Source of the DNA: Colwellia psychrerythraea
GTDB taxonomy: Bacteria; Pseudomonadota; Gammaproteobacteria; Enterobacterales; Alteromonadaceae
Direction of reading: 5' to 3'
DNA length: 64,000 nucleotides
NCBI GenBank assembly: GCA_002163005.1
Contig: MAAF01000010.1
Span: 1 to 64,000, forward strand
Shown: positions 1-64,000 of the stretch, in pieces
How positions within the stretch are numbered: position 1 is the stretch's first letter
How the letters are laid out: each line of letters opens with the position of its first letter
The notes under the pieces: model-generated
Databases searched by the model: none
What the model saw: the letters and a program-made list of their open reading frames with translations, nothing else
What the model was told of the DNA's origin: nothing
Program-made: the position numbers and the translations under genes

Positions 1-255
1 TGATTGAAGAGAATAGTTATTCTATTGTCGAAATCAATAACGTAGCATAAAGCGTTTCTAAACCAGCCCTGCGGGGACGTCTGAGCAAACCATGTTCTTC
101 GTTGCCTCCTTTGTTAAGGACGCTACATGGATGTAGCTTATTAGAAGAGAATGCAGGAGCATATTCTCCTGAATAACCCTTAATAAAATGAGGCGCCTTG
201 ATCATGAATTGCTCAAGCGTCCTGAAACACGCATCTTCAAGTGGCTTGGGTATAT
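1..255. repeat. Dispersed intergenic repeat, copy A
   Basis: This stretch shares long near-identical blocks with 57613-57817, including a block around the words AACGTAGCATAAAGCGTTTC and another around AGGCGCC..GATCATGAAT. Copy A has about 60 extra bases in the middle (about 118-178) containing two small hairpins (GCTACATGGATGTAGC, and AGGAG/CTCCT). A short minus-strand open frame (17-205) has a cousin in copy B, but neither looks like a real protein. The copy may begin before the window. The remaining 256-348 holds only a spaced inverted repeat (AAGTATGCG at 261-269 against CGCATACTT at 322-330) and presumably the promoter of the next gene. Confidence 0.6.
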
Positions 256-348
256 ACCGTAAGTATGCGATAAGCCGCTAGATTACTAAGGTCAAAGACA
301 ATGAAATCATTTAATTATTAGCGCATACTTCGTTATAGCATCAATTAA

Positions 349-1425
349 ATGGTTATTTTTGTGAATTGGAAAGAATTACTGGAAAATAGAAGTCGTTTAT
401 TTTGGCTAGCCCATACCGCGGGCTGGTTTGGGTTTGCTTTTGTGCATTATCTTGGCTCATTGCAACATGACTCGCGCGATATCTTCGTGGTAATTATCTT
501 TCTGAATGCTTATGCCGGTTGGTTGTTTACTGTACCGCTGCGTTATATTTATCGAAAAGCGTGGAACCTCCCACCGATTAAGATTGCTTTAGTGGTCATT
601 CTTTCCTCTTATTTTACTGGTGTGTTGTGGCAAATAGTTAAAAATATCAACTACTGGGAAATATATAAGCATGGTTACGAGCCAGAATTTTGGTACATGT
701 ATACACAGTCCAGCTTAGGATCTTTTTATATTATTTTAAGTTGGAGTGGTCTATATTTTGGTAGTAAATACTATCAAATGTTACAGATAGAAAAACAAAA
801 TGTTTTAAAAGCAAATGCGGTTGCTCATCAAGCGCAGCTAAAAATGTTGCGCTATCAACTTAACCCGCATTTTCTGTTTAATACCCTCAATGCTATTTCA
901 ACGCTTATTTTGATAGAAGAAAATAAAACGGCAAATACCATGGTAACTAAGCTCAGTGAGTTTTTACGGTATTCTCTTGATAAAGACCCAATGAAAAAAG
1001 TAACTTTGGAATCTGAAATACAAGCGTTACAGTTGTATCTTGCTATTGAACAAGTCCGTTTTGAAGATAGGTTACAACTTGATTTTCAAATAAATGATAA
1101 TTGTCAGCAAGCTTTGGTCCCAAGTATGATTTTGCAACCATTGGCTGAAAATGCGATTAAACATGCGATTGCAGTACAAGAACAGGGCGGTAGTATTACC
1201 ATTTCCGTTAATCGTTTTGCCGATGACTTATTGATAGAAGTTGCCGATAATGGCCCCGGAGCAGATATTATTAATGGAAACTTACATCGTGAAAGTGGTG
1301 TTGGTTTAGTTAATACGCGTGAACGTTTACAAGCGCTGTATAATGAAAAATTTTCGTTAGTTGTTTCCAATAACCAGCCGTCTGGTGTTAAAGTAAATCT
1401 ACGTATGCCATTTCAGTTAAGCTAA
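349..1425 (+). CDS. LytS/YehU-type sensor histidine kinase
   Basis: This is a membrane sensor kinase of the His_kinase (PF06580) plus HATPase family, 358 residues. The first about 145 residues contain roughly four hydrophobic membrane segments and no obvious periplasmic sensor domain. The phospho-acceptor motif NPHFLFN puts the histidine at about residue 174. The ATP-binding part shows the N box (PLAENAIKHA), the G1 box (VADNGPGA) and the G2 box (SGVGLVNTRERL). The response-regulator gene follows after 63 bases on the same strand, so the two should work as a pair. The signal sensed is not visible. No strong Shine-Dalgarno sequence precedes the ATG, and a GTG at 361 is an alternative start. 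Confidence 0.9.
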   Translation: MVIFVNWKELLENRSRLFWLAHTAGWFGFAFVHYLGSLQHDSRDIFVVIIFLNAYAGWLFTVPLRYIYRKAWNLPPIKIALVVILSSYFTGVLWQIVKNINYWEIYKHGYEPEFWYMYTQSSLGSFYIILSWSGLYFGSKYYQMLQIEKQNVLKANAVAHQAQLKMLRYQLNPHFLFNTLNAISTLILIEENKTANTMVTKLSEFLRYSLDKDPMKKVTLESEIQALQLYLAIEQVRFEDRLQLDFQINDNCQQALVPSMILQPLAENAIKHAIAVQEQGGSITISVNRFADDLLIEVADNGPGADIINGNLHRESGVGLVNTRERLQALYNEKFSLVVSNNQPSGVKVNLRMPFQLS

Positions 1426-1488
1426 TTATGTTTCCTGATCTGAGCGTACCATTACCGTTTATGAGAACCAATTATTTAGGGATTTTTT

Positions 1489-2331
1489 ATGTCACTATCA
1501 ACCATTATTGTTGATGATGAGCCGCTTGCCCGTAAAGGTTTGGCAATACGGTTAAAAGCACATGATAATATTAACGTTATTGAGCAATGCTGCAACGGTA
1601 GAGAGGCAATAGAAGCGATACGTGCTTATCAAGTTGATTTAATGTTTCTTGATATTCAAATGCCAGGACTTAATGGCTTTCAAGTAATAGAAAGTATTAT
1701 CGATCAAGGCTTAGCTATGCCAGTCGTGGTCTTTGTTACAGCCTTTGATCAGTATGCTTTAAAAGCTTTTGAAGTACATGCGCTGGATTATTTATTAAAA
1801 CCAGCAGATGAACACAGACTTGAACAAACCATAGATAAAATACAGAATTACTTTAAAAGCAGTGCGGATACGGCACATAAATCGAAACTAGTTCGTTTAG
1901 TTAGTGACGTTACCGGTAATGATTATCAGCAGATATTAACCGAATTAGACAATGACCAAGAATTAACTTTATCTAACTATTCTGATGTATTAGTGATTAA
2001 AGACGCAGGCGAAGTGAATCGTATTTTCGTCAAGGATATTCTTTGGATTGATGCCGCAGGCGATTATATGTGTGTGCACGCCTTGGAGACTAAGCAAAAT
2101 TCTACACAAGAAAACACCTATATTCTGAGAAAGACCATGAAAGAATTAGAAGTATGTCTAGATCCCAAACAATTTATTCGAAATCATAGATCAACCATAG
2201 TTAACAAAAATATCATTGATAAATTTTGTAGCCAAGTAAATGGTGAGTATTTTTTAGTATTGAAAAATGGTAAAGAGTTAAAAGTGAGTCGTAGTTATAA
2301 GGATAAAGTAAAACAAGCCGTTAATAGCTAA
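1489..2331 (+). CDS. LytTR-family response regulator
   Basis: This 280-residue regulator has an N-terminal receiver domain with acidic residues at 9-10 (VDDEP), the phosphorylated aspartate at about residue 55 (FLDIQMPG) and the receiver lysine in LLKPAD. The C-terminal about 110 residues are a LytTR DNA-binding domain, recognisable from WIDAAGDYMCVH and FIRNHRSTIVN. It is expected to be phosphorylated by the kinase encoded directly upstream and to bind DNA as a dimer. A rho-independent terminator follows. Target genes cannot be read from this window. Family assignment is secure; the biological role is unknown. Confidence 0.9.
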   Translation: MSLSTIIVDDEPLARKGLAIRLKAHDNINVIEQCCNGREAIEAIRAYQVDLMFLDIQMPGLNGFQVIESIIDQGLAMPVVVFVTAFDQYALKAFEVHALDYLLKPADEHRLEQTIDKIQNYFKSSADTAHKSKLVRLVSDVTGNDYQQILTELDNDQELTLSNYSDVLVIKDAGEVNRIFVKDILWIDAAGDYMCVHALETKQNSTQENTYILRKTMKELEVCLDPKQFIRNHRSTIVNKNIIDKFCSQVNGEYFLVLKNGKELKVSRSYKDKVKQAVNS

Positions 2332-2377
2332 AACTTTATTCAAAAAGAGACTAATCGAATTAACTGAAAATCTAATA

Positions 2378-2412
2378 AAAAAGGCCATATGTCGATAACA
2401 TATGGCCCTTTT
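2378..2412. terminator. Bidirectional rho-independent terminator
   Basis: The stem GGCCATATG / CATATGGCC (2383-2391 and 2399-2407) is preceded by an A run and followed by CTTTT. It lies between two convergent genes, the response regulator and pykA, and can serve both. Confidence 0.75.
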
Positions 2413-2490
2413 AACGTTAACTATGGCTATTTATTCAAGCTATTCTCAATAAATATTATAGAGTTAGCTAGCTTTTAAACAAAGTTAAAG

Positions 2491-3942
2491 TTACTTAAGG
2501 TGCTTTTTAGTCACAGTTAAAATTTTCAAAGTATTTGAAGCACCAACGGTTTCCATCATATCACCATGGGTTAAAATGAGTTTATCACCTATAGCTAAAT
2601 CAATTTTACTACTGACCACTTTTAACATTTCATCAGATAAGCTGTCATTGTTTACGTTAGTTGAATCAAACTCAATCGGGTAAACACCACGATATATTGC
2701 TGTTTTATTTAATGTTTTCGCATGGCGAGATAACGAAAAGATAGGTAAACCTGAAGTGATGCGTGACATTAACTTACTTGTTTGACCTGATTCGGTTAAA
2801 GATATAATCGCTTTAACACCCTCTAAATGATTTGCAGCGTACATAGCCGATAGTGCAATGGTCTCTGACACTTCACTAAAAGTAAGCTCCATTCTATGGT
2901 TTGAAATATTAACTGAACGATGCTGCTCCGCACCGACACAAACATTAGCCATTGCTGTCACTGTTTCAACGGGATATTTACCTGCGGCAGTTTCCGCTGA
3001 TAACATTACCGCATCAGTGCCATCTAATACGGCGTTTGCTACATCCATAACTTCAGCACGTGTTGGCATAGGTTGCTCAATCATGGTTTCCATCATCTGT
3101 GTTGCAGTGATAACAACACGATTTAATTGACGAGAGCGAGTGATAATATGCTTTTGTTTGCCAACCAATGCAGCATCACCAATTTCAACACCTAAATCAC
3201 CACGGGCTACCATAACAACATCTGAAGCTAAGATAATACCATCAAGAATTTTGTCATCATTAACCGCTTCAGCACGTTCAATTTTAGAAACTAAACGAGC
3301 ATCACAGCCAGCTTCTTGTGCTAGTAAACGTGCTTCACGCATGTCTGCTGCATCACGAGGAAATGAAACAGCTAGAAAATCAACATTGATCTTTGCTGCT
3401 AATTTAATGTCTTCTTTATCTTTAGCAGTTAAGGCTGGTGCGGTTAAACCACCACCCTGACGGTTAATACCCTTGTTATTCGATAACGGACCACCAACAG
3501 TAACTATCGTAAATACTGAATTATCAGAAGTAGATAAGACTTTTAATTGTACACGACCATCGTCAAGTAATAAGATGTCTCCAGTGTTAACATCCTGCAC
3601 TAATTTTTTATAATCAATGCCCACTTTTTCTTGGCAGCCTTCACCTTTTTCTAACGTAGCATCTAATTCAAACTTATCACCAATGGCTAATTTAATCGGG
3701 CCATTTTTAAAGGTAGAAACACGGATTTTAGGGCCTTGTAAGTCACCTAATATACCAACATAAATGCCAAGCTCTTTTGCTATTGCTCTGACATTGTTCG
3801 CTCTATCTATATGATCTTGCGGAATACCGTGAGAGAAGTTGAGTCTAACCACGTTTACACCTGCAGCTAATACATTTTTTAAAATTTCACGATCGTCGGT
3901 TGCAGGACCTAAGGTAGCAACAATCTTTGTTCTTCTAGGCAT
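2491..3942 (-). CDS. pykA: Pyruvate kinase
   Basis: The enzyme converts phosphoenolpyruvate and ADP to pyruvate and ATP in the cytoplasm. The 483-residue protein starts [17 protein letters not shown], typical of the PykA type. It shows the metal and substrate-binding strands [11 protein letters not shown] and [11 protein letters not shown], the signature around SKIERAEAV, and the C-terminal allosteric domain. The hexR gene lies 45 bases upstream on the same strand, the usual arrangement in Shewanella and relatives. There HexR controls pykA together with the Entner-Doudoroff genes. The neighbourhood therefore ties this gene to sugar catabolism. Confidence 0.96.
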
Positions 3943-3987
3943 TTTAATCCTCTTATATTTTAAATTACGTTCTAAATAGGGTATTGA

Positions 3988-4836
3988 TTAATCTTTTCTC
4001 TCGAAGCGTGAACTTCTTAAACTATCTTTTACTTTTTTCAGGTTGTCTCTAAACTTACTGCCGCGGCGCAAAGTAAAGCCTGTCGCTAAAACATCAATTA
4101 AGGCTAATTGTGCAATGCGTGACGACATTGGCATATAAAGATCTGTATCTTCACTCACATCGACCGAAAGCACTATGCTACATTCCTTAGCAAGTGGCGT
4201 GCCTGTGGTGGTAATACCTATTACGGTGGCATCGTTTTCTTTTGCTAGACTAGCAACTTCAACAAGTGATTTTGTACGTCCAGTATGAGAAATAACCACC
4301 ACGACATCCCCTTGGCGACTATTTATAGCACTCATACGTTGCATTAATATGTCATCAAAATAAACAACAGGGACATTGAAGCGAAAAAATTTATTTTGCG
4401 CATCATGAGCCACAATGGCAGAAGCACCTAAACCAAAAAATGAGATTTTATTGGCTTGGGTTAATACATCGACAGAGCGATTGATATCATTAGCATCTAA
4501 ACTTTTACGTGCTAATTCAAGACTAGCCATAGTCGATTCAAATATCTTAGAGGTATATTCATCAGCGGTATCATTTTCATCTACATGGCGATTAACATAA
4601 GGCGTACCATTAGCTAAGCTTTGTGCTAAATGTAATTTAAAGTCAGGATAACCCTTGGTATCTAACCGACGGCAAAAACGATTAACGGTTGGTTCACTGA
4701 TATTGGCTTGCTTGGCAAGTGCCGCAATACTGGAGTGAATAACGGTATTTGGTGACGCTAAAATAACTTCTGCTACTTTGCGCTCAGATTTACTGAGCAT
4801 GTCTAGTTCGTTAGTGATCTTTTCTAATATATTCAT
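3988..4836 (-). CDS. hexR: RpiR-family transcriptional regulator HexR
   Basis: This 282-residue repressor has an N-terminal HTH_6 domain (residues about 1-77, with ALAKQANISEPTVNRFCRRL as the recognition region). A C-terminal SIS sugar-phosphate-binding domain spans about 125-260 (FFGLGASAIVAHDA and VVVISHTGRTKSL). HexR of proteobacteria binds 2-keto-3-deoxy-6-phosphogluconate and releases its operators when Entner-Doudoroff flux rises. It is divergent from zwf across a 451-base intergenic region containing three palindromes of HexR type, and sits directly upstream of pykA. Orthology rests on both domain structure and context. Confidence 0.93.
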   Translation of the reverse strand: MNILEKITNELDMLSKSERKVAEVILASPNTVIHSSIAALAKQANISEPTVNRFCRRLDTKGYPDFKLHLAQSLANGTPYVNRHVDENDTADEYTSKIFESTMASLELARKSLDANDINRSVDVLTQANKISFFGLGASAIVAHDAQNKFFRFNVPVVYFDDILMQRMSAINSRQGDVVVVISHTGRTKSLVEVASLAKENDATVIGITTTGTPLAKECSIVLSVDVSEDTDLYMPMSSRIAQLALIDVLATGFTLRRGSKFRDNLKKVKDSLRSSRFERKD

Positions 4837-4959
4837 TATGGACTGATCCTAGATCTTCTTTATCTAAAGTTATAACGATATTTCAATGATAGCTTGCGTC
4901 AAATAATAGGCTATTTTGTCTATACTGTAATTTATTTTCTGCTTAAGGAACAGAAAAAA

Positions 4960-4974
4960 TGAAATTTTATTTCA
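4960..4974. promoter_or_regulatory. Candidate HexR-like operator (hexR side)
   Basis: TGAAATTTTATTTCA is a near-perfect dyad that keeps the HexR-type spacing but differs symmetrically at one position in each half-site. It lies 124 bases upstream of the hexR start and could mediate autoregulation. Weaker than the two zwf-side sites. Confidence 0.4.
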
Positions 4975-5123
4975 TAATGTAGTGCTGGAATAATAAAAAA
5001 TTGGCAGATTCCGTAAATATTTACTCGTTAATAACACTATGCTCAGTACAGTCCTAGCTACTTTGCCGTTAATAATCTATATAAAGTTCTTTGATGGCTA
5101 AAAAAGAATATAAGATTAATTTA

Positions 5124-5138
5124 TGTAGTAAAATTACA
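5124..5138. promoter_or_regulatory. Candidate HexR operator 1 upstream of zwf
   Basis: TGTAGTAAAATTACA fits the HexR consensus as I recall it from Shewanella (TGTARTxxxATTACA). It lies about 150 bases before the zwf start, in the hexR-zwf intergenic region. Confidence 0.6.
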
Positions 5139-5184
5139 AAAAGTTCTTTACTGTCGTCTAAACAAGCGCTAAATTAGGGGTATA

Positions 5185-5199
5185 TGTAGTTTAGTTACA
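5185..5199. promoter_or_regulatory. Candidate HexR operator 2 upstream of zwf
   Basis: TGTAGTTTAGTTACA is a second site of the same pattern, its start 61 bases downstream of the start of the first. Two sites about six helical turns apart would allow looping or cooperative repression of the zwf-pgl-edd-eda operon. Confidence 0.55.
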
Positions 5200-5287
5200 A
5201 CTATTTTTACTGATAACTCATATGTTTTGACGGATGAGTAAAGATATAAGTAAAATTAAAGCAATAAATTTTATATAAGAGAACTCT

Positions 5288-6757
5288 ATGAGTAATTTAG
5301 ATTGTCAATCAGCAAGTGAAATCGTCATTTTTGGCGCTTTGGGTGACTTATCTCGCCGTAAGCTACTGCCCGCATTATATCAATTAGAAGTGTGTGGCTT
5401 AATCAATAAAGATAGTCGTATTGTTGGTGCGGCAAGACCAAAGCATAATCTTGAAGAATTTAAAAATATTGTTTTAGAAACTTTAACTAATTTTGTTAAA
5501 GAGACAATAGATGAAGAGGCGCTTGCACGTTTTATCAATAGATTGGTTTATCAAGAACTGGACTTTAAAGAAAGTAGTTCATTTAATAACTTAAGTGATG
5601 CACTAGCTGAAGGGAACGATACACGAGTTTATTACTTTTCAACACCTCCTGCTCTATATGGCGATATCTGTAAGGGTTTAGATCATGCTAATTTAATAAC
5701 CGATGCTGATCGTGTTGTGATGGAGAAACCTATTGGTCACTCACTTGAATCTTCTATTGAAATCAACAATCAAGTGTCTGAATACTTTAAAGAAAACCAA
5801 ACTTACCGCATAGATCACTATTTAGGCAAAGAAACAGTATTAAACCTATTAGTACTTCGATTTGCCAATTCACTTTTTACTAATAATTGGGATCGTAATA
5901 GTATCGATCACGTGCAAATCACGGTAGCAGAGAGTGTTGGTATTGAAGGACGCTGGGGCTTTTATGACGAAGCAGGGCAACTGCGCGATATGGTACAAAA
6001 TCACCTATTGCAAATATTATCTCTTTTAGCGATGGAGCCACCTGCTGATTTAAGCGCTGAAAGTGTTCGTGCAGAAAAGCTGAAAGTCGTTAAAGCATTA
6101 AAAGCAATCAACCGAGAAAATATTAAAGATAAAGCGATTCGTGGACAATATAGTGACGGTTTCTTAAATGGTGTTTCAGTACCCGGATATTTAAATGAAG
6201 AAGGTGCTAACGCTAATAGTAATACTGAAACATTTGTAGCAATCAAAGCAGAAATAGATAACTGGCGCTGGAAAGGCGTACCGTTTTACTTGCGTACAGG
6301 TAAGCGTATGCCGAAGAAACACAGTGAAATAGTGGTACATTTTAAGCAACAGCCACACAATATTTTCAAAGAAAGTTACAGTGACTTACCGGCCAACAAA
6401 CTAACCATACGTTTGCAACCTGATGAAGGGGTTGAGTTACAAATGATGAATAAAATACCGGGTATTGCTTCACAAATGCGCATTCAAGAAAATAAGTTAG
6501 ATTTAAGTTTTTCTGATACTTACAACGATGAGCGTGTTGTTGATGCTTATGAACGCTTAATGTTAGAAGTGTTAAATGGTAATCAATCATTATTTGTTAG
6601 TCGAGATGAAGTTGAAGCTGCTTGGGTATGGGCTGATAGCATTATTGAAGCTTGGAAGACAACAAATGAAGCACCTAAACCCTATGCTGCAGGTTCATGG
6701 GGACCCGTTTCTTCAATATCTTTAATTGCGCGTGATGATCGCCAGTGGGTAGAGTAA
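5288..6757 (+). CDS. zwf: Glucose-6-phosphate 1-dehydrogenase
   Basis: The enzyme oxidises glucose 6-phosphate to 6-phosphogluconolactone with NAD(P)+, the entry to the Entner-Doudoroff and pentose phosphate routes. The 489-residue protein carries the nucleotide-binding motif FGALGDLSRRKLLPALYQL near the N terminus and the active-site signature RIDHYLGKE at about 177-185. It is the first gene of a four-gene operon (zwf, pgl, edd, eda) and lies downstream of two candidate HexR operators. The ATG is preceded by a purine-rich AAGAGAAC. Full length and intact. Confidence 0.97.
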   Translation: MSNLDCQSASEIVIFGALGDLSRRKLLPALYQLEVCGLINKDSRIVGAARPKHNLEEFKNIVLETLTNFVKETIDEEALARFINRLVYQELDFKESSSFNNLSDALAEGNDTRVYYFSTPPALYGDICKGLDHANLITDADRVVMEKPIGHSLESSIEINNQVSEYFKENQTYRIDHYLGKETVLNLLVLRFANSLFTNNWDRNSIDHVQITVAESVGIEGRWGFYDEAGQLRDMVQNHLLQILSLLAMEPPADLSAESVRAEKLKVVKALKAINRENIKDKAIRGQYSDGFLNGVSVPGYLNEEGANANSNTETFVAIKAEIDNWRWKGVPFYLRTGKRMPKKHSEIVVHFKQQPHNIFKESYSDLPANKLTIRLQPDEGVELQMMNKIPGIASQMRIQENKLDLSFSDTYNDERVVDAYERLMLEVLNGNQSLFVSRDEVEAAWVWADSIIEAWKTTNEAPKPYAAGSWGPVSSISLIARDDRQWVE

Positions 6758-6759
6758 AT

Positions 6760-7455
6760 ATGCATAAATTAACGGAATTTACCGGACGTAATGATTTAGA
6801 TAATGAACTAGCAAAAACGGTAAGTGATATTTTAGCTAAAGCGATTATGGATACTGGTAAAGCAAGTATTGCCGTATCAGGTGGCTCTACGCCTAAAGGT
6901 TTCTTTAGCGTGCTATCGCAAAGTGATATTGATTGGTCGAAGGTGACTATTACCTTGGCTGATGAACGTTGGGTTCCAATTGATAGCGAGGCAAGTAACA
7001 CCCGTTTGGTACATGAAAACTTACTGCAAAATGAAGCAAAAAAAGCTAAGTTTTTTCACCTTAAACAAGGTGATGAATTAACAGATGAAACCCTTGCGGA
7101 CTTAAACGTAGCAGCAAGTAAAACGTTGTTACCACTCGATGTCTTGATTTTAGGCATGGGCGAAGACGGGCACACGGCTTCATTATTTCCCTGTAGCGAC
7201 GAAATCAATGCTGGTCTTGATGAGACTAATGATGCGGTACTATTGAAAGTTCAACCTAAAACGGCGCCGCATCAGCGCATCAGTTTTACTTTTGCCAGTT
7301 TAATTACTAGCAAGAATCTTTTCCTTCACTCATGTGGCGAAGGAAAAAAGACGGTATTAACACAAGCGTTAAATGGTGATGATCCGTTTGAAATGCCTAT
7401 CAGGGCATTTTTACAACACCCTAGCTTAAACACTCAAATTTTTTGGGCACCATAA
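6760..7455 (+). CDS. pgl: 6-Phosphogluconolactonase
   Basis: The enzyme hydrolyses 6-phosphogluconolactone to 6-phosphogluconate (DevB/SOL type). I place the start at the ATG at 6760, two bases after the zwf stop, giving MHKLTEF and 231 residues. An in-frame GTG at 6745 would overlap zwf and is less likely. Typical motifs are AVSGGSTPKGFF near residue 45, TLADERWVP, and LGMGEDGHTASLFP with the catalytic histidine. Translational coupling with zwf is likely. Confidence 0.95.
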   Translation: MHKLTEFTGRNDLDNELAKTVSDILAKAIMDTGKASIAVSGGSTPKGFFSVLSQSDIDWSKVTITLADERWVPIDSEASNTRLVHENLLQNEAKKAKFFHLKQGDELTDETLADLNVAASKTLLPLDVLILGMGEDGHTASLFPCSDEINAGLDETNDAVLLKVQPKTAPHQRISFTFASLITSKNLFLHSCGEGKKTVLTQALNGDDPFEMPIRAFLQHPSLNTQIFWAP

Positions 7456-7519
7456 CTCACTTGTCAAAATAAGTTTAAGTTTTAAATAAAAATTAAAAGT
7501 ATATAAGTTGAGAGAATAA

Positions 7520-9334
7520 ATGAAACAGCAAATAGTAGATATTACCGACAGAATCATAAGACGTAGTGCTAAAACACGTGCTGAATATTTAGCCAAAATT
7601 GATGTGGCCAAATCAGATACAGTACATCGTGCCGGCCTATCATGTGGTAACTTAGCACATGGCTTTGCTGCTTGTGGTAAAGAAGATAAAGCCTCGTTAC
7701 GCGGCATACAACACTCAGATATCGCTATTGTTACCTCCTACAACGATATGCTTAGTGCGCATCAACCCTATCAAACTTATCCTGACATCATCAAAGCTGC
7801 AGTTAAAGACGCGGGTGGCGTTGCACAAGTTGCTGCAGGTGTTCCTGCCATGTGTGATGGTGTAACTCAAGGCCAACCTGGCATGGATTTAAGCCTGATG
7901 AGCCGTGATGTCATAGCGATGTCAACAGCTGTTGGTTTATCTCACAACATGTTTGATGGCGCATTAATGTTAGGTATCTGTGACAAAATCGTACCGGGTT
8001 TACTGATCGCGAGTATGACCTTTGGTCACTTACCAACAGTATTTATTCCTGCAGGACCAATGCCTTCGGGTCTTCCAAATAAAGAAAAAGCACGAGTACG
8101 TCAGCAACATGCTAAAGGTGAAGTAGACGAAGAAGCCTTACTTGAGGCAGAATCAGCATCATATCACTCTGCTGGTACTTGTACTTTCTTCGGCACAGCA
8201 AACTCTAACCAGTTAGTGGTTGAAGTCATGGGTTTACATTTACCAGGTGCGTCTTTTGTTGCACCTAATACACAGCTTCGTGAAGAATTAACAAAAGCTG
8301 CTGCTCGTCAAGCAACTCGCTTAACGCAACAATCGGGTAACTATATGCCGATTGGTAAAATGGTTGATGAACGCTCAGTGGTAAACGCAATTGTGGCGTT
8401 ACTGGCAACAGGTGGGTCAACTAACCTAACCATGCATATTATTGCTTTTGCCAAAGCGGCAGGCATTATTATTAACTTCCAAGATTTCAATGACCTTTCT
8501 GAAAGTGTGCCATTATTAACACGCATATACCCTAATGGTCATGCAGACATTAACCAATTCCAAGAAGCAGGTGGTATGGCGTTATTGTTCCGTGAGCTTA
8601 TTGAAGGTGGTTTAGTGTATGAAGATGTGGAAACTATTTGTGGTCGCGGTTTAACTCGATACACTAAAAAACCTGTGTTAGAGAACGGTGAACTTAAATG
8701 GGTTGATTGCGTTGAAAAGTCACTGGATGAAGCAATTATTGCAACAGTGGCTAAACCGTTCAGCTCACACGGCGGTTTACGTGTAATGAAGGGAAATTTG
8801 GGCGTTTCTGTTATTAAAACGTCGTCACTTCGAGAAGGCAGCTTTGTCATTAAAGCACCAGCGGTTGTTTTTGAAGATCAACATGAATTACAAACTGCAT
8901 TTGACGCAGGCGAGCTAGAAAAAGATTTTGTTGCCGTAGTACGATTCCAAGGCCCTAAAGCGCGTGGCATGCCTGAATTGCATAAATTAACTCCATTATT
9001 AGGCGTACTTCAAGACAAAGGTTTTAAAGTTGCTCTTGTTACTGACGGACGTATGTCTGGCGCTTCAGGTAAGGTACCTGCAGCGATTCATTTATGCCCT
9101 GAAGCACTTGATGGTGGTTTAATTGCCAAAGTTAAAAGTGGCGACATAATCAATTTAGATGGCGAAACGGGTGAACTTACCCTATTAGTTGATGAAAAAG
9201 AATTAGCTGCACGTGAAGTCGCTCCGTTTCAAGTAAATGGTCATCATGAAGGCATGGGCCGTGAGCTCTTTGGCTTTATGCGCCGTAACTTGAGTTCAGC
9301 TGAAACAGGTGCTTGTTCATTATTCGACTCATAA
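7520..9334 (+). CDS. edd: Phosphogluconate dehydratase
   Basis: The enzyme dehydrates 6-phosphogluconate to 2-keto-3-deoxy-6-phosphogluconate. It is a member of the IlvD/Edd family of iron-sulfur dehydratases, 604 residues. Family features are visible: CDGVTQGQPGMDLSLMSRD, the cysteine-containing SAGTCTFFGTANSNQ, and VTDGRMSGASGKVPAAIH. Cysteines in SCGNLAHGFAACG and in these motifs are the expected cluster ligands. Third gene of the Entner-Doudoroff operon, 64 bases after pgl. Confidence 0.97.
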   Translation: MKQQIVDITDRIIRRSAKTRAEYLAKIDVAKSDTVHRAGLSCGNLAHGFAACGKEDKASLRGIQHSDIAIVTSYNDMLSAHQPYQTYPDIIKAAVKDAGGVAQVAAGVPAMCDGVTQGQPGMDLSLMSRDVIAMSTAVGLSHNMFDGALMLGICDKIVPGLLIASMTFGHLPTVFIPAGPMPSGLPNKEKARVRQQHAKGEVDEEALLEAESASYHSAGTCTFFGTANSNQLVVEVMGLHLPGASFVAPNTQLREELTKAAARQATRLTQQSGNYMPIGKMVDERSVVNAIVALLATGGSTNLTMHIIAFAKAAGIIINFQDFNDLSESVPLLTRIYPNGHADINQFQEAGGMALLFRELIEGGLVYEDVETICGRGLTRYTKKPVLENGELKWVDCVEKSLDEAIIATVAKPFSSHGGLRVMKGNLGVSVIKTSSLREGSFVIKAPAVVFEDQHELQTAFDAGELEKDFVAVVRFQGPKARGMPELHKLTPLLGVLQDKGFKVALVTDGRMSGASGKVPAAIHLCPEALDGGLIAKVKSGDIINLDGETGELTLLVDEKELAAREVAPFQVNGHHEGMGRELFGFMRRNLSSAETGACSLFDS

Positions 9335-9456
9335 TCAATAAGAACAGATAACGAATAAGGAGTCGTATCTCGACTTCTTATTATAATTAATAAAATACAG
9401 AATTCAGCGGTATTTACCCTTTAGGTTAAATCTCGCCAAGAAGATAAAGAGGAATT

Positions 9457-10104
9457 ATGACAGTATCAAAAAATTGGCAAATTATGCCAAAGGAGCTTTT
9501 CAATATGGGGCCTATTGTTCCTGTATTAGTAATCAACAACGTTGAAGAAGCGTTACCGATTGCGGAAGCACTATTGACTGCGGGCATTAAAGTATTAGAA
9601 GTAACTTTACGTACGTCGGCAGCACTTGATGTGATCAGTGCCATTGCAAAAGAGTTGCCAGAAGCCATTGTTGGCTCAGGTACAGTTACCAATCGTCAGC
9701 AGCTACAACAGTCTTATGATGCGGGAGCTAAATTTGCTATCAGCCCAGGTTTAACAAAAGATTTATTACAAGCGGGTAATGAAGGTAATATCGCGTTAAT
9801 TCCAGGTATATCTTCTATTTCTGAGCTTATGGACGGAGCCGATTATGGTTACGACCATTTGAAATTTTTCCCTGCCGAAGCTTCGGGTGGCGTTAATGCC
9901 ATTAAATCAATTGGTGGACCTTTCCCTGACATTCGTTTTTGTCCTACAGGAGGTATAAACTTAAATAACGTTCGTGATTATTTAGCCTTACCTAATGTTG
10001 TTTGTTGTGGTGGTTCATGGTTAGTATCGAATGAGATTGTTCAGAATAAGAATTGGACTGCAATTACAACATTAGCTAATCAAGCTTTAGCGCATGTAAA
10101 ATAG
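9457..10104 (+). CDS. eda: KDPG/KHG aldolase
   Basis: The enzyme cleaves 2-keto-3-deoxy-6-phosphogluconate to pyruvate and glyceraldehyde 3-phosphate, the last step of the Entner-Doudoroff pathway. This class I aldolase has 215 residues. EVTLRTSAAL carries the catalytic glutamate, FAISPGLTKDLL is the typical phosphate-site strand, and the Schiff-base lysine lies in HLKFFPAEASGG. The ATG at 9457 follows AAGAGGAATT. It is separated from edd by 122 bases and followed by a strong terminator that closes the operon. Confidence 0.96.
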   Translation: MTVSKNWQIMPKELFNMGPIVPVLVINNVEEALPIAEALLTAGIKVLEVTLRTSAALDVISAIAKELPEAIVGSGTVTNRQQLQQSYDAGAKFAISPGLTKDLLQAGNEGNIALIPGISSISELMDGADYGYDHLKFFPAEASGGVNAIKSIGGPFPDIRFCPTGGINLNNVRDYLALPNVVCCGGSWLVSNEIVQNKNWTAITTLANQALAHVK

Positions 10105-10130
10105 GTCATGTGATAATATCTATAAATATC

Positions 10131-10168
10131 AAAAAAGCCAGTCATTAAAATAATGACTGGCTTTTATT
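10131..10168 (+). terminator. Rho-independent terminator after eda
   Basis: The stem AGCCAGTCATT / AATGACTGGCT is flanked by an A run on the left and TTTTATTT on the right. It ends the zwf operon and may also serve the convergent GYF_2 gene on the other strand. Confidence 0.85.
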
Positions 10169-10208
10169 TACACTATTGCAGGCTATCATAATAATAGCAG
10201 TAATGTAT

Positions 10209-11117
10209 TTATTGGTTGTTTTGTGCCAGTTTCAAACGTTCAGCCATTGATAAAGGCTCATCTTTACCTTTTTTGACTTCTACTCTTTCAAACCTTTCTA
10301 TTTTCTCTGGCTTTTCTACTTTCTCTACCTTATTGTCACCTTTAAATACTGACTTCATCATGTTTTTCATACCGTTGAAGCTGTCTTTGGCCATCCTATT
10401 CGCGTATTCTACTTCAGGGTTAATAGTATCTTTAACTTGAGGTTCTTCTTTTTTAGGCACATCACTATTTGTATTTTTTATGGGTTCTTTAACTTTAACC
10501 GTCTCATCAACAGGCTCAGCACGTCGATGAGGTGTAGCTAATTTTTCTTGAGCAAGTTCGGCTCTACTTACTTGAGCACTATCTGGTGACAATGTTTTGC
10601 TTTGGTTACAAGAAGGCATAAAAACTTCATTTGAGCTCATTCTACGATCAAAGTCCTCGACAATCTCGGTCATTTCTTTTTCTGCAATTTGAACTGCATC
10701 TTTAACTTGAGATAACTTACGGTTTAAGATTTTATGTTTTTTCTCAATGTTATCAATAGCGTCTTTAACATTATCATTTAAGTTCTGTGTTAAGGTTTTA
10801 TAGCTTTCAATTTGTTGTTCAAATTTACCTAGAGATGATTGACTATGGTTGATGCTATCGTCAATGGAGGCCAATTTTGATGTTAAACGTTGTTTTTTAG
10901 CTATAAATTTGTCGGAAATTTCTTTTGGAATTAAGGGTGCCTGTACTGTAGCTGGCAGTACGTCGGTAAATTCACTAATACAATTAACGGGCTTCCACTG
11001 AGTAAAGGAAGGGTGCCAACCGTAAACATTTGGGTTATTGGCTAAATAATCTTTTGCCTCGTCTAAGTCCAATGGGGCCGTTACTTCGCCATTATTTGAA
11101 AAAAACCATTTTTTCAT
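10209..11117 (-). CDS. GYF_2-domain coiled-coil protein, paralogue 1
   Basis: This 302-residue protein of unknown function begins with a GYF_2 (DUF4339)-like module, residues 1-50: KKWFFSNNGEVTAPLDLDEA followed by YGWHPSFTQWKPV. A predicted coiled coil covers about 65-145. A long charged, low-complexity tail rich in KVEKVEKPEK-type repeats follows. No signal peptide or membrane segment is seen. It is a paralogue of the neighbouring 11201-11632 gene, matching it through the first 50 residues and the early coiled coil. GYF_2 modules often bind proline-rich segments; a scaffold or adaptor role is only a guess. Confidence 0.75.
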   Translation of the reverse strand: MKKWFFSNNGEVTAPLDLDEAKDYLANNPNVYGWHPSFTQWKPVNCISEFTDVLPATVQAPLIPKEISDKFIAKKQRLTSKLASIDDSINHSQSSLGKFEQQIESYKTLTQNLNDNVKDAIDNIEKKHKILNRKLSQVKDAVQIAEKEMTEIVEDFDRRMSSNEVFMPSCNQSKTLSPDSAQVSRAELAQEKLATPHRRAEPVDETVKVKEPIKNTNSDVPKKEEPQVKDTINPEVEYANRMAKDSFNGMKNMMKSVFKGDNKVEKVEKPEKIERFERVEVKKGKDEPLSMAERLKLAQNNQ

Positions 11118-11200
11118 CGTAAATACTCTTATCTGTTAACTTTAGTTTTTATAATTAATATGATGCACTAGTTATTGGGTAAGTAACCAACGAGTAGTTT

Positions 11201-11632
11201 TTAATATTCAGTTTTAATTACCTTAGCTAGGTTCTTTTGTAGAGCAGCATATTGCTCTTCTATTGTTTTAACCACTGCTCTAACTTCTTCTGTTAATTTA
11301 TGAGCAACTTGGCCGTAATTATCCAACTCGGCATCTATTTCATATAAAGAGTCTGAAGTGATTTTAATGGTTTTATCAATACGATCTAATGTTGTTATTA
11401 ATTCTTTTTCTTCTCCAATTAAACCATCAATTAGATCTTTGGGGATCTCTATCGGAGGAGGAGGAGGGCTAATTGACATTTCAAATTCATCAATACAACT
11501 AACAGGAACCCAATGAGTATAAGAAGGATGCCAAGCATATAAGTCAGAATTTTTTGAAATTAATTCATTTGATTCCTTTAACCCTAAAGGACCGGTTACT
11601 TTACCATTGTCTGAAAAAAACCATTTTTTCAT
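11201..11632 (-). CDS. GYF_2-domain coiled-coil protein, paralogue 2
   Basis: A short version (143 residues) of the adjacent protein. It has the same GYF_2-like start (KKWFFSDNGKVTGPLGLKES, YAWHPSYTHWVPV), a PPPPP stretch at about 53-57 and one coiled coil of about 70 residues. It lacks the charged tail of paralogue 1. The two genes are tandem, 83 bases apart and on the same strand, so they look like a gene duplication followed by loss or gain of the tail. Function unknown. Confidence 0.7.
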   Translation of the reverse strand: MKKWFFSDNGKVTGPLGLKESNELISKNSDLYAWHPSYTHWVPVSCIDEFEMSISPPPPPIEIPKDLIDGLIGEEKELITTLDRIDKTIKITSDSLYEIDAELDNYGQVAHKLTEEVRAVVKTIEEQYAALQKNLAKVIKTEY

Positions 11633-12144
11633 AATAATTATTACTCTCTATCAAATCTGTTACGCTGCTTTTGAATTAAGTACCGATAACGACCTATCTT
11701 TTATATTAACATCGGATTTTCCACTATCTATCATTTAACGTTAGCGTAAGGCAACAGTCAAGCTATTTTGTTAATGACAAGTTATACCAATTTCATTAAA
11801 TTATTGCCCACTTGCGCTGGCAAATGCTCCTAGGCTGCGTTCCTCTCAATACCAATAGCGAGCTATTACTCAATCGAGTGACTTACCTTGATTTACTCCC
11901 TTTCGAGCAACAAGATCACAAACTGAAAGAAACTGCTATTACAGCCTTGTATTGCCTTTCCTGATCTCTAGATAAATAGTTTATATTTTGCTTTTATTAC
12001 TATAAAAGCATAACTTCCTATAACTTTAAGCATTGAAAAAATAATGTAGTCTTAAGTAACCGCGCTTATCGAGTATGTAAAGTTCAGACAAAAAAAAGCC
12101 AGTTATAATAATAACTGGCTTTCAAACTCACAATACGCGTTTAT
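11633..12144. other. Intergenic region with a possible dispersed repeat
   Basis: This 512-base stretch has no credible gene. The left part should hold the promoter of the GYF_2 genes. The middle (about 11780-11960), starting GTTATACCAATTTCATTAAA, has the look of an intergenic repeat of Alteromonadales genomes. That is an impression from memory, since no second copy lies in this window. The right end contains the RNase E terminator. Confidence 0.35.
12090..12124 (-). terminator. Rho-independent terminator of rne
   Basis: The stem AGCCAGTTAT / ATAACTGGCT with loop AATA (12097-12120) is followed on the minus strand by a run of seven or more T residues. It lies just after the rne stop codon. Confidence 0.85.
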
Positions 12145-15100
12145 CTATGGCTTAGTTGCTTGCGCACTACTACGGTTTACCACATCAGCAATAATAGCCG
12201 TTCTACCTGACGACTGATGAACATGTCGTTCACTGTCAGCCATAAAGGTTGTTGGAATATCTTTAATCGTGGTGATTGTTTCCGTTTTGGTCATTGGTGC
12301 TTTTGCATGGCCAGATAGGCGGTTAGCTTTTTTAACTTGTCTTGCTAACTTTTTATCTTTAGGTGCTGCTTTCTTTGCTGCAGGAACAGTTTTCTTAGCT
12401 GGTTTCTTAATTGGCGCCACAACTTTTTCTTCTTGAGTTGTAATATCAGTGTTTGCAGCTACAACTTCAATGTCCTTAGTAACAGGCGCAATATCATTTA
12501 CAGCTTTTTGTTCCACAGCTTCACTAGATGGACTTGTTACTTCGGATTCAACTTTAGTGATGACATTGTCTTCTTTCACTTCAGGAGATTCTTTTGGCGT
12601 TATAACAACGTCTTCTTTTTGCTCTAACGGTAACTCTTGTTGAACTTCAGTCACTTGCTCAGCAACACTTACAGTGGAAGTTTCTTCCTCGGTTTTAGTT
12701 ACACTAAGCTCTTTGGCGTCATTTAACGGCACATCAATAACCGTTTCAACAGCTTTAGTTTCAACAGGTGCAGTTTCAACAGGTGCAGTTTCAACAGGTG
12801 CAGTTGCAATTTTTTCAACTACAACATCTTTAATAACTTCTTCAGCTGGAGTAGCTACTGATTTTTTCTGTTCAGTAACATCTGCCGTAACAGGAGTTGC
12901 AGGATAACGCGCCTCTACTGATTCATCGGTAGTTACATTCTCAGCAGTCAAAGCTTGCTCTTGTTGCGTCGTTTCTGCACTATTTTCAGTAGTGTTATTA
13001 CGACGGCGACGTTGACCATTTGCTCTTAGATGTCTTGGTGAGCGTCTATTACGTGGCTTATCATCGTTATTTGCTAAAGCTTCTACAGCAGGAGTATTCA
13101 CCTTTTCAATGTCAGTAGCGTTAACAGCTGCTAATGTTTCAGAGGTATCGATGACTTTATCTGTCGGCGTTATACGTATTTTCTTACGATTATTTCTACG
13201 TTGACGACGCTCAGTATTTTTCTCTTCTTTAACAACTTTTTCTTTATCTATATTGTTGTTTTTACGAGGTTGTCTCTTAGGTTTATTTTGTTCTTCGTCA
13301 CGATTAGGACGGCTATCTCTTGATTCAATCTCTTTAGGCGCTGAACGGTTAGTCGCGTTTTCGCCATTACGATCGTTACGGTTACGATTATTGCCACGAT
13401 TGTTGCGACGCTTAGCTTGCTGATTTCCGCGTCTTTCTTGTGGTTTTTTAGTCTGTTCACTGATGCTTGTTTCTTTAACTTCTTCAACCACTTCTTCAGC
13501 AACAAAAAGACTCTTTAACCAAGCAAAGAATCCACTAGGTTTCACTTGCTTTGACACCGTAGTTTTTTCAGCTATTACTGTTGGCTCATCAGATTTAGGA
13601 GCACGTGTTGGAGAAGTCATCCCTTGAATCACTGGTTCGTCACGCTTAGCGGCAGCTTTATCAAACTTAGGCATTTTAGCCTCTTCAAGTTCAGCTTTTT
13701 TTACCGGTAATTCATAACTTGCTTCTACGACAGTTTCATCATTTTTAACGCGCAACACTTCGTATTGCGGAGTATCCATATGTGGATTAGGAATGATTAA
13801 AACTCTTACATTATGATGTTTTTCAACATGCATAACAGAGCGGCGTTTCTCATTTAATAAGTAGGTTGCAACCGGTACAGGAACTTGCGCTTGTACATGT
13901 AACGTATTGTCCTTTATGGCTTCTTCTTCCATTAAGCGTAATATAGATAGCGCTAAAGATTCAACGCCACGAACATGACCAGTACCACTACAACGTGGAC
14001 ATACACCTTGGCTTGTTTCACCAATAGAAGGACGTAAACGTTGGCGGGACATCTCTAACAAACCAAAACGAGAGATTTTTCCTAGTTGAATACGGGCTCT
14101 ATCTTGGTGAACTGAATCACGCATTCTGTTTTCTACTTCACGTTGATGACGAACAGGTGTCATATCGATAAAATCAATGACAACTAAGCCACCTAAATCG
14201 CGTAAACGCAGTTGACGAGCAATCTCTTCAGCAGCTTCTAAATTGGTATTAAAAGCAGTTTCTTCAATGTCACTACCTTTGGTTGCACGCGCCGAGTTAA
14301 TATCAATAGAAGTCATGGCTTCAGTAGGGTCAATAACTATTGAGCCGCCAGAAGGTAAACGTACCTCACGTTGAAAGGCAGTTTCTATCTGAGTTTCAAT
14401 TTGGTAATGCGTGAATAAAGGTACATCACTGGTATAAAGTTTGATCTTATTTAAGAAGTCAGGACGAACGACTTCAATGTGTTTTTTAACACTTTCAAAC
14501 GTTTTAGGACGATCAATTAATACCTCACCAATATCACGACGTAAATAGTCACGAATGGCACGTAAAATTAGGTTTGTTTCTTGATGAATTAAGAAAGGAG
14601 CAGGGCGGCTTTTCCCTGCATCACTGATTGCTTTCCAGTGATGTAACAGGACACTGAGATCCCATTTTAATTCTTCGTAATCCTTGCCTACACCAGCGGT
14701 TCTTACAATTAAACCCATACCTTTAGGTAAGTCTAGTTTACTTAAAGAAGCTTTCAGTTCAGTGCGTTCATCACCCTCAATGCGGCGTGAAATACCACCA
14801 GCACGCGGGTTGTTTGGCATTAATACTAAATAACTACCCGCAAGACTAATAAAGGTAGTAAGGGCCGCACCTTTTTGGCCACGTTCTTCTTTATCTATTT
14901 GAACAATAACCTCTTGGCCTTCGTGTAATACTTCTTTTATGTTAGGTCGGCCTTGAAAGGTATAGCCTTTAGGGAAGTATTCACGTGCGATTTCTTTCAT
15001 TGGTAAGAAACCATGGCGGTCGGCACCATAATCAACAAAAGCAGCTTCTAGAGAAGGCTCAATACGGGTGATTTTAGCTTTATAAATATTAGATTTTTTT

Positions 15101-15207
15101 TGTTCATGACCTGGACTTTCAATATCTAAATCGTAAAGTTTTTGGCCATCTACTAGTGCTACGCGCAATTCTTCTGATTGGGTAGCGTTAATTAACATAC
15201 GTTTCAT
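12145..15207 (-). CDS. rne: Ribonuclease E
   Basis: The essential endoribonuclease of the RNA degradosome, 1020 residues. The catalytic half (about 1-515) shows an S1 domain (about 35-120), the DNase I-like metal-binding aspartates in [14 protein letters not shown] and VVIDFIDM, and the zinc-link CPRCSGTG near 404-411. The C-terminal half is low complexity. An arginine/asparagine-rich RNA-binding stretch lies near 590-640, followed by acidic V/E/T-rich repeats and a Lys/Ala-rich segment ([17 protein letters not shown]), as expected of the disordered scaffold. It is divergent from rluC, as in E. coli. The 692-base upstream region has hairpins consistent with leader autoregulation. Confidence 0.97.
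12758..12802. repeat. 15-bp tandem repeat, three perfect copies, inside rne
   Basis: GTTTCAACAGGTGCA occurs three times head to tail. On the coding (minus) strand it encodes the five-residue unit VETAP in the disordered tail of RNase E. The unit keeps the reading frame, so copy-number change would alter tail length without breaking the gene. Confidence 0.85.
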
Positions 15208-15899
15208 AGTTTGTCGGACTCTTTTTTAGTCACAACACACCATTTGCTTAGGACACAAAGCAATCTGTTTTTCTGATAACAGCAGCGTGTCAACCTCACG
15301 GTTGTCACGTTTAACCTGTCATAAAACCAGGTTAAGCTGTTATAAATTCTGATTGTTTTTCATACCACTGCCATTTATATAAATAGGCAATGCTAATTTA
15401 TTTCTTTATGTGCTCAGCTTGTGTGCTGTGCAAAATACCAGCGCATTTGCTCCGGTATTATTTTATAATAATTGCTTTATGGTGCTGGGCTAATAACAAA
15501 TCAAAATCAAAATATTAAAACTGTTTATGCTTCGTTGACAATCTACAACGGGTAAGCTATCAAAAGTGATAGTTTACTGTGTCAATTAATGCAATAGGCC
15601 GTACTATCAACATGTCTTTTTTCTGTTTTGTTAACGCTAAATAGGTGCAGTTAACAAGATGAATTTTCGCATATAGATGTGGCCGCAGTTTGCCTCTTAC
15701 GTCTCTCTTTAAAGCTTCTAAGGTTAAAATTATTACGTTGATTAGCCTTGTATGACTCTTGCATAGGGCTGCTTAATACGCTGTTAGCGTTAAATATCAA
15801 CTAATAACCCTTTTATTATCCCATTATCCTTAGTGTTTAGCCAACAAAAAAGGGAGTTAATTGCATTATTAGCTAAATAAAGTGTGTTAAACTGCAGCC
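15208..15899. other. Long rne-rluC divergent intergenic region
   Basis: This 692-base region has no credible gene. On the minus strand it should contain the long rne leader. On the plus strand a possible promoter for rluC is TTGACA (15535-15540), 17 bases, TATCAA (15558-15563), which would leave a leader of over 300 bases. That promoter call is weak. Confidence 0.4.
15287..15335 (-). promoter_or_regulatory. Paired hairpins in the rne leader
   Basis: Two stems lie 80-130 bases upstream of the rne start: GTGTCAACC / GGTTGTCAC (15287-15308, one mismatch) and a perfect 8-bp TTAACCTG / CAGGTTAA (15311-15335). In E. coli the rne 5' untranslated region contains hairpins through which RNase E represses its own mRNA. 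Functional equivalence here is inferred from position only. Confidence 0.4.
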
Positions 15900-16997
15900 A
15901 TGAAAGAAACTAAGACTCAAAAAGCTAATCACGTGCCTAAAAATAAAGTAAAGACCCAACATCACTCAGTTGATAAAAAGTTTCAGCATAAAAAAATCAC
16001 TGCTGATAAATCCGCCCCAGTTAAAACGACTCAAGTTAAAAACGCGCCTGAGGAAGAAAGACCCAAAGTGCGTTTTATAACTATAGATAGCGAAGACGCA
16101 GGACAGCGTATCGATAATTTTTTATTAAGAACACTTAAAGGTGTTCCTAAAAGTCACCTTTATCGTTTAATGCGTAAAGGCGAGATAAGGGTTAATAAAA
16201 AGCGTATAAAGCCTGTTTATAAATTAACGATTGATGATGAAGTACGTATTGCTCCTATTAGAGTTTCAGAGGAAAAAGATGCAGTGTCAACGGGATTAAA
16301 CATCGTTGCCAATCTAGAAAAACAAATTCTTTTTGAAGATGATAGATTGATTGTTATCAATAAACCATCAGGTATGGCTGTACATGGTGGTAGCGGTTTA
16401 AGTTTTGGATTGATTGAAGCGCTGCGTGCGTTAAGACCAGAAGCGAGAATGTTAGAACTCGTCCATAGATTAGACAGAGATACCTCTGGTTGCTTAATGG
16501 TTGCCAAAAAACGTTCGACCTTGCGTCATTTGCATGAACAGTTTCGTGATAAAAATGTACAAAAATTTTATCATGCGTTAGTGAAAGGTCACTGGCCGAC
16601 TAAGTTAACTCGAGTTACTGATGCACTAAAGAAAAACGATTTGAAATCAGGCGAACGAGTTGTTGTGGTCGATAATCAACTAGGAAAAGAGTCTGAAACA
16701 CGTTTTAGAGTGTTAGAACGCTATCGTGGTGCAACGTTAGTCAGAGCTTTTCCTGTCACTGGAAGGACACATCAAATACGAGTTCACTGTCAAACTAATG
16801 GTCACTCCATTGCTATGGACGCAAAATATGGTCATGAAGAATTTGATGAGCAAATGAAAAGTAAGGGCTTAAAACGACTTTTCTTACATGCAGCTAGTAT
16901 TGAATTTACTCATCCAAGTACGGAGCAACGATTAAAAATTGAAGCGCCGCTTGAAGCTAGTTTAGAGAAATTATTATCTAAGTTAGTTAAAGAGTAA
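15900..16997 (+). CDS. rluC: 23S rRNA pseudouridine synthase RluC
   Basis: The enzyme makes pseudouridines 955, 2504 and 2580 (E. coli numbering) in 23S rRNA. An S4 RNA-binding domain covers about 60-125 (AGQRIDNFLLRTLKGVPKSH), followed by the RsuA/RluA catalytic domain with HRLDRDTSG carrying the catalytic aspartate and VTGRTHQIRVH. The protein has 365 residues against about 319 in E. coli. The extra about 55 N-terminal residues are lysine-rich and probably disordered. The ATG at 15900 is the only good start upstream of the S4 domain. The HAD phosphatase gene follows after five bases. Confidence 0.95.
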   Translation: MKETKTQKANHVPKNKVKTQHHSVDKKFQHKKITADKSAPVKTTQVKNAPEEERPKVRFITIDSEDAGQRIDNFLLRTLKGVPKSHLYRLMRKGEIRVNKKRIKPVYKLTIDDEVRIAPIRVSEEKDAVSTGLNIVANLEKQILFEDDRLIVINKPSGMAVHGGSGLSFGLIEALRALRPEARMLELVHRLDRDTSGCLMVAKKRSTLRHLHEQFRDKNVQKFYHALVKGHWPTKLTRVTDALKKNDLKSGERVVVVDNQLGKESETRFRVLERYRGATLVRAFPVTGRTHQIRVHCQTNGHSIAMDAKYGHEEFDEQMKSKGLKRLFLHAASIEFTHPSTEQRLKIEAPLEASLEKLLSKLVKE

Positions 16998-17002
16998 TTA
17001 AT

Positions 17003-17668
17003 ATGACGATGTACAAATTAGTTATTTTTGATTGGGATGGTACTTTGATGGATTCAATTGCTCGTATTGTCTCATCAATGCAAGCAGCTGCAGATCATTG
17101 TCAGTTAACCATACCTACAGCCAAGTGTGTAAAAGATATCATTGGCCTAAGTTTACCTAAAGCACTTGATATTTTATTCCCTGGGGCTTCTTGCAGCCAA
17201 ACAACAGCGTTGCTTGAGCAATATAAATTTCAATATGTTGAAGGTGATAATACTCCAGCACCATTATTTGAAGATGCTCTATCGTTATTAAAAGCACTTA
17301 ATGATAATAATAGATTATTAGCTGTGGCAACAGGTAAAGGCCGTCAAGGTTTGCAACGTGTTTTTTCGGCTACCCAAACGGAACATTTTTTTCATGCGTC
17401 ACGCTGCGCTGATGAGGCTCTTTCTAAACCTGATCCACAGATGTTATTAAGTTTATTAGCAGAGCTAAACGTAACACCAGAGCAAGCAGTTATGATTGGA
17501 GATACTAGTCACGATATGAAAATGGCTCAAACAGCGGGTATCGATAGAATAGGAATTACGCTAGGGGTGCATGATAGAGAAATATTAAACCACTACCAGC
17601 CAATAGCCATTGTTGACTCTCTTATCGAGTTACAACAATTATTATTACCTGTAGTAGAACACAGATAG
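17003..17668 (+). CDS. HAD-superfamily phosphatase (phosphoglycolate-phosphatase-like)
   Basis: A 221-residue class IA HAD hydrolase. Motif I is FDWDGTLMDS with the nucleophilic aspartate, motif II the ATGKG strand, motif III the lysine in LSKPDPQM, and motif IV IGDTSHDMKMA. A helical cap lies between motifs I and II. It sits five bases after rluC and is probably co-transcribed and translationally coupled. The same pairing is common in Alteromonadales and Vibrionales. The substrate is unknown; phosphoglycolate and small phosphosugars are typical for the family. Confidence 0.88.
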   Translation: MTMYKLVIFDWDGTLMDSIARIVSSMQAAADHCQLTIPTAKCVKDIIGLSLPKALDILFPGASCSQTTALLEQYKFQYVEGDNTPAPLFEDALSLLKALNDNNRLLAVATGKGRQGLQRVFSATQTEHFFHASRCADEALSKPDPQMLLSLLAELNVTPEQAVMIGDTSHDMKMAQTAGIDRIGITLGVHDREILNHYQPIAIVDSLIELQQLLLPVVEHR

Positions 17669-17683
17669 TGCTGTAGCATTTTT

Positions 17684-17722
17684 AAAAGAGGTAAGTAGCA
17701 TTTGTGCTACTTACCTCTTTGA
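17684..17722. terminator. Bidirectional terminator between convergent genes
   Basis: A long perfect stem, AAAGAGGTAAGTAGCA against TGCTACTTACCTCTTT, with a 3-base loop (TTT). It lies between the HAD gene (plus) and the maf gene (minus). Confidence 0.8.
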
Positions 17723-17727
17723 CTCTA

Positions 17728-18330
17728 TTAAACAGCGAGTTTACTTTGCTCAGCTAACACATCGATACCCTGTTGCTTTAATAGTTCAACGAGCTTGATT
17801 AAAGGTAACCCTATTAAAGTATTTGGGTCATCACCTTCAAGTTTGTTAAATAAACAAATACCTAAGCCTTCACTTTTAAAACTACCAGCACAGTTATAGG
17901 GTTGTTCAGCGTTAAGGTAATTCGCTATATCTTCTTGGCTCAGCTGATTAAAATGTACGGTAAAAGGTTCAACTAAAGCAATTGCTTTATCTTGCTCGCT
18001 GTCATAAACACATAGGCCCGTATAGAAAGTAATACTTTTACCACTAAACTTACTTAACTGGACAACAGCATTGTCAAAATTATGAGGCTTTCCTAAAATC
18101 TCTCCTTCGCATATTGCAACCTGATCTGAGCCTATAATTATGGCGTTTGGGTATTCTGCTCTAACCGCTTTTGCTTTTTCTATGGCGAGACGTTCAACTA
18201 AAGCTTTGGGTGATTCATCTTCTTTTTCGGTTTCATCAATATTAGGTTGCGCACAGTGAAAAGGTAGTTTGAGTTTTTCTAAAATAGTTTTACGAAATGG
18301 AGAGGTAGAGCCAAGCACTAAGGTTTTCAT
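17728..18330 (-). CDS. Maf-family nucleotide pyrophosphatase (YceF type)
   Basis: A 200-residue Maf protein, a house-cleaning pyrophosphatase acting on modified nucleoside triphosphates. The YceF branch prefers 7-methyl-GTP. Signatures are LVLGSTSPFRKTIL at the N terminus, IIGSDQVAICEGEILGKP with the catalytic aspartate in the middle, and GSFKSEGLGICLF. It is divergent from yceD-rpmF, the same position as yceF in E. coli, which supports that branch. The 400-base region to its right (18331-18730) holds its promoter and that of yceD; nothing else was seen there. Confidence 0.9.
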   Translation of the reverse strand: MKTLVLGSTSPFRKTILEKLKLPFHCAQPNIDETEKEDESPKALVERLAIEKAKAVRAEYPNAIIIGSDQVAICEGEILGKPHNFDNAVVQLSKFSGKSITFYTGLCVYDSEQDKAIALVEPFTVHFNQLSQEDIANYLNAEQPYNCAGSFKSEGLGICLFNKLEGDDPNTLIGLPLIKLVELLKQQGIDVLAEQSKLAV

Positions 18331-18692
18331 ATTTATCCTTTTAAATAAATTCTTTTACTAAATAGTTTAAGACTAATCGAACTAATCTATTCAACATTAA
18401 TAGCGCAGCATATAAGCCTTTTACTTTCTTACTTAGGTAATGGCTCCTTATGGAACTCAGCAGTAAACTGATAGCATCACAAAGTGAATGAAGTAATAGC
18501 TATGCTTACATTTGTTGTTTATTCTAAGCTCACTGCCCAAGCGCTAAGTCGAACAATAAATTAATCTGTTTAGTATAAATTGCGGTATTGAATATTTAAA
18601 TAGCGATTGTTGTCTAAACAAACAATTATTATACATTTATTGTTAATATTGAGCCTATCTTGAGCTTTTAAACAAAATAGTGCAATTTTCTT

Positions 18693-18719
18693 TTGACACT
18701 TGCCTGTAGGGACTATAAT
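18693..18719 (+). promoter_or_regulatory. Sigma-70 promoter of yceD-rpmF, implying a near-leaderless mRNA
   Basis: A consensus TTGACA (18693-18698) and a consensus TATAAT (18714-18719) are separated by 15 bases. The yceD ATG begins only 12 bases after the -10 box, so transcription should start about five bases before the start codon. No Shine-Dalgarno sequence can fit. Confidence 0.65.
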
Positions 18720-18730
18720 ATGCGCGACTT

Positions 18731-19243
18731 ATGCAGAATCTTAAACTTCCAATAACAATTAGTCCATCCCGTAGCGCGCAACGTAGACTCGTGTGCAAAG
18801 GTGTATTTAAATTAGCGGATATGACGAGACTGCTTGCAGAATGCGAAAGCAGAAGCGAGCATGTTCAAGTAAGTGTTAAGTTTGATGTGGATGAACGTGG
18901 TTTGACAGTAATGTCAGGTACGGGATCGGCATTAATTGCATTAACTTGTCAGCGGTGTAACGAAACTTTTGATCAGTTACTTGAAGTAGAGTTTACTTTT
19001 AGTCCTGCCAAAAATGAGGAAGCTGCTGAAAAAATCCCGTCATATTATGACGTAGTAGAATTAGATGAAAATGGTGAAGTAAACTTACGCGAATTAGTGG
19101 AAGAAGAGTTAATGCTCATGATCCCGTTAATTCCACGGCACAACATTCAAGATTGTTCAGCTGATGCTGATTCAGTTTGGGGTGAGTTGCCAGAAGAGCT
19201 TGAGAAGCCAAATCCATTTGATGTATTAAAACAATTCAAGTAG
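18731..19243 (+). CDS. yceD: 23S rRNA accumulation protein YceD
   Basis: A DUF177 family protein of 170 residues, always encoded beside ribosomal protein L32 and implicated in 23S rRNA accumulation. The first residues (MQNLKLPITISPSRSAQRRL) align with E. coli YceD from residue 1, which fixes the start even though no ribosome-binding site is present. A conserved CQRC pair lies at about 77-80 and the C terminus has the conserved WGELPEELEKPNPF. It starts the yceD-rpmF-plsX-fab cluster. Confidence 0.93.
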   Translation: MQNLKLPITISPSRSAQRRLVCKGVFKLADMTRLLAECESRSEHVQVSVKFDVDERGLTVMSGTGSALIALTCQRCNETFDQLLEVEFTFSPAKNEEAAEKIPSYYDVVELDENGEVNLRELVEEELMLMIPLIPRHNIQDCSADADSVWGELPEELEKPNPFDVLKQFK

Positions 19244-19291
19244 TTAATAAGCATACAGCTCTTTAACTAATAACCGATTTAGGAGTAACTC

Positions 19292-19462
19292 ATGGCAGTA
19301 CAAAAAAGCAAGAAGTCTCGTTCAAGACGTGGCATGCGCCGTTCACATGATGCAGTAACACCGGAAAACTTATCAGTAGATCCAGTATCAGGTGAAACGC
19401 ATCGTCGTCACCATATAACTGCTGATGGCTTTTACAAAGGCGTTAAAGTAATCGCTGTTTAA
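19292..19462 (+). CDS. rpmF: 50S ribosomal protein L32
   Basis: A 56-residue protein beginning [20 protein letters not shown], the standard L32 sequence, and ending in [10 protein letters not shown]. The ATG is preceded by AGGAGTAACTC, a strong ribosome-binding site. It lies 48 bases after yceD and 40 bases before plsX, the conserved order. L32 has a zinc-binding (C+) and a cysteine-free (C-) form; this one contains no cysteine. Confidence 0.97.
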
Positions 19463-19502
19463 GCGATTACTTCGTTAAAGTAAAGTATTAGGCTTACCTC
19501 GT

Positions 19503-20552
19503 TTGAGCTTAAATACTGATCTAACCATCGCGTTAGATGTTATGGGGGGCGACCAAGGCCCCCTTATAACAATTTCTTCAGCAATCACGGCTATAAATCA
19601 TCAGCCAAATTTGCACCTCATTCTTTGTGGTGATGAAAGCATCATTACAGAAATCCTTGCCCGTTTTAAAATCAGTAAAGAAAATTTAGCTACTCATAAA
19701 CAGTTAAGTATTTTCCCGACCTCTCAAGTTGTTTTAATGTCGGATAAGCCAATTGTCGCACTCAGGACCAAAAAAGACTCATCAATGCGTAAAGCACTTG
19801 ATCTGGTTCATGAAGGCCGAGCAAAGGCTTGTGTAAGTGCCGGCAATACTGGGGCATTATTTTCGATGGCACATTTTGTGTTAAAAAATATACCGGGAGT
19901 AGAGCGCCCAGCACTTATTTCATCATTACCTACCCATGATAAAGATAAACATGTTTTTATGCTTGATTTGGGCGCCAATGTGTTTTGTGATTCCCATGTA
20001 TTATACCAATTTGGTGTGATGGGTTCAGTAATGGCTGAACAAGTGGATGGTATTAATAAGCCACGAGTTGCTTTACTTAATATGGGTGAGGAAGCAATTA
20101 AAGGCAGTGATCATATAAAGCTTGCAGCACTTGAATTAAGTGAGAATAAAGATATCAACTATGTCGGCTTCATTGAAGGTAGTGATATTTTCTCTAATAA
20201 AGCCGATGTCATTGTCTGTGATGGTTTTGTTGGTAATGTCGCATTAAAAACCTGTGAAGGTGTTGCACGGTTAGTTTATCAAAAATCTAAAACCGCTTTT
20301 AGTGCTAGCTTAGTGGCTAAATTATTTGGCTCATTACTTAAACCAAGCTTCAAAAAACTGTTTAAAACCATGAACCCCGACCAGTACAATGGCGCAAGTT
20401 TGATAGGATTACGCGGTATAGTGGTTAAGAGTCATGGGAATGCCAATTCAAGTGCTTTTTTATCTGCAATAGAAGAAGCAGTAAAAGAAGTAGAAAGACA
20501 AGTGCCTGAGAAAATTAAAACCTCATTAGAACACGGCTTTACTTGTCGTTAA
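19503..20552 (+). CDS. plsX: Phosphate acyltransferase PlsX
   Basis: The enzyme makes acyl phosphate from acyl-ACP for phospholipid synthesis and is membrane-associated without membrane helices. The 349-residue protein starts at a TTG ([20 protein letters not shown]), which places the conserved ALDVMGGD at the usual distance. Other family motifs are [29 protein letters not shown] and [13 protein letters not shown]. No ATG is available upstream of the conserved core. In most gammaproteobacteria fabH follows directly; here it does not. Confidence 0.95.
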
Positions 20553-20857
20553 CCATGCTGTACTTAGTGAGAAATAATTTTTACTATATTATCTTTTCCT
20601 AAACTAATAACACTAAAATCAACGTGATTAACCTGAACTTTGTTTAAGAGATAGTTAATTTATTGAATTATAATGCTTAAGTTGCTTTAATATCGCTAGC
20701 TTGACATTTTTTCTTAATTCAAGGCAAATTTACGTGTTAATAGTTCGTCTATTGCAAGTGAATTTAACGAAGAAGTCAGTAAAATAGCTGTTAGATAAAT
20801 ATTTATGAAACAGCGTTCAGGTTATTTACTAACAAAAAAATTAAATAGAGTATCAAT
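20553..20857. other. plsX-fabD intergenic region, usual place of fabH
   Basis: This 305-base AT-rich stretch has no credible gene. In E. coli, Shewanella and most relatives fabH occupies this position. No remnant of FabH (about 320 residues) is recognisable. The part from about 20700 to 20800 (TTGACATTTTTTC onward) resembles an intergenic repeat, but no second copy is in the window. The fabD promoter is probably here. Confidence 0.5.
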
Positions 20858-21802
20858 ATGCAAAATAAATTAGCATTCGTTTTTCCAGGACAGGGCTCAC
20901 AAACTGTTGCCATGCTCAGTGACTTTGCAGAAAACAGTATCGTACAAGCAACCTTTGAAGAAGCCTCGAAGGCCTTAGGTTATGACTTATGGCAATTAGT
21001 TAGCCAAGGCCCAGCAGAAAAACTTAATCAAACTAATTTTACCCAGCCAGCATTGTTAACGGCTAGTGTTGCTTTGTGGCGTGTTTGGCAAGCAGAGTCG
21101 ACAGTGACCCCTGATATTATGGCAGGCCACAGTTTAGGTGAGTATTCAGCGCTAGTGTGTGCAGGTGTATTTTCCCTAAGTGACGCGGTAGTATTAGTTG
21201 AAAAACGTGGCGAGTTCATGCAAGCCTGCGTTCCGGAAGGCGTTGGAGCTATGGCAGCTGTTATTGGCCTAGCCGATGAAGACATTATTAATGCGTGTGG
21301 TGAAGCAAAGGAAACGCAAGTTGTTTCAGCCGTTAATTTTAATTCTCCTGGTCAGGTTGTTATTGCTGGCCATAAAGAAGCTGTTGAGCGTGCTGGAGTG
21401 CTTTGTAAAGCCGCAGGGGCAAAACGTGTTTTACCATTACCTGTTAGCGTGCCATCGCATTGTGCTTTAATGAGTGATGCGGCAACTAAGTTGGCAATTG
21501 AATTGGATAAAGTTACGTTTAATGAACCCGTAATAAATGTTGTTAACAATGTTGATGTAGCAAAAGAAACAACAAGCTCAGCAATAAAATCAGCACTAGT
21601 TAAGCAGTTATATTCGCCTGTACGTTGGAGCGAAACTATTAGTCTGCTAGCAAATGATGGAATAGAAAAAGTGGTTGAAATAGGCCCAGGTAAAGTATTA
21701 CAAGGCTTGAATAAGCGTATAAATAAATCACTACGCAGTGTTAGTTTCAATACAACTGATTCGTTGCAACAGGCAAAAGATTTAATGACTAGTGAAATCT
21801 AA
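20858..21802 (+). CDS. fabD: Malonyl-CoA:ACP transacylase
   Basis: The enzyme transfers malonate from CoA to acyl carrier protein, supplying extender units for fatty acid synthesis. The 314-residue protein has FPGQGSQ at the N terminus, the nucleophile elbow GHSLGEYSAL with catalytic serine near 92, and the histidine in PVSVPSHCALM near 201. It starts the fabD-fabG-acpP-fabF run. Complete and unremarkable. Confidence 0.96.
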   Translation: MQNKLAFVFPGQGSQTVAMLSDFAENSIVQATFEEASKALGYDLWQLVSQGPAEKLNQTNFTQPALLTASVALWRVWQAESTVTPDIMAGHSLGEYSALVCAGVFSLSDAVVLVEKRGEFMQACVPEGVGAMAAVIGLADEDIINACGEAKETQVVSAVNFNSPGQVVIAGHKEAVERAGVLCKAAGAKRVLPLPVSVPSHCALMSDAATKLAIELDKVTFNEPVINVVNNVDVAKETTSSAIKSALVKQLYSPVRWSETISLLANDGIEKVVEIGPGKVLQGLNKRINKSLRSVSFNTTDSLQQAKDLMTSEI

Positions 21803-21908
21803 TCGATGTTAAGTAAACGATTATAATCTAGTGAAATAACTTAATATAAATGATTCGTTATCTTATTGAATAAGGTAACGTTATAAAATAAAAAGAGCAG
21901 GTAAGAAT

Positions 21909-22655
21909 ATGTTTTCTTTAGAAGGTAAAGTCGCTTTAGTTACTGGCGCAAGTCGTGGTATTGGTAAAGCAATTGCTACACAATTACAGTCACTTGGTGC
22001 AACGGTAATTGGTACCGCGACATCAGAAAATGGCGCCAATAACATAACTGAGTACTTAACTGCTGATAACGGTAGTGGTATGGGTTTGGTGCTAAATGTG
22101 ACAAGTGATGAATCTATTGCTGAAATGTTTGTAGCTATTAAAGAAGCACATGGCTCCATTGATATTCTAGTAAATAACGCTGGTATCACCCGTGATAATC
22201 TATTTATGCGTATGAAAGATGATGAGTGGTCAGATATCATTGAAACTAACTTAACGTCTGTTTTCAAAGTAAGTAAAGCTGCCATTCGTCCTATGATGAA
22301 GAAACGTACAGGCCGTATTATCAATATTGGCTCTGTTGTAGGTACTATGGGTAATGCTGGTCAAGTTAACTATGCAACAGCTAAAGCGGGTTTATTAGGT
22401 TTCACTAAAGCCTTAGCACGTGAAGTTGCTTCTCGTGGTATCACGGTAAATACAGTGTCACCAGGCTTTATAGATACAGATATGACACAAACACTAACCG
22501 ATGAGCAAAAAGAAGGGATTTTTTCACAAGTTCCTGCTAATCGTTTAGGTAAACCAGAAGAAATTGCCAGTACTGTCGCTTTTCTAGCATCTGATGCTGC
22601 AGCTTATGTTACAGGTGAAACAATCCACGTTAATGGTGGTATGTATATGGTGTAA
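21909..22655 (+). CDS. fabG: 3-Oxoacyl-ACP reductase
   Basis: The enzyme reduces 3-oxoacyl-ACP with NADPH in the elongation cycle. This short-chain dehydrogenase of 248 residues has the cofactor motif TGASRGIGKAIA at 12-23, NNAG near 89, catalytic serine in NIGSVVG, and the YATAKAG tyrosine/lysine pair near 152-156. The ATG at 21909 follows AGAGCAGGTAAG. It lies between fabD and acpP as in other gammaproteobacteria. Confidence 0.97.
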   Translation: MFSLEGKVALVTGASRGIGKAIATQLQSLGATVIGTATSENGANNITEYLTADNGSGMGLVLNVTSDESIAEMFVAIKEAHGSIDILVNNAGITRDNLFMRMKDDEWSDIIETNLTSVFKVSKAAIRPMMKKRTGRIINIGSVVGTMGNAGQVNYATAKAGLLGFTKALAREVASRGITVNTVSPGFIDTDMTQTLTDEQKEGIFSQVPANRLGKPEEIASTVAFLASDAAAYVTGETIHVNGGMYMV

Positions 22656-22815
22656 GCCTTTATTTTTAAGGCTTACACTGTTTTTTAATCATATTTTTCA
22701 ATGCGCCAACAGGTTAGACCAGCTTAAAAAAGTGAATTAGTTGCTTGCATGGCAAGCTGTTGACGAATACACTACACACAATTTGAAAAAATGCACTTTC
22801 AGTAAAGGAAATAAA

Positions 22816-23049
22816 ATGAGTAATATCGAAGAACGCGTAAAAAAAATCACAGTTGAGCAGTTAGGTGTTAGTGAAGCAGAAGTAAAAATTGATTCATCAT
22901 TTGTTGATGACTTAGGTGCTGACTCATTAGACACTGTTGAATTAGTTATGGCGTTAGAAGAAGAATTTGATACTGAAATTCCTGACGAAGAAGCTGAAAA
23001 AATCACAACAGTTCAAGCAGCAATCGATTACGTTACTGCTAACCAGTAA
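22816..23049 (+). CDS. acpP: Acyl carrier protein
   Basis: A 77-residue acidic carrier of growing acyl chains. The phosphopantetheine attachment serine lies in [11 protein letters not shown] (serine near 37). The frame stays open upstream, but the ATG at 22816, preceded by AAAGGAAATAA, gives the standard [11 protein letters not shown] start and the usual length. The upstream frame is not part of the protein. It is followed by two hairpins, the second a full terminator. Confidence 0.98.
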
Positions 23050-23089
23050 TTGTTAATAAGTTCGATGTTATCGAACTTAGTAAAATAAT

Positions 23090-23130
23090 AAAAGCGGTAT
23101 ACTTAATTGTAAGTGACCGCTTTTTTTTTA
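23090..23130 (+). terminator. Terminator after acpP
   Basis: AAAGCGGT / ACCGCTTT followed by a run of T residues to 23129. A second hairpin (AAGTTCGAT / ATCGAACTT, about 23057-23078) lies just before. It should end or attenuate transcription before fabF. Confidence 0.8.
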
Positions 23131-23205
23131 TCTATAAGATGACGATATTATTCATAAGAGACTATCATTGAGTAATACATTTAATTTTTCGGAGGCCGCT
23201 CTGTT

Positions 23206-24444
23206 ATGAGACGTGTAGTAGTTACTGGTATGGGCATGTTAAGCCCTTTAGCCAACACCGCAGAAGAAACATGGCAAAACTTGCTACTTGGTAAAAGTGG
23301 TATAGCTAATATGGACCATTTTGATACCACAGATTATCCCACTAAATTTGCTGGATTAATAAAAGACTTTGATGCCCAAAACTATATGGAACGAAAAGAA
23401 GCCAAAAAAATGGATCTTTTTATTCAATATGGTGTTGCTGCTGGTGTGCAAGCTTTTAAAGACTCAGGCCTCGAAGTAACTGAGCAGAATGCTCCTCGTA
23501 TTGGTGTTGCTATTGGCTCAGGTATTGGTGGTTTAGGCTTAATTGAGCAAAACCATGAAAAGTTGATAAAAGCGCAAGGTAATCCACGTAAGTTATCGCC
23601 ATTTTTTGTACCTTCAACCATTATTAATATGATTGCGGGTCACTTATCAATTATGTTTGGTCTGCAAGGTCCTAATATTGCCATAACTACTGCGTGTACG
23701 AGTGGCGTGCATAATATTGGCCATGCTGCCCGTATGATTGCTTACGGTGATGCCGACGCTGTTGTTGCCGGTGGTGCTGAAAAAGCTTCCACAACACTGG
23801 GCATGGGCGGCTTTGGTGCTGCTCGCGCTTTATCTCGTAGAAATGACGACCCTGAAGCTGCATCTCGTCCTTGGGACAAAGACCGTGATGGTTTTGTACT
23901 TGGTGATGGCGCTGGTGTTATCGTTGTTGAAGAATATGAGCATGCTAAAGCCCGTGGCGCTAAAATTTATGCCGAGCTTGTTGGTTTTGGCATGAGTGGC
24001 GATGCTTATCATATGACTTCACCACCTGAAAATGGTGATGGTGCAGCACGTGCTATGCAAAATGCAATTAATGATGCGAAAATAGATGTAAGCAAAATTG
24101 GTTACATTAATGCCCATGGTACTTCTACAAAAGCGGGTGATATGGCAGAAACTAATGCGGTTAAAACTGTATTTGGAGCTGGTGCATACGATGTAATGAT
24201 GGGCTCTACCAAGTCAATGACTGGGCATTTATTAGGTGCTGCGGGCTCTGTTGAAGCTATTTTCAGTATTCAAGCACTAATGAATAACCAAGTTCCACCA
24301 ACAATCAATTTAGATAACCCTGATGAAGGCTGTGATCTAGATTATATTGCGGGTGCAGCACGTGATGTTGAACTTGAATATGTACTTTGTAATTCATTTG
24401 GTTTTGGCGGCACTAACGGCTCATTAATTTTTAAGAAAATTTAA
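23206..24444 (+). CDS. fabF: 3-Oxoacyl-ACP synthase II
   Basis: The elongating condensing enzyme, which also sets the temperature-dependent unsaturated fatty acid content in E. coli. The 412-residue protein has the active-site cysteine in [10 protein letters not shown], catalytic histidines in [12 protein letters not shown] and [13 protein letters not shown], and the C-terminal [12 protein letters not shown]. The ATG at 23206 is preceded by CGGAGG. It lies after the acpP terminator, so it probably has its own promoter in the 156-base gap. Confidence 0.97.
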
Positions 24445-24533
24445 TTGTCTTTAGTTTGTTTTGCTTTGCTTTAGATTGCTTGGTTTAAGTTAGTTAACGG
24501 AAAGTAATTTAAATCACTTGAAAAAGAAAGAGT

Positions 24534-24580
24534 AAGCCTGAATACTAACCTCTAGCCAGAGGAAGTCTTCAGGCTTTTTT
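24534..24580 (+). terminator. Terminator after fabF
   Basis: AAGCCTGAA / TTCAGGCTTTTTT with a nested hairpin CCTCT-AGCC-AGAGG in the loop, about 90 bases after the fabF stop. Confidence 0.8.
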
Positions 24581-24622
24581 ATGTCAATAACTTTTATATT
24601 ATAGATAATGTAGCGACACTCA

Positions 24623-25429
24623 ATGAAATATTGCTCGGTAAATGGTCAACAACAAACTGATATAGCGGTTACTGACAGAGGACTAGCTTATGGCGATGGG
24701 ATATTTACCACGGCGAAAATAGTTAATGGCGAAGTGGTGTTATTAGCAAAGCATCTTGAGCGGTTAGTCCATGGCTGCCAGTATTTGAAGCTACAAATGC
24801 CATCCAATATAAGTTTAAGAGAACAGTTGGAATCGGTTGCTAAAGGTTATCCCTTAGCGGTTTTAAAAGTGATGATAACTGCGGGTAGTGGTGGCAGAGG
24901 TTACTCTAGGCTCGGGCTCAGTGATAGTGCTACCAATATAATTATCATGATATCTGATTTCCCTAGCGATTATGAAACGCTCGCTCTGCGAGGAATTAAT
25001 TTAGGTGATAGTAAGCATCAGATTGCGACGAGCCCAATGCTGGGGGGAATTAAACATCTCAATCGACTAGAGCAAGTATTACTAAGGGCTGAACTTGATG
25101 AGCGCAGCGAGGATGATCTTATTGTTACTAATTGCCAAGGTAATGTCATTGAGGCGACTAGTTCTAATCTATTCTATTGGCAGGATGAACAGTTATGCAC
25201 CCCTGAAATATCAACATCAGGAGTAGATGGCTTAATTAGACAAGCGATTATTGCCAATAATGCGCAAGTAAAAGTATGCCAAACTAAACTCGAAGATCTT
25301 AAAGACGTTCAAGCTATGTTTATCTCTAATTCTTTGATGGGTATAATGCCGGTAAAAACGTACAATAATCGCTTACTTGCCGTTGATCTTGTTTTGAAGC
25401 TTAAAAGGCAAATGGAAGGATTTTTCTAA
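24623..25429 (+). CDS. pabC: Aminodeoxychorismate lyase
   Basis: A class IV PLP enzyme releasing 4-aminobenzoate and pyruvate from aminodeoxychorismate in folate synthesis. The 268-residue protein has DRGLAYGDGIFTT near the N terminus, the PLP lysine in GGIKHLNRLEQ near 140, and the ATSSNLF motif. It stands between fabF and mltG, the classical position. It begins the former pabC-mltG-tmk-holB-pilZ-tatD transcription unit that the island now splits. Confidence 0.95.
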   Translation: MKYCSVNGQQQTDIAVTDRGLAYGDGIFTTAKIVNGEVVLLAKHLERLVHGCQYLKLQMPSNISLREQLESVAKGYPLAVLKVMITAGSGGRGYSRLGLSDSATNIIIMISDFPSDYETLALRGINLGDSKHQIATSPMLGGIKHLNRLEQVLLRAELDERSEDDLIVTNCQGNVIEATSSNLFYWQDEQLCTPEISTSGVDGLIRQAIIANNAQVKVCQTKLEDLKDVQAMFISNSLMGIMPVKTYNNRLLAVDLVLKLKRQMEGFF

Positions 25430-25477
25430 ATGACTTTTTATGTCGTTTCTCTAGTTATTATCTATTAAGGACAAAGT

Positions 25478-26491
25478 GTGCTTAAAAAACTTTTTATTAT
25501 TACATTGTTAGTGTTACTTAGTGCCGCAGCTACCTTAATCTATCAATTTGATCAGGCGTTACAGACTCCCTTAGCGATTGAAAAAAATAGCTTTCTAAAA
25601 GTAAAACCAGGTAGCTCTGTTAGCTCCTTTGCCAAGCAATTAGAGCAAAATCAATGGATATCTACTCGTTTTTGGCTGAGGAACTATGGTCGGCTATTGC
25701 CACAAAAGACAAATATTAAAGCGGGTACCTACTTGATAGCGAAAGGTTCAACCTTAGCACAATTATTGGTTCAGCTTGTTGACGGGAAAGAGCACCAATT
25801 CTCTGTCACCTTTATTGAAGGTACACGTTTTAAAGATGTATTAATTATTCTCGCAGGCCATCCTTATATTAAACAAACGGTTAACGATAAATCGATTAAG
25901 GAAATAGCAAAAAAACTTGGTATTGAAGCGGAGAATCCAGAGGGGTGGTTATTTCCTGATACTTATGCCTTCACTGCCGATACTAAAGATTTAACACTAA
26001 TGCAACGCGCCTACACAAACATGCAAACTCAGTTAAGGGGATTATGGCAGAACAGAGCGGATAACTTACCTTATGAAACACCTTATCAAGCGTTGATTAT
26101 GGCCTCGATCATCGAAAAAGAAACAAGTTATGTCGCAGAGCAACCTCTCATATCATCAGTTTTTGTCAATCGTTTACAAAAAAGGATGCGTTTGCAAACC
26201 GATCCGACGGTTATTTATGGCTTAGGTGATCGTTATCAAGGTGATATAACGCGCGCCCACCTACGTGAAAAGACACTTTATAATACTTACCGAATCAATG
26301 GATTGCCACCAACACCTATTGCAATGGCAGGCCTATCAGCCCTTAAAGCGACACTTAAGCCAGTACCGAGCGATTATTTGTATTTTGTGAGTGGCGGTGA
26401 TGGTAAGCATGTTTTTAGTAAAACGCTAGCGGAGCATAATCTTGCAGTGAAACGTTATTTGAAAAAGCAAAGGCAAAATAGAACACAGTAA
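25478..26491 (+). CDS. mltG: Endolytic murein transglycosylase MltG (YceG)
   Basis: A single-pass inner-membrane enzyme that cleaves nascent peptidoglycan glycan strands. The 337-residue protein starts at a GTG (LKKLFIITLLVLLSAAATLI is the membrane anchor). A LysM-like region follows, then the YceG domain with the catalytic glutamate in MASIIEKETSY, TDPTVIYGLG and NTYRINGLPPTPI. The Shine-Dalgarno AAGGAC lies seven bases before the GTG. Its mRNA runs straight into the interrupted tmk and the island. Confidence 0.95.
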   Translation: MLKKLFIITLLVLLSAAATLIYQFDQALQTPLAIEKNSFLKVKPGSSVSSFAKQLEQNQWISTRFWLRNYGRLLPQKTNIKAGTYLIAKGSTLAQLLVQLVDGKEHQFSVTFIEGTRFKDVLIILAGHPYIKQTVNDKSIKEIAKKLGIEAENPEGWLFPDTYAFTADTKDLTLMQRAYTNMQTQLRGLWQNRADNLPYETPYQALIMASIIEKETSYVAEQPLISSVFVNRLQKRMRLQTDPTVIYGLGDRYQGDITRAHLREKTLYNTYRINGLPPTPIAMAGLSALKATLKPVPSDYLYFVSGGDGKHVFSKTLAEHNLAVKRYLKKQRQNRTQ

Positions 26492-26571
26492 GTATATAAA
26501 TTATATTACTAATTAATATAATTTATATAATTGACCGTATAAAATAACAAATTAAAGGTAGAAGTTTAGGT

Positions 26572-26616
26572 ATGTCCGCAGGAAAATTTATTGTCATTGA
26601 AGGTATGGAAGGCGCT
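26572..26616 (+). pseudogene. tmk: 5' fragment of the chromosomal tmk, cut by the island
   Basis: The first 15 codons of the native thymidylate kinase, MSAGKFIVIEGMEGA. They end in GGCGCT, inside the Walker A motif (GMEGAGKS when rejoined with the right-hand fragment). Past the junction the frame runs five codons into island DNA and stops at 26634. It is separated by 27.8 kb from the remainder of the gene at 54441-55034, and cannot be functional alone. Confidence 0.92.
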
Positions 26617-26629
26617 TTATTTTCGGAAA
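26611..26629. repeat. Left attachment site (attL)
   Basis: The core GGCGCT is followed by the arm TTATTTTCGG. At the right end the core is preceded by CCGAAATTAT, which matches the inverse of the left arm at 8 of 10 positions. In a circular form the two arms would flank one core as an inverted repeat, the expected layout for a tyrosine-recombinase crossover site with a 6-base core. Confidence 0.7.
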
Positions 26630-26638
26630 GATAAAAAC

Positions 26639-26681
26639 GTAAACTTATTGATATTATTTTCTGTTTTGTTATTATGTAAAC
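26639..26681. promoter_or_regulatory. Left-end GTAAAC words and weak promoter
   Basis: GTAAAC occurs at 26639-26644 and 26676-26681. The same word in opposite orientation (GTTTAC) occurs at 54163, 54243, 54282 and 54407 near the right end. These may be arm-type binding sites for a recombinase or accessory protein. A weak promoter-like pair, TTGATA (26648) and TTATGT (26672), could drive the island tmk operon. Confidence 0.35.
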
Positions 26682-26715
26682 TAGTGTGTTCGTTTGATAA
26701 GTTGTGGAGTAAGTA

Positions 26716-27345
26716 GTGAGCAAAGGGTACATGATAGTTTGCGATGGAAGTAACGGTGCAGGTAAAAGCACACTTATTAAATCAATTGAAGGGTATCTTA
26801 AGAGTAAGAAGCAAAAGGTTCTTGTTACACGAGAGCCTGGTGGGACTCCCATTGGTGAAGGAATTCGTCATATCTTACTTAATCCTGATACACCAGAGAT
26901 GTGTGATACAACAGAGTTAATGTTATTTGCAGCTGCTCGAGCACAACATATCCAAGAAAAAATACTTCCTAACATTCAAGATGGGAGAATTGTAATTTGT
27001 GATCGGTTTGATTCGGCGACAGTTAGCTTTCAGCATTACGCAAGGGGCTTACCTTTAAGTCTAATTAATCAGCTAAATGAAATCGCTCTAGATGGTTTTC
27101 GCCCAGATATAACAATTATTCTTGACCTAGATCCTTTGATAGGTCTTGAACGCGTTAAATTGCGAGGCGAAGGTTTAGATCGACTAGAAAAGCAAGACAT
27201 GGAATTTTTAAATAGAGCACGTGATGGCTATTTAAAGCAAGCAGAAAATGATCCAGAACATTTTGCAATTATAGATGCTTCACAACCAATTAAGAAAGTT
27301 GAATCTGATGTATTTGATATTTTAGATAAACTTTTAATGTCTTAA
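26716..27345 (+). CDS. tmk: Island-borne thymidylate kinase (replacement copy)
   Basis: The enzyme phosphorylates dTMP to dTDP, which is essential for DNA synthesis. This complete 209-residue protein starts at a GTG preceded by GGAG. It has the P-loop DGSNGAGKSTL, the TREPGGTPIGE loop, the DR motif in CDRFDSATVSFQ, and an arginine-containing LID (RLEKQDMEFLNR). It differs strongly from the host enzyme pieces, which have DRHDLSSRAYQ. It is the first gene of the recombinase operon and lies only 100 bases from the left junction, in the same orientation as the gene it replaces. It presumably keeps the host alive after insertion. Confidence 0.93.
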   Translation: MSKGYMIVCDGSNGAGKSTLIKSIEGYLKSKKQKVLVTREPGGTPIGEGIRHILLNPDTPEMCDTTELMLFAAARAQHIQEKILPNIQDGRIVICDRFDSATVSFQHYARGLPLSLINQLNEIALDGFRPDITIILDLDPLIGLERVKLRGEGLDRLEKQDMEFLNRARDGYLKQAENDPEHFAIIDASQPIKKVESDVFDILDKLLMS

Positions 27346-27360
27346 TCAAGGGGGAGACGT

Positions 27361-29352
27361 TTGAATTACCTTTCACTATTCAAGAGCAAGGAAATTGCAG
27401 AAGCATCAGATGGTCGACATATTCCTTGTGATTACATTAATCATAAACGTTTTGAGCTGGACTGTAATTATTGCTTGGGTCTTCATTATGTGTTTATTCG
27501 TTACACTCAAGATTGCACATACAGTAAAGGATATACACTTCGAAAGACTATCCATCATCTCCTTGATTTTACAGTTATATTCGAAAGTAAAAATGTTAAA
27601 GATTTACACCCAACAAGCCTTTTAAATATAAATACTGAATTCTTTTATAGCTTTTACCTTTACCTTCAAGAAATACAAGCTCCAAAAGAGATGGCAACTA
27701 GACTAAAAAGTTCTCTAGTTAAAGTCGCTGCACAAAATGATCATGGTATGCCATTACTAATGCTCCCCATTCTACATGAGTCAGGCTCTAAACCGAGAGA
27801 ACCAATTTCAGAGGGATGTTTTGATGAATTGAGTCTAGCTCTTAGAGAACACATCGACAAACTATATGAAAAATTAGAGTATAGGAAACTAGTTGAACAG
27901 TCAGAACCTTACAATATTAGCGACATTCGTAAGCTAATATCTGAGCATCAAAAAAAAGGTCGAATCGGGTATTGGGAACCATCAAATAAAAGAGCTTTAA
28001 AAACTTTACTTTATCACAAACACCCTTTCTCTGTTCCATTTGAAGAATATCTAAGTGCTGCTTTCAAGGATTTTAACTCTTCAAATGTGTTACACGAGCT
28101 ATATGGGCGTTATTTGAACCCTCAATTACGATTTACTGATAAAAAGGCTGGTCGTTTAATCTATTACCTTGAGTCTTTAGTTGAATCATATTTTCCAACT
28201 CCTACAGATCAAGTTGCGATTGTATTATTTATTATGATTCAAACAGGATGGAATAAAGAAACTGTTTTCGCTATAGATAAAGATAACTTTGAGCATGTCT
28301 TAACTTCAGCCTTAAGTACTAATCAAGTGTTAATTATCTCTGAAAAAGAAAGAGGTCAAAGTATAGATAAACCTTTTTTCGACCCGAAATGTTTCAAATC
28401 AGCTAGTGATAAAAAAGATAAATATTCTACGTATAATTTAATTCATCTTGCTAAGGCACTATCTGAACCTTTTATAGGATTACCAGAAGATAGTACTAGT
28501 AACATGGACAGAACAAATCATAATTATCTATTTTCTTGTATGAGATTCTGTCAACAATGGAGTGCAACCAATACAAAGCAAGGGGGAAGACCTGGGCGTT
28601 ATTCAACTCTTGCGGTTAAATCATTATGGACAGTTGGTATAAAAAGGTTCTTTGAAAAATATGAAGTTTTTGATAATGGAAAAAAAATAACCAAGGCACA
28701 AGATCTAAATGGTAGATTACGACCTACTTGGATTAAGTATGTTAGGGATAAAAGGAAGCACCCTTTAAGCCTAATTAGCATGGAGCAAGGGCACTCAAGT
28801 ATTGAGACTACTGATGTTCATTATGATAACTCTAGTGCAGCTAACCAGAACCGCAGAGAGCGACTAAAAGGCGAATTAGATTTATTAACTAAATCATTAC
28901 GTGAACGAAAATTTAAAGGATTACTTTATAATCGCAATACTACAAGTATAGACAAAACACCTTTAAATTTTTTTACCATTCCCGGTCATAAAAAAAGCTT
29001 ATGGGGTTGTATGAACTCTAAAAAAGCCGATTGGCCAGGGAGTGACAAATGGCTTATGTCTGGGCAAAAGTGTAATGCTATTGCAAAATGCTTGTTTTGT
29101 AGTCAAATATGTATTTTTGAAGATTCACTACCTTATTTAATGGAACGTGAACATATAATACAGTCCCAACTTCTCACTTCTGAAGATGGTATAACTGATC
29201 CCTTATTGCATGATGAACTAGAAATTATTCAATATATCTTTGATGAATGGGGCAATGAAAAAGCATTAAAAAATGCAGCCCGTTTTCATCGAAAAAATAA
29301 TAACTTGTTACCCAATGACATGCGGTCACTTTCAATGTTTTTTGAGGACTAA
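27361..29352 (+). CDS. Large tyrosine-recombinase-fold protein with degenerate active site
   Basis: A 663-residue protein starting at a TTG after the strong site GGGGAG, 15 bases after tmk. The C-terminal half has the outline of a phage-integrase domain. In the box I position the usual TGLR reads TGWN (asparagine near 298). Box II is reduced to RPTWIKYVR, while box III/tyrosine looks present (QGHSSIETTDVHY, tyrosine near 488). A cysteine group follows (CNAIAKCLFCSQIC, about 577-590), a possible metal site. Loss of the catalytic arginine suggests a structural or regulatory partner of the other recombinases. I cannot match it with certainty to a named family; a Gamma-Mobile-Trio or Tn554-like component is possible. 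Confidence 0.75.
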   Translation: MNYLSLFKSKEIAEASDGRHIPCDYINHKRFELDCNYCLGLHYVFIRYTQDCTYSKGYTLRKTIHHLLDFTVIFESKNVKDLHPTSLLNINTEFFYSFYLYLQEIQAPKEMATRLKSSLVKVAAQNDHGMPLLMLPILHESGSKPREPISEGCFDELSLALREHIDKLYEKLEYRKLVEQSEPYNISDIRKLISEHQKKGRIGYWEPSNKRALKTLLYHKHPFSVPFEEYLSAAFKDFNSSNVLHELYGRYLNPQLRFTDKKAGRLIYYLESLVESYFPTPTDQVAIVLFIMIQTGWNKETVFAIDKDNFEHVLTSALSTNQVLIISEKERGQSIDKPFFDPKCFKSASDKKDKYSTYNLIHLAKALSEPFIGLPEDSTSNMDRTNHNYLFSCMRFCQQWSATNTKQGGRPGRYSTLAVKSLWTVGIKRFFEKYEVFDNGKKITKAQDLNGRLRPTWIKYVRDKRKHPLSLISMEQGHSSIETTDVHYDNSSAANQNRRERLKGELDLLTKSLRERKFKGLLYNRNTTSIDKTPLNFFTIPGHKKSLWGCMNSKKADWPGSDKWLMSGQKCNAIAKCLFCSQICIFEDSLPYLMEREHIIQSQLLTSEDGITDPLLHDELEIIQYIFDEWGNEKALKNAARFHRKNNNLLPNDMRSLSMFFED

Positions 29353-29354
29353 TC

Positions 29355-31400
29355 ATGGCTAAAAAGAAAAAAGTAGACCTCGATACTGTCGAACTTTCTC
29401 TTAACGAATTGAAGTCTGACTCCCAAGAAGCCGCAGAATATTTATTATCTCATCAACAAAAAATCTATACCGGAAAGTTACTAAAACATATAGGAGGAGG
29501 ATTGCTTGTGAAATTGAGGGCTGCTCCAAATGGAGATTTTTCATTAACAGAGCGCTCAAAATATTCAGATAGAAAATGGCAGTTACCTATTAAATCAAGT
29601 AAAAACACAATCACCTTTTATAGTGATTTACTTGGTAGTAATGATCTAAAAAGAGTAATTTCATATCATTTATTACCTGCATCCCACCCTTTTGGTCGAA
29701 TTCGAAGTTACGAATCTTCAACAACATATGCAAGTGCTCACAGCTATATTGAAAAGTATGTTCTGTTACCTAATGCCTTGGATGGAAGCCCAAAATCAAT
29801 AAAAGCAATTTCGACAAAACTATTGAATAAAGCCTTGGATGCAGCTAGGGATGATAGCTCATTAAGAGCTTATTCATTTCTACATTTCTATATATGCTTT
29901 TGGATTGCTCTTTCTGAGCAGAAACTAATTCCCACTGAATATCGATTAAATATCCCGTTAATAAAAATCGATAACAAAGAGAGAAAGCTGGATATTCAAG
30001 CGCAAATTGAAGAGGAACGCATAGGCTGGTCACCATTATCTGAAGATGAATTAACAAAGTTAATTGAACACTCTTTATTCTGGACTGACAAAGCCCTTCC
30101 TGAATTATTGAAAATTAAAAAATATATTGTTAAAAATGATTATCATCAACAGAAGCACCCTGCCATCATTACTACAAATAATATCCCTGAGTTAGAGGCG
30201 TTACTTGGGAAGGAGGTTGATGGAGTTGCTATTTGTGGTTATACAATGCCTGTGATTTCTCAAAGAATAAAGGGGCGACAATATCTTACATACAATTATA
30301 ATTGGCGAAAAAAATACCGATTAGCTGTTGATAAAGTTAGAGATGGGGTTCTTATTATCTTAGCCCTTATAACAGGATTAAGGAGTCGGGAACTTGGTAA
30401 AATAACATTTGATGATTTAATTCTAGGGGATGATCTTGAATGGAAACTAAATGTAGCACGCTTTAAAACAAGTGATGATCCCAATTTTTTTGGTGAAAAA
30501 GATTCTATCCCATTGCCATCAATTCTGGGGGAGTTAATCTCTGAATATAAAGATCTACGATCGATTTCTGGTCTTATGCGAAATGGCTTAATGTTTGAAC
30601 AAACTTCAAACCGAACGTTGGAACTAGAAAACCATGCCTCAAGTAGGGCGATACAGAAAAATTTTTCAAGGATAGGAAAAGAGTTAGGATTAGATTCAAT
30701 ACATGCTCACCGCTTTAGAAAAACTATTGCTGAAATATTGATAAAAAAATCAGAGAGAAATATAGATTTAATAAGAATGCTATTTGGTCATAAGAGCTAT
30801 CGAATGACTCTAAGGTACATTGCCCGTAACCCTTATATGGTGAGTTCTATTACTGAAGCTATGGAAGTTCACTATGCTGAAAGTTTTATGAAAATAGTTT
30901 CAGCTACCCAAAATGGGTCGTATTCTGGGATCGCTGCGGAAAGGATTGCATCATCACTATCAGATAGACCGGAATTGTTTAAAGGGAAGTTGTTTAAGTT
31001 ATCGATTCAAGAATACCTAGCTTACTTGCTTCAAGCTGGAGTACCTATTTTTATTCAACGTACAACAATTGGAACATACTGTGTAAGTACAGAGTCATAT
31101 GCGGAATCAAATCAACCACCATGCATAAAGAATAACCTTAATCAATTAACAATGCCTGACATCAGTAATTGTCAATTAGAGTGTGCTAATGCCGTAGTAT
31201 TAGAAGATGCGAAGACGTCGCTAGAAGAAAACGTAACTTTCTATGAGAGTATTATTGATAATGCAATTGGAGAATTGTCTGGAAAAGCTATTGAAGAGCT
31301 AAAAAGAAAAGTAAAAACAAATAAGCGACATTTAGGTAATCTAAATAGTAAGACTTGTATTGGAAAAGAGCGATTAGAAACCTCTAAGGTTCAATCATGA
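29355..31400 (+). CDS. Tyrosine recombinase with intact catalytic residues
   Basis: A 681-residue site-specific recombinase. The catalytic set is visible: arginine about 343 in ITGLRSRELG, HRFR at about 452-455, GHKS, and the nucleophilic tyrosine about 488 in MTLRYIARNP. The long N-terminal part should bind arm and core DNA, and a C-terminal extension of about 190 residues has scattered cysteines. The ATG follows GAGGAC, two bases after the preceding gene, and its stop overlaps the next start (ATGA). It is the best candidate for the strand-cutting enzyme of the island, possibly the counterpart of GmtZ. Confidence 0.85.
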   Translation: MAKKKKVDLDTVELSLNELKSDSQEAAEYLLSHQQKIYTGKLLKHIGGGLLVKLRAAPNGDFSLTERSKYSDRKWQLPIKSSKNTITFYSDLLGSNDLKRVISYHLLPASHPFGRIRSYESSTTYASAHSYIEKYVLLPNALDGSPKSIKAISTKLLNKALDAARDDSSLRAYSFLHFYICFWIALSEQKLIPTEYRLNIPLIKIDNKERKLDIQAQIEEERIGWSPLSEDELTKLIEHSLFWTDKALPELLKIKKYIVKNDYHQQKHPAIITTNNIPELEALLGKEVDGVAICGYTMPVISQRIKGRQYLTYNYNWRKKYRLAVDKVRDGVLIILALITGLRSRELGKITFDDLILGDDLEWKLNVARFKTSDDPNFFGEKDSIPLPSILGELISEYKDLRSISGLMRNGLMFEQTSNRTLELENHASSRAIQKNFSRIGKELGLDSIHAHRFRKTIAEILIKKSERNIDLIRMLFGHKSYRMTLRYIARNPYMVSSITEAMEVHYAESFMKIVSATQNGSYSGIAAERIASSLSDRPELFKGKLFKLSIQEYLAYLLQAGVPIFIQRTTIGTYCVSTESYAESNQPPCIKNNLNQLTMPDISNCQLECANAVVLEDAKTSLEENVTFYESIIDNAIGELSGKAIEELKRKVKTNKRHLGNLNSKTCIGKERLETSKVQS

Positions 31401-32386
31401 CAGCGAAAAGTACAGAGCAACGAATCATTAAAGTTATTGCTGAACATTATCTTGAGGATGGGCAATCCAAGTTAACCATTCAAGAGGTATCGAATCGCTC
31501 AGGTATTACACGGCAAGCTTTCAATCGAAATTATAAACACTTAAAACCTTACGTGGTTGGCTCTCGACCAATAGAAGATATTTTGACAGGAAATATTGAA
31601 GAACTTCGTTCTTTACTTGTGAATAGCCAAAAAAGAGTTCGTCAATTAAACGAAGAAATTACTAAAGGTAAATTTGACCACTTAGAAGAAATAAAGAACA
31701 TTAAAAATAGCTATATTACAACGTTAATGAACGATGATATTGCATTATCTGAAAGCGATGAAATACGTAAAACACTTGAAAAGCAAGCTATGCATAATGA
31801 AAGTTTGGTTTCTAGTATTAAAAAACTTGAGCGAGAGCTAACTGTCGAAAAAGCAAGGGCGGTATCTCATAATATTAATAGCAGTTCATCGAATGATTGC
31901 GAGTCTGAGCTAATCCCTGTTTCACCTGATATTGAAACAGTATTCAACAATTATATTAAATCAAAAAATATTGATATTTATGAGGATGAAAAGGATTTGG
32001 CAATCAATAAAGTGATAAAACGAATAAATAAATTTTCTATCGCTGAAGATTCATGTGTTGTCCTTTTTATTGATAGATATTTATGTAGCTTTGATAATTT
32101 TGTTAAACAGTATAAATCCAGCAACATTGGCCCGACAATAATAGTAAAATTACCATTGTTTACTAGAACTGAGTTGAAACTTTTTTCAAAAAAAATCCAA
32201 GGTGAAGCTCTTATAAATATATATGTGCCATTTTCTGATAGTGAAACCACTATAAAAGCTCAGAGAGCATTTTTATTTAGATCTATACCTGAACCAGAAA
32301 TTAATTCTGCAGATCGAATGGCATTTCCGTCAATTATTGATGGACATAACATGGTTTCAATATTTCGAATTTATCAAGGAGATTAA
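31397..32386 (+). CDS. Helix-turn-helix coiled-coil accessory protein (GmtX-like?)
   Basis: A 329-residue protein. Residues about 25-55 form a helix-turn-helix (LTIQEVSNRSGITRQAFNRN). A coiled coil follows at about 65-165, then a C-terminal alpha/beta domain (CVVLFIDRYLCSFDNF onward) I do not recognise. It is translationally coupled to the recombinase before it by a 4-base overlap and directly abuts the recombinase after it. Small HTH/coiled-coil proteins accompany several recombinase groups (TnpC of Tn554, GmtX of Gamma-Mobile-Trio islands), so a DNA-bridging or directionality role is likely. The exact family is not certain. Confidence 0.7.
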   Translation: MTAKSTEQRIIKVIAEHYLEDGQSKLTIQEVSNRSGITRQAFNRNYKHLKPYVVGSRPIEDILTGNIEELRSLLVNSQKRVRQLNEEITKGKFDHLEEIKNIKNSYITTLMNDDIALSESDEIRKTLEKQAMHNESLVSSIKKLERELTVEKARAVSHNINSSSSNDCESELIPVSPDIETVFNNYIKSKNIDIYEDEKDLAINKVIKRINKFSIAEDSCVVLFIDRYLCSFDNFVKQYKSSNIGPTIIVKLPLFTRTELKLFSKKIQGEALINIYVPFSDSETTIKAQRAFLFRSIPEPEINSADRMAFPSIIDGHNMVSIFRIYQGD

Positions 32387-33682
32387 ATGCTTTGTATTGA
32401 ACGTCGATTAATTTGTTATCGAAGTATTGAGTCTAATAGGGAAATGAACCACCATATATTGATAGCTAATATTGATAAAAAACATGTTTTACTTAGTCAT
32501 CCCAACTTGTTTCTAAGTGAAAATGCTCGATCATCAAAGTGTACTTCTAATCGATATTCAGGGGTCATATCTATGTTTTATCGATTTTTATCTACGCAGA
32601 AAAAATACGAAAGTATTGATGTTTCTCTATATCATGTCCTTTCTGATAATCGTGATATAAAAAGATGGCAAGTTGAAAGACAAATAATGCGAGTTCGAGA
32701 GCAAAAGGATAGCCCGTCATCATCAACAATATTTGAAGATGCTAAGATATTATTGATGTTCTTTAAATGGGTTAAAGACGCGGGTTATATCACTAATGTT
32801 AATATTCAACTTGTAAATTGGGTTGCGAACTTTAAAAACAGTAATATGCTTAATTATGTAAGAAAAAAAGCAAAAATAAAAATAGACGCTAAGAATATTA
32901 CTGTCTTAGATAAAGAGCGTCGACAAAAAAAAGTCAAAACCTTAATTACGAATATGGAAATAAAAACGTTAATTGAGTCTTACAGTGACCCAGTTTATGG
33001 AGCAATGTTTAAGTTATCATTAGGTACAGCAATGCGTCCAATGGATCTATGTGGATTTCCATATTTAGGAAACGGTAGCAATAAGCATATATTACCATAC
33101 TCAGATATGAGTAAAGGAGCCTCTGCGATTGTTGAATATACTGTACGGGCTAGTAAGGGTAATAAATCTAGAACTATAAAGATAAATCGTGCTGATTTAA
33201 AGGTACTTGAGAAATATTATATCAAGCCATACTATTCTGAGCGTGCTGATAAATATGAGGAAAAATACGGAAAAAAATGTCCCCCTTCGATTTTATTTTT
33301 GAATAAAAAAGGTGAACCAGTAACACCTAGCAAAGTTGCATCAAGAACTAATGATGCCAAAGTAATTGCAAAAAATTCTTATGCTGATTTCAGGGATGGA
33401 GTTGTTTTCTATGATGCACGTCATTGGTGGCCTACAATGTTCCTCGTTAATTTCTTTAAAGATAGGCTTCTTACCGAGTCTGCTGATGTACTGTATGCAG
33501 CTGCCGCACAAGTTTTAATCGAACAAATGGGGCATGAAGATATAGGAACTACATATAAGTACTATGTTGATTTGTCACGACTAGTTGTTATGGCGCATAA
33601 AGGGAAAGTATCAGAACTAATAACGGAAGAAGAATCTGTAGGAGAGTTTATAGAACGCATGGATGGCGTTTTAGTAGCCTAA
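32387..33682 (+). CDS. Tyrosine recombinase (third of the operon)
   Basis: A 431-residue phage-integrase-type protein. Box I arginine is near 217 in GTAMRPMDL. Box II reads YDARHWW, so the usual first histidine is replaced by tyrosine 342 while arginine 345 and histidine 346 remain. Box III is MGHEDIG, and tyrosines lie near 392-393 in TYKYYVDL. The ATG follows AAGGAGATTAA and abuts the previous stop codon. It is probably active or partly active and works with the 29355-31400 recombinase. It closes the tmk-recombinase operon. Confidence 0.85.
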   Translation: MLCIERRLICYRSIESNREMNHHILIANIDKKHVLLSHPNLFLSENARSSKCTSNRYSGVISMFYRFLSTQKKYESIDVSLYHVLSDNRDIKRWQVERQIMRVREQKDSPSSSTIFEDAKILLMFFKWVKDAGYITNVNIQLVNWVANFKNSNMLNYVRKKAKIKIDAKNITVLDKERRQKKVKTLITNMEIKTLIESYSDPVYGAMFKLSLGTAMRPMDLCGFPYLGNGSNKHILPYSDMSKGASAIVEYTVRASKGNKSRTIKINRADLKVLEKYYIKPYYSERADKYEEKYGKKCPPSILFLNKKGEPVTPSKVASRTNDAKVIAKNSYADFRDGVVFYDARHWWPTMFLVNFFKDRLLTESADVLYAAAAQVLIEQMGHEDIGTTYKYYVDLSRLVVMAHKGKVSELITEEESVGEFIERMDGVLVA

Positions 33683-33751
33683 ACGGTTAAGTGTACTGGT
33701 TGACTGAAACTCTAAACTAAGGGCGACAATTGCTTTCCCTCAAATAATGAG

Positions 33752-34276
33752 TTAGATTTCATTGAAAAAAGTAATATGTGACTTATTTATTGGTTCATGG
33801 CTTTTATGGTAAACCCGTACAAATTGATCAATAACCTCTTGGGCATATTTATAGTTATTATTTAAAACTTCTTGGTAACTATTTTCTGGTGTTATTTCTA
33901 AAAGTAACTGATTGTTACAAAACTCTTGGTTCCTGTATCTTTCAGTACCCGGTATCACATTGACAACATACACAACACAGGGATTAGCGATTTGTAGCTC
34001 TTTAGCTACATCAAAAGCACAAATACCAGAAAGTATAGGCGTTTGTTGACATTTACTGATGTCAAATTGCAACCTTTCCAAGTCGAGTCGCTCTATATAT
34101 GGAGCTAAACTATCCTTAATCACGTAATTATCAAAATCGAAAAAGTCACGACTAAGTGATTTGGCAACCGCCATTGCAATAGTTGTCTTTCCTGACTCAC
34201 TTGCTCCGTCAAATATAATGACTCTAGACGAGTAATTTTGTTCAATACTTAATATTAAATCTTCGACGTTGTTGAT
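33752..34276 (-). CDS. P-loop NTPase/kinase-like partner of the Abi_C protein
   Basis: The frame is open from 34276. Reading from there adds 34 residues before the first ATG (34174) and includes a full Walker A motif, IFDGASESGKTTIA. A following FDFDNYV and a short core give the look of a nucleoside-kinase or zeta-toxin-like fold, about 174 residues in all. No ATG, GTG or TTG exists in frame ahead of the P-loop. A strong AAGGAG that overlaps the stop region of the upstream gene lies five bases before an ATC codon at 34276. Either ATC is used as a rare start or the start codon is mutated. An ATG-start model would lack the P-loop. Function unknown. Confidence 0.55.
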   Translation of the reverse strand: MNNVEDLILSIEQNYSSRVIIFDGASESGKTTIAMAVAKSLSRDFFDFDNYVIKDSLAPYIERLDLERLQFDISKCQQTPILSGICAFDVAKELQIANPCVVYVVNVIPGTERYRNQEFCNNQLLLEITPENSYQEVLNNNYKYAQEVIDQFVRVYHKSHEPINKSHITFFNEI

Positions 34277-34285
34277 AGGAGCTCC

Positions 34286-35107
34286 TTAGGTGGTTTTTGA
34301 GTGATACATTTCCATAACAAAAACAACTATAGTATGTGCTGAATTCACAGCTAACCTTGCTTCAGCGACCACGATACTTGGTGGTGTAATCTCACGGCCA
34401 TGAGCCGAGCCGATATGCGATCTGAATGCCCCAACACCATCAATAATTGCAGTTATACCTTTTAAAACTTTGTGCTGGTCGTTAGCGAGTATAGAGTTAG
34501 GATTTAAGCTTATATGTGGCTGGACGATAGACCAGAGTGGAATAACGTTTAACTTTTGAGGCATTACTAAATTACATTTTTCAATGTAAAACTTTAATGT
34601 TGACTCAATAATCGAACATGCTGCGGTGATAGAGGCATGTGGGTCAGGGTCTATATTGGCAATTGCTCTTTCAAATTCTTTTTCAATAGATGCGAAATCG
34701 CCTGAACTTAAATAATCTTCTAGCGTCTTTATAATAGGAGTAGAACCAGATAATGTAATATAACCATTCATTCGATATGAAAGTTGATTTTTAGCTAAAG
34801 CATTATTAATTCTTGATTGCCCGTTGATTACTTTATCTTGCGCCGAATCACCATAGTAAGATGGCTGTGGGTCCATATCCATAAATTCTTGAATAATGTT
34901 AGCTAAAATATCTATCGCATTAACTGAAGAGTCGTCATTACAACGCCTCAACCAAGCGGTACATTTTTTTTCACAGTTCCCCTCTGGTGCATCTCCTGGA
35001 GCACCTGATTCCATAAATAATGACTCAAGCTTTGCGTGACTATAATAGTAATCGGCTATTACAGAAGACACTGCGCCAATAATCGAATTAGGTATATTTG
35101 AATTCAA
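34286..35107 (-). CDS. Abortive-infection family protein with Abi_C domain
   Basis: The C-terminal about 90 residues match the Abi_C (PF14355) pattern, ending with FRSHIGSAHGRE, a variant of the family's lRnkyGdaHG motif. The rest of the protein is helical and unassigned. I use a TTG at 35107 because AAGGAG sits six bases before it, giving 273 residues. A TTG at 35152 would add 15 residues without a ribosome-binding site. The P-loop gene follows after nine bases. Abi_C proteins are found in defence loci and are thought to act as or with toxins. Cargo of the island, transcribed opposite to the recombinases. Confidence 0.7.
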   Translation of the reverse strand: MNSNIPNSIIGAVSSVIADYYYSHAKLESLFMESGAPGDAPEGNCEKKCTAWLRRCNDDSSVNAIDILANIIQEFMDMDPQPSYYGDSAQDKVINGQSRINNALAKNQLSYRMNGYITLSGSTPIIKTLEDYLSSGDFASIEKEFERAIANIDPDPHASITAACSIIESTLKFYIEKCNLVMPQKLNVIPLWSIVQPHISLNPNSILANDQHKVLKGITAIIDGVGAFRSHIGSAHGREITPPSIVVAEARLAVNSAHTIVVFVMEMYHSKTT

Positions 35108-35334
35108 CGATAACTCCTTAAATCTCTGATTCTTTGCTAAACGGCTGAACAATCAGCTCTTACTCATTACCATATATTTAAATGATGCTGTACATTATTA
35201 CAGCACCATCATATTATCCACCCTAAGTGAATGCAATACATGTATGAACACAATAGTTTCTCACACAACAATTAAGCTGCATTGTAAATGAATACTTATC
35301 GGATCCATTTTATTAGCAGAGGGAGAAGTAATTA

Positions 35335-35772
35335 ATGGCTAACGGGCAACAATCAGGGAAAGAAAACCTTGATACATTTCTTCTTTGGAAAATTACTCAG
35401 ACAGATGATACTTACAAGGAAATGGTTTACCGTGGGCAGCTTAATCGTAGTGATATTGCTATTGCTTGTGGCTTTGGGAAGTCAGCCCTTAGGCAAAATC
35501 CAGCAATAAAAGATGAACTCGAAAAACTTGAAGATGAACTGCGTGAGCGCGAAATTTTACCAAGTAAATCAGAAGAGCGTATTGAAAAAGAGATTCGGCC
35601 TAAAGAGTTTGACCAATCAGCTACAGGGAATACGTTGAATAAAAGACGGTTATCGAAGCTTGAGCAAGAAAACATTGAACTTCAAGCTAAAGTACGTGAG
35701 CTTGAGCGTAAACTAGAAAAATACTCTGAGCTAGGTGATGTTATTGGTGAATTAGGAATGATGCCTAGATGA
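35335..35772 (+). CDS. Small VPA1267-like coiled-coil DNA-associated protein
   Basis: A 145-residue protein. The N-terminal about 60 residues look like a compact helical domain (LNRSDIAIACGFGKSALRQN, helix-turn-helix-like) and the C-terminal 45 residues are a coiled coil (KLEQENIELQAKVRELERKL). It resembles the VPA1267 family described near Gamma-Mobile-Trio genes in Vibrio, recalled from memory. Its stop overlaps the start of the RecD-like helicase gene by four bases (ATGA), so the two are translationally coupled. The ATG follows AGAGGGAGAAG. Probably part of island maintenance or excision rather than defence. Confidence 0.6.
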   Translation: MANGQQSGKENLDTFLLWKITQTDDTYKEMVYRGQLNRSDIAIACGFGKSALRQNPAIKDELEKLEDELREREILPSKSEERIEKEIRPKEFDQSATGNTLNKRRLSKLEQENIELQAKVRELERKLEKYSELGDVIGELGMMPR

Positions 35773-37952
35773 TTTATTCAGAAGTTAGAGAGTCAAGGTT
35801 TAGGGTTACTAGTGTAACTCGCAACACGTCTAACTATGTCATCTTTATGGGATCACCATTAGATAACAGCAATAAAGTGTTTAGCGCAAAGACCTTAATA
35901 TCAATAATGTCAAAGAAAACTAACCTTCCTGTCGAGCCTGCTATAGGGCAGCACTGGATGGTTAAGGATAAGTATACAATCTCTGATTTCGATAACAATG
36001 GTTACATATACAAACAACTCACCTATGAAGATCCCGTATTCGCGGTGTGCACGCTTCCTGAAACAGGTGAGCAATTTATAAAGTTTATTGCATACGAAAA
36101 AGCATTCAAAGGTATTGGTACCGTTAAAGCTAGAGAGCTTTGGGAATACTATGACAAAGAAATTTATGCAATGCTCAGCCGCAATTATGCTGAAGACAAA
36201 GTATCGTTAAGCAAAATGCTTAGTGATACTTCTATAGAAGCTTTGTATGAAGGATTTAAAAAGTATTCGAATCTTAAATACGCCAATTGGATGTCTCAAA
36301 AGCAGATCCCTTCAAACGTACAGCAATCATTGTTAAAGTTTCATGGGGACAAATCCATCAAAGAGATCCAGCGAGATCCTTTTAAACTGATGTCATTTGG
36401 TATGTCGTTTAAAGCTGTTAGCGAATTAGCTAAATCTCATTTTAATGTTGTTAACGATGATGAGAGAAGACTGTCAGCGGCAATAGAAGAGGCTTTACGT
36501 GCTTCTTTAGGTAATGGTAATACATTCTCAAGTCAAAACGAGTTAAAGCCAATAGTAAGGCGCTTGTTAGGCTGCATGGAACTGACCAAAAAAGCTTTTC
36601 AAGTCGGATTTAGTAAAAGTCAGTATATTATTCACCCTGAACATGGAACATATCATCAATCAGCCACATTGATCATGGAGGGTGTAATTACAAAACGATT
36701 TAAGAAGCTAGCAAGCTTTGGTGACACCTTCGATGAATCATTCACTAAAAGCTCAAGGCAAGCGATTGATGAGTTGCCTTATCCATTGGTCGGCAAGCAA
36801 CAAGAAGCTGTTGTGAACGCATTAGCATTTAAAATAGCGTGTATTACAGGTGGTGCCGGTACAGGGAAAACAACGGTACTTAGAACCGTGCTAAGGGCTA
36901 TGCATTTCGTTGGTTATACAATACATGCCATAGCTCTATCAGGTCGAGCTGCTATGAGGATGCATGAATCTATCGGTTTTGCTACATGCACCATTGCGGC
37001 ATTCTTACGAAAAGAAGAGATTAATGATGATGGTAAGCATATAGTCGTTATCGATGAAGCATCAATGGTTGATATACCTACGATGTACAGGATTGTCACG
37101 CATATCCACCCTAATGTTCGGATCTTATTTGTGGGTGATCCTAACCAACTACCTCCTATTGGGCCAGGTAAAGTGTTAGCTGATGTGGTAAGTAGCGGCA
37201 CAATTATGAACACAACATTAGATATCGTTAAACGACAAGAAGCTAGTACAGGTGTCCCTGAGTACAGCGCACAGATCCGTGATGGTATCGTTCCTAAGAA
37301 TTTATCTTTTGGCAACATAATATTTCATGAAACTCCTGAAGATGAAATATCAGCTAAATGCGTTGAGTTATATTCGCAGTCACCTAAAGATAGTCGTGTT
37401 ATAGGTGCTACATATAAAACAACGTATGGTGGTATAGATGAAATTAACAGCCTCGCCCAAGCAGAGAATAATCCAGATGGACAGATGCTAACTATTAAGC
37501 ACGAAGGCGAAATGCAATTTGTACGTATTAAGCTCGGAGATCCTGTTTTGTTCACCAAAAACAATTATGATATTGGAGTACAAAATGGCTCGCTTGGCGA
37601 AGTTACATCTACTGAGCATGTTGGTGATAAATTTGGTGTAGTGAAACTTGATACAGGTGATGAGGTTGAACTTGATTTGGATTTGTTTAACTCTATTAAA
37701 CTGGGCTATGCAATATCACTACATAAAGCTCAAGGCTCACAGTTTCATCGCATAATAATTAGTCTTAAAAGTGGTAGGATTGTTGACCGAAGTTGGTTGT
37801 ATACTGCAATTACAAGGGCTGAGACGGAGGTTCATATTGTTGGTAAAAAAAGTGATTTCATTAATATCACTCAACATGAAAGTAATGCTAATAAACGGAG
37901 TTCATTTTTAGGTGAACTATTGTCAGGTCAGAACGTTAAAGATTTGACTTAA
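35769..37952 (+). CDS. RecD-like (RecD2 type) SF1 DNA helicase
   Basis: A 727-residue ATP-dependent 5'-3' helicase of the RecD/TraA group. Walker A is GGAGTGKTTVLRT near 362-370, motif II is VIDEASMVD near 428, and motif III is FVGDPNQLPPIGPGKV. The C-terminal motifs include YAISLHKAQGSQFHRI and YTAITRAE. The N-terminal part has the helical region usual in stand-alone RecD2 rather than a RecBC-binding domain. It is coupled to the VPA1267-like gene. It could process element DNA during excision or transfer, or belong to a defence module; the context favours the former. Confidence 0.88.
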   Translation: MIYSEVRESRFRVTSVTRNTSNYVIFMGSPLDNSNKVFSAKTLISIMSKKTNLPVEPAIGQHWMVKDKYTISDFDNNGYIYKQLTYEDPVFAVCTLPETGEQFIKFIAYEKAFKGIGTVKARELWEYYDKEIYAMLSRNYAEDKVSLSKMLSDTSIEALYEGFKKYSNLKYANWMSQKQIPSNVQQSLLKFHGDKSIKEIQRDPFKLMSFGMSFKAVSELAKSHFNVVNDDERRLSAAIEEALRASLGNGNTFSSQNELKPIVRRLLGCMELTKKAFQVGFSKSQYIIHPEHGTYHQSATLIMEGVITKRFKKLASFGDTFDESFTKSSRQAIDELPYPLVGKQQEAVVNALAFKIACITGGAGTGKTTVLRTVLRAMHFVGYTIHAIALSGRAAMRMHESIGFATCTIAAFLRKEEINDDGKHIVVIDEASMVDIPTMYRIVTHIHPNVRILFVGDPNQLPPIGPGKVLADVVSSGTIMNTTLDIVKRQEASTGVPEYSAQIRDGIVPKNLSFGNIIFHETPEDEISAKCVELYSQSPKDSRVIGATYKTTYGGIDEINSLAQAENNPDGQMLTIKHEGEMQFVRIKLGDPVLFTKNNYDIGVQNGSLGEVTSTEHVGDKFGVVKLDTGDEVELDLDLFNSIKLGYAISLHKAQGSQFHRIIISLKSGRIVDRSWLYTAITRAETEVHIVGKKSDFINITQHESNANKRSSFLGELLSGQNVKDLT

Positions 37953-38204
37953 TGAAAATAAGCTTTTAGATCCGTTAGACTTTTAAAGCATCAAATAATA
38001 AAAACAAAGAAATGGGCTCATCAGTTGGTTTTCATCAATAGATTTAATGTTTTTAAAAAAATAAAAATTTGATATTAGTGATTACATGCCTGTGTGGATA
38101 GGTTAGAAAACCCAGTTAAGATGTTTTGATAATTGAAGCCAAATAAATTCCAAGTTAAATTAAAGTTCACTAACACACTTTATACGGTTCAACGGTACTG
38201 AAAA

Positions 38205-39386
38205 ATGATTCATTTTGAAATAAAAAACACCCAATTGCAGCTTATATATCAGCCAGATAATAGTGATGTAAGATGGATTGACGGTAAATTAAAGAATGAT
38301 GGAGAAGTATCCATAGGCTTTACGTTTCGATTTAACTCGAATGATTTAATTAGCGCGGATGATGAAGAAAGAGTATTTGTTTTAGGTGTTTCTGAAGACA
38401 ATTGTTATCGTATAAAAAGCCGCATCCTTGGTACAGAGCATGATGTTCTTCTGAGTAAAAAACTTAATATATCAAGAAAGACTTTTATTGCTCAAAGAAA
38501 CATATCTGTGCTTTCTAAAATAGATCGAGTCCTTGATGAACCTATTATAATTAGTGATGATATTCTGGGTGCCTTACCCATCAATGAGTTCAATCGTTTA
38601 CTTAGTAACTTTCCTACAAGTACTGAATTAAAGCATTATGCTGGATCTCGTATAACGGGTGTGCTTAAAGACTATTTTGAAACGACATCCGATGCACAGG
38701 AAAAACTAGACAAGTTCTTAAACAAAAAGAAAGATATAAGAAAACCTTCAAAGGTAAAGTGGATATATAGCTACGAAGAGAAGAAGTATCAATATATTCG
38801 AGACACTTTTGTTGAAATGCTTAAAGATGCAAATTCATTTACTGAAAAAGAATGGCAAAAACAGATTGCTGAGTTTTTATTATTAATATTCCCTAAATAC
38901 ATTGCTGTAATTGAAAATGTACCTGTAAAAGATTATTACACTAACCCTAAAAAAGTAACAGATAGGTATATTGATATTGCCCTTGTGGATGCTAATGGAA
39001 ATATTGATATTATCGAAGTAAAAAAGCCATTCGATAGTACTTTATTATATTCGAGCACAGTGCGCGATAATTACGTACCTAAAAGAGAGTTATCTGCGAC
39101 AGTGATCCAAGTAGAAAAATACTTATTTCATCTGAGTAAAAATGGACGAGAAGGAGAAAAACGTATTAGAGATAAGTATATTAATGAATTACCAAAAAAT
39201 ATTAAAATCAATATAACAAACCCTAAAGGAATGTTGATTTTAGGACGAGATGAAAAACTTGATGAACAGCAAAAATTTGACTTTGAAATTATTAAACGAA
39301 AGTACGCTAACGTAATGGATATAATGACTTACGACGATATACTACGGAGACTAGATAACATAATAGAAAAATATACATCATTATAA
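38205..39386 (+). CDS. sduA: Shedu anti-phage nuclease SduA
   Basis: A 393-residue single-gene defence protein of the Shedu/DUF4263 family. The N-terminal about 200 residues are a variable sensor region. The C-terminal domain carries a PD-(D/E)XK site: aspartate about 257 in RYIDIALVD and E271-V-K273 in DIIEVKKP. LSATVIQVEKYLFHL and KGMLILGRDE, typical of Shedu, follow. Shedu proteins form oligomeric nucleases that act on DNA during phage infection. It stands alone with 250-base gaps on both sides, so it likely has its own promoter. Confidence 0.88.
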   Translation: MIHFEIKNTQLQLIYQPDNSDVRWIDGKLKNDGEVSIGFTFRFNSNDLISADDEERVFVLGVSEDNCYRIKSRILGTEHDVLLSKKLNISRKTFIAQRNISVLSKIDRVLDEPIIISDDILGALPINEFNRLLSNFPTSTELKHYAGSRITGVLKDYFETTSDAQEKLDKFLNKKKDIRKPSKVKWIYSYEEKKYQYIRDTFVEMLKDANSFTEKEWQKQIAEFLLLIFPKYIAVIENVPVKDYYTNPKKVTDRYIDIALVDANGNIDIIEVKKPFDSTLLYSSTVRDNYVPKRELSATVIQVEKYLFHLSKNGREGEKRIRDKYINELPKNIKINITNPKGMLILGRDEKLDEQQKFDFEIIKRKYANVMDIMTYDDILRRLDNIIEKYTSL

Positions 39387-39629
39387 AACATCCATCGCAT
39401 TCCATAACATAACTCAATGCTTAATAAGTTTGATACTGATGAAAAAAACAGTCCCATTCACGTAAGGTGAGTTGAACAAGTATAATCCTACCTAATTTTT
39501 TGACGGTATATCGAAAGTTAAACACTCTAGGATCTACCTATAGATAAGTGAACATGACAGGTATAGATTACATAGCAACTGGTAGAAGGTGGCACCCGCG
39601 GTTCCATTCGTGAGTGCTAAATTGTTAAA

Positions 39630-40589
39630 TTAAATGTAAATACCTTCAATTGTTGGTGGTTCATCAACCCAAACATCGCTTGCTGACATTACATATAAAT
39701 TCCTCTTAACAAACTCTTCATCACTAAACTCAGTTTCTTCATTATTAGCAATTTGTAGCATCACCTTTTTAATTGTTGGAAACTTCTCTGTATTCCAGCC
39801 ATACATGCTACCTGCATTGGATTCAGACACAATGCTTATAGAACGTTCGATAAAGTAAACCCAACAATGAATTTGTTGCTGTAAATCTCGACTAACATCT
39901 TCAAGTGGTATGTGAAACGCAAGTTCTTGAAGTTGCTCTATAGAGTACTCAAAAGCATCAATAGCTTCGGTAACCTTTGTTATTTGAGCATTTAAATGAG
40001 GGTAAGTATTTTGATTCACAGTAACGGTAAAAATAAATTCATCAAACTTATTTTTATCCCCAATACGAGTTTGTTTATTAATATTATCATTAACGCATAT
40101 TTCAGTAACTCGGCACATATTAAGCTTACTTAAAAAGCTATAACCTTTTTTACTTTGAAAAAAATCAATAACAGCATTTGCCAAGAAATGTTCTGGATCT
40201 TTTGAGTGCCTCTCAGGAAGCTTTGTATTGTCAATCCAAGCATTTATTTTAAAAAAAGCTTCTTGTTGAGCTGACTTTACTTTTATCGGAATGGAAATGA
40301 GTACTTTATGTACATTTTGATGTCGCCTATCTTGAATTACACCATCCTCATCACGCTCAAATACTTCACTTATATTATGAGGTATAAATGATAATTCAAT
40401 TAAATGCTCATTTTGTGTATTTTCTCTTTTTGCCTTAAAGCTTTGATAGTTTTGAAAACCGGAAGCACAAGACAAAATACCTAGCATCTCACTTTGTTTG
40501 ATATCAATACGATGAGAAGAGTTTATTTGTTTTCTAATAGACTTTGATAGCTCTGAAATCGAGCCATGGGTGTACGCTAATTTAGCCAT
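39630..40589 (-). CDS. Protein with glyoxalase-related N-terminal module, function unknown
   Basis: A 319-residue protein. Residues 8-55 (ISELSKSIRKQINSSHRIDI then ILSCASGFQNYQSFKA) match a small helical module found at the N terminus of glyoxalase-superfamily-related proteins and of some mobile-element proteins. I do not recognise the rest; it is mixed alpha/beta with no clear catalytic motif or membrane segment. The left neighbour is Shedu and the right neighbour a 1-kb gene-free stretch. Cargo gene of unknown role. Confidence 0.55.
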   Translation of the reverse strand: MAKLAYTHGSISELSKSIRKQINSSHRIDIKQSEMLGILSCASGFQNYQSFKAKRENTQNEHLIELSFIPHNISEVFERDEDGVIQDRRHQNVHKVLISIPIKVKSAQQEAFFKINAWIDNTKLPERHSKDPEHFLANAVIDFFQSKKGYSFLSKLNMCRVTEICVNDNINKQTRIGDKNKFDEFIFTVTVNQNTYPHLNAQITKVTEAIDAFEYSIEQLQELAFHIPLEDVSRDLQQQIHCWVYFIERSISIVSESNAGSMYGWNTEKFPTIKKVMLQIANNEETEFSDEEFVKRNLYVMSASDVWVDEPPTIEGIYI

Positions 40590-41126
40590 AATGAACCTTT
40601 TAAATTTATTAGGTACGTAATCAACATTTAAGTTTTGATAATTGCTCTGCTTTCAATCTGACGTACCGAATTAAAAAATTAAGGTTTATGTATCAAATTA
40701 ACATTAAGGCAGGTTTAGCATATCTCATTACGAGACCAGAGCGACTAGGTGATCTGCTGACCTGTTACAATCATAACAGCTTTAAAATCGTTCAGTCAAC
40801 TGAGCTTTCATTTCACAGGTTTATACTTTGAATATTTCTAGCTAGCTCTATCTTGTTACCAATAAGGCAGTGGCTAATAGTATGATTTATTGCATCCAAA
40901 CGGGGGACGGTTGGTGTAGAAGTTAAATAAATATCGAAACAAAAGTCCCAAAGAAGCCTACTTATTGCAGTTGAACAAAAATGCCCCTTTGTGAATAAAG
41001 ATAGAAATAAATGTGGCAGTAAGTTTTATTTATTAAAAAAGTACCAAAAACACTCCAAATAAAGTTAGAAACTGACTTCAACTGGCATTAAGTGCACCTT
41101 AACAATCATTCGAAACAGTATTTTCA

Positions 41127-41173
41127 AGTATCGTCTATAGCGATACCAATTTAGTATCACCATAGACGATACT
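41127..41173. repeat. Long interrupted hairpin
   Basis: AGTATCGTCTAT pairs perfectly with ATAGACGATACT. Inside, after a 3x3 internal loop, GATAC pairs with GTATC around the loop CAATTTA. No T run follows on either strand, so it is not a simple terminator. Confidence 0.7.
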
Positions 41174-41348
41174 AATAGAAGCTAAATAAAGATAGACGTC
41201 TACTTAACAATTGTTGGTACACACAAACGTGCTTGGGTAATTGCCGAATTAAGGCTAGCCCTGACTTGCCTCGATGAATATAGGAAAAATAAGATGCAGA
41301 AAAGTTAGCGTTACTAATTCAATGTTGTATGACGGCAATAAGTGGCTA

Positions 41349-41380
41349 AGCGGACTATTTATTGTGATAAATAGTCCGCT
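41349..41380. repeat. Perfect 14-bp hairpin
   Basis: AGCGGACTATTTAT and ATAAATAGTCCGCT around the loop TGTG. No T tract on either side. It could be a structured RNA, a protein-binding dyad or the relic of a mobile element end. Confidence 0.7.
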
Positions 41381-41617
41381 GATCTAAAGAAAGAGTGATA
41401 GCTAGCTTCCGCTTAATTCATAGAATATTGAGCTTCTAACTTTAATTGATTTTGCCTATTTGGTATTTCAATCTTTATTTAGACGTTTCCAACTTTAATT
41501 AACTTCGACAATTGTATATTCAGCGTTATATCCTTAAATAATCACACTGTATACTTGAACAGTGGTTTATTGGCCCCATATAGACAGAAAGGCTTAACTC
41601 AAATTGAAAAGGATAAT

Positions 41618-41944
41618 ATGAAAAAGTTAAAAGACGAGTTTGTAAAGGGGATATTCGACAATGTTCGAAATTTGGTTTTATCTTCTGTTGTTATTGCTGT
41701 AGGAGTGCTCATTGCAAGAAATAACTTCAATAATTCAGCTAGTTGGTACCTCGCAATTATTGGTGTTTACACAATATTAATGGGTTTTGGTTTGTTTGCC
41801 ATTAATGTAACTCATGCTTGGACAAAGTTTCAGGAACTTAAATGGACTAAGTATAGTATTACGGCTTTATCCTTAACATATGCGTTACTTGCTATAGAGT
41901 TTGTGAGGGCATTATGGGTAGGTAAAGTCACTATAGGTTTATAA
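41618..41944 (+). CDS. Small membrane protein, about three helices
   Basis: A 108-residue hydrophobic protein. I choose the ATG at 41618 because AAGGAT lies just before it; the frame stays open further upstream without a good start. Hydrophobic segments lie at about 18-35 (LVLSSVVIAVGVLIA), 42-62 and 80-100. No family recognised. Small membrane proteins in defence islands are often effectors that damage the membrane, but nothing here proves that. Confidence 0.5.
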   Translation: MKKLKDEFVKGIFDNVRNLVLSSVVIAVGVLIARNNFNNSASWYLAIIGVYTILMGFGLFAINVTHAWTKFQELKWTKYSITALSLTYALLAIEFVRALWVGKVTIGL

Positions 41945-42053
41945 CAATTCAAATAAATCGGGATTGAAACAGTTATCTCGATTCCGTTTCGGTACACATT
42001 ATATAAAGCTGTTATCTGTCGCTAATTAGGGCATTTTAAGCTAAAGGATTTAT

Positions 42054-42554
42054 ATGAGAATAATAGGTTTTGAGATAGAAAATAAAAAAGGACTGTGGTC
42101 AGCGTTGCTAGGTTTATTTGCAAGTATTGTAATGGCGATGGGAAGTGATGGTTTGCTGGGAGGGGTTGCTAATCTCACGTCTGACTGGGGCGATGTTAAT
42201 GCTGCAGTAAGTACTTTACATTCGTACAATGTAAATGAAGTAGGTGGTAGAGCAATACTGACTCAAAAAGATACAGGTTTTAATGAACTTCGAGAAGTTC
42301 TATCGACTAAAGTTCCATGGTTAAAATACAATAAACCTGACTATTTTCTGATGAATACGCCTGCAACTATTGGTGGTGCACCTCGTAAGGTTGTTCATGC
42401 AATATTTAAACAAAAAGGAGAAACTATAAGCGATTTTTACATTATTGATGGTTGGATATCCCAAGAAAAGCAAAAAGACTACCTATATAAGGGCTTGTTC
42501 ATTCTATTTATGTCGTTTTGTATGGCTGCATCTCAATATGTGCGCCTTGCTTAA
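42054..42554 (+). CDS. Small protein with two terminal membrane segments
   Basis: A 166-residue protein of unknown family. One hydrophobic segment is near the N terminus (about 14-35, WSALLGLFASIVMAM) and one is at the C terminus (about 145-162, GLFILFMSFCMAASQYV). The roughly 100 residues between would sit on one side of the membrane. It follows another small membrane protein by 109 bases on the same strand, so the two may form a pair. Confidence 0.5.
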   Translation: MRIIGFEIENKKGLWSALLGLFASIVMAMGSDGLLGGVANLTSDWGDVNAAVSTLHSYNVNEVGGRAILTQKDTGFNELREVLSTKVPWLKYNKPDYFLMNTPATIGGAPRKVVHAIFKQKGETISDFYIIDGWISQEKQKDYLYKGLFILFMSFCMAASQYVRLA

Positions 42555-42735
42555 CAAATAGCTGGATTCGCTGAATTCGACGTTATTGATACAATATAAT
42601 TTAACCTAAACCAACAAGGCATAAACTTTTTATGCCCGCTGTGTGGTGGCTATAGTTTTTAACTGTTTGTTTTTGAAAGTTATCGTTTTAAAGTTAAGCC
42701 ATACACCTTGATAGGTCGTTCCAGTGAACCTTGAA

Positions 42736-42763
42736 ACTAAAAATAGCCTCATAATAAGGCTAC
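42736..42763 (-). terminator. Terminator of the TIR-domain gene
   Basis: TAGCCT / AGGCTA hairpin followed on the minus strand by TTTTT, about 75 bases past the stop codon of the TIR gene. A second hairpin (GGCATAAA / TTTATGCC, about 42618-42636) lies further downstream. Confidence 0.6.
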
Positions 42764-42835
42764 TCTAGCTTGAAATTTCTAGCATGACTTAACTTCTACA
42801 TCTACTCAACGCGTTATCTTAGTAACATAATTATT

Positions 42836-43963
42836 CTAAGATTCAAGGAGACCCTCTCGCTCAAGTACTTCACGAATATCTTCAAATGCAGCACGTATGT
42901 TACCCTTTGGAAATCTTATTTGACCAACGCCGTGGATATTGGAAAACTCCTGACAACCTTCTTCAAGTAAAATAATTGCTCGCTTAAAAGTAAGGCAACC
43001 TTGAAATAAGCCTACTTCATGGATAACATTTTCCCTCGCGTGTACGGTATTATCTGCATGTTCATCTTCAGCTGTCATTATTAAAAATGCAAAAGATGCC
43101 TGATCGAGCATCGTCTCTAAACGTTCTTTTATTGATATACCTGCTGTTGACTCTCGGTTGAATTCATCCCAATCTAATTTTAAGCGATCAGCAAGGAAAT
43201 GAGAGAGATCACGCCACATAAGACTTCGCCCATGACCGATAAACACTTTTCCTTCTGAAGTTTTATCTGGAATAATTTTTCGATACTTTTGTCGAAAGTA
43301 TGTAGCTGATCTTTCGGCAATCTTTGATAGCTCTTCAATTTGGGTAAAGTAAGATTTTAAAGCGTATAACCAAGTCTTAACCCCCACATGTGGCGGAGCA
43401 ATAAACCCCTGAGACATAGCCAAAGAATCACGTGTCATAACTTGACCTTTAGGTTGTAATGCTTTCATTAACTTTTGTTGGGGGAAATGGGATTTAAGAT
43501 TTTTAGCTTCATCCCTGAAAGCTTCAATTGTTTCAGATTTTGTTTCCTCCAGAATGATCGTTAAAATCATCACTAATTCAGCTTGCAACTTTTCAAAAAG
43601 CTTACCTGTATCATTTGCAATATCAACCAGTTCTGAATCTTCATCTACACCTGATTGATCGAAAATATATCCTTTGACGTCCTCAGGACCATATTCTCTC
43701 CAATTTTGCGATACGGTGTTACTGAAAGTATCTTGAAACCCCCATTCTTTACTGAAATGATCGCCAGGCTGTGGGATATTAAAGCCAACATAATAAACAT
43801 GAGCATGATAGCCAAGCCAAGAGTTAGATGAAGCCCTTTCAACCTGTCTAATAACATCTTCTAACGAAGAAAGTTGTTTATCAAACCCTTGAATTTCAAA
43901 CTCTAGAGCTGACTTTTTGCATTGCTCAGCTATACCCAAAAGTTCATTGATTTTTTCTTCCAT
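42836..43963 (-). CDS. TIR-like domain protein, candidate anti-phage effector
   Basis: A 375-residue protein. The C-terminal about 130 residues match the PF10137 TIR-like family (predicted nucleotide-binding; the family includes the Pycsar effector PycTIR). KVFIGHGRSLMWRDLSHFL is the first strand and loop, followed by FNRESTAGISIKERLE, ENVIHEVGLFQGC with the expected catalytic glutamate, and a final RFPKGNI stretch. The N-terminal 240 residues are helical and unassigned; they may sense infection or mediate assembly. The start at 43963 (MEEKINELLG) is supported by AAGGGG a few bases upstream. TIR domains of this kind typically destroy NAD+. No cyclase gene is adjacent. Confidence 0.8.
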   Translation of the reverse strand: MEEKINELLGIAEQCKKSALEFEIQGFDKQLSSLEDVIRQVERASSNSWLGYHAHVYYVGFNIPQPGDHFSKEWGFQDTFSNTVSQNWREYGPEDVKGYIFDQSGVDEDSELVDIANDTGKLFEKLQAELVMILTIILEETKSETIEAFRDEAKNLKSHFPQQKLMKALQPKGQVMTRDSLAMSQGFIAPPHVGVKTWLYALKSYFTQIEELSKIAERSATYFRQKYRKIIPDKTSEGKVFIGHGRSLMWRDLSHFLADRLKLDWDEFNRESTAGISIKERLETMLDQASFAFLIMTAEDEHADNTVHARENVIHEVGLFQGCLTFKRAIILLEEGCQEFSNIHGVGQIRFPKGNIRAAFEDIREVLEREGLLES

Positions 43964-44182
43964 ATACGCCCCTTGTTTTACCAAGTAAAACTAATAATGA
44001 ATGTTGAATTAAGCTAGTAATAGCTTTGATGTGAATATTTATATTTTTACAATATTTTTAATGGGTTACAAGAGAATTATGGTTAGGGACTACCTTTTAG
44101 TTAATGTTCATAAATTACTTAGGTTCAATTCGGTTTAGCGGTATGATGTAATGAATTGATTACTTCGCAAAAGGAAAGTTTC

Positions 44183-45157
44183 ATGGAAGCTGATTTAAAT
44201 ATTTCATTAAATGGATTTCAATCCGAAGACGATGCAAACAAAGTTGGCCATTTAGCGCTAGAAATAATAAGAACATTGGAAAAAAGAGAAAACCTTAATA
44301 TATCAAAGTTAAAATCCATTCTTATTTCGTATGATTTTCAATCTGCGCTTGATTCTATAGCATCAAAATTTAATTATAAATCAGATGTTACCTATACCAA
44401 CACTAATCAAGCACAAGCTGTAGGTAAAGTACTTTCAAATATTGGAAATAATGGTACGTATTCAGAGCATGCAATCATTTTGGATGTAAATTTTTTCGCT
44501 GGATATATTCTTGCTGATTTTTCTCTTGAAGCAGAGTTTATTTCTCCCATAATTCATAAGTTACATCATGAACTAGTCCATATTCATGAGCGAAACATTC
44601 TTAAAAATCTTGATGTATCAATGTCTGTTGGTGGTTATGATGATGCCTTACTCATGCTTGCTACAAGTGCATGGTCTGAATATTTAGCTAACTATATGTC
44701 TTCGAGTACAGCAACTAAGAATTGCATTGATGGAACACTTTTAACTTTTGAAAGTGCACTTAAAGAAGTACCTGATGAATTAATAGATTTAATTTATAAA
44801 TATCAAACTGGCCAAGTTGAATTAGGGGATATGTTTCAAACTGTTAAATCTGGCATCTCCTTATTGTGTAATTTGTGTGCATACTCTTTTGGTTATATTC
44901 ATGGTATTAAGATTGATACTAAAAAGCATTACCCTTCACTGCATGAATTATTGGATAAAACTGATTTATCACAAATCTTATTACCACTAGCTGAAGCGCT
45001 TGATAGTTTAACAGGTCGCTTGAGCAATGATGGTATAGGTAATTACCGAGACTTTGATTCGGTTCAGCAATGCATTGAAAATGTGTACCTATACTTTGGG
45101 CTTAGATTAGAACGTACTGGTGAAAACAAGCTCGACCTCTATGTCCATGTAGGCTAA
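44183..45157 (+). CDS. HExxH-motif protein, possible zinc metallopeptidase
   Basis: A 324-residue protein with a clear metallopeptidase-like motif LHHELVHIHE (H129, E130, H133) and a downstream AWSEYLANY in which the glutamate could be the third metal ligand. No signal peptide, so it would act in the cytoplasm. I use the ATG at 44183, which follows AAAGGAAAG; an in-frame ATG-like start at 44156 has no ribosome site. Cytoplasmic HExxH proteins in defence islands can act as proteases that activate or are toxic, but the partner is unknown. Confidence 0.6.
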   Translation: MEADLNISLNGFQSEDDANKVGHLALEIIRTLEKRENLNISKLKSILISYDFQSALDSIASKFNYKSDVTYTNTNQAQAVGKVLSNIGNNGTYSEHAIILDVNFFAGYILADFSLEAEFISPIIHKLHHELVHIHERNILKNLDVSMSVGGYDDALLMLATSAWSEYLANYMSSSTATKNCIDGTLLTFESALKEVPDELIDLIYKYQTGQVELGDMFQTVKSGISLLCNLCAYSFGYIHGIKIDTKKHYPSLHELLDKTDLSQILLPLAEALDSLTGRLSNDGIGNYRDFDSVQQCIENVYLYFGLRLERTGENKLDLYVHVG

Positions 45158-45298
45158 TTTATATAAGTTTTGTGGAACCATCGAAGTTTAAAGAATATGA
45201 CGGTTCTATAAACGATGATTTATCATTATCACACTTCGATTATTGAAAGGTTCCTGTGATATGAATAAAAATTAAATATCACATTTCAGGACTTATTT

Positions 45299-45526
45299 AT
45301 GAATAGCATTATTGAAATAGAGCGCTGCTTCACCCAAGAAGAACTTGATTATTTGATGCCACTATTGAAGAAGTGGACCAGAAATGAACCAGAGATAATT
45401 ATTTGGTTTAATACGTACCAGATCTCAGCATGTAGTAACCAAACACCATGTAAACTATGTGATTCTGGTGAGAAAGAGGCTCTGATTCAGTATATAAAAC
45501 ATATTGAGTTCAATGGCTTTTCATGA
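45299..45526 (+). CDS. Small hypothetical protein
   Basis: A 75-residue protein with four cysteines (two in TPCKLCDSG), no recognised family. It lies downstream of a dyad TGTGATAT / ATATCACA (45255-45283) that could be an operator. The next gene starts 21 bases after its stop, so they may be co-transcribed. Confidence 0.45.
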   Translation: MNSIIEIERCFTQEELDYLMPLLKKWTRNEPEIIIWFNTYQISACSNQTPCKLCDSGEKEALIQYIKHIEFNGFS

Positions 45527-45547
45527 TCATATTATTCGGTAATTGAA

Positions 45548-46414
45548 GTGAAAATAACAAATGAAATTTTGGATGACTATTCAGCTCACTGTCACCAAAT
45601 GCTAATAGATGAATTTGGTAGTTATAACCAAAAAGAATACGATCCAATTTATCTTTACCAGAGATATAAATGTAGGGTCATCACTTCGAATAAAAGGGTT
45701 ACCTTTGAGTCACTAGAATTATTTATCCCAGATAAATACCGAGGAGCATATTTAGTCATTAAAAGTGACATAGAACGCGGAAACCCTTTGAAAAAATATC
45801 AGAGTAGGCAACTTAAAAACTTAGATTATGATGATGATATGCTTTCACACTGGGGAGTTCAGCACTTTCATCTTGGTGGGATTCTTGATGCTGATGGATA
45901 TATATCAAGGACTGGTGAATTGTTATTTGTTCATTTTACTCAGACAAAAGCTTATATATTGGGCATCTTTAGTCATGACTCATGGTGTGACTTAGATATT
46001 ATTGAGGTTATGCATAGTAATTGGCCCCAGGAGTTAGAAATGTATAAGTCTGATGTCATATCTCAAAGATTGACAAGTAAAGACCATAAAGTTCTTAGGA
46101 ATAAACATGCAAACACGAATGTAACGGTGAATGATGGCACTGAATATTTTGCGCCTGGTATGGGAGTTACAGCGAATGGTGCGCCAATTAACGCTGTGCT
46201 GAATTCAGATAGGCTGATATTTGTACTTAATAGTGCATTTGAGCTAATCGAGAAGAATATTTCATTAATACTGAATTCTGATCCAAGTAAAAGTAAATTG
46301 GAACAATTAACCATAGGTCTAGAGTCATTAATAAGTAGTGATTCCTTTGTTTTTAACATTAAAGAAACAGGCTTTAAATTTACTTTATCAAATGAAAATG
46401 AACATGAACATTGA
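45548..46414 (+). CDS. Hypothetical protein with HWGVQHFHLG motif
   Basis: A 288-residue protein starting at a GTG. The centre has SHWGVQHFHLGG, a motif of the WGIxHLHLG kind seen in some uncharacterised island proteins and reminiscent of a metal- or nucleotide-binding histidine cluster. The C-terminal 90 residues are helical. No membrane segment. I do not recognise a family with confidence. It follows the 75-residue gene closely and probably shares its transcript. Confidence 0.5.
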   Translation: MKITNEILDDYSAHCHQMLIDEFGSYNQKEYDPIYLYQRYKCRVITSNKRVTFESLELFIPDKYRGAYLVIKSDIERGNPLKKYQSRQLKNLDYDDDMLSHWGVQHFHLGGILDADGYISRTGELLFVHFTQTKAYILGIFSHDSWCDLDIIEVMHSNWPQELEMYKSDVISQRLTSKDHKVLRNKHANTNVTVNDGTEYFAPGMGVTANGAPINAVLNSDRLIFVLNSAFELIEKNISLILNSDPSKSKLEQLTIGLESLISSDSFVFNIKETGFKFTLSNENEHEH

Positions 46415-46495
46415 TTTGTTTGGTGTCATTGAAAAACATTTAAAATTAGATAATCACAGTAGCTCAAAAATAACTAATAAATCGCAGGAAATATC

Positions 46496-46840
46496 GTGAA
46501 AATCGCAGTTAAAATAATTTTACCCTTTGTATTTATATTCGTTGCTGGATTCGGTGTCGGTTCTTCAATAACATCACCTGAACATGCAATTATATATATT
46601 GACGAAAGCACCGAAACCTATCTATCTCCATCATGTGTTTCAAAAAGCAAAACTCAATTTATGGCCCAAATGACAATAAAAGATGTACGTAATTTAACTT
46701 TAAGCATAAATAAAGAATGCGTAAACCGAGGCGGGTTCGTTCAAAATGGTAGGTCCTTTAGCGGAAAGCTATTAGAATCATTAGGCTTTATCCCTAAATT
46801 AAAAGAACGTTGGAATAATGACGGTTCTTGGAATTGGTAA
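46496..46840 (+). CDS. Small secreted or membrane-anchored hypothetical protein
   Basis: A 114-residue protein starting at a GTG after CAGGAAAT. Residues 4-24 form a signal peptide or membrane anchor (VKIILPFVFIFVAGFGVG). The remaining 90 residues with two cysteines (PSCVS, KECVN) would lie in the periplasm. No family recognised. Confidence 0.5.
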   Translation: MKIAVKIILPFVFIFVAGFGVGSSITSPEHAIIYIDESTETYLSPSCVSKSKTQFMAQMTIKDVRNLTLSINKECVNRGGFVQNGRSFSGKLLESLGFIPKLKERWNNDGSWNW

Positions 46841-46890
46841 TAATATGTTTGAACTTAATCAATAAGCTAAAATAATACTTGGAGTTATTT

Positions 46891-47670
46891 ATGGATTGGA
46901 TACCGGCAGTTTCTTCTACATCAGTATTAGCAATTTTAATTTTTTTATCGAGACACTTAATTGTTGCTAGGCTGACTAACGCCGTGAAACATGAATATGA
47001 TAGTAAACTAGAACAGTTGAAGGCAGAGCTTTCAAAAAGAGAAAAAGAGATAGAAAGTTTACGTCAAGTAGGGCTAAATGGCTTGCAACAAAGGCAAGCA
47101 TCTATATTCAATAAACAGATCGAAGCTGTCGAATTACTATGGGCTGCCACCTGTAAATTACACTTAGGCAAACCCGTCTCTGAAATGATGCTAAGAGTAA
47201 AGACTGAAGAGGTTTCTAAATCCATTAGTTATGATGCTAACTTACAGAAATTTTTTAAGTACATTTCCATGCATGCTGATATGAAAAAAATGACGGAAAT
47301 TGACCCTAACCCTGCACGACCTTTCGTTAGCAAGCTTGCTTGGGCATATTATTCAGCTTATAGCTCAATTATTTGGCATTATGTACTGCAAGCCAACTTG
47401 TTTGAAAATGGTCTAGGCGATAACTTACTTGAAACTAAGAAATTGACAAAGCTGGTAAGCGTCGCTCTCCCTCATCAAGTTGAATATATTGAAAAATTTG
47501 GCGTAAGTGTTTTTGGACATCTACTAGAAGAACTGCAAAATAAAATACTTGAAGAAGTAGATTCAATGATCAGTGGTAAATACCTTGATACATCAGGACT
47601 TCAAAAAGCAGCAAAAATACAAGAGTTAGCACAAGAGCTTAGCGACAAAAATAAAGACCTAACAGGCTAA
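46891..47670 (+). CDS. Membrane-anchored coiled-coil protein
   Basis: A 259-residue protein. One N-terminal membrane helix (about 4-22), then a coiled coil (HEYDSKLEQLKAELSKREKE, about 35-65), then a helical domain to the end. I use the ATG at 46891 because TTGGAG lies seven bases before it; the frame extends 12 bases upstream to a TTG. The fold is like that of many accessory proteins in defence islands, but function is unknown. It lies just before the helicase-nuclease gene and could belong to that module. Confidence 0.5.
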   Translation: MDWIPAVSSTSVLAILIFLSRHLIVARLTNAVKHEYDSKLEQLKAELSKREKEIESLRQVGLNGLQQRQASIFNKQIEAVELLWAATCKLHLGKPVSEMMLRVKTEEVSKSISYDANLQKFFKYISMHADMKKMTEIDPNPARPFVSKLAWAYYSAYSSIIWHYVLQANLFENGLGDNLLETKKLTKLVSVALPHQVEYIEKFGVSVFGHLLEELQNKILEEVDSMISGKYLDTSGLQKAAKIQELAQELSDKNKDLTG

Positions 47671-47765
47671 ACTCCCTTGAGGTTATAGGGTGAATTTGCG
47701 GGTGATCCCCCGCACTATAAACTCCAGTTAATTAGACAAAGATTAAAAATAAAAAGAGATAGCTA

Positions 47766-50700
47766 ATGACCAAACATCGCAGTCGAGTAACCGCAGATGA
47801 GAAGCAGCAACTCCTAGAACTTGCTACAACCCATTATAAGAACCAAAAGTCGTCCAAAGAAATGTTAACGGCCATTATAGACGAAATGTATTCAGAGACT
47901 GACTCAAGAACACCTGAAGCAGTGTTAAAGCAATTACAAAACGTTAAAGTACTATACATTCCAGCGGGTAAACATTACCCAAGTTATTGTTCACCGTTTG
48001 AGCGAGCTAATAAAGTTAATCAACCCATTGTCACTAAAGCAGCTAACGAAACTAGTATACAAAGTGAAGGTGAAGTACAACTAGGTGATGCAACAGTAAT
48101 TGCAAAGGCAATCGATAGCGACTTGCAAACGCAATTAAACGATACCCGCGCTGAACTTTATAATTTGTATGACTCTTTATCTCAGGTACGTCCTAGTTTG
48201 ATCTTTTCAAACGATGGTACTGCCACAGGGAAAAGCTATAATGTTGTCGAATCATTTTTAAGACCAATACATCCTGATAATTTGATAGACGGTTTTACAA
48301 ATTTATTATTTACTTGCCCCCAGAAAAGCCAATTAGAACTCTCTCAGAACCATATTTCTGAGGCTCAGAAGAAGCGTGTGCCAATCAATTGTATCTTTGC
48401 ATTAGATGATATTGCAAACCTTGAGCTTAAGCATTGGTCAAGCAAGGAAGTACTGAGGAAGGCATTTGAACGATGGATTAACCAGCTACTTAACAATAAT
48501 TATTTCAAAACATTGGGTGTAAATTTAAAAGGCGCAATCAAGCGGGTTGATGCAGCCAAAAAACAATTAGTCTCAGCTATGTTTGATGATGCCCTTGATG
48601 TTCGTATTGTTGAAAATATAGTTTACTCTGCCGAACGTGGATTGAGGGAACAACTTACCAAAACAGCTCGCCAACTCTATAGCTATTATGTCGAAGACAA
48701 AGGTAGTATTAGCTCTCATAGAGCATTCTTTACCTCACAATATATATCGATTGATCCTATGCTGATATCAGCAGTTGAAATGGTTAATCATGTATTCCCT
48801 TTCGAATCGAGTAAATATTGCCCTACTATAATGTTGCTTACGGCTCGTAAGCTAAAAACTCAAGTAACAACATTAAAGCTTTCAGAACGCTCAAAAGACG
48901 GCCTTACTACTGAGCAGCATGCCATTGAAAACATTGTAGGGCATAAGTGTCACAGTGCAGAGGTTCGTCAAAATATAGATAGGTTAGGCTCTATTACTAA
49001 TAAGCCGATTGAAGAGCAACAAGAATACCTTTATGACGTCCGTTATTTAATCGACCAAGATGATTATTATCTGCAGAATGGGATTAAGTTTGACCTGATT
49101 ATTGATGAGGAACACGTCACATATCCTAGCTTTTTGAACCTCGGTAAACATGACATTTTACCTAGTAATGACAGTGTGAGCGATATTTTATCTATATTAT
49201 ATCGCATTAATATGTCGGCACTTAATCACCGTGATGGCTATAGTGAAAACTGGGGGGAATCTGCCTGCGAAATTATAGATGAGATTAAAGATCATTTTAC
49301 TAATAGATGTGAAATTTCCGAGCACTGTGATTTTGATAGTATGATAGATCTATTTGCTCATAAGCTTCATTCTCCGCATATAGCTAGGCAGGAAGTTGAA
49401 CAAATAATCAACATAACCCGCAATGTGTTTGCGATGACAAATAAATCATTTTATAACGAGCTAGAATTAAAAAAACTCAGAGTTTCTGGTGTTGGTGCAC
49501 CAGGTAGACATACAGGTATTAAAATTTATTTTCAAACTGATCAATATGATAAAAACCCATCTCTTTACGACTTATTCCAGCTTATTCTTTGTGTTTTTTA
49601 CGTGATTTCCAAAGCGACGCATTTGGATGATTACTTTAAAATGTTCGAACTCCAGATGGACTCTGAACAAAATAGACCAATGCGCTTGTTCTTTAATAGA
49701 ATAAGACAAAGCCGGGTTGATATAACTAACTTGTTCGAACGTGCAAACAATGAAGACCAGCCTATTGATCACTTCTTCTCCTATTTTCTTCCCAAGGTTG
49801 TGTTCTCACTTCAAAAGCTCGCCGAATTAGCCGCAAAACCATCACAAACTGATGATGATATATTTGTTACTTTCAAGATCGAGCTTGTTGAGTCATTACC
49901 AGAAGACAGCTTGATGAGATGTCTTGCGAATACAAAGAATAGAGCCATATTATTAAGTGCTACCAGCGGCATACGAGATGGATTTAATTCCAGTTTTAAC
50001 CCTGAATTATTTAAACGTTTCTCAACAGTAAATGGTGAGCAGCGTATACACTTTTATAAACGAATCGAAAACGATGTTGGCACATTTGATAAGCTAAGGG
50101 CTTTAAGAAGTAGTTGTCGTAATATCGAGTTTTATACACACGACGACACTTCTTTTCAATCTAAAAATGATGATGAATTAGCAAGCCAAGTACAATCTTT
50201 CAGCAATCACATTATACAGTCTGCCAATGTAGCTAGCCCGTATAAAATAAGCGTGCATCATAAGCGAGAAATAGATATCACAGTAAAGCATATGCTGTCC
50301 GCTGCCTTAAATCAAAAACATACCATGATTTTGTCCAACAGTGGAACACCCGCTAGGGCGATTAAAGAGTTTGCTATGGCACAAGCAGAATGCATATCAC
50401 AGCTAAGCCCTGAGAATTATAAAGGTACAGATTACGGTAGTATTTACAAGGTATTTGAATTCCAACCTTTCGAACAAGGGGCAAAGTTAAGAATAGTGTT
50501 ATTTGATGCAGAATTAAATAAAAAAGAAGATGTTGTGAAGCAATTATCTCTGACTGATGACAATACCAAAATTTGTTTTATATCATCATATACTTCAGCG
50601 GGTACCGGTATTAATGTTTATAAACGTTATATCAATGAAGCAATTAATGAAGATTTTGAAAGAATTTGCCTTGTTAATATGGGGTATTGGTCGTCTATCA

Positions 50701-51881
50701 AAACTAAAAATGACGGCTTTCATCACATTTTCAACGCCATTTATCTTTATCAAAAAATTACTAGCGGAAAGGAAAATATTTTATTTAAAGATGTAAACCT
50801 TAACTTCCTTGAAGGTAAAAATTTTAATGCACTGCTTAATGCACACAAGTTAGAACAAGCATTTACCTTAATGCAATCGCTAGGTAGAGTTGAACGATGC
50901 GATACAAACATTAATACACAAGTATTCTTGTCTGAAGAAATAATTCAACACATGACCTTGTTCTTTTCTTATTTAGAACGTGAAAGTCAGGACTTATTTA
51001 TCGGTTCATTGTCACTACTAAACCACAATTTTTATCAACTTACTAAGCAGTATGCCTACTCGAAATCATTTGAAACAACAGTTGATCGCGATCTGTTTAA
51101 AAAGGAAACTCTAGAAAGCTCTAAGACTGTGAAGGGATTTTTTAGTGAGTATGTGGTTCCACGCCTTAATGATGCTCGCAAAGGAGATTATACAGCTATT
51201 GCTTTAAATGAAGCTATTCGTGATATCTCATGTGTCGTTGACTTAGCAAGGTACATTAATAATATAAAATCATTACCTGAAATTAAAAATTCTATGATTG
51301 AACCGATAATTGACAAGTTTGATGTTAATAATATTAATACCAAATCTAATATTGTTATTTGTCGTACCGGTAAAGTGGGTGAATTAACCGATATATTTGA
51401 TGGTATTTCATTATATGAACCTTTTAGTTCCGTTGTACCTAACTTTGATAAGATTGAAGGTAATATCAACCCTAAATATAACTGTCAGGTGGTATTAAAG
51501 ACTATTTCAAAGTTGCGTAAGTCTGCAACATCTAATACTGCAATACCAAACCCTGAGCTCGTTCCTGTAATTAAAGGGAATGTCGGAGAGTATATTTTTC
51601 AGGCCATTATTGATAGTAACGATATTAAAGTTCTATCTACTGAAGAAGTTTTTGAGCTAGCAGGCAGTGTGGCCTATGAGTTATTTGATGTTTTCATTCT
51701 TGTGAATAAAGAGCTGATATGTATCGATGTAAAAAAATGGGCATCTTATCTTGATTCAAAAGAAAGGAGTCATGATTTACTGAGTAAATCGGAACGAAAA
51801 TGTGAGCAAATATCCAGTAATTTAAAAAAAACATGGTATTGCTCCAAGGTATGTTTATGTGAATATAGACTGGAACCATAA
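47766..51881 (+). CDS. Giant SF2-type helicase fused to a PD-(D/E)XK nuclease (frameshifted)
   Basis: A 1371-residue protein of no family I can name. Helicase motifs run in order: Walker A variant NDGTATGKSYNVV near 150, LIIDEEH (DExH) near 450, LLSATSG near 732, SYTSAGTGINV near 945, and QSLGRVER near 1045. The last about 110 residues look like a PD-(D/E)XK nuclease: GEYIFQAI, FDVFILV and ICIDVKKW. The frame ends early. Deleting one A from the run of eight at 51824-51831 would replace the tail with HGIAPRYVYVNIDW and continue to 52056, 1429 residues, touching the next start codon. The open form may thus be a mutant, a programmed frameshift or a sequence error. It is probably an anti-phage system with the following gene. 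Confidence 0.7.
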   Translation: MTKHRSRVTADEKQQLLELATTHYKNQKSSKEMLTAIIDEMYSETDSRTPEAVLKQLQNVKVLYIPAGKHYPSYCSPFERANKVNQPIVTKAANETSIQSEGEVQLGDATVIAKAIDSDLQTQLNDTRAELYNLYDSLSQVRPSLIFSNDGTATGKSYNVVESFLRPIHPDNLIDGFTNLLFTCPQKSQLELSQNHISEAQKKRVPINCIFALDDIANLELKHWSSKEVLRKAFERWINQLLNNNYFKTLGVNLKGAIKRVDAAKKQLVSAMFDDALDVRIVENIVYSAERGLREQLTKTARQLYSYYVEDKGSISSHRAFFTSQYISIDPMLISAVEMVNHVFPFESSKYCPTIMLLTARKLKTQVTTLKLSERSKDGLTTEQHAIENIVGHKCHSAEVRQNIDRLGSITNKPIEEQQEYLYDVRYLIDQDDYYLQNGIKFDLIIDEEHVTYPSFLNLGKHDILPSNDSVSDILSILYRINMSALNHRDGYSENWGESACEIIDEIKDHFTNRCEISEHCDFDSMIDLFAHKLHSPHIARQEVEQIINITRNVFAMTNKSFYNELELKKLRVSGVGAPGRHTGIKIYFQTDQYDKNPSLYDLFQLILCVFYVISKATHLDDYFKMFELQMDSEQNRPMRLFFNRIRQSRVDITNLFERANNEDQPIDHFFSYFLPKVVFSLQKLAELAAKPSQTDDDIFVTFKIELVESLPEDSLMRCLANTKNRAILLSATSGIRDGFNSSFNPELFKRFSTVNGEQRIHFYKRIENDVGTFDKLRALRSSCRNIEFYTHDDTSFQSKNDDELASQVQSFSNHIIQSANVASPYKISVHHKREIDITVKHMLSAALNQKHTMILSNSGTPARAIKEFAMAQAECISQLSPENYKGTDYGSIYKVFEFQPFEQGAKLRIVLFDAELNKKEDVVKQLSLTDDNTKICFISSYTSAGTGINVYKRYINEAINEDFERICLVNMGYWSSIKTKNDGFHHIFNAIYLYQKITSGKENILFKDVNLNFLEGKNFNALLNAHKLEQAFTLMQSLGRVERCDTNINTQVFLSEEIIQHMTLFFSYLERESQDLFIGSLSLLNHNFYQLTKQYAYSKSFETTVDRDLFKKETLESSKTVKGFFSEYVVPRLNDARKGDYTAIALNEAIRDISCVVDLARYINNIKSLPEIKNSMIEPIIDKFDVNNINTKSNIVICRTGKVGELTDIFDGISLYEPFSSVVPNFDKIEGNINPKYNCQVVLKTISKLRKSATSNTAIPNPELVPVIKGNVGEYIFQAIIDSNDIKVLSTEEVFELAGSVAYELFDVFILVNKELICIDVKKWASYLDSKERSHDLLSKSERKCEQISSNLKKTWYCSKVCLCEYRLEP

Positions 51882-52056
51882 CTCATTGAACTTATTAAGT
51901 GAGAATTCAGCTCACGAACCGGTACATTTCTTTAACTGTTTTGTGCGTGATCCTGTATATACAGAGAAGACTAAACACAATCGCAAGCAATACAATCCAG
52001 TTGACCGTTTTGCCATTAATGAGAACTTGATGAAGTTATTAGAAGGAAATAAATAA
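51832..52056 (+). pseudogene. Out-of-frame C-terminal tail of the helicase-nuclease
   Basis: This short frame continues the nuclease fold in the +1 frame relative to 47766-51881. Read from the poly-A run it gives HGIAPRYVYVNIDWNHNS and then a polar tail to a TAA whose last base is the first base of the next ATG. That one-base stop/start overlap is the usual sign of a coupled operon and supports the idea that this is the true end of the helicase-nuclease. A GTG at 51859 could start it as a separate 65-residue protein, but no ribosome-binding site precedes it. Confidence 0.6.
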
Positions 52057-54158
52057 TGGACGATTCAGTTGTCATTACTTCACCACGCTTAGTCAGTATT
52101 GACGATGAAGATACAAGGATGTTACCCGCGAGGACTGATATTGTTAAGGTTCAAGGCGATATCACTAGCTTAATAACAAAGCTTTGTAACTCCATTGATG
52201 GTAAAGCCCATATTAACTATGTTTTTAAGAGTGTTAAGCAAGACAAGTCAATATCAATGGAAGCGCTAGGAAAAATCTACCATAATGAAATAAAAGCATT
52301 CATAGCAGATCAACTCGATGTGCCAAAAAACACACCACTTGTTTATTCTTCAAAGTTAACTCGAAATAGCTATTTCGCTCTGTTTTTGAGTAATAAACCT
52401 ACTGATTTATCTCGAATACATGAAGATGCAGAGACCTGTAATATCAATGACTTTTGGTTAGCTAATCATCTTATTGATCTTCATATAAAAAGTTATTTAA
52501 TAAATAAGCCTACTATTTTTGGTAAGCACACCATTGGCCAGTTTAATAGCGAGATGCTTCTAGGGGCACAATCAACGAACTATGAAGCGAAGAGCGGACG
52601 TGGAACACCCGGTACCATTCATGATCTTCTCAAGATAAATGTTTGGTTGTCGCCAGAAATGGAATTTAACATAAACCTAATAAAACAAGTTTATTTTACG
52701 CCGCATAATGGCGAGCCAATTGGCAATAGTGTACTTAAAGATGAGTCACTTTTCTTTATAGGGCAAAAGGCGCAATCATCCTCGACAAGAAAATGGGATG
52801 CCAGAAAAAGCCAGCGAAATTTTATGGGGTTTGATGCACCAGCATCAACCACAAGAGAGCTCGCTAAGAACCCTATGGCACTATTCTCAAATAGTATTGC
52901 CTATTACATTACTTATCTTCAAAATTGTGTAATTGAAATTTTTTCTTCCTTAAGTGTTTCTTCCACCCCTATAATCTTTAGTGCAACTCACAGAATTGAT
53001 GTTCAAGATATTGATTGCCTTAGTTCATTGGCTAATATAACTGTTATAGATGCGCGTACACGACCGAATAAAGCTGAAGATACGGTAATATTACAGTTTC
53101 AAAAGGATAATTCTGCTGATTACGTTAGGGCAGGTGATATATCAAATGTTGGATCACTTGATAGGGAACGTGCATATATTGTAGTTAATGACAACGCTAA
53201 TGATGGAACGACGATCACAGATTCTACAGGCAAAGTTTATAATAGCTTTATTAGTGCGGTGATTGCTTCAAAAAAAATCCCTACAACCAAGTTTGATTTT
53301 TATACAGATTTAAAATTATATAATTTTGAATCTAATAACAAAATTATTTCACAGGGGGTTGATGGTGCTAGTAAACTTAAATCAGCACAAACCATAGAGC
53401 GACTTCACAACGAACTAATAATTAAAAAGGTATGTTTTCAAGGGAAGTCTTTTAGCCTAGAAACTGATGTTTGTAGTAATTACAGCTTAATTTCAATTCG
53501 CAGGAATTCCGATTATGTCACTTTTGCTTCCGTTACTTGCGTAACTATCAAAGACAACACCGTTACAATTAATAATCAGAAAATATACTCGTCAAAGAAT
53601 TTTATAGATAAGATTGAGTTTAATAATAGGTATGAATCTCTTAAGTATTTATTGCCCAATGCACCATCAGATGTTCTATCTGACTTATATAATGATTCAT
53701 TCATTATCATTGATAAAGAAAGTAAAGAATCACTAGTGAGCTATCACAGCACTCGTGTACCGAACGTAATAGGTAATGCAAATTTCGATAATATTAATTT
53801 ATGGCATTCAAGAAAAGAAGGAGAGGCAACACCTTTTACTCAAAGTGCGTTACCTGAGAAATGTGTACTGCCTTATTATGCAAGCAGATCTAAAGACTTT
53901 AATAGTATCTTTATTTCTGATCACGGGACATATGTAGATTACTTTATAACCCCTCATCAACCAGTAAACTCTACAGTAAATAAGCGTAACCTAACCAAAC
54001 GTATATTGGTGGTTGATCTAAAAGGGCAACATCGGCCAGTTTTAAAAACTAAAGTGGCTCTATTATATTTTGATTCTCATTGCTCAAAATTTATTAAAAA
54101 TAAAGCCGTAGCATATAAAACGTTATTGCAAAAGGTCTCAGAGGCTCCCTTCTTGTAG
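52056..54158 (+). CDS. Unknown 700-residue partner of the helicase-nuclease
   Basis: A 700-residue protein with no recognised domain, no membrane segment and no obvious nuclease motif. The first half contains GRGTPGTIHDLLKINVWLSP; the second is rich in beta-type sequence with stretches such as AYIVVNDNANDGTTI and KRILVVDLKGQ. Its ATG overlaps the stop of the rejoined helicase-nuclease by one base, so the two should form one system. A PIWI/RNase H-like fold, as in pPIWI-RE loci that also pair with a helicase and a nuclease, is one hypothesis to test; I see no direct proof. Last gene of the island. Confidence 0.65.
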   Translation: MDDSVVITSPRLVSIDDEDTRMLPARTDIVKVQGDITSLITKLCNSIDGKAHINYVFKSVKQDKSISMEALGKIYHNEIKAFIADQLDVPKNTPLVYSSKLTRNSYFALFLSNKPTDLSRIHEDAETCNINDFWLANHLIDLHIKSYLINKPTIFGKHTIGQFNSEMLLGAQSTNYEAKSGRGTPGTIHDLLKINVWLSPEMEFNINLIKQVYFTPHNGEPIGNSVLKDESLFFIGQKAQSSSTRKWDARKSQRNFMGFDAPASTTRELAKNPMALFSNSIAYYITYLQNCVIEIFSSLSVSSTPIIFSATHRIDVQDIDCLSSLANITVIDARTRPNKAEDTVILQFQKDNSADYVRAGDISNVGSLDRERAYIVVNDNANDGTTITDSTGKVYNSFISAVIASKKIPTTKFDFYTDLKLYNFESNNKIISQGVDGASKLKSAQTIERLHNELIIKKVCFQGKSFSLETDVCSNYSLISIRRNSDYVTFASVTCVTIKDNTVTINNQKIYSSKNFIDKIEFNNRYESLKYLLPNAPSDVLSDLYNDSFIIIDKESKESLVSYHSTRVPNVIGNANFDNINLWHSRKEGEATPFTQSALPEKCVLPYYASRSKDFNSIFISDHGTYVDYFITPHQPVNSTVNKRNLTKRILVVDLKGQHRPVLKTKVALLYFDSHCSKFIKNKAVAYKTLLQKVSEAPFL

Positions 54159-54330
54159 CTAAGTTTACATGTTTAAAACTGAATATACATTTCCATTTGG
54201 ATAGTTAAAGAGGGAAGTTTATTTCAAATTCAATCGGAATTAGTTTACAATTGGCCTCATTAGATGTGCTTAATTAAGTGTGTTTACATTGGCTAAATAA
54301 ATTGGATGGTAAATGATGTTTTTTAGAATG

Positions 54331-54358
54331 TTAACATTAACAGAAGCTCTTATATGAT
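54331..54358 (+). promoter_or_regulatory. Candidate outward promoter at the island right end
   Basis: TTAACA (54331-54336), 16 bases, TATGAT (54353-54358). It points out of the island into the tmk remnant and holB. The essential holB lost its mltG-side transcription when the island inserted, so a promoter here would restore it. Confidence 0.5.
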
Positions 54359-54421
54359 GCAGGTTTCTGAGCCGTATGAACATGTTTCTCACTCACTCAC
54401 TCACGCGTTTACATTAAAAAG

Positions 54422-54440
54422 TAACCGAAATTATGGCGCT
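54422..54440. repeat. Right attachment site (attR)
   Basis: The arm CCGAAATTAT (54425-54434) precedes the core GGCGCT (54435-54440), after which the tmk coding sequence resumes as GGAAAATCATCG. Four tandem TCAC units (54389-54404) lie just inside. GTTTAC words occur at 54163, 54243, 54282 and 54407, with a GTTAAC variant at 54330. Confidence 0.7.
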
Positions 54441-55034
54441 GGAAAATCATCGGCTATTGCTGTCATTGAAAGTACCCTTATTAAGCATGGCATTGAGTAT
54501 ATTAATACCAGAGAGCCCGGTGGTACCCCATTAGCTGAATCCTTACGTGATATGGTCAAATCGGTAGAACATCACGAAAAGCTTACCGAGGAAACAGAAT
54601 TACTACTTATGTATGCTAGTCGCAGTCAATTACTTGCTAACAAGATTCTGCCGGCTTTAGCGGCAGGAAAGTGGGTGATAGGTGACCGCCATGATTTGAG
54701 TTCGCGCGCATATCAAGGTGGAGGTCGGGGATTTGACGAAACTATAATGAATACTATTAGTGATATCACTTTAAAAGGCTTTCGTCCTGATATCACTCTT
54801 TATTTAGATATAGATCCACATATTGGTTTATCTCGAGCTAAAGCTAGAGGTGACCTAGACCGTATTGAATTAGAGAAGATGGATTTTTTTATTCGTGTTC
54901 ATAATAAGTACCGAGAACTTGCCGAACAAGATGACTCAATTATTACTGTTGATGCTGCACAAGCCATGTTAACAGTACATGAAGATGTAGAAAAAGCTGT
55001 TATCGGGTTTATTGCTAAAACAGATAAGGGTTAG
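54441..55034 (+). pseudogene. tmk: 3' fragment of the chromosomal tmk
   Basis: The remainder of the native thymidylate kinase, beginning GKSSAIAVIESTLI. It continues through TREPGGTPLAE, the DR motif GDRHDLSSRAYQGGGRG, and LID residues GDLDRIELEKMDF. Joined with 26572-26616 it gives 212 residues, the normal length. The frame is still open back to an ATG at 54354 in island DNA, so a hybrid could be made. However, it would lack the first beta strand, and the first glycine of the P-loop becomes arginine (RNYGAGKS instead of GMEGAGKS). I judge it inactive. holB follows after eight bases. Confidence 0.85.
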
Positions 55035-55042
55035 AGACACAT

Positions 55043-56044
55043 ATGCTACAAATTTGCCGCAAAAAGCAAGCGCAATTAAGCCGACAATATCAACAAAGGA
55101 CCTTAGCACATGCCATTATAATTCAGGGTATAGAAGGTGCAGGTCAAGGTGCATTGGCAAAGTGGTTAATTGAGTTATTAATATGCCAAAATCCGTTATC
55201 AGCGATTAATGACCCAAAAAATGAGACTATCAGCGAAGCCTGTGGTCAATGTAAAGCCTGTTTATTAAGGAAAACCGATAACTATCCGGATCACCTGTTG
55301 TTGAACACCGAGAACAAAACCTTAGGGGTCGATGATATTCGTCGTGGCAATGCATTTTTAGAGAAAACAGCGCACCTAGGTAAAGTGAAAACAATCTTAA
55401 TTCCACAAGCTCAGGTAATGACGATTGCTGCTGCTAATGCATTATTAAAAACATTAGAGGAGCCAAGTGCGAACAGCTATATTGTGCTAATCACAGACGA
55501 TCTAGATAGCTTATTACCGACAATTGTAAGTCGGTGTGCTGTGTATGCCATTAGACCTATGATAGGTGAGGCGTTGTTAACACAACTCAATGTATCAAAC
55601 TATGGGGATATTCAACTATCAAGTAGTTCTACTTTGGCTAAAAAAGAAAATGATACTGCTTATATTAATTTATCTCATTTACCTGAATTAACCGATAAAA
55701 TCATTTATCAAGAGTTTCAGACTTTTAATCAATATTTCTTAGATTATTTAGTTAATGGCCAAAGTGAGGATAAATTACTTAGCCAGATTGTTGATAATAA
55801 GCACAGCTTACGTTGGTTAGAAAAAATCATTTGCAATTTAATAAGAGAATATTATCTTGTTAATGCAACGGGGAAAGCATTATTGGTTGCTGAACAGCAA
55901 ATTTCAGTACAAGCACTTAATCAAATATATCAAGCTATCATCAATAGTAATAAACTGATAAAATCTCATATACAGGCTAATCGACAGTTCGTCGGTGAAC
56001 AATTACTTATGACGATAAATGAAATCGTTAGATCATCGATATAG
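55043..56044 (+). CDS. holB: DNA polymerase III subunit delta prime
   Basis: A clamp-loader subunit, 333 residues. The AAA+ fold has a degenerate P-loop (IIQGIEGAGQGALAKWL, no lysine), as expected of delta prime, which does not hydrolyse ATP. The zinc module CGQCKACLLRK, DDIRRGNAFL, NALLKTLEEPS and the SRC motif VSRC are visible. The C-terminal domain is intact. It stands in the classical tmk-holB-pilZ-tatD order. It is essential in E. coli, so it needs transcription from within the island or the tmk remnant. Confidence 0.94.
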   Translation: MLQICRKKQAQLSRQYQQRTLAHAIIIQGIEGAGQGALAKWLIELLICQNPLSAINDPKNETISEACGQCKACLLRKTDNYPDHLLLNTENKTLGVDDIRRGNAFLEKTAHLGKVKTILIPQAQVMTIAAANALLKTLEEPSANSYIVLITDDLDSLLPTIVSRCAVYAIRPMIGEALLTQLNVSNYGDIQLSSSSTLAKKENDTAYINLSHLPELTDKIIYQEFQTFNQYFLDYLVNGQSEDKLLSQIVDNKHSLRWLEKIICNLIREYYLVNATGKALLVAEQQISVQALNQIYQAIINSNKLIKSHIQANRQFVGEQLLMTINEIVRSSI

Positions 56045-56053
56045 GAGAGCAAC

Positions 56054-56380
56054 TTGGTACCATTAAACGTAGAGTTTTATTCAGACCGTGATTTATACCT
56101 TGCCTTTATGCCTTTTCTTATCGAAGGTGGGGTTTTTGTACGTACACCACGTCAATATGATTTAGGCGACGAGGTCGAGTTACATATATTACTGCCGGAC
56201 GCGTTAGAGGAGTCTATTGTGCAAGGTGCAGTTTGTTGGCTGACCCCTGTTGGCGCACAAAATGGTACACCTCCCGGTGTTGGTATTACTTTTGTTAAAG
56301 ATCCAGAGAAAGTCCGTCATCAAATTGAGCAAATAATTGCTCGACATTTAAACTCTTCAGAGCCAACACTAACCATGTAA
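56054..56380 (+). CDS. pilZ: PilZ-domain protein
   Basis: A 108-residue single PilZ domain of the type IV pilus assembly branch. In Pseudomonas this protein is needed for pilus biogenesis and does not bind cyclic-di-GMP. The arginine and DxSxxG residues typical of c-di-GMP binding are not seen, consistent with that branch. The start is a TTG at 56054 preceded by AGGAGAGC. It lies nine bases after holB and 77 bases before tatD, the conserved context. Confidence 0.88.
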   Translation: MVPLNVEFYSDRDLYLAFMPFLIEGGVFVRTPRQYDLGDEVELHILLPDALEESIVQGAVCWLTPVGAQNGTPPGVGITFVKDPEKVRHQIEQIIARHLNSSEPTLTM

Positions 56381-56457
56381 TTTGGTTTCTTGTCACCACT
56401 AAATAAGTGACAAACTTTCATTGTTAATTAAATATTTTAAAGCACAGGAGCTCCTCG

Positions 56458-57225
56458 TTGTTTATAGATTCTCATTGTCATTTAGACCGCCTTAACTTAT
56501 CACTTTATGATAATAAATTGGATAATGTTATTCAGGCAGCGAAAGCGGCTAAAGTAACTAAACTACTATGTGTTAGCGTTACGTTAGCTGACTTTCCTGA
56601 AATGGCAGAAAAAACAGCTCACTATGATAATGTTTTACTTACTTGTGGTGCTCATCCTTTAAATCAAGAAGATGAAATTATACCAGAGCAATTGTTAGCA
56701 TTAAGTCAAAATGAACGTGTTATAGCGATTGGTGAAACAGGGTTAGACTATCACTACGCGCCTGAAACAAAGGCGTTACAGCTTGATTCATTCAAAAAGC
56801 ATATTCACGTTGCCAAACAGTTGAATAAACCGCTGATTATTCATACCCGTGAGGCGCAGCAAGATACTTTAGCGTTACTTCGCAGCGAAGGGGCAGAACA
56901 GGTAGGCGGTATACTTCATTGTTTTACGGAAAGCTGGGACATGGCTGAACAGGCGATAGCATTAGGCTTTTATATTTCCTTTTCGGGTATCGTTACCTTT
57001 AAAAATGCTACAGCATTAAGAGAAGTCGCTGCATTAGTCCCTGATGATAAGTTTTTAATTGAAACCGATGCACCTTATCTTGCACCTACACCTCATCGTG
57101 GTAAAGAAAATCAACCTGCTTTTGTGGTCGAAGTTGCCAAACACTTGGCAAGTATTCGAGGTCAATCGGTAGAAGAAGTAGCTAAGCTCTCAAGTGATAA
57201 CTTTAACCGTCTTTTTAAGTTATAA
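56458..57225 (+). CDS. TatD-family metal-dependent hydrolase (YcfH type)
   Basis: A 255-residue TIM-barrel deoxyribonuclease-like hydrolase. Metal ligands are visible in DSHCHLDRL at the N terminus, GETGLDYHY, IIHTRE, LHCFTES and ETDAPYLAP. It starts at a TTG preceded by AGGAGCTCCTCG, which places the DSHCHLD motif at residues 3-9 as usual. The tmk-holB-pilZ-tatD context matches ycfH of E. coli. The exact substrate is not known. Last gene of the operon. Confidence 0.9.
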   Translation: MFIDSHCHLDRLNLSLYDNKLDNVIQAAKAAKVTKLLCVSVTLADFPEMAEKTAHYDNVLLTCGAHPLNQEDEIIPEQLLALSQNERVIAIGETGLDYHYAPETKALQLDSFKKHIHVAKQLNKPLIIHTREAQQDTLALLRSEGAEQVGGILHCFTESWDMAEQAIALGFYISFSGIVTFKNATALREVAALVPDDKFLIETDAPYLAPTPHRGKENQPAFVVEVAKHLASIRGQSVEEVAKLSSDNFNRLFKL

Positions 57226-57253
57226 ATCGTTTTTATTTTGATTACATTTGAGT

Positions 57254-57282
57254 AAAAAAAAGCCCAAACATTGGTTTGGGCT
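57254..57282 (-). terminator. Minus-strand terminator facing the antiporter gene
   Basis: AGCCCAAAC / GTTTGGGCT with a T run on the minus strand. It lies just after tatD (plus) but its T run fits transcripts coming from the right. Another stem (GGCTCA / TGAGCC) follows at about 57291-57307. Confidence 0.55.
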
Positions 57283-57283
57283 C

Positions 57284-57861
57284 AAGGATTGGCTCAGGGG
57301 TTGAGCCGTGCGCTATAAGATAAAAACAAAAATAAACTAGGTTTGTAATACCATTTACTAACACCTTAGCAACAAAAACCTTACTTCGTGCTAAGCTTGT
57401 CCAATTAAGTTTAGTGTAAGTTTTTCAAATAGCTAATGTTTTGTTGTTTATTTATATTCGTATTTAAATACAATGACTTGGTGGCTTTTAAAGTGTAATT
57501 GGTTACTCTTTAGCTTGTATTTGTCATAGCAATTGATGCAGTTTTATATATACCCATGTTACCTCAAGAAGCAGGATTCAGCTGGAATTAGAAACGTCTT
57601 TAGGTAAGGCATTGATTGAAGATAATGGTTGTTCCCTTATCGAAATCAATAACGTAGCATAAAGCGTTTCTAAACCCGTCCTACGGAGATGTCTGAGCAA
57701 ATCATGCGCTTCGTTGTCTCTCTTTTTAAGGGAACAACCCTTAATAAAAAGAGGCGCCTCGATCATGAATCGCACAGGCATCCTGAAACTCGCATCTTGA
57801 AGTATCATGGGTATAGGTTTAGTCCCACGTCAGAGCAAGTTAAATCAGCCGTAGTAAATGT
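57284..57861. other. Intergenic region containing repeat copy B
   Basis: This 578-base stretch between convergent genes has no credible gene. Its main content is the dispersed repeat at 57613-57817. Confidence 0.5.
57613..57817. repeat. Dispersed intergenic repeat, copy B
   Basis: Shares long blocks with 1-255 in the same orientation, including AACGTAGCATAAAGCGTTTC and AAAGAGGCGCCTCGATCATG. It lacks the about 60-base hairpin insert of copy A. A short open frame on the minus strand (57578-57808) is a cousin of one in copy A, but I do not believe it is translated. Confidence 0.6.
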
Positions 57862-59454
57862 TTATATTATTTCTCGGGTTATCGCATGTTTATTAGGCAA
57901 TAAAGCTAGGCTTTCCTCGGCAAAACCGACCCCAGCTTCAGTATAAAAGTTAAAAACTTTATCAATACCGAATGCTTCTAGTTGTTTACGTTCATCATCG
58001 TAACGAGCCACAGCGGCAATTTTTCCTTTATAATTTGCTGTTCTTAATTGCGTAGTAATATTGATAATATCTTGTACTGAAGGTAGCGCTAATAACACAA
58101 GTTCAAGTTTTGATAGATCAATACTTTCCCAAAAATAGATATCTTCTGCATCACCGTAATAAGCTTCCATTCCTTTGTTGTTTAACCAAGTTATTTTTTC
58201 TTTATCAGCATCTAAACCCCATGCTGGGTTAGTTCCATAGCTATTAATTGCTTGGTAAGCGCCCATGCCAACCCGTCCCATGCCAATTATAACAATAGGC
58301 CGTTGGCAAGGTTGACAAAAGTTATCTTCTTCGAGTTTGGTTTGTCGCTCAAAACGAGATAAAGCCCCTCTATGTTTAGTAAACAATGTATGGGCAAATC
58401 GATAAATGATATTGGTTAAAATAAATGAGATAGCCATGCTTAATGCAAGGATCACTAACCAATCATTACTGAGCCAGCCAGAGCTTACGCTTAACGCGCC
58501 AACAATTAAGCCAAATTCACTAAAGTTACTCAAAGATAGGGCACTTAAGAAAGCAGTACGGCAACGTATTTTTAATAGGGTAAAAATACCGTAGAACATT
58601 ATAAACTTAATAGGGATCAATAATATCAATAATGTAGCTAAACCTAACATCTCCAAGGTTGGTAAGGCTGTAAAACCGATAGAAAGAAAGAAGCCGATTA
58701 AAAATATATCTTTAAAGTTCATCAACGCTTTATTGATTTCAGTCGCTTTAACATGAGAAGCTAAAAACATACCAACAAGTAATGCTCCTAAGTCACCTTT
58801 AATATTGACCAACTCAAATAATTCATAGCTACCTAGCGCGAGAAAGAAGCCCATTAAAGTAATTAGCTCACCATGGCCAACATGATGAATAAGTCGATTA
58901 ATTAAGGGTTTAATTAAAAATAAGCCGAGTAATGCAAATGCCCAGACTGACGGTATTTTACCTGTAGCAGCAACTAAAAAAGTAACCGCGATAATATCTT
59001 GAATTACCAGAATACTGACGGCTAACTTGCCATGGCGAGTACGCATCTCTCCATTTTCTTCTAACAGTTTTATCACACAAACAGTACTACTAAAGCTCAA
59101 GGCAAAAGCAATCAATGCAGCAGTCATTAAATCTAAATCACTAAAGTAGCTCACTGATACTAAGGCGAGTAATTTAATAAACGTTAAGGTGACAACAATC
59201 CAAAGTAAGGTATGTAAAGAGCAGCCGAACCAAACTTCTGTTTTGAATAGGTTTTTCACGTTAAGTTTTAAACCGATGGTAAATAACATGATGGTAATAC
59301 CTAAGTCACTTAATACGCTTAAGCTCTCGTCTGCTTGATAACCTGCGATGTTTAAGATGAACCCTGCCGCAAGGAAACCAATAGAAGGGGGCAGTGAGAT
59401 TGTTTTTGCAACTAAGCCGCAGATGAAAGCGAAAAGTATCCAGATAAAGTCCAT
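57862..59454 (-). CDS. Kef/CPA2-type potassium:proton antiporter with RCK domain
   Basis: A 530-residue inner-membrane protein. Residues 1-355 contain about 10-12 membrane helices of the CPA2 Na+/H+ exchanger domain. A TrkA-N (RCK) nucleotide-binding domain follows at about 380-500, with IVIIGMGRVGMGAY and the acidic residue of WGLDADKEK. The architecture is that of YbaL/KefB-like efflux proteins regulated by nucleotides or glutathione adducts. No KefF-type partner is adjacent. It reads away from tesA. Confidence 0.85.
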   Translation of the reverse strand: MDFIWILFAFICGLVAKTISLPPSIGFLAAGFILNIAGYQADESLSVLSDLGITIMLFTIGLKLNVKNLFKTEVWFGCSLHTLLWIVVTLTFIKLLALVSVSYFSDLDLMTAALIAFALSFSSTVCVIKLLEENGEMRTRHGKLAVSILVIQDIIAVTFLVAATGKIPSVWAFALLGLFLIKPLINRLIHHVGHGELITLMGFFLALGSYELFELVNIKGDLGALLVGMFLASHVKATEINKALMNFKDIFLIGFFLSIGFTALPTLEMLGLATLLILLIPIKFIMFYGIFTLLKIRCRTAFLSALSLSNFSEFGLIVGALSVSSGWLSNDWLVILALSMAISFILTNIIYRFAHTLFTKHRGALSRFERQTKLEEDNFCQPCQRPIVIIGMGRVGMGAYQAINSYGTNPAWGLDADKEKITWLNNKGMEAYYGDAEDIYFWESIDLSKLELVLLALPSVQDIINITTQLRTANYKGKIAAVARYDDERKQLEAFGIDKVFNFYTEAGVGFAEESLALLPNKHAITREII

Positions 59455-59680
59455 AGTATTGCTCTAGTTTGCGTTGATTTACTAAGTAGAAATATTTCGA
59501 GTGTTTTTGAAAATTCTGCACTTTAATTGGTAACGGGTATATATCTTGACAACGATACATCTAACCAATGTATTTCCCGGTGAAAGCGAGAGAAAGTACT
59601 CAAGGCACAAATGTAAGTTTACCTTAAAAACAACCGGTTAGACTAGCTTGATTTAACCCTTTGTGACAATTTAGTCTACA

Positions 59681-60301
59681 TTACTCTTCTAACCACTTAT
59701 CAATCTCACTATACATAAAATCACGGATGATGGGCTGTGCTTTTGCATTGGGGTGTAAATTATCATTCAGCATTAGTGAAGGATCAACGGCAACGTCTGT
59801 CATAAAATAAGACATAAGGTGAGCTCCCGTTTCTGTTGCAACTTTGTTATAACTGTCAGTAAACATTTTTCGATATCTTGGACCTAAATTGGGGGGGATT
59901 TGAATTTCCATTAAGGCTACTTTTGCGCCATGTTGTTGGCTTTTGGTGATGAGCTGAGTTAAATGTTTTTGTAGTAATTTTATCGGAAAACCTCTGATAC
60001 CATCATTGCCGCCCAGTTCAATCAGTACATGGCTAGGTTGGTGTGCGTCAAGCCAAGCATCAATTTTCAATAAGGCATTGTCCGTAGTTTGACCACTGAT
60101 AGCTGTATTTATGATGGTGACAGGCTTATTATCTTCTCTGTATTTATTTTGTAACAAATGAACCCACGCTTGTGCTTGCTCAAGTCCATAGCCAGCGCTT
60201 AAGCTGTCACCAATAAGTAAAATTCTATCATTTGCCAAGCTAGTAAATGATAGGTTTGTCAAAATTAAGATAATAATAGATTTTAGGAAACAACGAGTCA
60301 T
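59681..60301 (-). CDS. tesA: Acyl-CoA thioesterase I / lysophospholipase L1
   Basis: A periplasmic SGNH hydrolase of 206 residues. The first about 23 residues are a signal peptide (KSIIILILTNLSFTSLA). Block I is LLIGDSLSAGYG with the catalytic serine, block II has a glycine in AISGQT, block III is ELGGNDG, and block V is DNLHPNA with the catalytic Asp-His. It is divergent from the ybbA homologue, as in E. coli. The two start codons share the bases CATG (60299-60302). Confidence 0.93.
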   Translation of the reverse strand: MTRCFLKSIIILILTNLSFTSLANDRILLIGDSLSAGYGLEQAQAWVHLLQNKYREDNKPVTIINTAISGQTTDNALLKIDAWLDAHQPSHVLIELGGNDGIRGFPIKLLQKHLTQLITKSQQHGAKVALMEIQIPPNLGPRYRKMFTDSYNKVATETGAHLMSYFMTDVAVDPSLMLNDNLHPNAKAQPIIRDFMYSEIDKWLEE

Positions 60302-61013
60302 GTCAGTACTTTCTCAGTTAAATGTTATTCAAGTGTCAGGGCTTACTAAGTGTGTTAATACACTTGAAGGAAGCCTTACTATCCTTAGCGATATAAACTT
60401 TTCTGTCAAGTCGGGAGAGTCGGTGGCTATTGTGGGTGCTTCAGGCTCAGGTAAATCTACGTTATTAAGTTTATTAGCTGGGCTAGATGTTGCTAGCCAA
60501 GGTGACGTTCATCTTGATGGTGAAGCCTTAAGTACACTTGATGAAGAAGATCGTGCTCGGGTAAGGGCAGAAAAAATTGGTTTTGTCTTCCAATCATTTA
60601 TGTTGGTGCAAAGCTTAACCGCACTTGAAAATGTGATGTTACCAGCAGAGCTGGCCGGTGATCATGATGCTAAAGCACAAGCTATTGAGTTACTGGAAAA
60701 AGTTGGACTTTCACATAGGCTTGAGCATTACCCTTCACAATTGTCAGGAGGTGAGCAGCAAAGAGTAGCTATTGCTAGAGCATTCATAGGATCACCTAAA
60801 ATTCTTTTTGCTGATGAACCTTCAGCCAACCTCGACAGTAAAAATGGGCACCTGATTGAAAAATTATTATTTGATTTAAATAAACAAAACGGTACTACGC
60901 TAGTGCTAGTGACTCATGATGAACAGCTAGCAAAGCAATGCCAGCGCATTATACATATTGAAGGCGGTCAACTTGAAAAAATTAGTGAAGGGGTAGCTGC
61001 CAATGTGGGTTAA
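60300..61013 (+). CDS. ybbA: ABC transporter ATPase YbbA
   Basis: The 237-residue ATPase of an ABC system that probably extracts lipids or lipoproteins (LolD/MacB-like family). Walker A is GASGSGKSTLL near 45, the signature is LSGGEQQRVAIARAF, and Walker B is ILFADEPSANLD. The permease gene overlaps its end by 11 bases. It is divergent from tesA, with start codons sharing CATG, so each mRNA leader must lie inside the other gene or be absent; a start further downstream is possible. Confidence 0.92.
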   Translation: MSVLSQLNVIQVSGLTKCVNTLEGSLTILSDINFSVKSGESVAIVGASGSGKSTLLSLLAGLDVASQGDVHLDGEALSTLDEEDRARVRAEKIGFVFQSFMLVQSLTALENVMLPAELAGDHDAKAQAIELLEKVGLSHRLEHYPSQLSGGEQQRVAIARAFIGSPKILFADEPSANLDSKNGHLIEKLLFDLNKQNGTTLVLVTHDEQLAKQCQRIIHIEGGQLEKISEGVAANVG

Positions 61014-63489
61014 GCTGGCTTTTAAGCTATTCTCACGTGAATTTAAACGTGGCGAATTAACTATTATCTTTGCTGCAATTGCACTGGCAGTACTCACAGT
61101 ATTTAGTCTGTCTGCAATTACCGAAAGAATTGGTTTGAATATCGCGCAAAAAAGTAGTGATTTTATTGCCGCTGATCGCCGTTTATCTAGTAATCACGCT
61201 TTTGATCCAAAATTACAAACAAAAGCGAGTGAATTTGGGCTCAAATCTGCTCAGGTACTTTATTTTGATTCTATGTTATTCGCCAATGATGAATTGGTAT
61301 TAGGCTCAGTAAAAGCAGGAACTGATACTTACCCTCTTAAAGGTAAGATTACTATTAAGGACAGTTTAACTAGCCAAGCATATGAAGTTAATACGGGACC
61401 TAAGGCTGGTTCAGTTTGGCTTAGCGAAGGTTTATTTTATACGCTTAATGTAAAAGTTGGCGATATAGTTGAATTGGGTGCGGGTGTTTTTAACATCAGT
61501 AAAGTGTTAGTGAAAGAGCCTGACGCACCATTTTTCTCTTTATCTGGTAATAAACGTGTACTATTAAGCTATAAAGATATCCCTACCACCAAGGCAGTTC
61601 AACCGGGCAGTAGAGTATTTCATCGTCTACTTTTTGCGGGTAATGAACAACAGCTGAGCGATTATTACACTTGGCTTAAGCCACAACTTAAAAATAATCA
61701 AAACTGGCAAGGGATTAAAGATAGACAATCCCCGTTGGGCAATAATTTAGACCGTGCAGAGCGGTTTTTATTACTCGCGGGTCTATTTGGCATTATGTTA
61801 GCCGCGGTTGCTATGGCTGTTTCAGCGAAACGTTATTGTGAGAGACAATATGATCCTGTCGCAATGATGAAAACACTCGGTGGTAGTCGTAAAGTTATTC
61901 GCAATATTTTTCTTTTGCACCTAAGTTTAGTGACAGGTTTTTCTATTATTGCCGGTTTACTGATGGGCTTTGTTCTGCAAACTATTGGTGCGGATTATTT
62001 GGCAACATTTATGGGCACCGAATTACCACAAGCAGGGATTCGTCCTTGGTTATTGTCTAGCTTTATTGGACTTATTTGTGCGTTAATGTTTTCCCTCAAA
62101 CCGCTATTAGATTTATTTGATATTCCGCCACTTCGTGTTTTACGTCGCAACTTAGGGGATACTTTAGCACTGAGCAGGCTTCATCTTGCGCTCTCATTTA
62201 TGACAATTTTTGTTTTAATGTGGTTATTTAGCGGCGAGATTGTTACCACCTTAATTTTATTCGCATCGACTTTATTAGTGATAACCATTTTATTTGGAAT
62301 ATCTCGATTATTATTTGCTGCTGGCCGAAAATTAGGACTTAGACCTGGATCTAGTTGGTCTTTAGCGATAGCAACATTACAAAAAAGAGCCAATGCCAAT
62401 GCTATCCAACTGATCAGTTTCGCTTTAGCAATTAAGCTAATGCTATTTTTAGTTGTTTTAAAAAATGACATCATTACAGACTGGCAAATGCAAGTTCCAC
62501 CAGATGCACCTAATATGTTTATTATTAATATTAGCGAGCAAGAAGTAGATCCGATTACGCAGTTTTTTACCGATAACAATATTGCCCATGAAGCTTTTTA
62601 TCCTGTTTTTAGCGGACGAGTTGATGCGGTTAATGGTGAAGAATTTGCTCGAAGCGTTTCAAAACAAGAAGGTGAAGAAAAAGATGGGGAAACTAGGGAA
62701 GGGGTCAACAGAGAGCCTAACTTAACTTGGCTAGAGTCGTTACCTGAAGGCAATGAAATAACGTCAGGAGAATGGTTCAGTGGTGGTGAGGAGATTGAAG
62801 TGTCCGTTTTTGACGGATGGCAAGAAACACTTAGTCTAAAGCTGGGGGATACCATAACACTTTTAGTTAATGAACAACCAATAGAGGCTAAGGTTACTAG
62901 TTTCAGGAGTGTTGACTGGGGAACGCTAAAACCTAATTTTGTTATGATTTTAAGCCCCAATATGGCTGGCAAGGTACCGGTAACCTATTTTAGTGCCGCG
63001 AAATTGCAAGATAAACACACCAAAGATATCAGCCATTTATTACAACGTTACCCAACGGTAAGTATGATTGATATCAAGTCTCAAATAGAGCAAGCGCAAT
63101 CGATTATTGCGCAAGTCTCATTAGCTATTGGCTTTGTGTTATCGATTGTGTTGATAAGTGGCGCTCTGGTGTTAATTTCACAGGTGCAAGCAAGTTTGGC
63201 AGAACGTATGCAAGAAGTGGTGATATTACGTACTTTAGGTGCTAAAGGTCGACTGATTAAACTCGCAACGCTTTATGAATTCATGCTGTTGGGAGCAATT
63301 GCTGGCCTAGTTGCAGCAATAGTAAGCGATGTGGCTTTACTGGTAATTCAACAACAACTCTTTAATGTTGAAGGCCGAATGCATCCTTATATTTGGTTGT
63401 TAGGACCGTCAAGTGGAGCTATTTTCGTTTCTGCTATTGGTTATTTTATGGTGGCAAGAACCATGAGACAAAATACCCAAGGCCTATAA
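61003..63489 (+). CDS. ybbP: ABC transporter permease YbbP
   Basis: An 828-residue inner-membrane permease of the MacB/FtsX type. One membrane helix near 20-45, a large periplasmic domain (about 50-250), then a first FtsX group of helices (about 255-390), further helices around 395-500, a second periplasmic segment (about 505-690) and a C-terminal FtsX group (about 700-815). A loop enriched in E, G and K (EEKDGETREGVNREP) lies near 565. It overlaps ybbA and works with it. Same gene order as E. coli ybbA-ybbP. Confidence 0.9.
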   Translation: MWVKLAFKLFSREFKRGELTIIFAAIALAVLTVFSLSAITERIGLNIAQKSSDFIAADRRLSSNHAFDPKLQTKASEFGLKSAQVLYFDSMLFANDELVLGSVKAGTDTYPLKGKITIKDSLTSQAYEVNTGPKAGSVWLSEGLFYTLNVKVGDIVELGAGVFNISKVLVKEPDAPFFSLSGNKRVLLSYKDIPTTKAVQPGSRVFHRLLFAGNEQQLSDYYTWLKPQLKNNQNWQGIKDRQSPLGNNLDRAERFLLLAGLFGIMLAAVAMAVSAKRYCERQYDPVAMMKTLGGSRKVIRNIFLLHLSLVTGFSIIAGLLMGFVLQTIGADYLATFMGTELPQAGIRPWLLSSFIGLICALMFSLKPLLDLFDIPPLRVLRRNLGDTLALSRLHLALSFMTIFVLMWLFSGEIVTTLILFASTLLVITILFGISRLLFAAGRKLGLRPGSSWSLAIATLQKRANANAIQLISFALAIKLMLFLVVLKNDIITDWQMQVPPDAPNMFIINISEQEVDPITQFFTDNNIAHEAFYPVFSGRVDAVNGEEFARSVSKQEGEEKDGETREGVNREPNLTWLESLPEGNEITSGEWFSGGEEIEVSVFDGWQETLSLKLGDTITLLVNEQPIEAKVTSFRSVDWGTLKPNFVMILSPNMAGKVPVTYFSAAKLQDKHTKDISHLLQRYPTVSMIDIKSQIEQAQSIIAQVSLAIGFVLSIVLISGALVLISQVQASLAERMQEVVILRTLGAKGRLIKLATLYEFMLLGAIAGLVAAIVSDVALLVIQQQLFNVEGRMHPYIWLLGPSSGAIFVSAIGYFMVARTMRQNTQGL

Positions 63490-63656
63490 GAAAGATTGCT
63501 TAATCTAGGTAATAAATGCTCCCAGCTGATTGCTGAGGGCATTAACAGCTTGTGAGTGCATAACTAATTGATTGCTTGGGCTTAAGCATTAGTAAACTAG
63601 TGTAATTAAGCTATATGAGGTATATTGAACCGATAAAAAGTTAAGGAATAATGTTC

Positions 63657-64000
63657 ATGGTTTCAAGTTCAAATCATAGCTCAATAGCGAAAGCTTTTGT
63701 GACGGTTGCTGCTATTTTTATCATTTTCGCGGGTATTAAAACTGCGGCTAACATCTTGGTGCCATTTTTACTTTCCGTATTTATTGCCATCATCTGTAAC
63801 CCATTAATCAATAAAGCAAGTGAATTTAAAATACCTAAAGCTATTTCTATCATCTCTGTTATCGTTGTCTTTGTTACTATGGCTGTTTTTCTTACGGGCT
63901 TAGTGGGCAGTTCTTTAAATGAACTTTCACAACACATTCCTCAATATCGCGTGCAACTCAAAGAACAATTTACTTGGCTAACTAACTTTCTTAGTAGTCA
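63657..64000 (+). CDS. AI-2E family transporter, N-terminal part
   Basis: The first 114 residues of a PF01594 membrane protein that continues beyond the window. Hydrophobic segments at about 12-28, 31-50 and 62-85 fit the start of the family (the PerM/TqsA/YdiK group). The ATG at 63657 is eight bases after AAGGAA; an ATG six bases upstream is also in frame but too close to the ribosome site. Function is unknown within the family; members may export autoinducer-2 or act as Na+ or H+ coupled carriers. Confidence 0.8.
   Translation, partial: MVSSSNHSSIAKAFVTVAAIFIIFAGIKTAANILVPFLLSVFIAIICNPLINKASEFKIPKAISIISVIVVFVTMAVFLTGLVGSSLNELSQHIPQYRVQLKEQFTWLTNFLSS

Follow-up and report, generated by a model that had tools for sequence, protein, structure and literature searches.

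The window analysed here, a stretch of 64,000 nucleotides from a Colwellia psychrerythraea contig (MAAF01000010.1), contains a resident thymidylate kinase gene, tmk, that is split by an island encoding a tmk of its own. It is very probable that this island represents a site-specific element with three recombinases, similar to the so-called GInt and SE islands, and that it constitutes a self-complementing insertion into tmk, following a plan that is also observed at thyA. Such a self-complementing insertion, as proposed in an earlier note on this DNA, would be in good agreement with the split target, the full-length replacement, the empty sites in congeners, the adjacent recombinase operon and the thyA parallel in six genomes. 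The principle itself is already known, i.e., a tmk island of Pseudomonas putida KT2440 is in print and islands with three integrases (GInts and SEs) have been described; the new part of the finding is represented by thyA-splitting islands that bring a complete thyA.

The split resident tmk and the island-borne copy

When joined at GGCGCT, the two halves of the resident tmk form a single frame of 212 residues, and an uninterrupted counterpart with 95% identity over 199 residues is present in two congeners (G303 and G297), consistent with the earlier proposal that the halves belong to one enzyme of normal length. The occurrence of GGCGCT at both junctions likewise agrees with a break in the Walker A codons; the right half had previously been taken to start at position 54441, i.e., directly past GGCGCT, while it is counted from 54435 in the current analysis (Table 1). 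Uninterrupted tmk genes, for which a search of related genomes had been suggested, were found in the genus, where nineteen of the twenty native-type congeners exhibit an open frame at the site, the contig of the remaining one (G316) stopping 5 nt short of the core. The island comprises 27,818 bases between the cores, with a GC content of 0.347 as compared to 0.377 and 0.379 for its flanks.

Table 1. Positions of the island, its genes and its chromosomal neighbours in the window
Feature	Position	Strand	Basis or remark
mltG	25478..26491	+	Left chromosomal neighbour; 84% identity to the mltG adjoining uninterrupted tmk in G303
Resident tmk 5' stub, codons 1-15, MSAGKFIVIEGMEGA	26572..26616	+	Core at stub end; aligns with tmk of G303 and G297
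Left core GGCGCT, at the Walker A Gly-Ala codons	26611..26616	+	
Promoter-like site TTGATA-16-TATTAT	26648..26675	+	Between stub and island tmk
Island tmk, dTMP kinase, 209 aa	26716..27345	+	TIGR00041 and Pfam above cut-off; alignment with solved thymidylate kinases
Recombinase A, tyrosine-recombinase-like, 663 aa	27361..29352	+	Alignment with thyA-island proteins; XerC-like and Int structures matched weakly by profile
Recombinase B, tyrosine recombinase, 681 aa	29355..31400	+	PF00589; R343, H452, R455, H479, Y488; alignments
HTH/coiled-coil-like protein, 329 aa	31397..32386	+	Position like GinD/Srap; weak HTH match (E 0.049, below cut-off)
Recombinase C, tyrosine recombinase of ordinary size, 431 aa	32387..33682	+	PF00589; alignment
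AbiJ-like protein with Abi_C	34286..35152	-	Profile matches
VPA1267-family protein, then RecD2-like helicase	35335..37952	+	NF040697 above cut-off; TIGR01448 below cut-off
Shedu protein SduA	38205..39386	+	PADLOC SduA E 1.4e-152; Pfam SduA_C
TIR-domain effector, CAP12/Pycsar kind	42836..43984	-	PF10137 above cut-off
Pair of large cargo genes (1371 and 700 aa)	47766..54158	+	No family match
Right core GGCGCT	54435..54440	+	
Resident tmk 3' body, from Walker A Gly-Ala on	54435..55034	+	Starts GAGKSSAI
holB	55043..56044	+	Right chromosomal neighbour; 86% identity to the holB adjoining tmk in G303

The complete, divergent tmk previously noticed inside the left border starts 99 bases inward of the left core, is oriented like the resident gene and precedes the recombinase genes. 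Its product exhibits approximately 40% identity to that of the resident tmk and matches TIGR00041 over the entire profile (positions 1-196 of 196) with 175 bits, the cut-off being 83.25. The stretches GSNGAGKST, REPGGTP, CDRF and LDR, which correspond to catalytic motifs of such kinases, are present in an alignment that includes 4e5u. A whole-genome search returned no third tmk, the island copy thus being the only one besides the resident gene. Furthermore, relatives with two full tmk genes and no island were not seen: among 197 genomes of the order, for each of which the best candidates (at most 15) were scored, the window genome alone possesses two convincing tmk genes, and the 51 other genomes with two or more tmk profile matches all proved to contain one real tmk. 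Promoter-like sites upstream of the island tmk are not in excess, the region's count being 5 as compared to a shuffle mean of 4.3. Searches of phage and plasmid tmk genes returned no match at 60% identity or above; the tmk of plasmid FeN3W exhibits 54% identity to the island tmk, and no annotated recombinase set is present within 10 kb of it.

Among 39 genomes of the genus (the window genome included), 16 likewise have an island-type tmk as their resident gene, in conflict with the phylogeny (p-AU 1.9e-6), which indicates that island-type kinases can displace the native tmk in place. With regard to island remnants, ten of the sixteen foreign-type loci possess a gap between mltG and tmk; in these ten, the genes appeared ordinary by eye and a pattern search returned no tmk stub, so that there is no sign of a past island there. 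A foreign tmk at the native locus was also observed in G147.

Judged from its alignment and from what is presumably the catalytic motif, recombinase A appears to lack the first catalytic arginine. A structure prediction of this protein was discarded due to its mean pLDDT of 31, and assignment of the recombinase trio to the Gamma-mobile-trio was not retained, as the recombinase proteins of neither the window nor locus L067 returned a GMT-named match in NCBIfam, release 20 of which may not contain such models. The defence content ascribed to the island by the earlier note is backed by profile matches for three genes (Shedu, the CAP12/Pycsar-type TIR protein and Abi_C/AbiJ).

Related islands at thyA and on Pseudomonas megaplasmids

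Homologues of recombinases A, B and C are arranged in an operon in six further genomes. Each of these contains a full-length thyA together with the 5' and 3' fragments of a split one; these islands were located via their recombinases, and a split as well as a complete thyA was present in all six. The cuts fall at conserved motifs and, with a complete thyA supplied, the layout follows the same plan as that of the tmk island. A literature search of open-licence PMC papers returned no paper on thyA-splitting islands. The recombinases of the window exhibit only 19-31% identity to those of the thyA sets and of the PAPS set described below, and H452 of recombinase B is not conserved in the thyA sets. 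The gene order is A-B-HTH-C in the window and the PAPS set as compared to C-A-B-HTH in the thyA sets, whose HTH proteins are of approximately 160 aa versus 329 aa in the window. Inverted repeats at the ends of the tmk island are weak, their score being reached by 55 of 1000 base shuffles, as compared to 28 of 1000 for the Idiomarina island and none of 1000 for both the G183 and G072 islands; the G172, G219, G098 and PAPS islands were scored only. The hexanucleotide CCACTT was seen by eye at both ends of the G183 island, with fewer shared bases at other islands.

The same eight Pseudomonas megaplasmids were matched by A, B and C each, with coordinates indicating the order A-B-C in all eight and, on the one megaplasmid read in detail, A-B-HTH-C as in the window; a ninth, pZXPA-20, was matched by recombinase A. 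This set targets a presumably dispensable gene of the PAPS reductase family, whose product comprises 604 aa in pPA1045-1 and is interrupted at residue 293 in pWTJH6; a search of 49.9 kb revealed no replacement for it (best other match E 0.004, 24.5% over 102 aa). In addition, no thyA fragment was seen near the thyA sets of two plasmids, over 26 and 19 kb of sequence, one of these sets being truncated and located beside an IS30 transposase, and pairing with a split target is therefore not universal.

Searches of 295 order genomes, 369 class genomes, 99 relatives and, by single-protein scans, viral contigs returned no close relatives of the window recombinases, and the recombinase searches of the three genome collections returned no second island in tmk. 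The suggestion that the same tmk site would be used in many species is only partly supported, the generality deriving from the thyA islands and from the published KT2440 case, in which tmk is cut elsewhere. A scan of genome contigs for recombinases confirmed the Idiomarina locus, i.e., at least one locus among the matches listed. None of 35 candidates from viral contigs scanned with the thyA-set B alignment was confirmed; scanning with the window/PAPS B pair returned two loci with short matches (L155 and L156). PF21448 returned a single weak match in 229 class genomes with regard to dNMPK islands. The genus of G183 is represented by only two genomes, both of which are already included in the count.

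Comparison with known islands

In P. putida KT2440, an island splits tmk, and the essential dTMP kinase was identified as the island-encoded dNMPK PP_1964; related islands have been reported from Pseudomonas, Halomonas, Acinetobacter and Psychrobacter (PMC10653934). The two cases share a large island in a tmk next to holB with the sole dTMP kinase, in the window a predicted one, supplied by the island, and tyrosine recombinases and a regulator conserved around the kinase in KT2440 represent a further likeness (PMC10653934). They differ in the replacement, which in KT2440 is a T4-like dNMPK encoded by the last island gene (PMC10653934), while in the window it belongs to TIGR00041 and is encoded at the left island end. 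They also differ in the cut, which divides the KT2440 tmk into fragments of 294 and 339 bp, at about codon 98 (PMC10653934), but lies in the Walker A codons in the window. Consistent with this difference, PF21448 (DNMK) returned no match in genome G000.

GInts resemble the window island in possessing three tyrosine-recombinase proteins, one of which is without the first arginine, and a small fourth protein, all encoded by one operon at one end, and also in their variable cargo, which in GInts includes restriction systems. The window thus possesses GInt gene content, with the proviso that the HTH call is weak and that this protein is larger than its thyA-set equivalents. The order ginA-ginB-ginC-ginD differs from that of the window, while that of the thyA sets (ordinary-large-large-HTH) fits. 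GInts make six-nucleotide staggered cuts, and circular forms of them have been demonstrated. The GInt paper considers insertion to occur probably without complete inactivation of the target, the sites being ABC-transporter, ssb and ribonucleotide-reductase genes, one of which is named as 'a duplicated ribonucleoside-diphosphate reductase'; its main text mentions neither thyA nor tmk and describes no replacement gene as such. GInts at E. coli hotspots carry defence systems (PMC10121019).

SEs similarly encode an ordinary and a large recombinase with catalytic residues, a degenerate third and an accessory protein, choose their target sites and are found in Alteromonadales (PMC10214605); the 6-bp footprint that they leave has the length of GGCGCT at the two window junctions. 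In contrast to the tmk island, where end repeats are weak, their ends are imperfect inverted repeats of 13-19 bp; their median length is 15.7 kb, and their operon order intA-tfp-intB with srap differs from the A(degenerate)-B-HTH-C(ordinary) order of the window (PMC10214605). Tn554 and its relatives (TnpA, TnpB and TnpC) share with the window tyrosine recombinases (two), an accessory protein and a specific target, and leave a 6-bp footprint (PMC10214605). Tn554 differs from the window in being without a third large recombinase-like protein, and thymidylate, thyA and tmk are absent from the main text of the SE paper. The target of Tn554 is radC, and we know of no replacement gene for this element.

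Alternative explanations, mechanism and implications

The replacement tmk might be passive cargo, with only those islands that happen to carry tmk surviving insertion into tmk. Such a survivor bias would be fed by the fact that tmk islands without a replacement would be lethal and hence never seen, and it is compatible with the PAPS sister set, which shows no replacement within 49.9 kb at its presumably dispensable target, and with the two plasmids whose thyA set has no thyA fragment nearby in the sequence covered. It is nevertheless considered unlikely, as all seven split-gene islands have the replacement immediately next to their recombinases (preceding A at tmk, following the HTH gene in each of the six thyA sets), and as one thyA type, with 67-91% identity to the G183 copy, is common to six sets (four chromosomal and two on plasmids) despite differing types of resident thyA in their hosts; the G219 and G098 sets carry another thyA type. 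The constant position and the thyA type common to differing hosts are more in keeping with a maintained unit than with random cargo.

It is very improbable that the resident tmk still works, either as the open frame at 54354-55034 with an island-derived N-terminus or as assembled halves, with the island tmk being redundant. This 3' frame is open and matches TIGR00041 above cut-off (positions 14-196 of 196, 169 bits); however, the initial strand and the leading glycine of the P-loop are missing from it (NRNYGAGKS versus EGMEGAGKS), and in KT2440 the tmk pieces make no contribution while the island kinase is essential (PMC10653934). That DNA of two different organisms was wrongly joined during assembly or binning is barely credible: while the draft assembly consists of 121 contigs (completeness 94%, contamination 2.3%) and the island GC is slightly lower than that of the flanks, both junctions are located within a single contig and have the 6-nt core in common at homologous codons, mltG and holB are in the expected order, and the same architecture occurs at thyA in six other assemblies.

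The self-complementing insertion probably arose when a circular form was integrated into the chromosome by the recombinase set, at the 6-nt core in the tmk Walker A codons; tmk is split after codon 13-15. Loss of dTMP kinase would be lethal, and the island therefore carries a xenologous tmk of its own at the left end, where, just downstream of the resident tmk start, it may be expressed from the mltG-tmk transcript or from an island promoter. The cut-site nucleotides differ between replacement and resident gene in all seven islands compared, and the replacement should therefore not itself be a target. As the only intact tmk sits on the island, inexact loss of the latter should kill the cell. 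The earlier claim that the island would be hard to lose unless excised exactly is only partly supported, since exact excision may not be the route of this class, recombination between attL and attR of SEs being reported to leave no empty site (PMC10214605).

Breaking an essential gene and bringing a spare appears to be a recurring strategy, as related islands do so at thyA in six genomes. More broadly, and with an even chance of being correct in our estimation, a broad class of three-recombinase islands may attach within essential genes of DNA-precursor supply (tmk, thyA and perhaps nrdA), at conserved codons of the active site, the diverged, site-proof replacement in the integration module acting as an addiction device that can outlive the island and thereby displace essential genes in place; the foreign tmk in the 16 genomes of the genus and in G147 would be the result. 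Essential genes are usually thought to be safe from gene-disrupting mobile elements. If the above is true, catalytic motifs conserved across bacteria would represent widely shared landing pads for islands that bring a spare gene, the latter acting like a toxin-antitoxin module without a toxin. This would help to explain the persistence of defence islands and the foreign ancestry of some essential genes at their native position, and would provide a reason why gene-essentiality maps may differ between strains, while the 'riddle' of KT2440 would become an instance of a rule.

The split tmk gene and its replacement

In the window, whose source assembly is a draft of 121 contigs, mltG is followed by a 45-base stub of tmk, the 27.8-kb segment, the remainder of tmk, and holB. 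Joined at the core, the stub and the 3' part encode a thymidylate kinase of 212 residues (MSAGKFIVIEGMEGAGKSS...), and an uninterrupted tmk of this length, also flanked by mltG and holB, is present in two congeners (G303 and G297), its product being 95% identical to the rejoined protein across 199 residues. The earlier note had described a tmk split by a large insertion, which is confirmed by the GGCGCT present at both ends, the rejoined frame and the intact congener gene. Because the rejoined halves match that intact gene, the insertion is exact and lies within the Walker A codons, between EGMEGA and GKS. The current open reading frame of the 3' part is missing both the first strand and the first glycine of the P-loop, and is therefore unlikely to represent a working kinase. 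In genome G316, a contig (C96; L019/L159) stops 5 nt short of the tmk core site, which may be coincidental or mark a place where a polymorphic insertion broke the assembly.

Features of the tmk island and of related recombinase loci on plasmids
Feature	Position	Size	Remarks
GGCGCT core, left copy	26611-26616		3' end of tmk stub
Island tmk	26716-27345		replacement gene
Recombinase A		663 aa	first of four genes after island tmk
Recombinase B		681 aa	second of four genes after island tmk; Phage_integrase match
HTH-like gene		329 aa	third of four genes after island tmk; weak HTH match
Recombinase C		431 aa	fourth of four genes after island tmk; Phage_integrase match
Two adjacent large cargo genes	47766-54158	1371 aa and 700 aa
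Current frame of tmk 3' part	54354-55034		begins within the island
GGCGCT core, right copy	54435-54440		start of tmk 3' part
Sister recombinase island, pWTJH6	L085 11545-41388		splits 604-aa PAPS-reductase-family gene
Locus on pZXPA-20-602k	L083 7025-10209		PAPS-reductase gene, then recombinase A relative, then IS element

The island gene encodes a complete dTMP kinase (TIGR00041, 175 bits with a cut-off of 83.25; best match among solved enzymes 4e5u, E 7.8e-43) with ~40% identity to the resident enzyme. A search of the whole window genome with the island tmk returned no third tmk, the matches being itself and the resident 3' part. With at most 15 candidates per genome scored, TIGR00041 matches were obtained in 192 of 197 genomes of the order, 51 of which, besides the window genome, showed two or more. 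With the island tmk as query, all 51 possessed one convincing tmk and none a second, although three showed a further match that was weak (E 9e-6 to 1.6e-4), and a genome with two tmk genes is thus exceptional among those searched.

Recombinase operon and related islands

Recombinase B, whose profile matches an XerC-like structure (E 2.5e-5), retains R343, H452, R455, H479 and Y488, which we take to be the five catalytic residues; in alignments, all five are identical in the megaplasmid relative, while conservation of H452 does not extend to the thyA sets. Recombinase A returned no Pfam match and weak profile matches to XerC-like, Int and IntI4 structures (E 5.5e-4 to 0.05); in alignment with its relatives it exhibits a GHSSIETT...Y box, the first arginine of the catalytic motif being presumably absent.

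Using A as query, distant matches were found in three of 295 genomes of the order, and in each of these loci an operon C-A-B-HTH is followed by a complete thyA, the operon being positioned directly after a truncated thyA in two. The B profile matched six of the 295 genomes at E 1e-10 or better, i.e., the window genome and five others, and at least one further set, from an Idiomarina MAG, was among the matches listed in a search of genome contigs. A single thyA protein query detected exactly three thyA places (5' part, 3' part and full gene) in all six genomes with thyA sets; five of them have the two parts on one contig, 18 to 36 kb apart and with the full gene in between, whereas G172 has its 3' part on a different contig. 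The cut falls between RS(C/A)D(V/I)(P/F)L and G in G183, G172, G219 and Idiomarina, just past PCMHTHT in G072, and between NAHI and Y in G098, all of which we take to be active-site or substrate-binding motifs of ThyA. The G183 replacement is ~28% identical to the resident pieces of G183, G172 and G072 and 57% identical to those of Idiomarina; that of G219 is 82% identical to its own resident 5' part, and that of G098 75-78% identical to its own resident parts. The G183 and Idiomarina replacements share 91% identity though their resident thyA types differ, as would be expected if the set had been transferred whole. The split target, the full dTMP kinase on the island and this parallel plan at thyA support the view, advanced in the earlier note, of a self-complementing island. 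The pairing of a thyA set with a split thyA is not universal, as two plasmids have such a set, truncated in one of them, yet lack any thyA fragment within the 26 and 19 kb read. In the G098 island (L078, L139), the replacement and recombinase set are inverted relative to the split gene, and adjoining genes resemble, by eye, type III restriction-modification genes.

A sister set was found on Pseudomonas megaplasmids, the same eight of which are matched by A, B and C (9, 8 and 8 records, respectively). By coordinates, all eight show the order A-B-C, and the one read in detail shows A-B-HTH-(small ORF)-C. The target here is a PAPS-reductase-family gene, whose product is 604 aa long in pPA1045-1 and cut at residue 293 in pWTJH6, where the 3' part is located ~30 kb away. 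A second gene of this family was not found within the 49.9 kb read (best other match E 0.004, 102 aa). Assuming that this target is dispensable, the comparison with the tmk and thyA islands fits, as one example, a replacement being retained only where needed. The pWTJH6 island contains restriction-modification and SAVED/ThiF-type genes by annotation, and pZXPA-20-602k also holds a thyA-type set (L082).

The ends of the tmk island have six bases in common and those of the G183 island share CCACTT, with fewer shared in the other islands. Inverted repeats at the ends were scored in all islands and compared with 1000 base shuffles in four. Their score is matched by 0 of 1000 shuffles for G183 and G072, which thus have clear repeats, by 28 for Idiomarina, a moderate result, and by 55 for the tmk island, whose repeats are not convincing. 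Replacement and resident nucleotides at the cut site differ in seven of seven islands (for tmk, GGTGCA versus GGCGCT), a difference which could be explained by gene divergence alone.

A foreign tmk lineage in the genus

A tmk match was obtained in 37 of 39 genomes of the genus, window genome included. The native type accounts for 21, among them the window's resident gene, to which the remaining 16 are only 39-46% identical; these display 60-64% identity to the island tmk. All 16 (L049-L064) occupy the mltG-tmk-holB locus, with ~9 kb of other genes separating mltG from tmk in two. In a tree of 80 proteins, which drew a long-branch warning from the tree tool, one clade (100/100) contains the island tmk, the 16, a plasmid tmk and that of G147, a genome from a different genus in the same family; the native type falls elsewhere, together with sequences from other genera in that family. 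Monophyly of the genus for tmk was rejected (p-AU 1.9e-6), and a grouping of the 16 with the island tmk to the exclusion of G147, chosen after seeing the tree, was disfavoured (p-AU 0.022). The tmk tree splits the genus while mltG and holB unite both kinds of congener, though support for the genus is modest (0.74); the native tmk thus seems to have been replaced in place by a foreign lineage. An island may have delivered it, but no recombinase matches were found at the 16 loci, and no tmk stub in the ten mltG-tmk gaps examined. Extra, ordinary-looking genes occur between mltG and tmk in ten of the 16 loci, and the G147 gene of the island's lineage is itself at the mltG-holB locus (L135).

Cargo and relation to known systems

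The defence-island label is supported by genes encoding Shedu SduA, a CAP12/Pycsar-type TIR protein and an AbiJ-like protein; a VPA1267-family protein gene also lies upstream of a RecD2-like helicase gene. No family match was found for either large adjacent cargo protein, and no solved relative of the 700-aa protein by sequence; the two possibly constitute an undescribed defence pair.

The closest precedent comes from P. putida KT2440, where a 65-kb island interrupts tmk and its dNMPK was shown to be the essential dTMP kinase; similar islands are reported across several gammaproteobacteria, the conserved neighbours comprising two tyrosine recombinases, a regulator and an unknown protein (PMC10653934). 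Whereas the KT2440 replacement is a dNMPK, that of the window is a true Tmk (TIGR00041), and the cut is at the P-loop. The mechanism is likely to resemble that of three-integrase islands (GInts; PMC5385486) and SE elements (PMC10214605), for both of which a six-base spacer is reported. GInts are described as carrying defence systems in E. coli (PMC10121019), and their targets are expected not to be completely inactivated (PMC5385486). In the same paper, P. aeruginosa GInts are said to adjoin the end of a ribonucleotide reductase gene described as 'duplicated'; this may be another case of target plus replacement.

The proposal that the recombinase would find the same site in many species is only partly supported: the thyA sets and the KT2440 tmk island favour it, and against it, the sole match to the B profile in 369 genomes of the class was the window genome. 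Searches of the open-licence literature turned up no description of islands that split thyA and supply a replacement for it. Tmk-splitting islands with a replacement kinase were already known; an island with a true Tmk replacement at the tmk P-loop is new, as is the common plan that, judging from sequence comparison, would join tmk and thyA islands via related recombinases.
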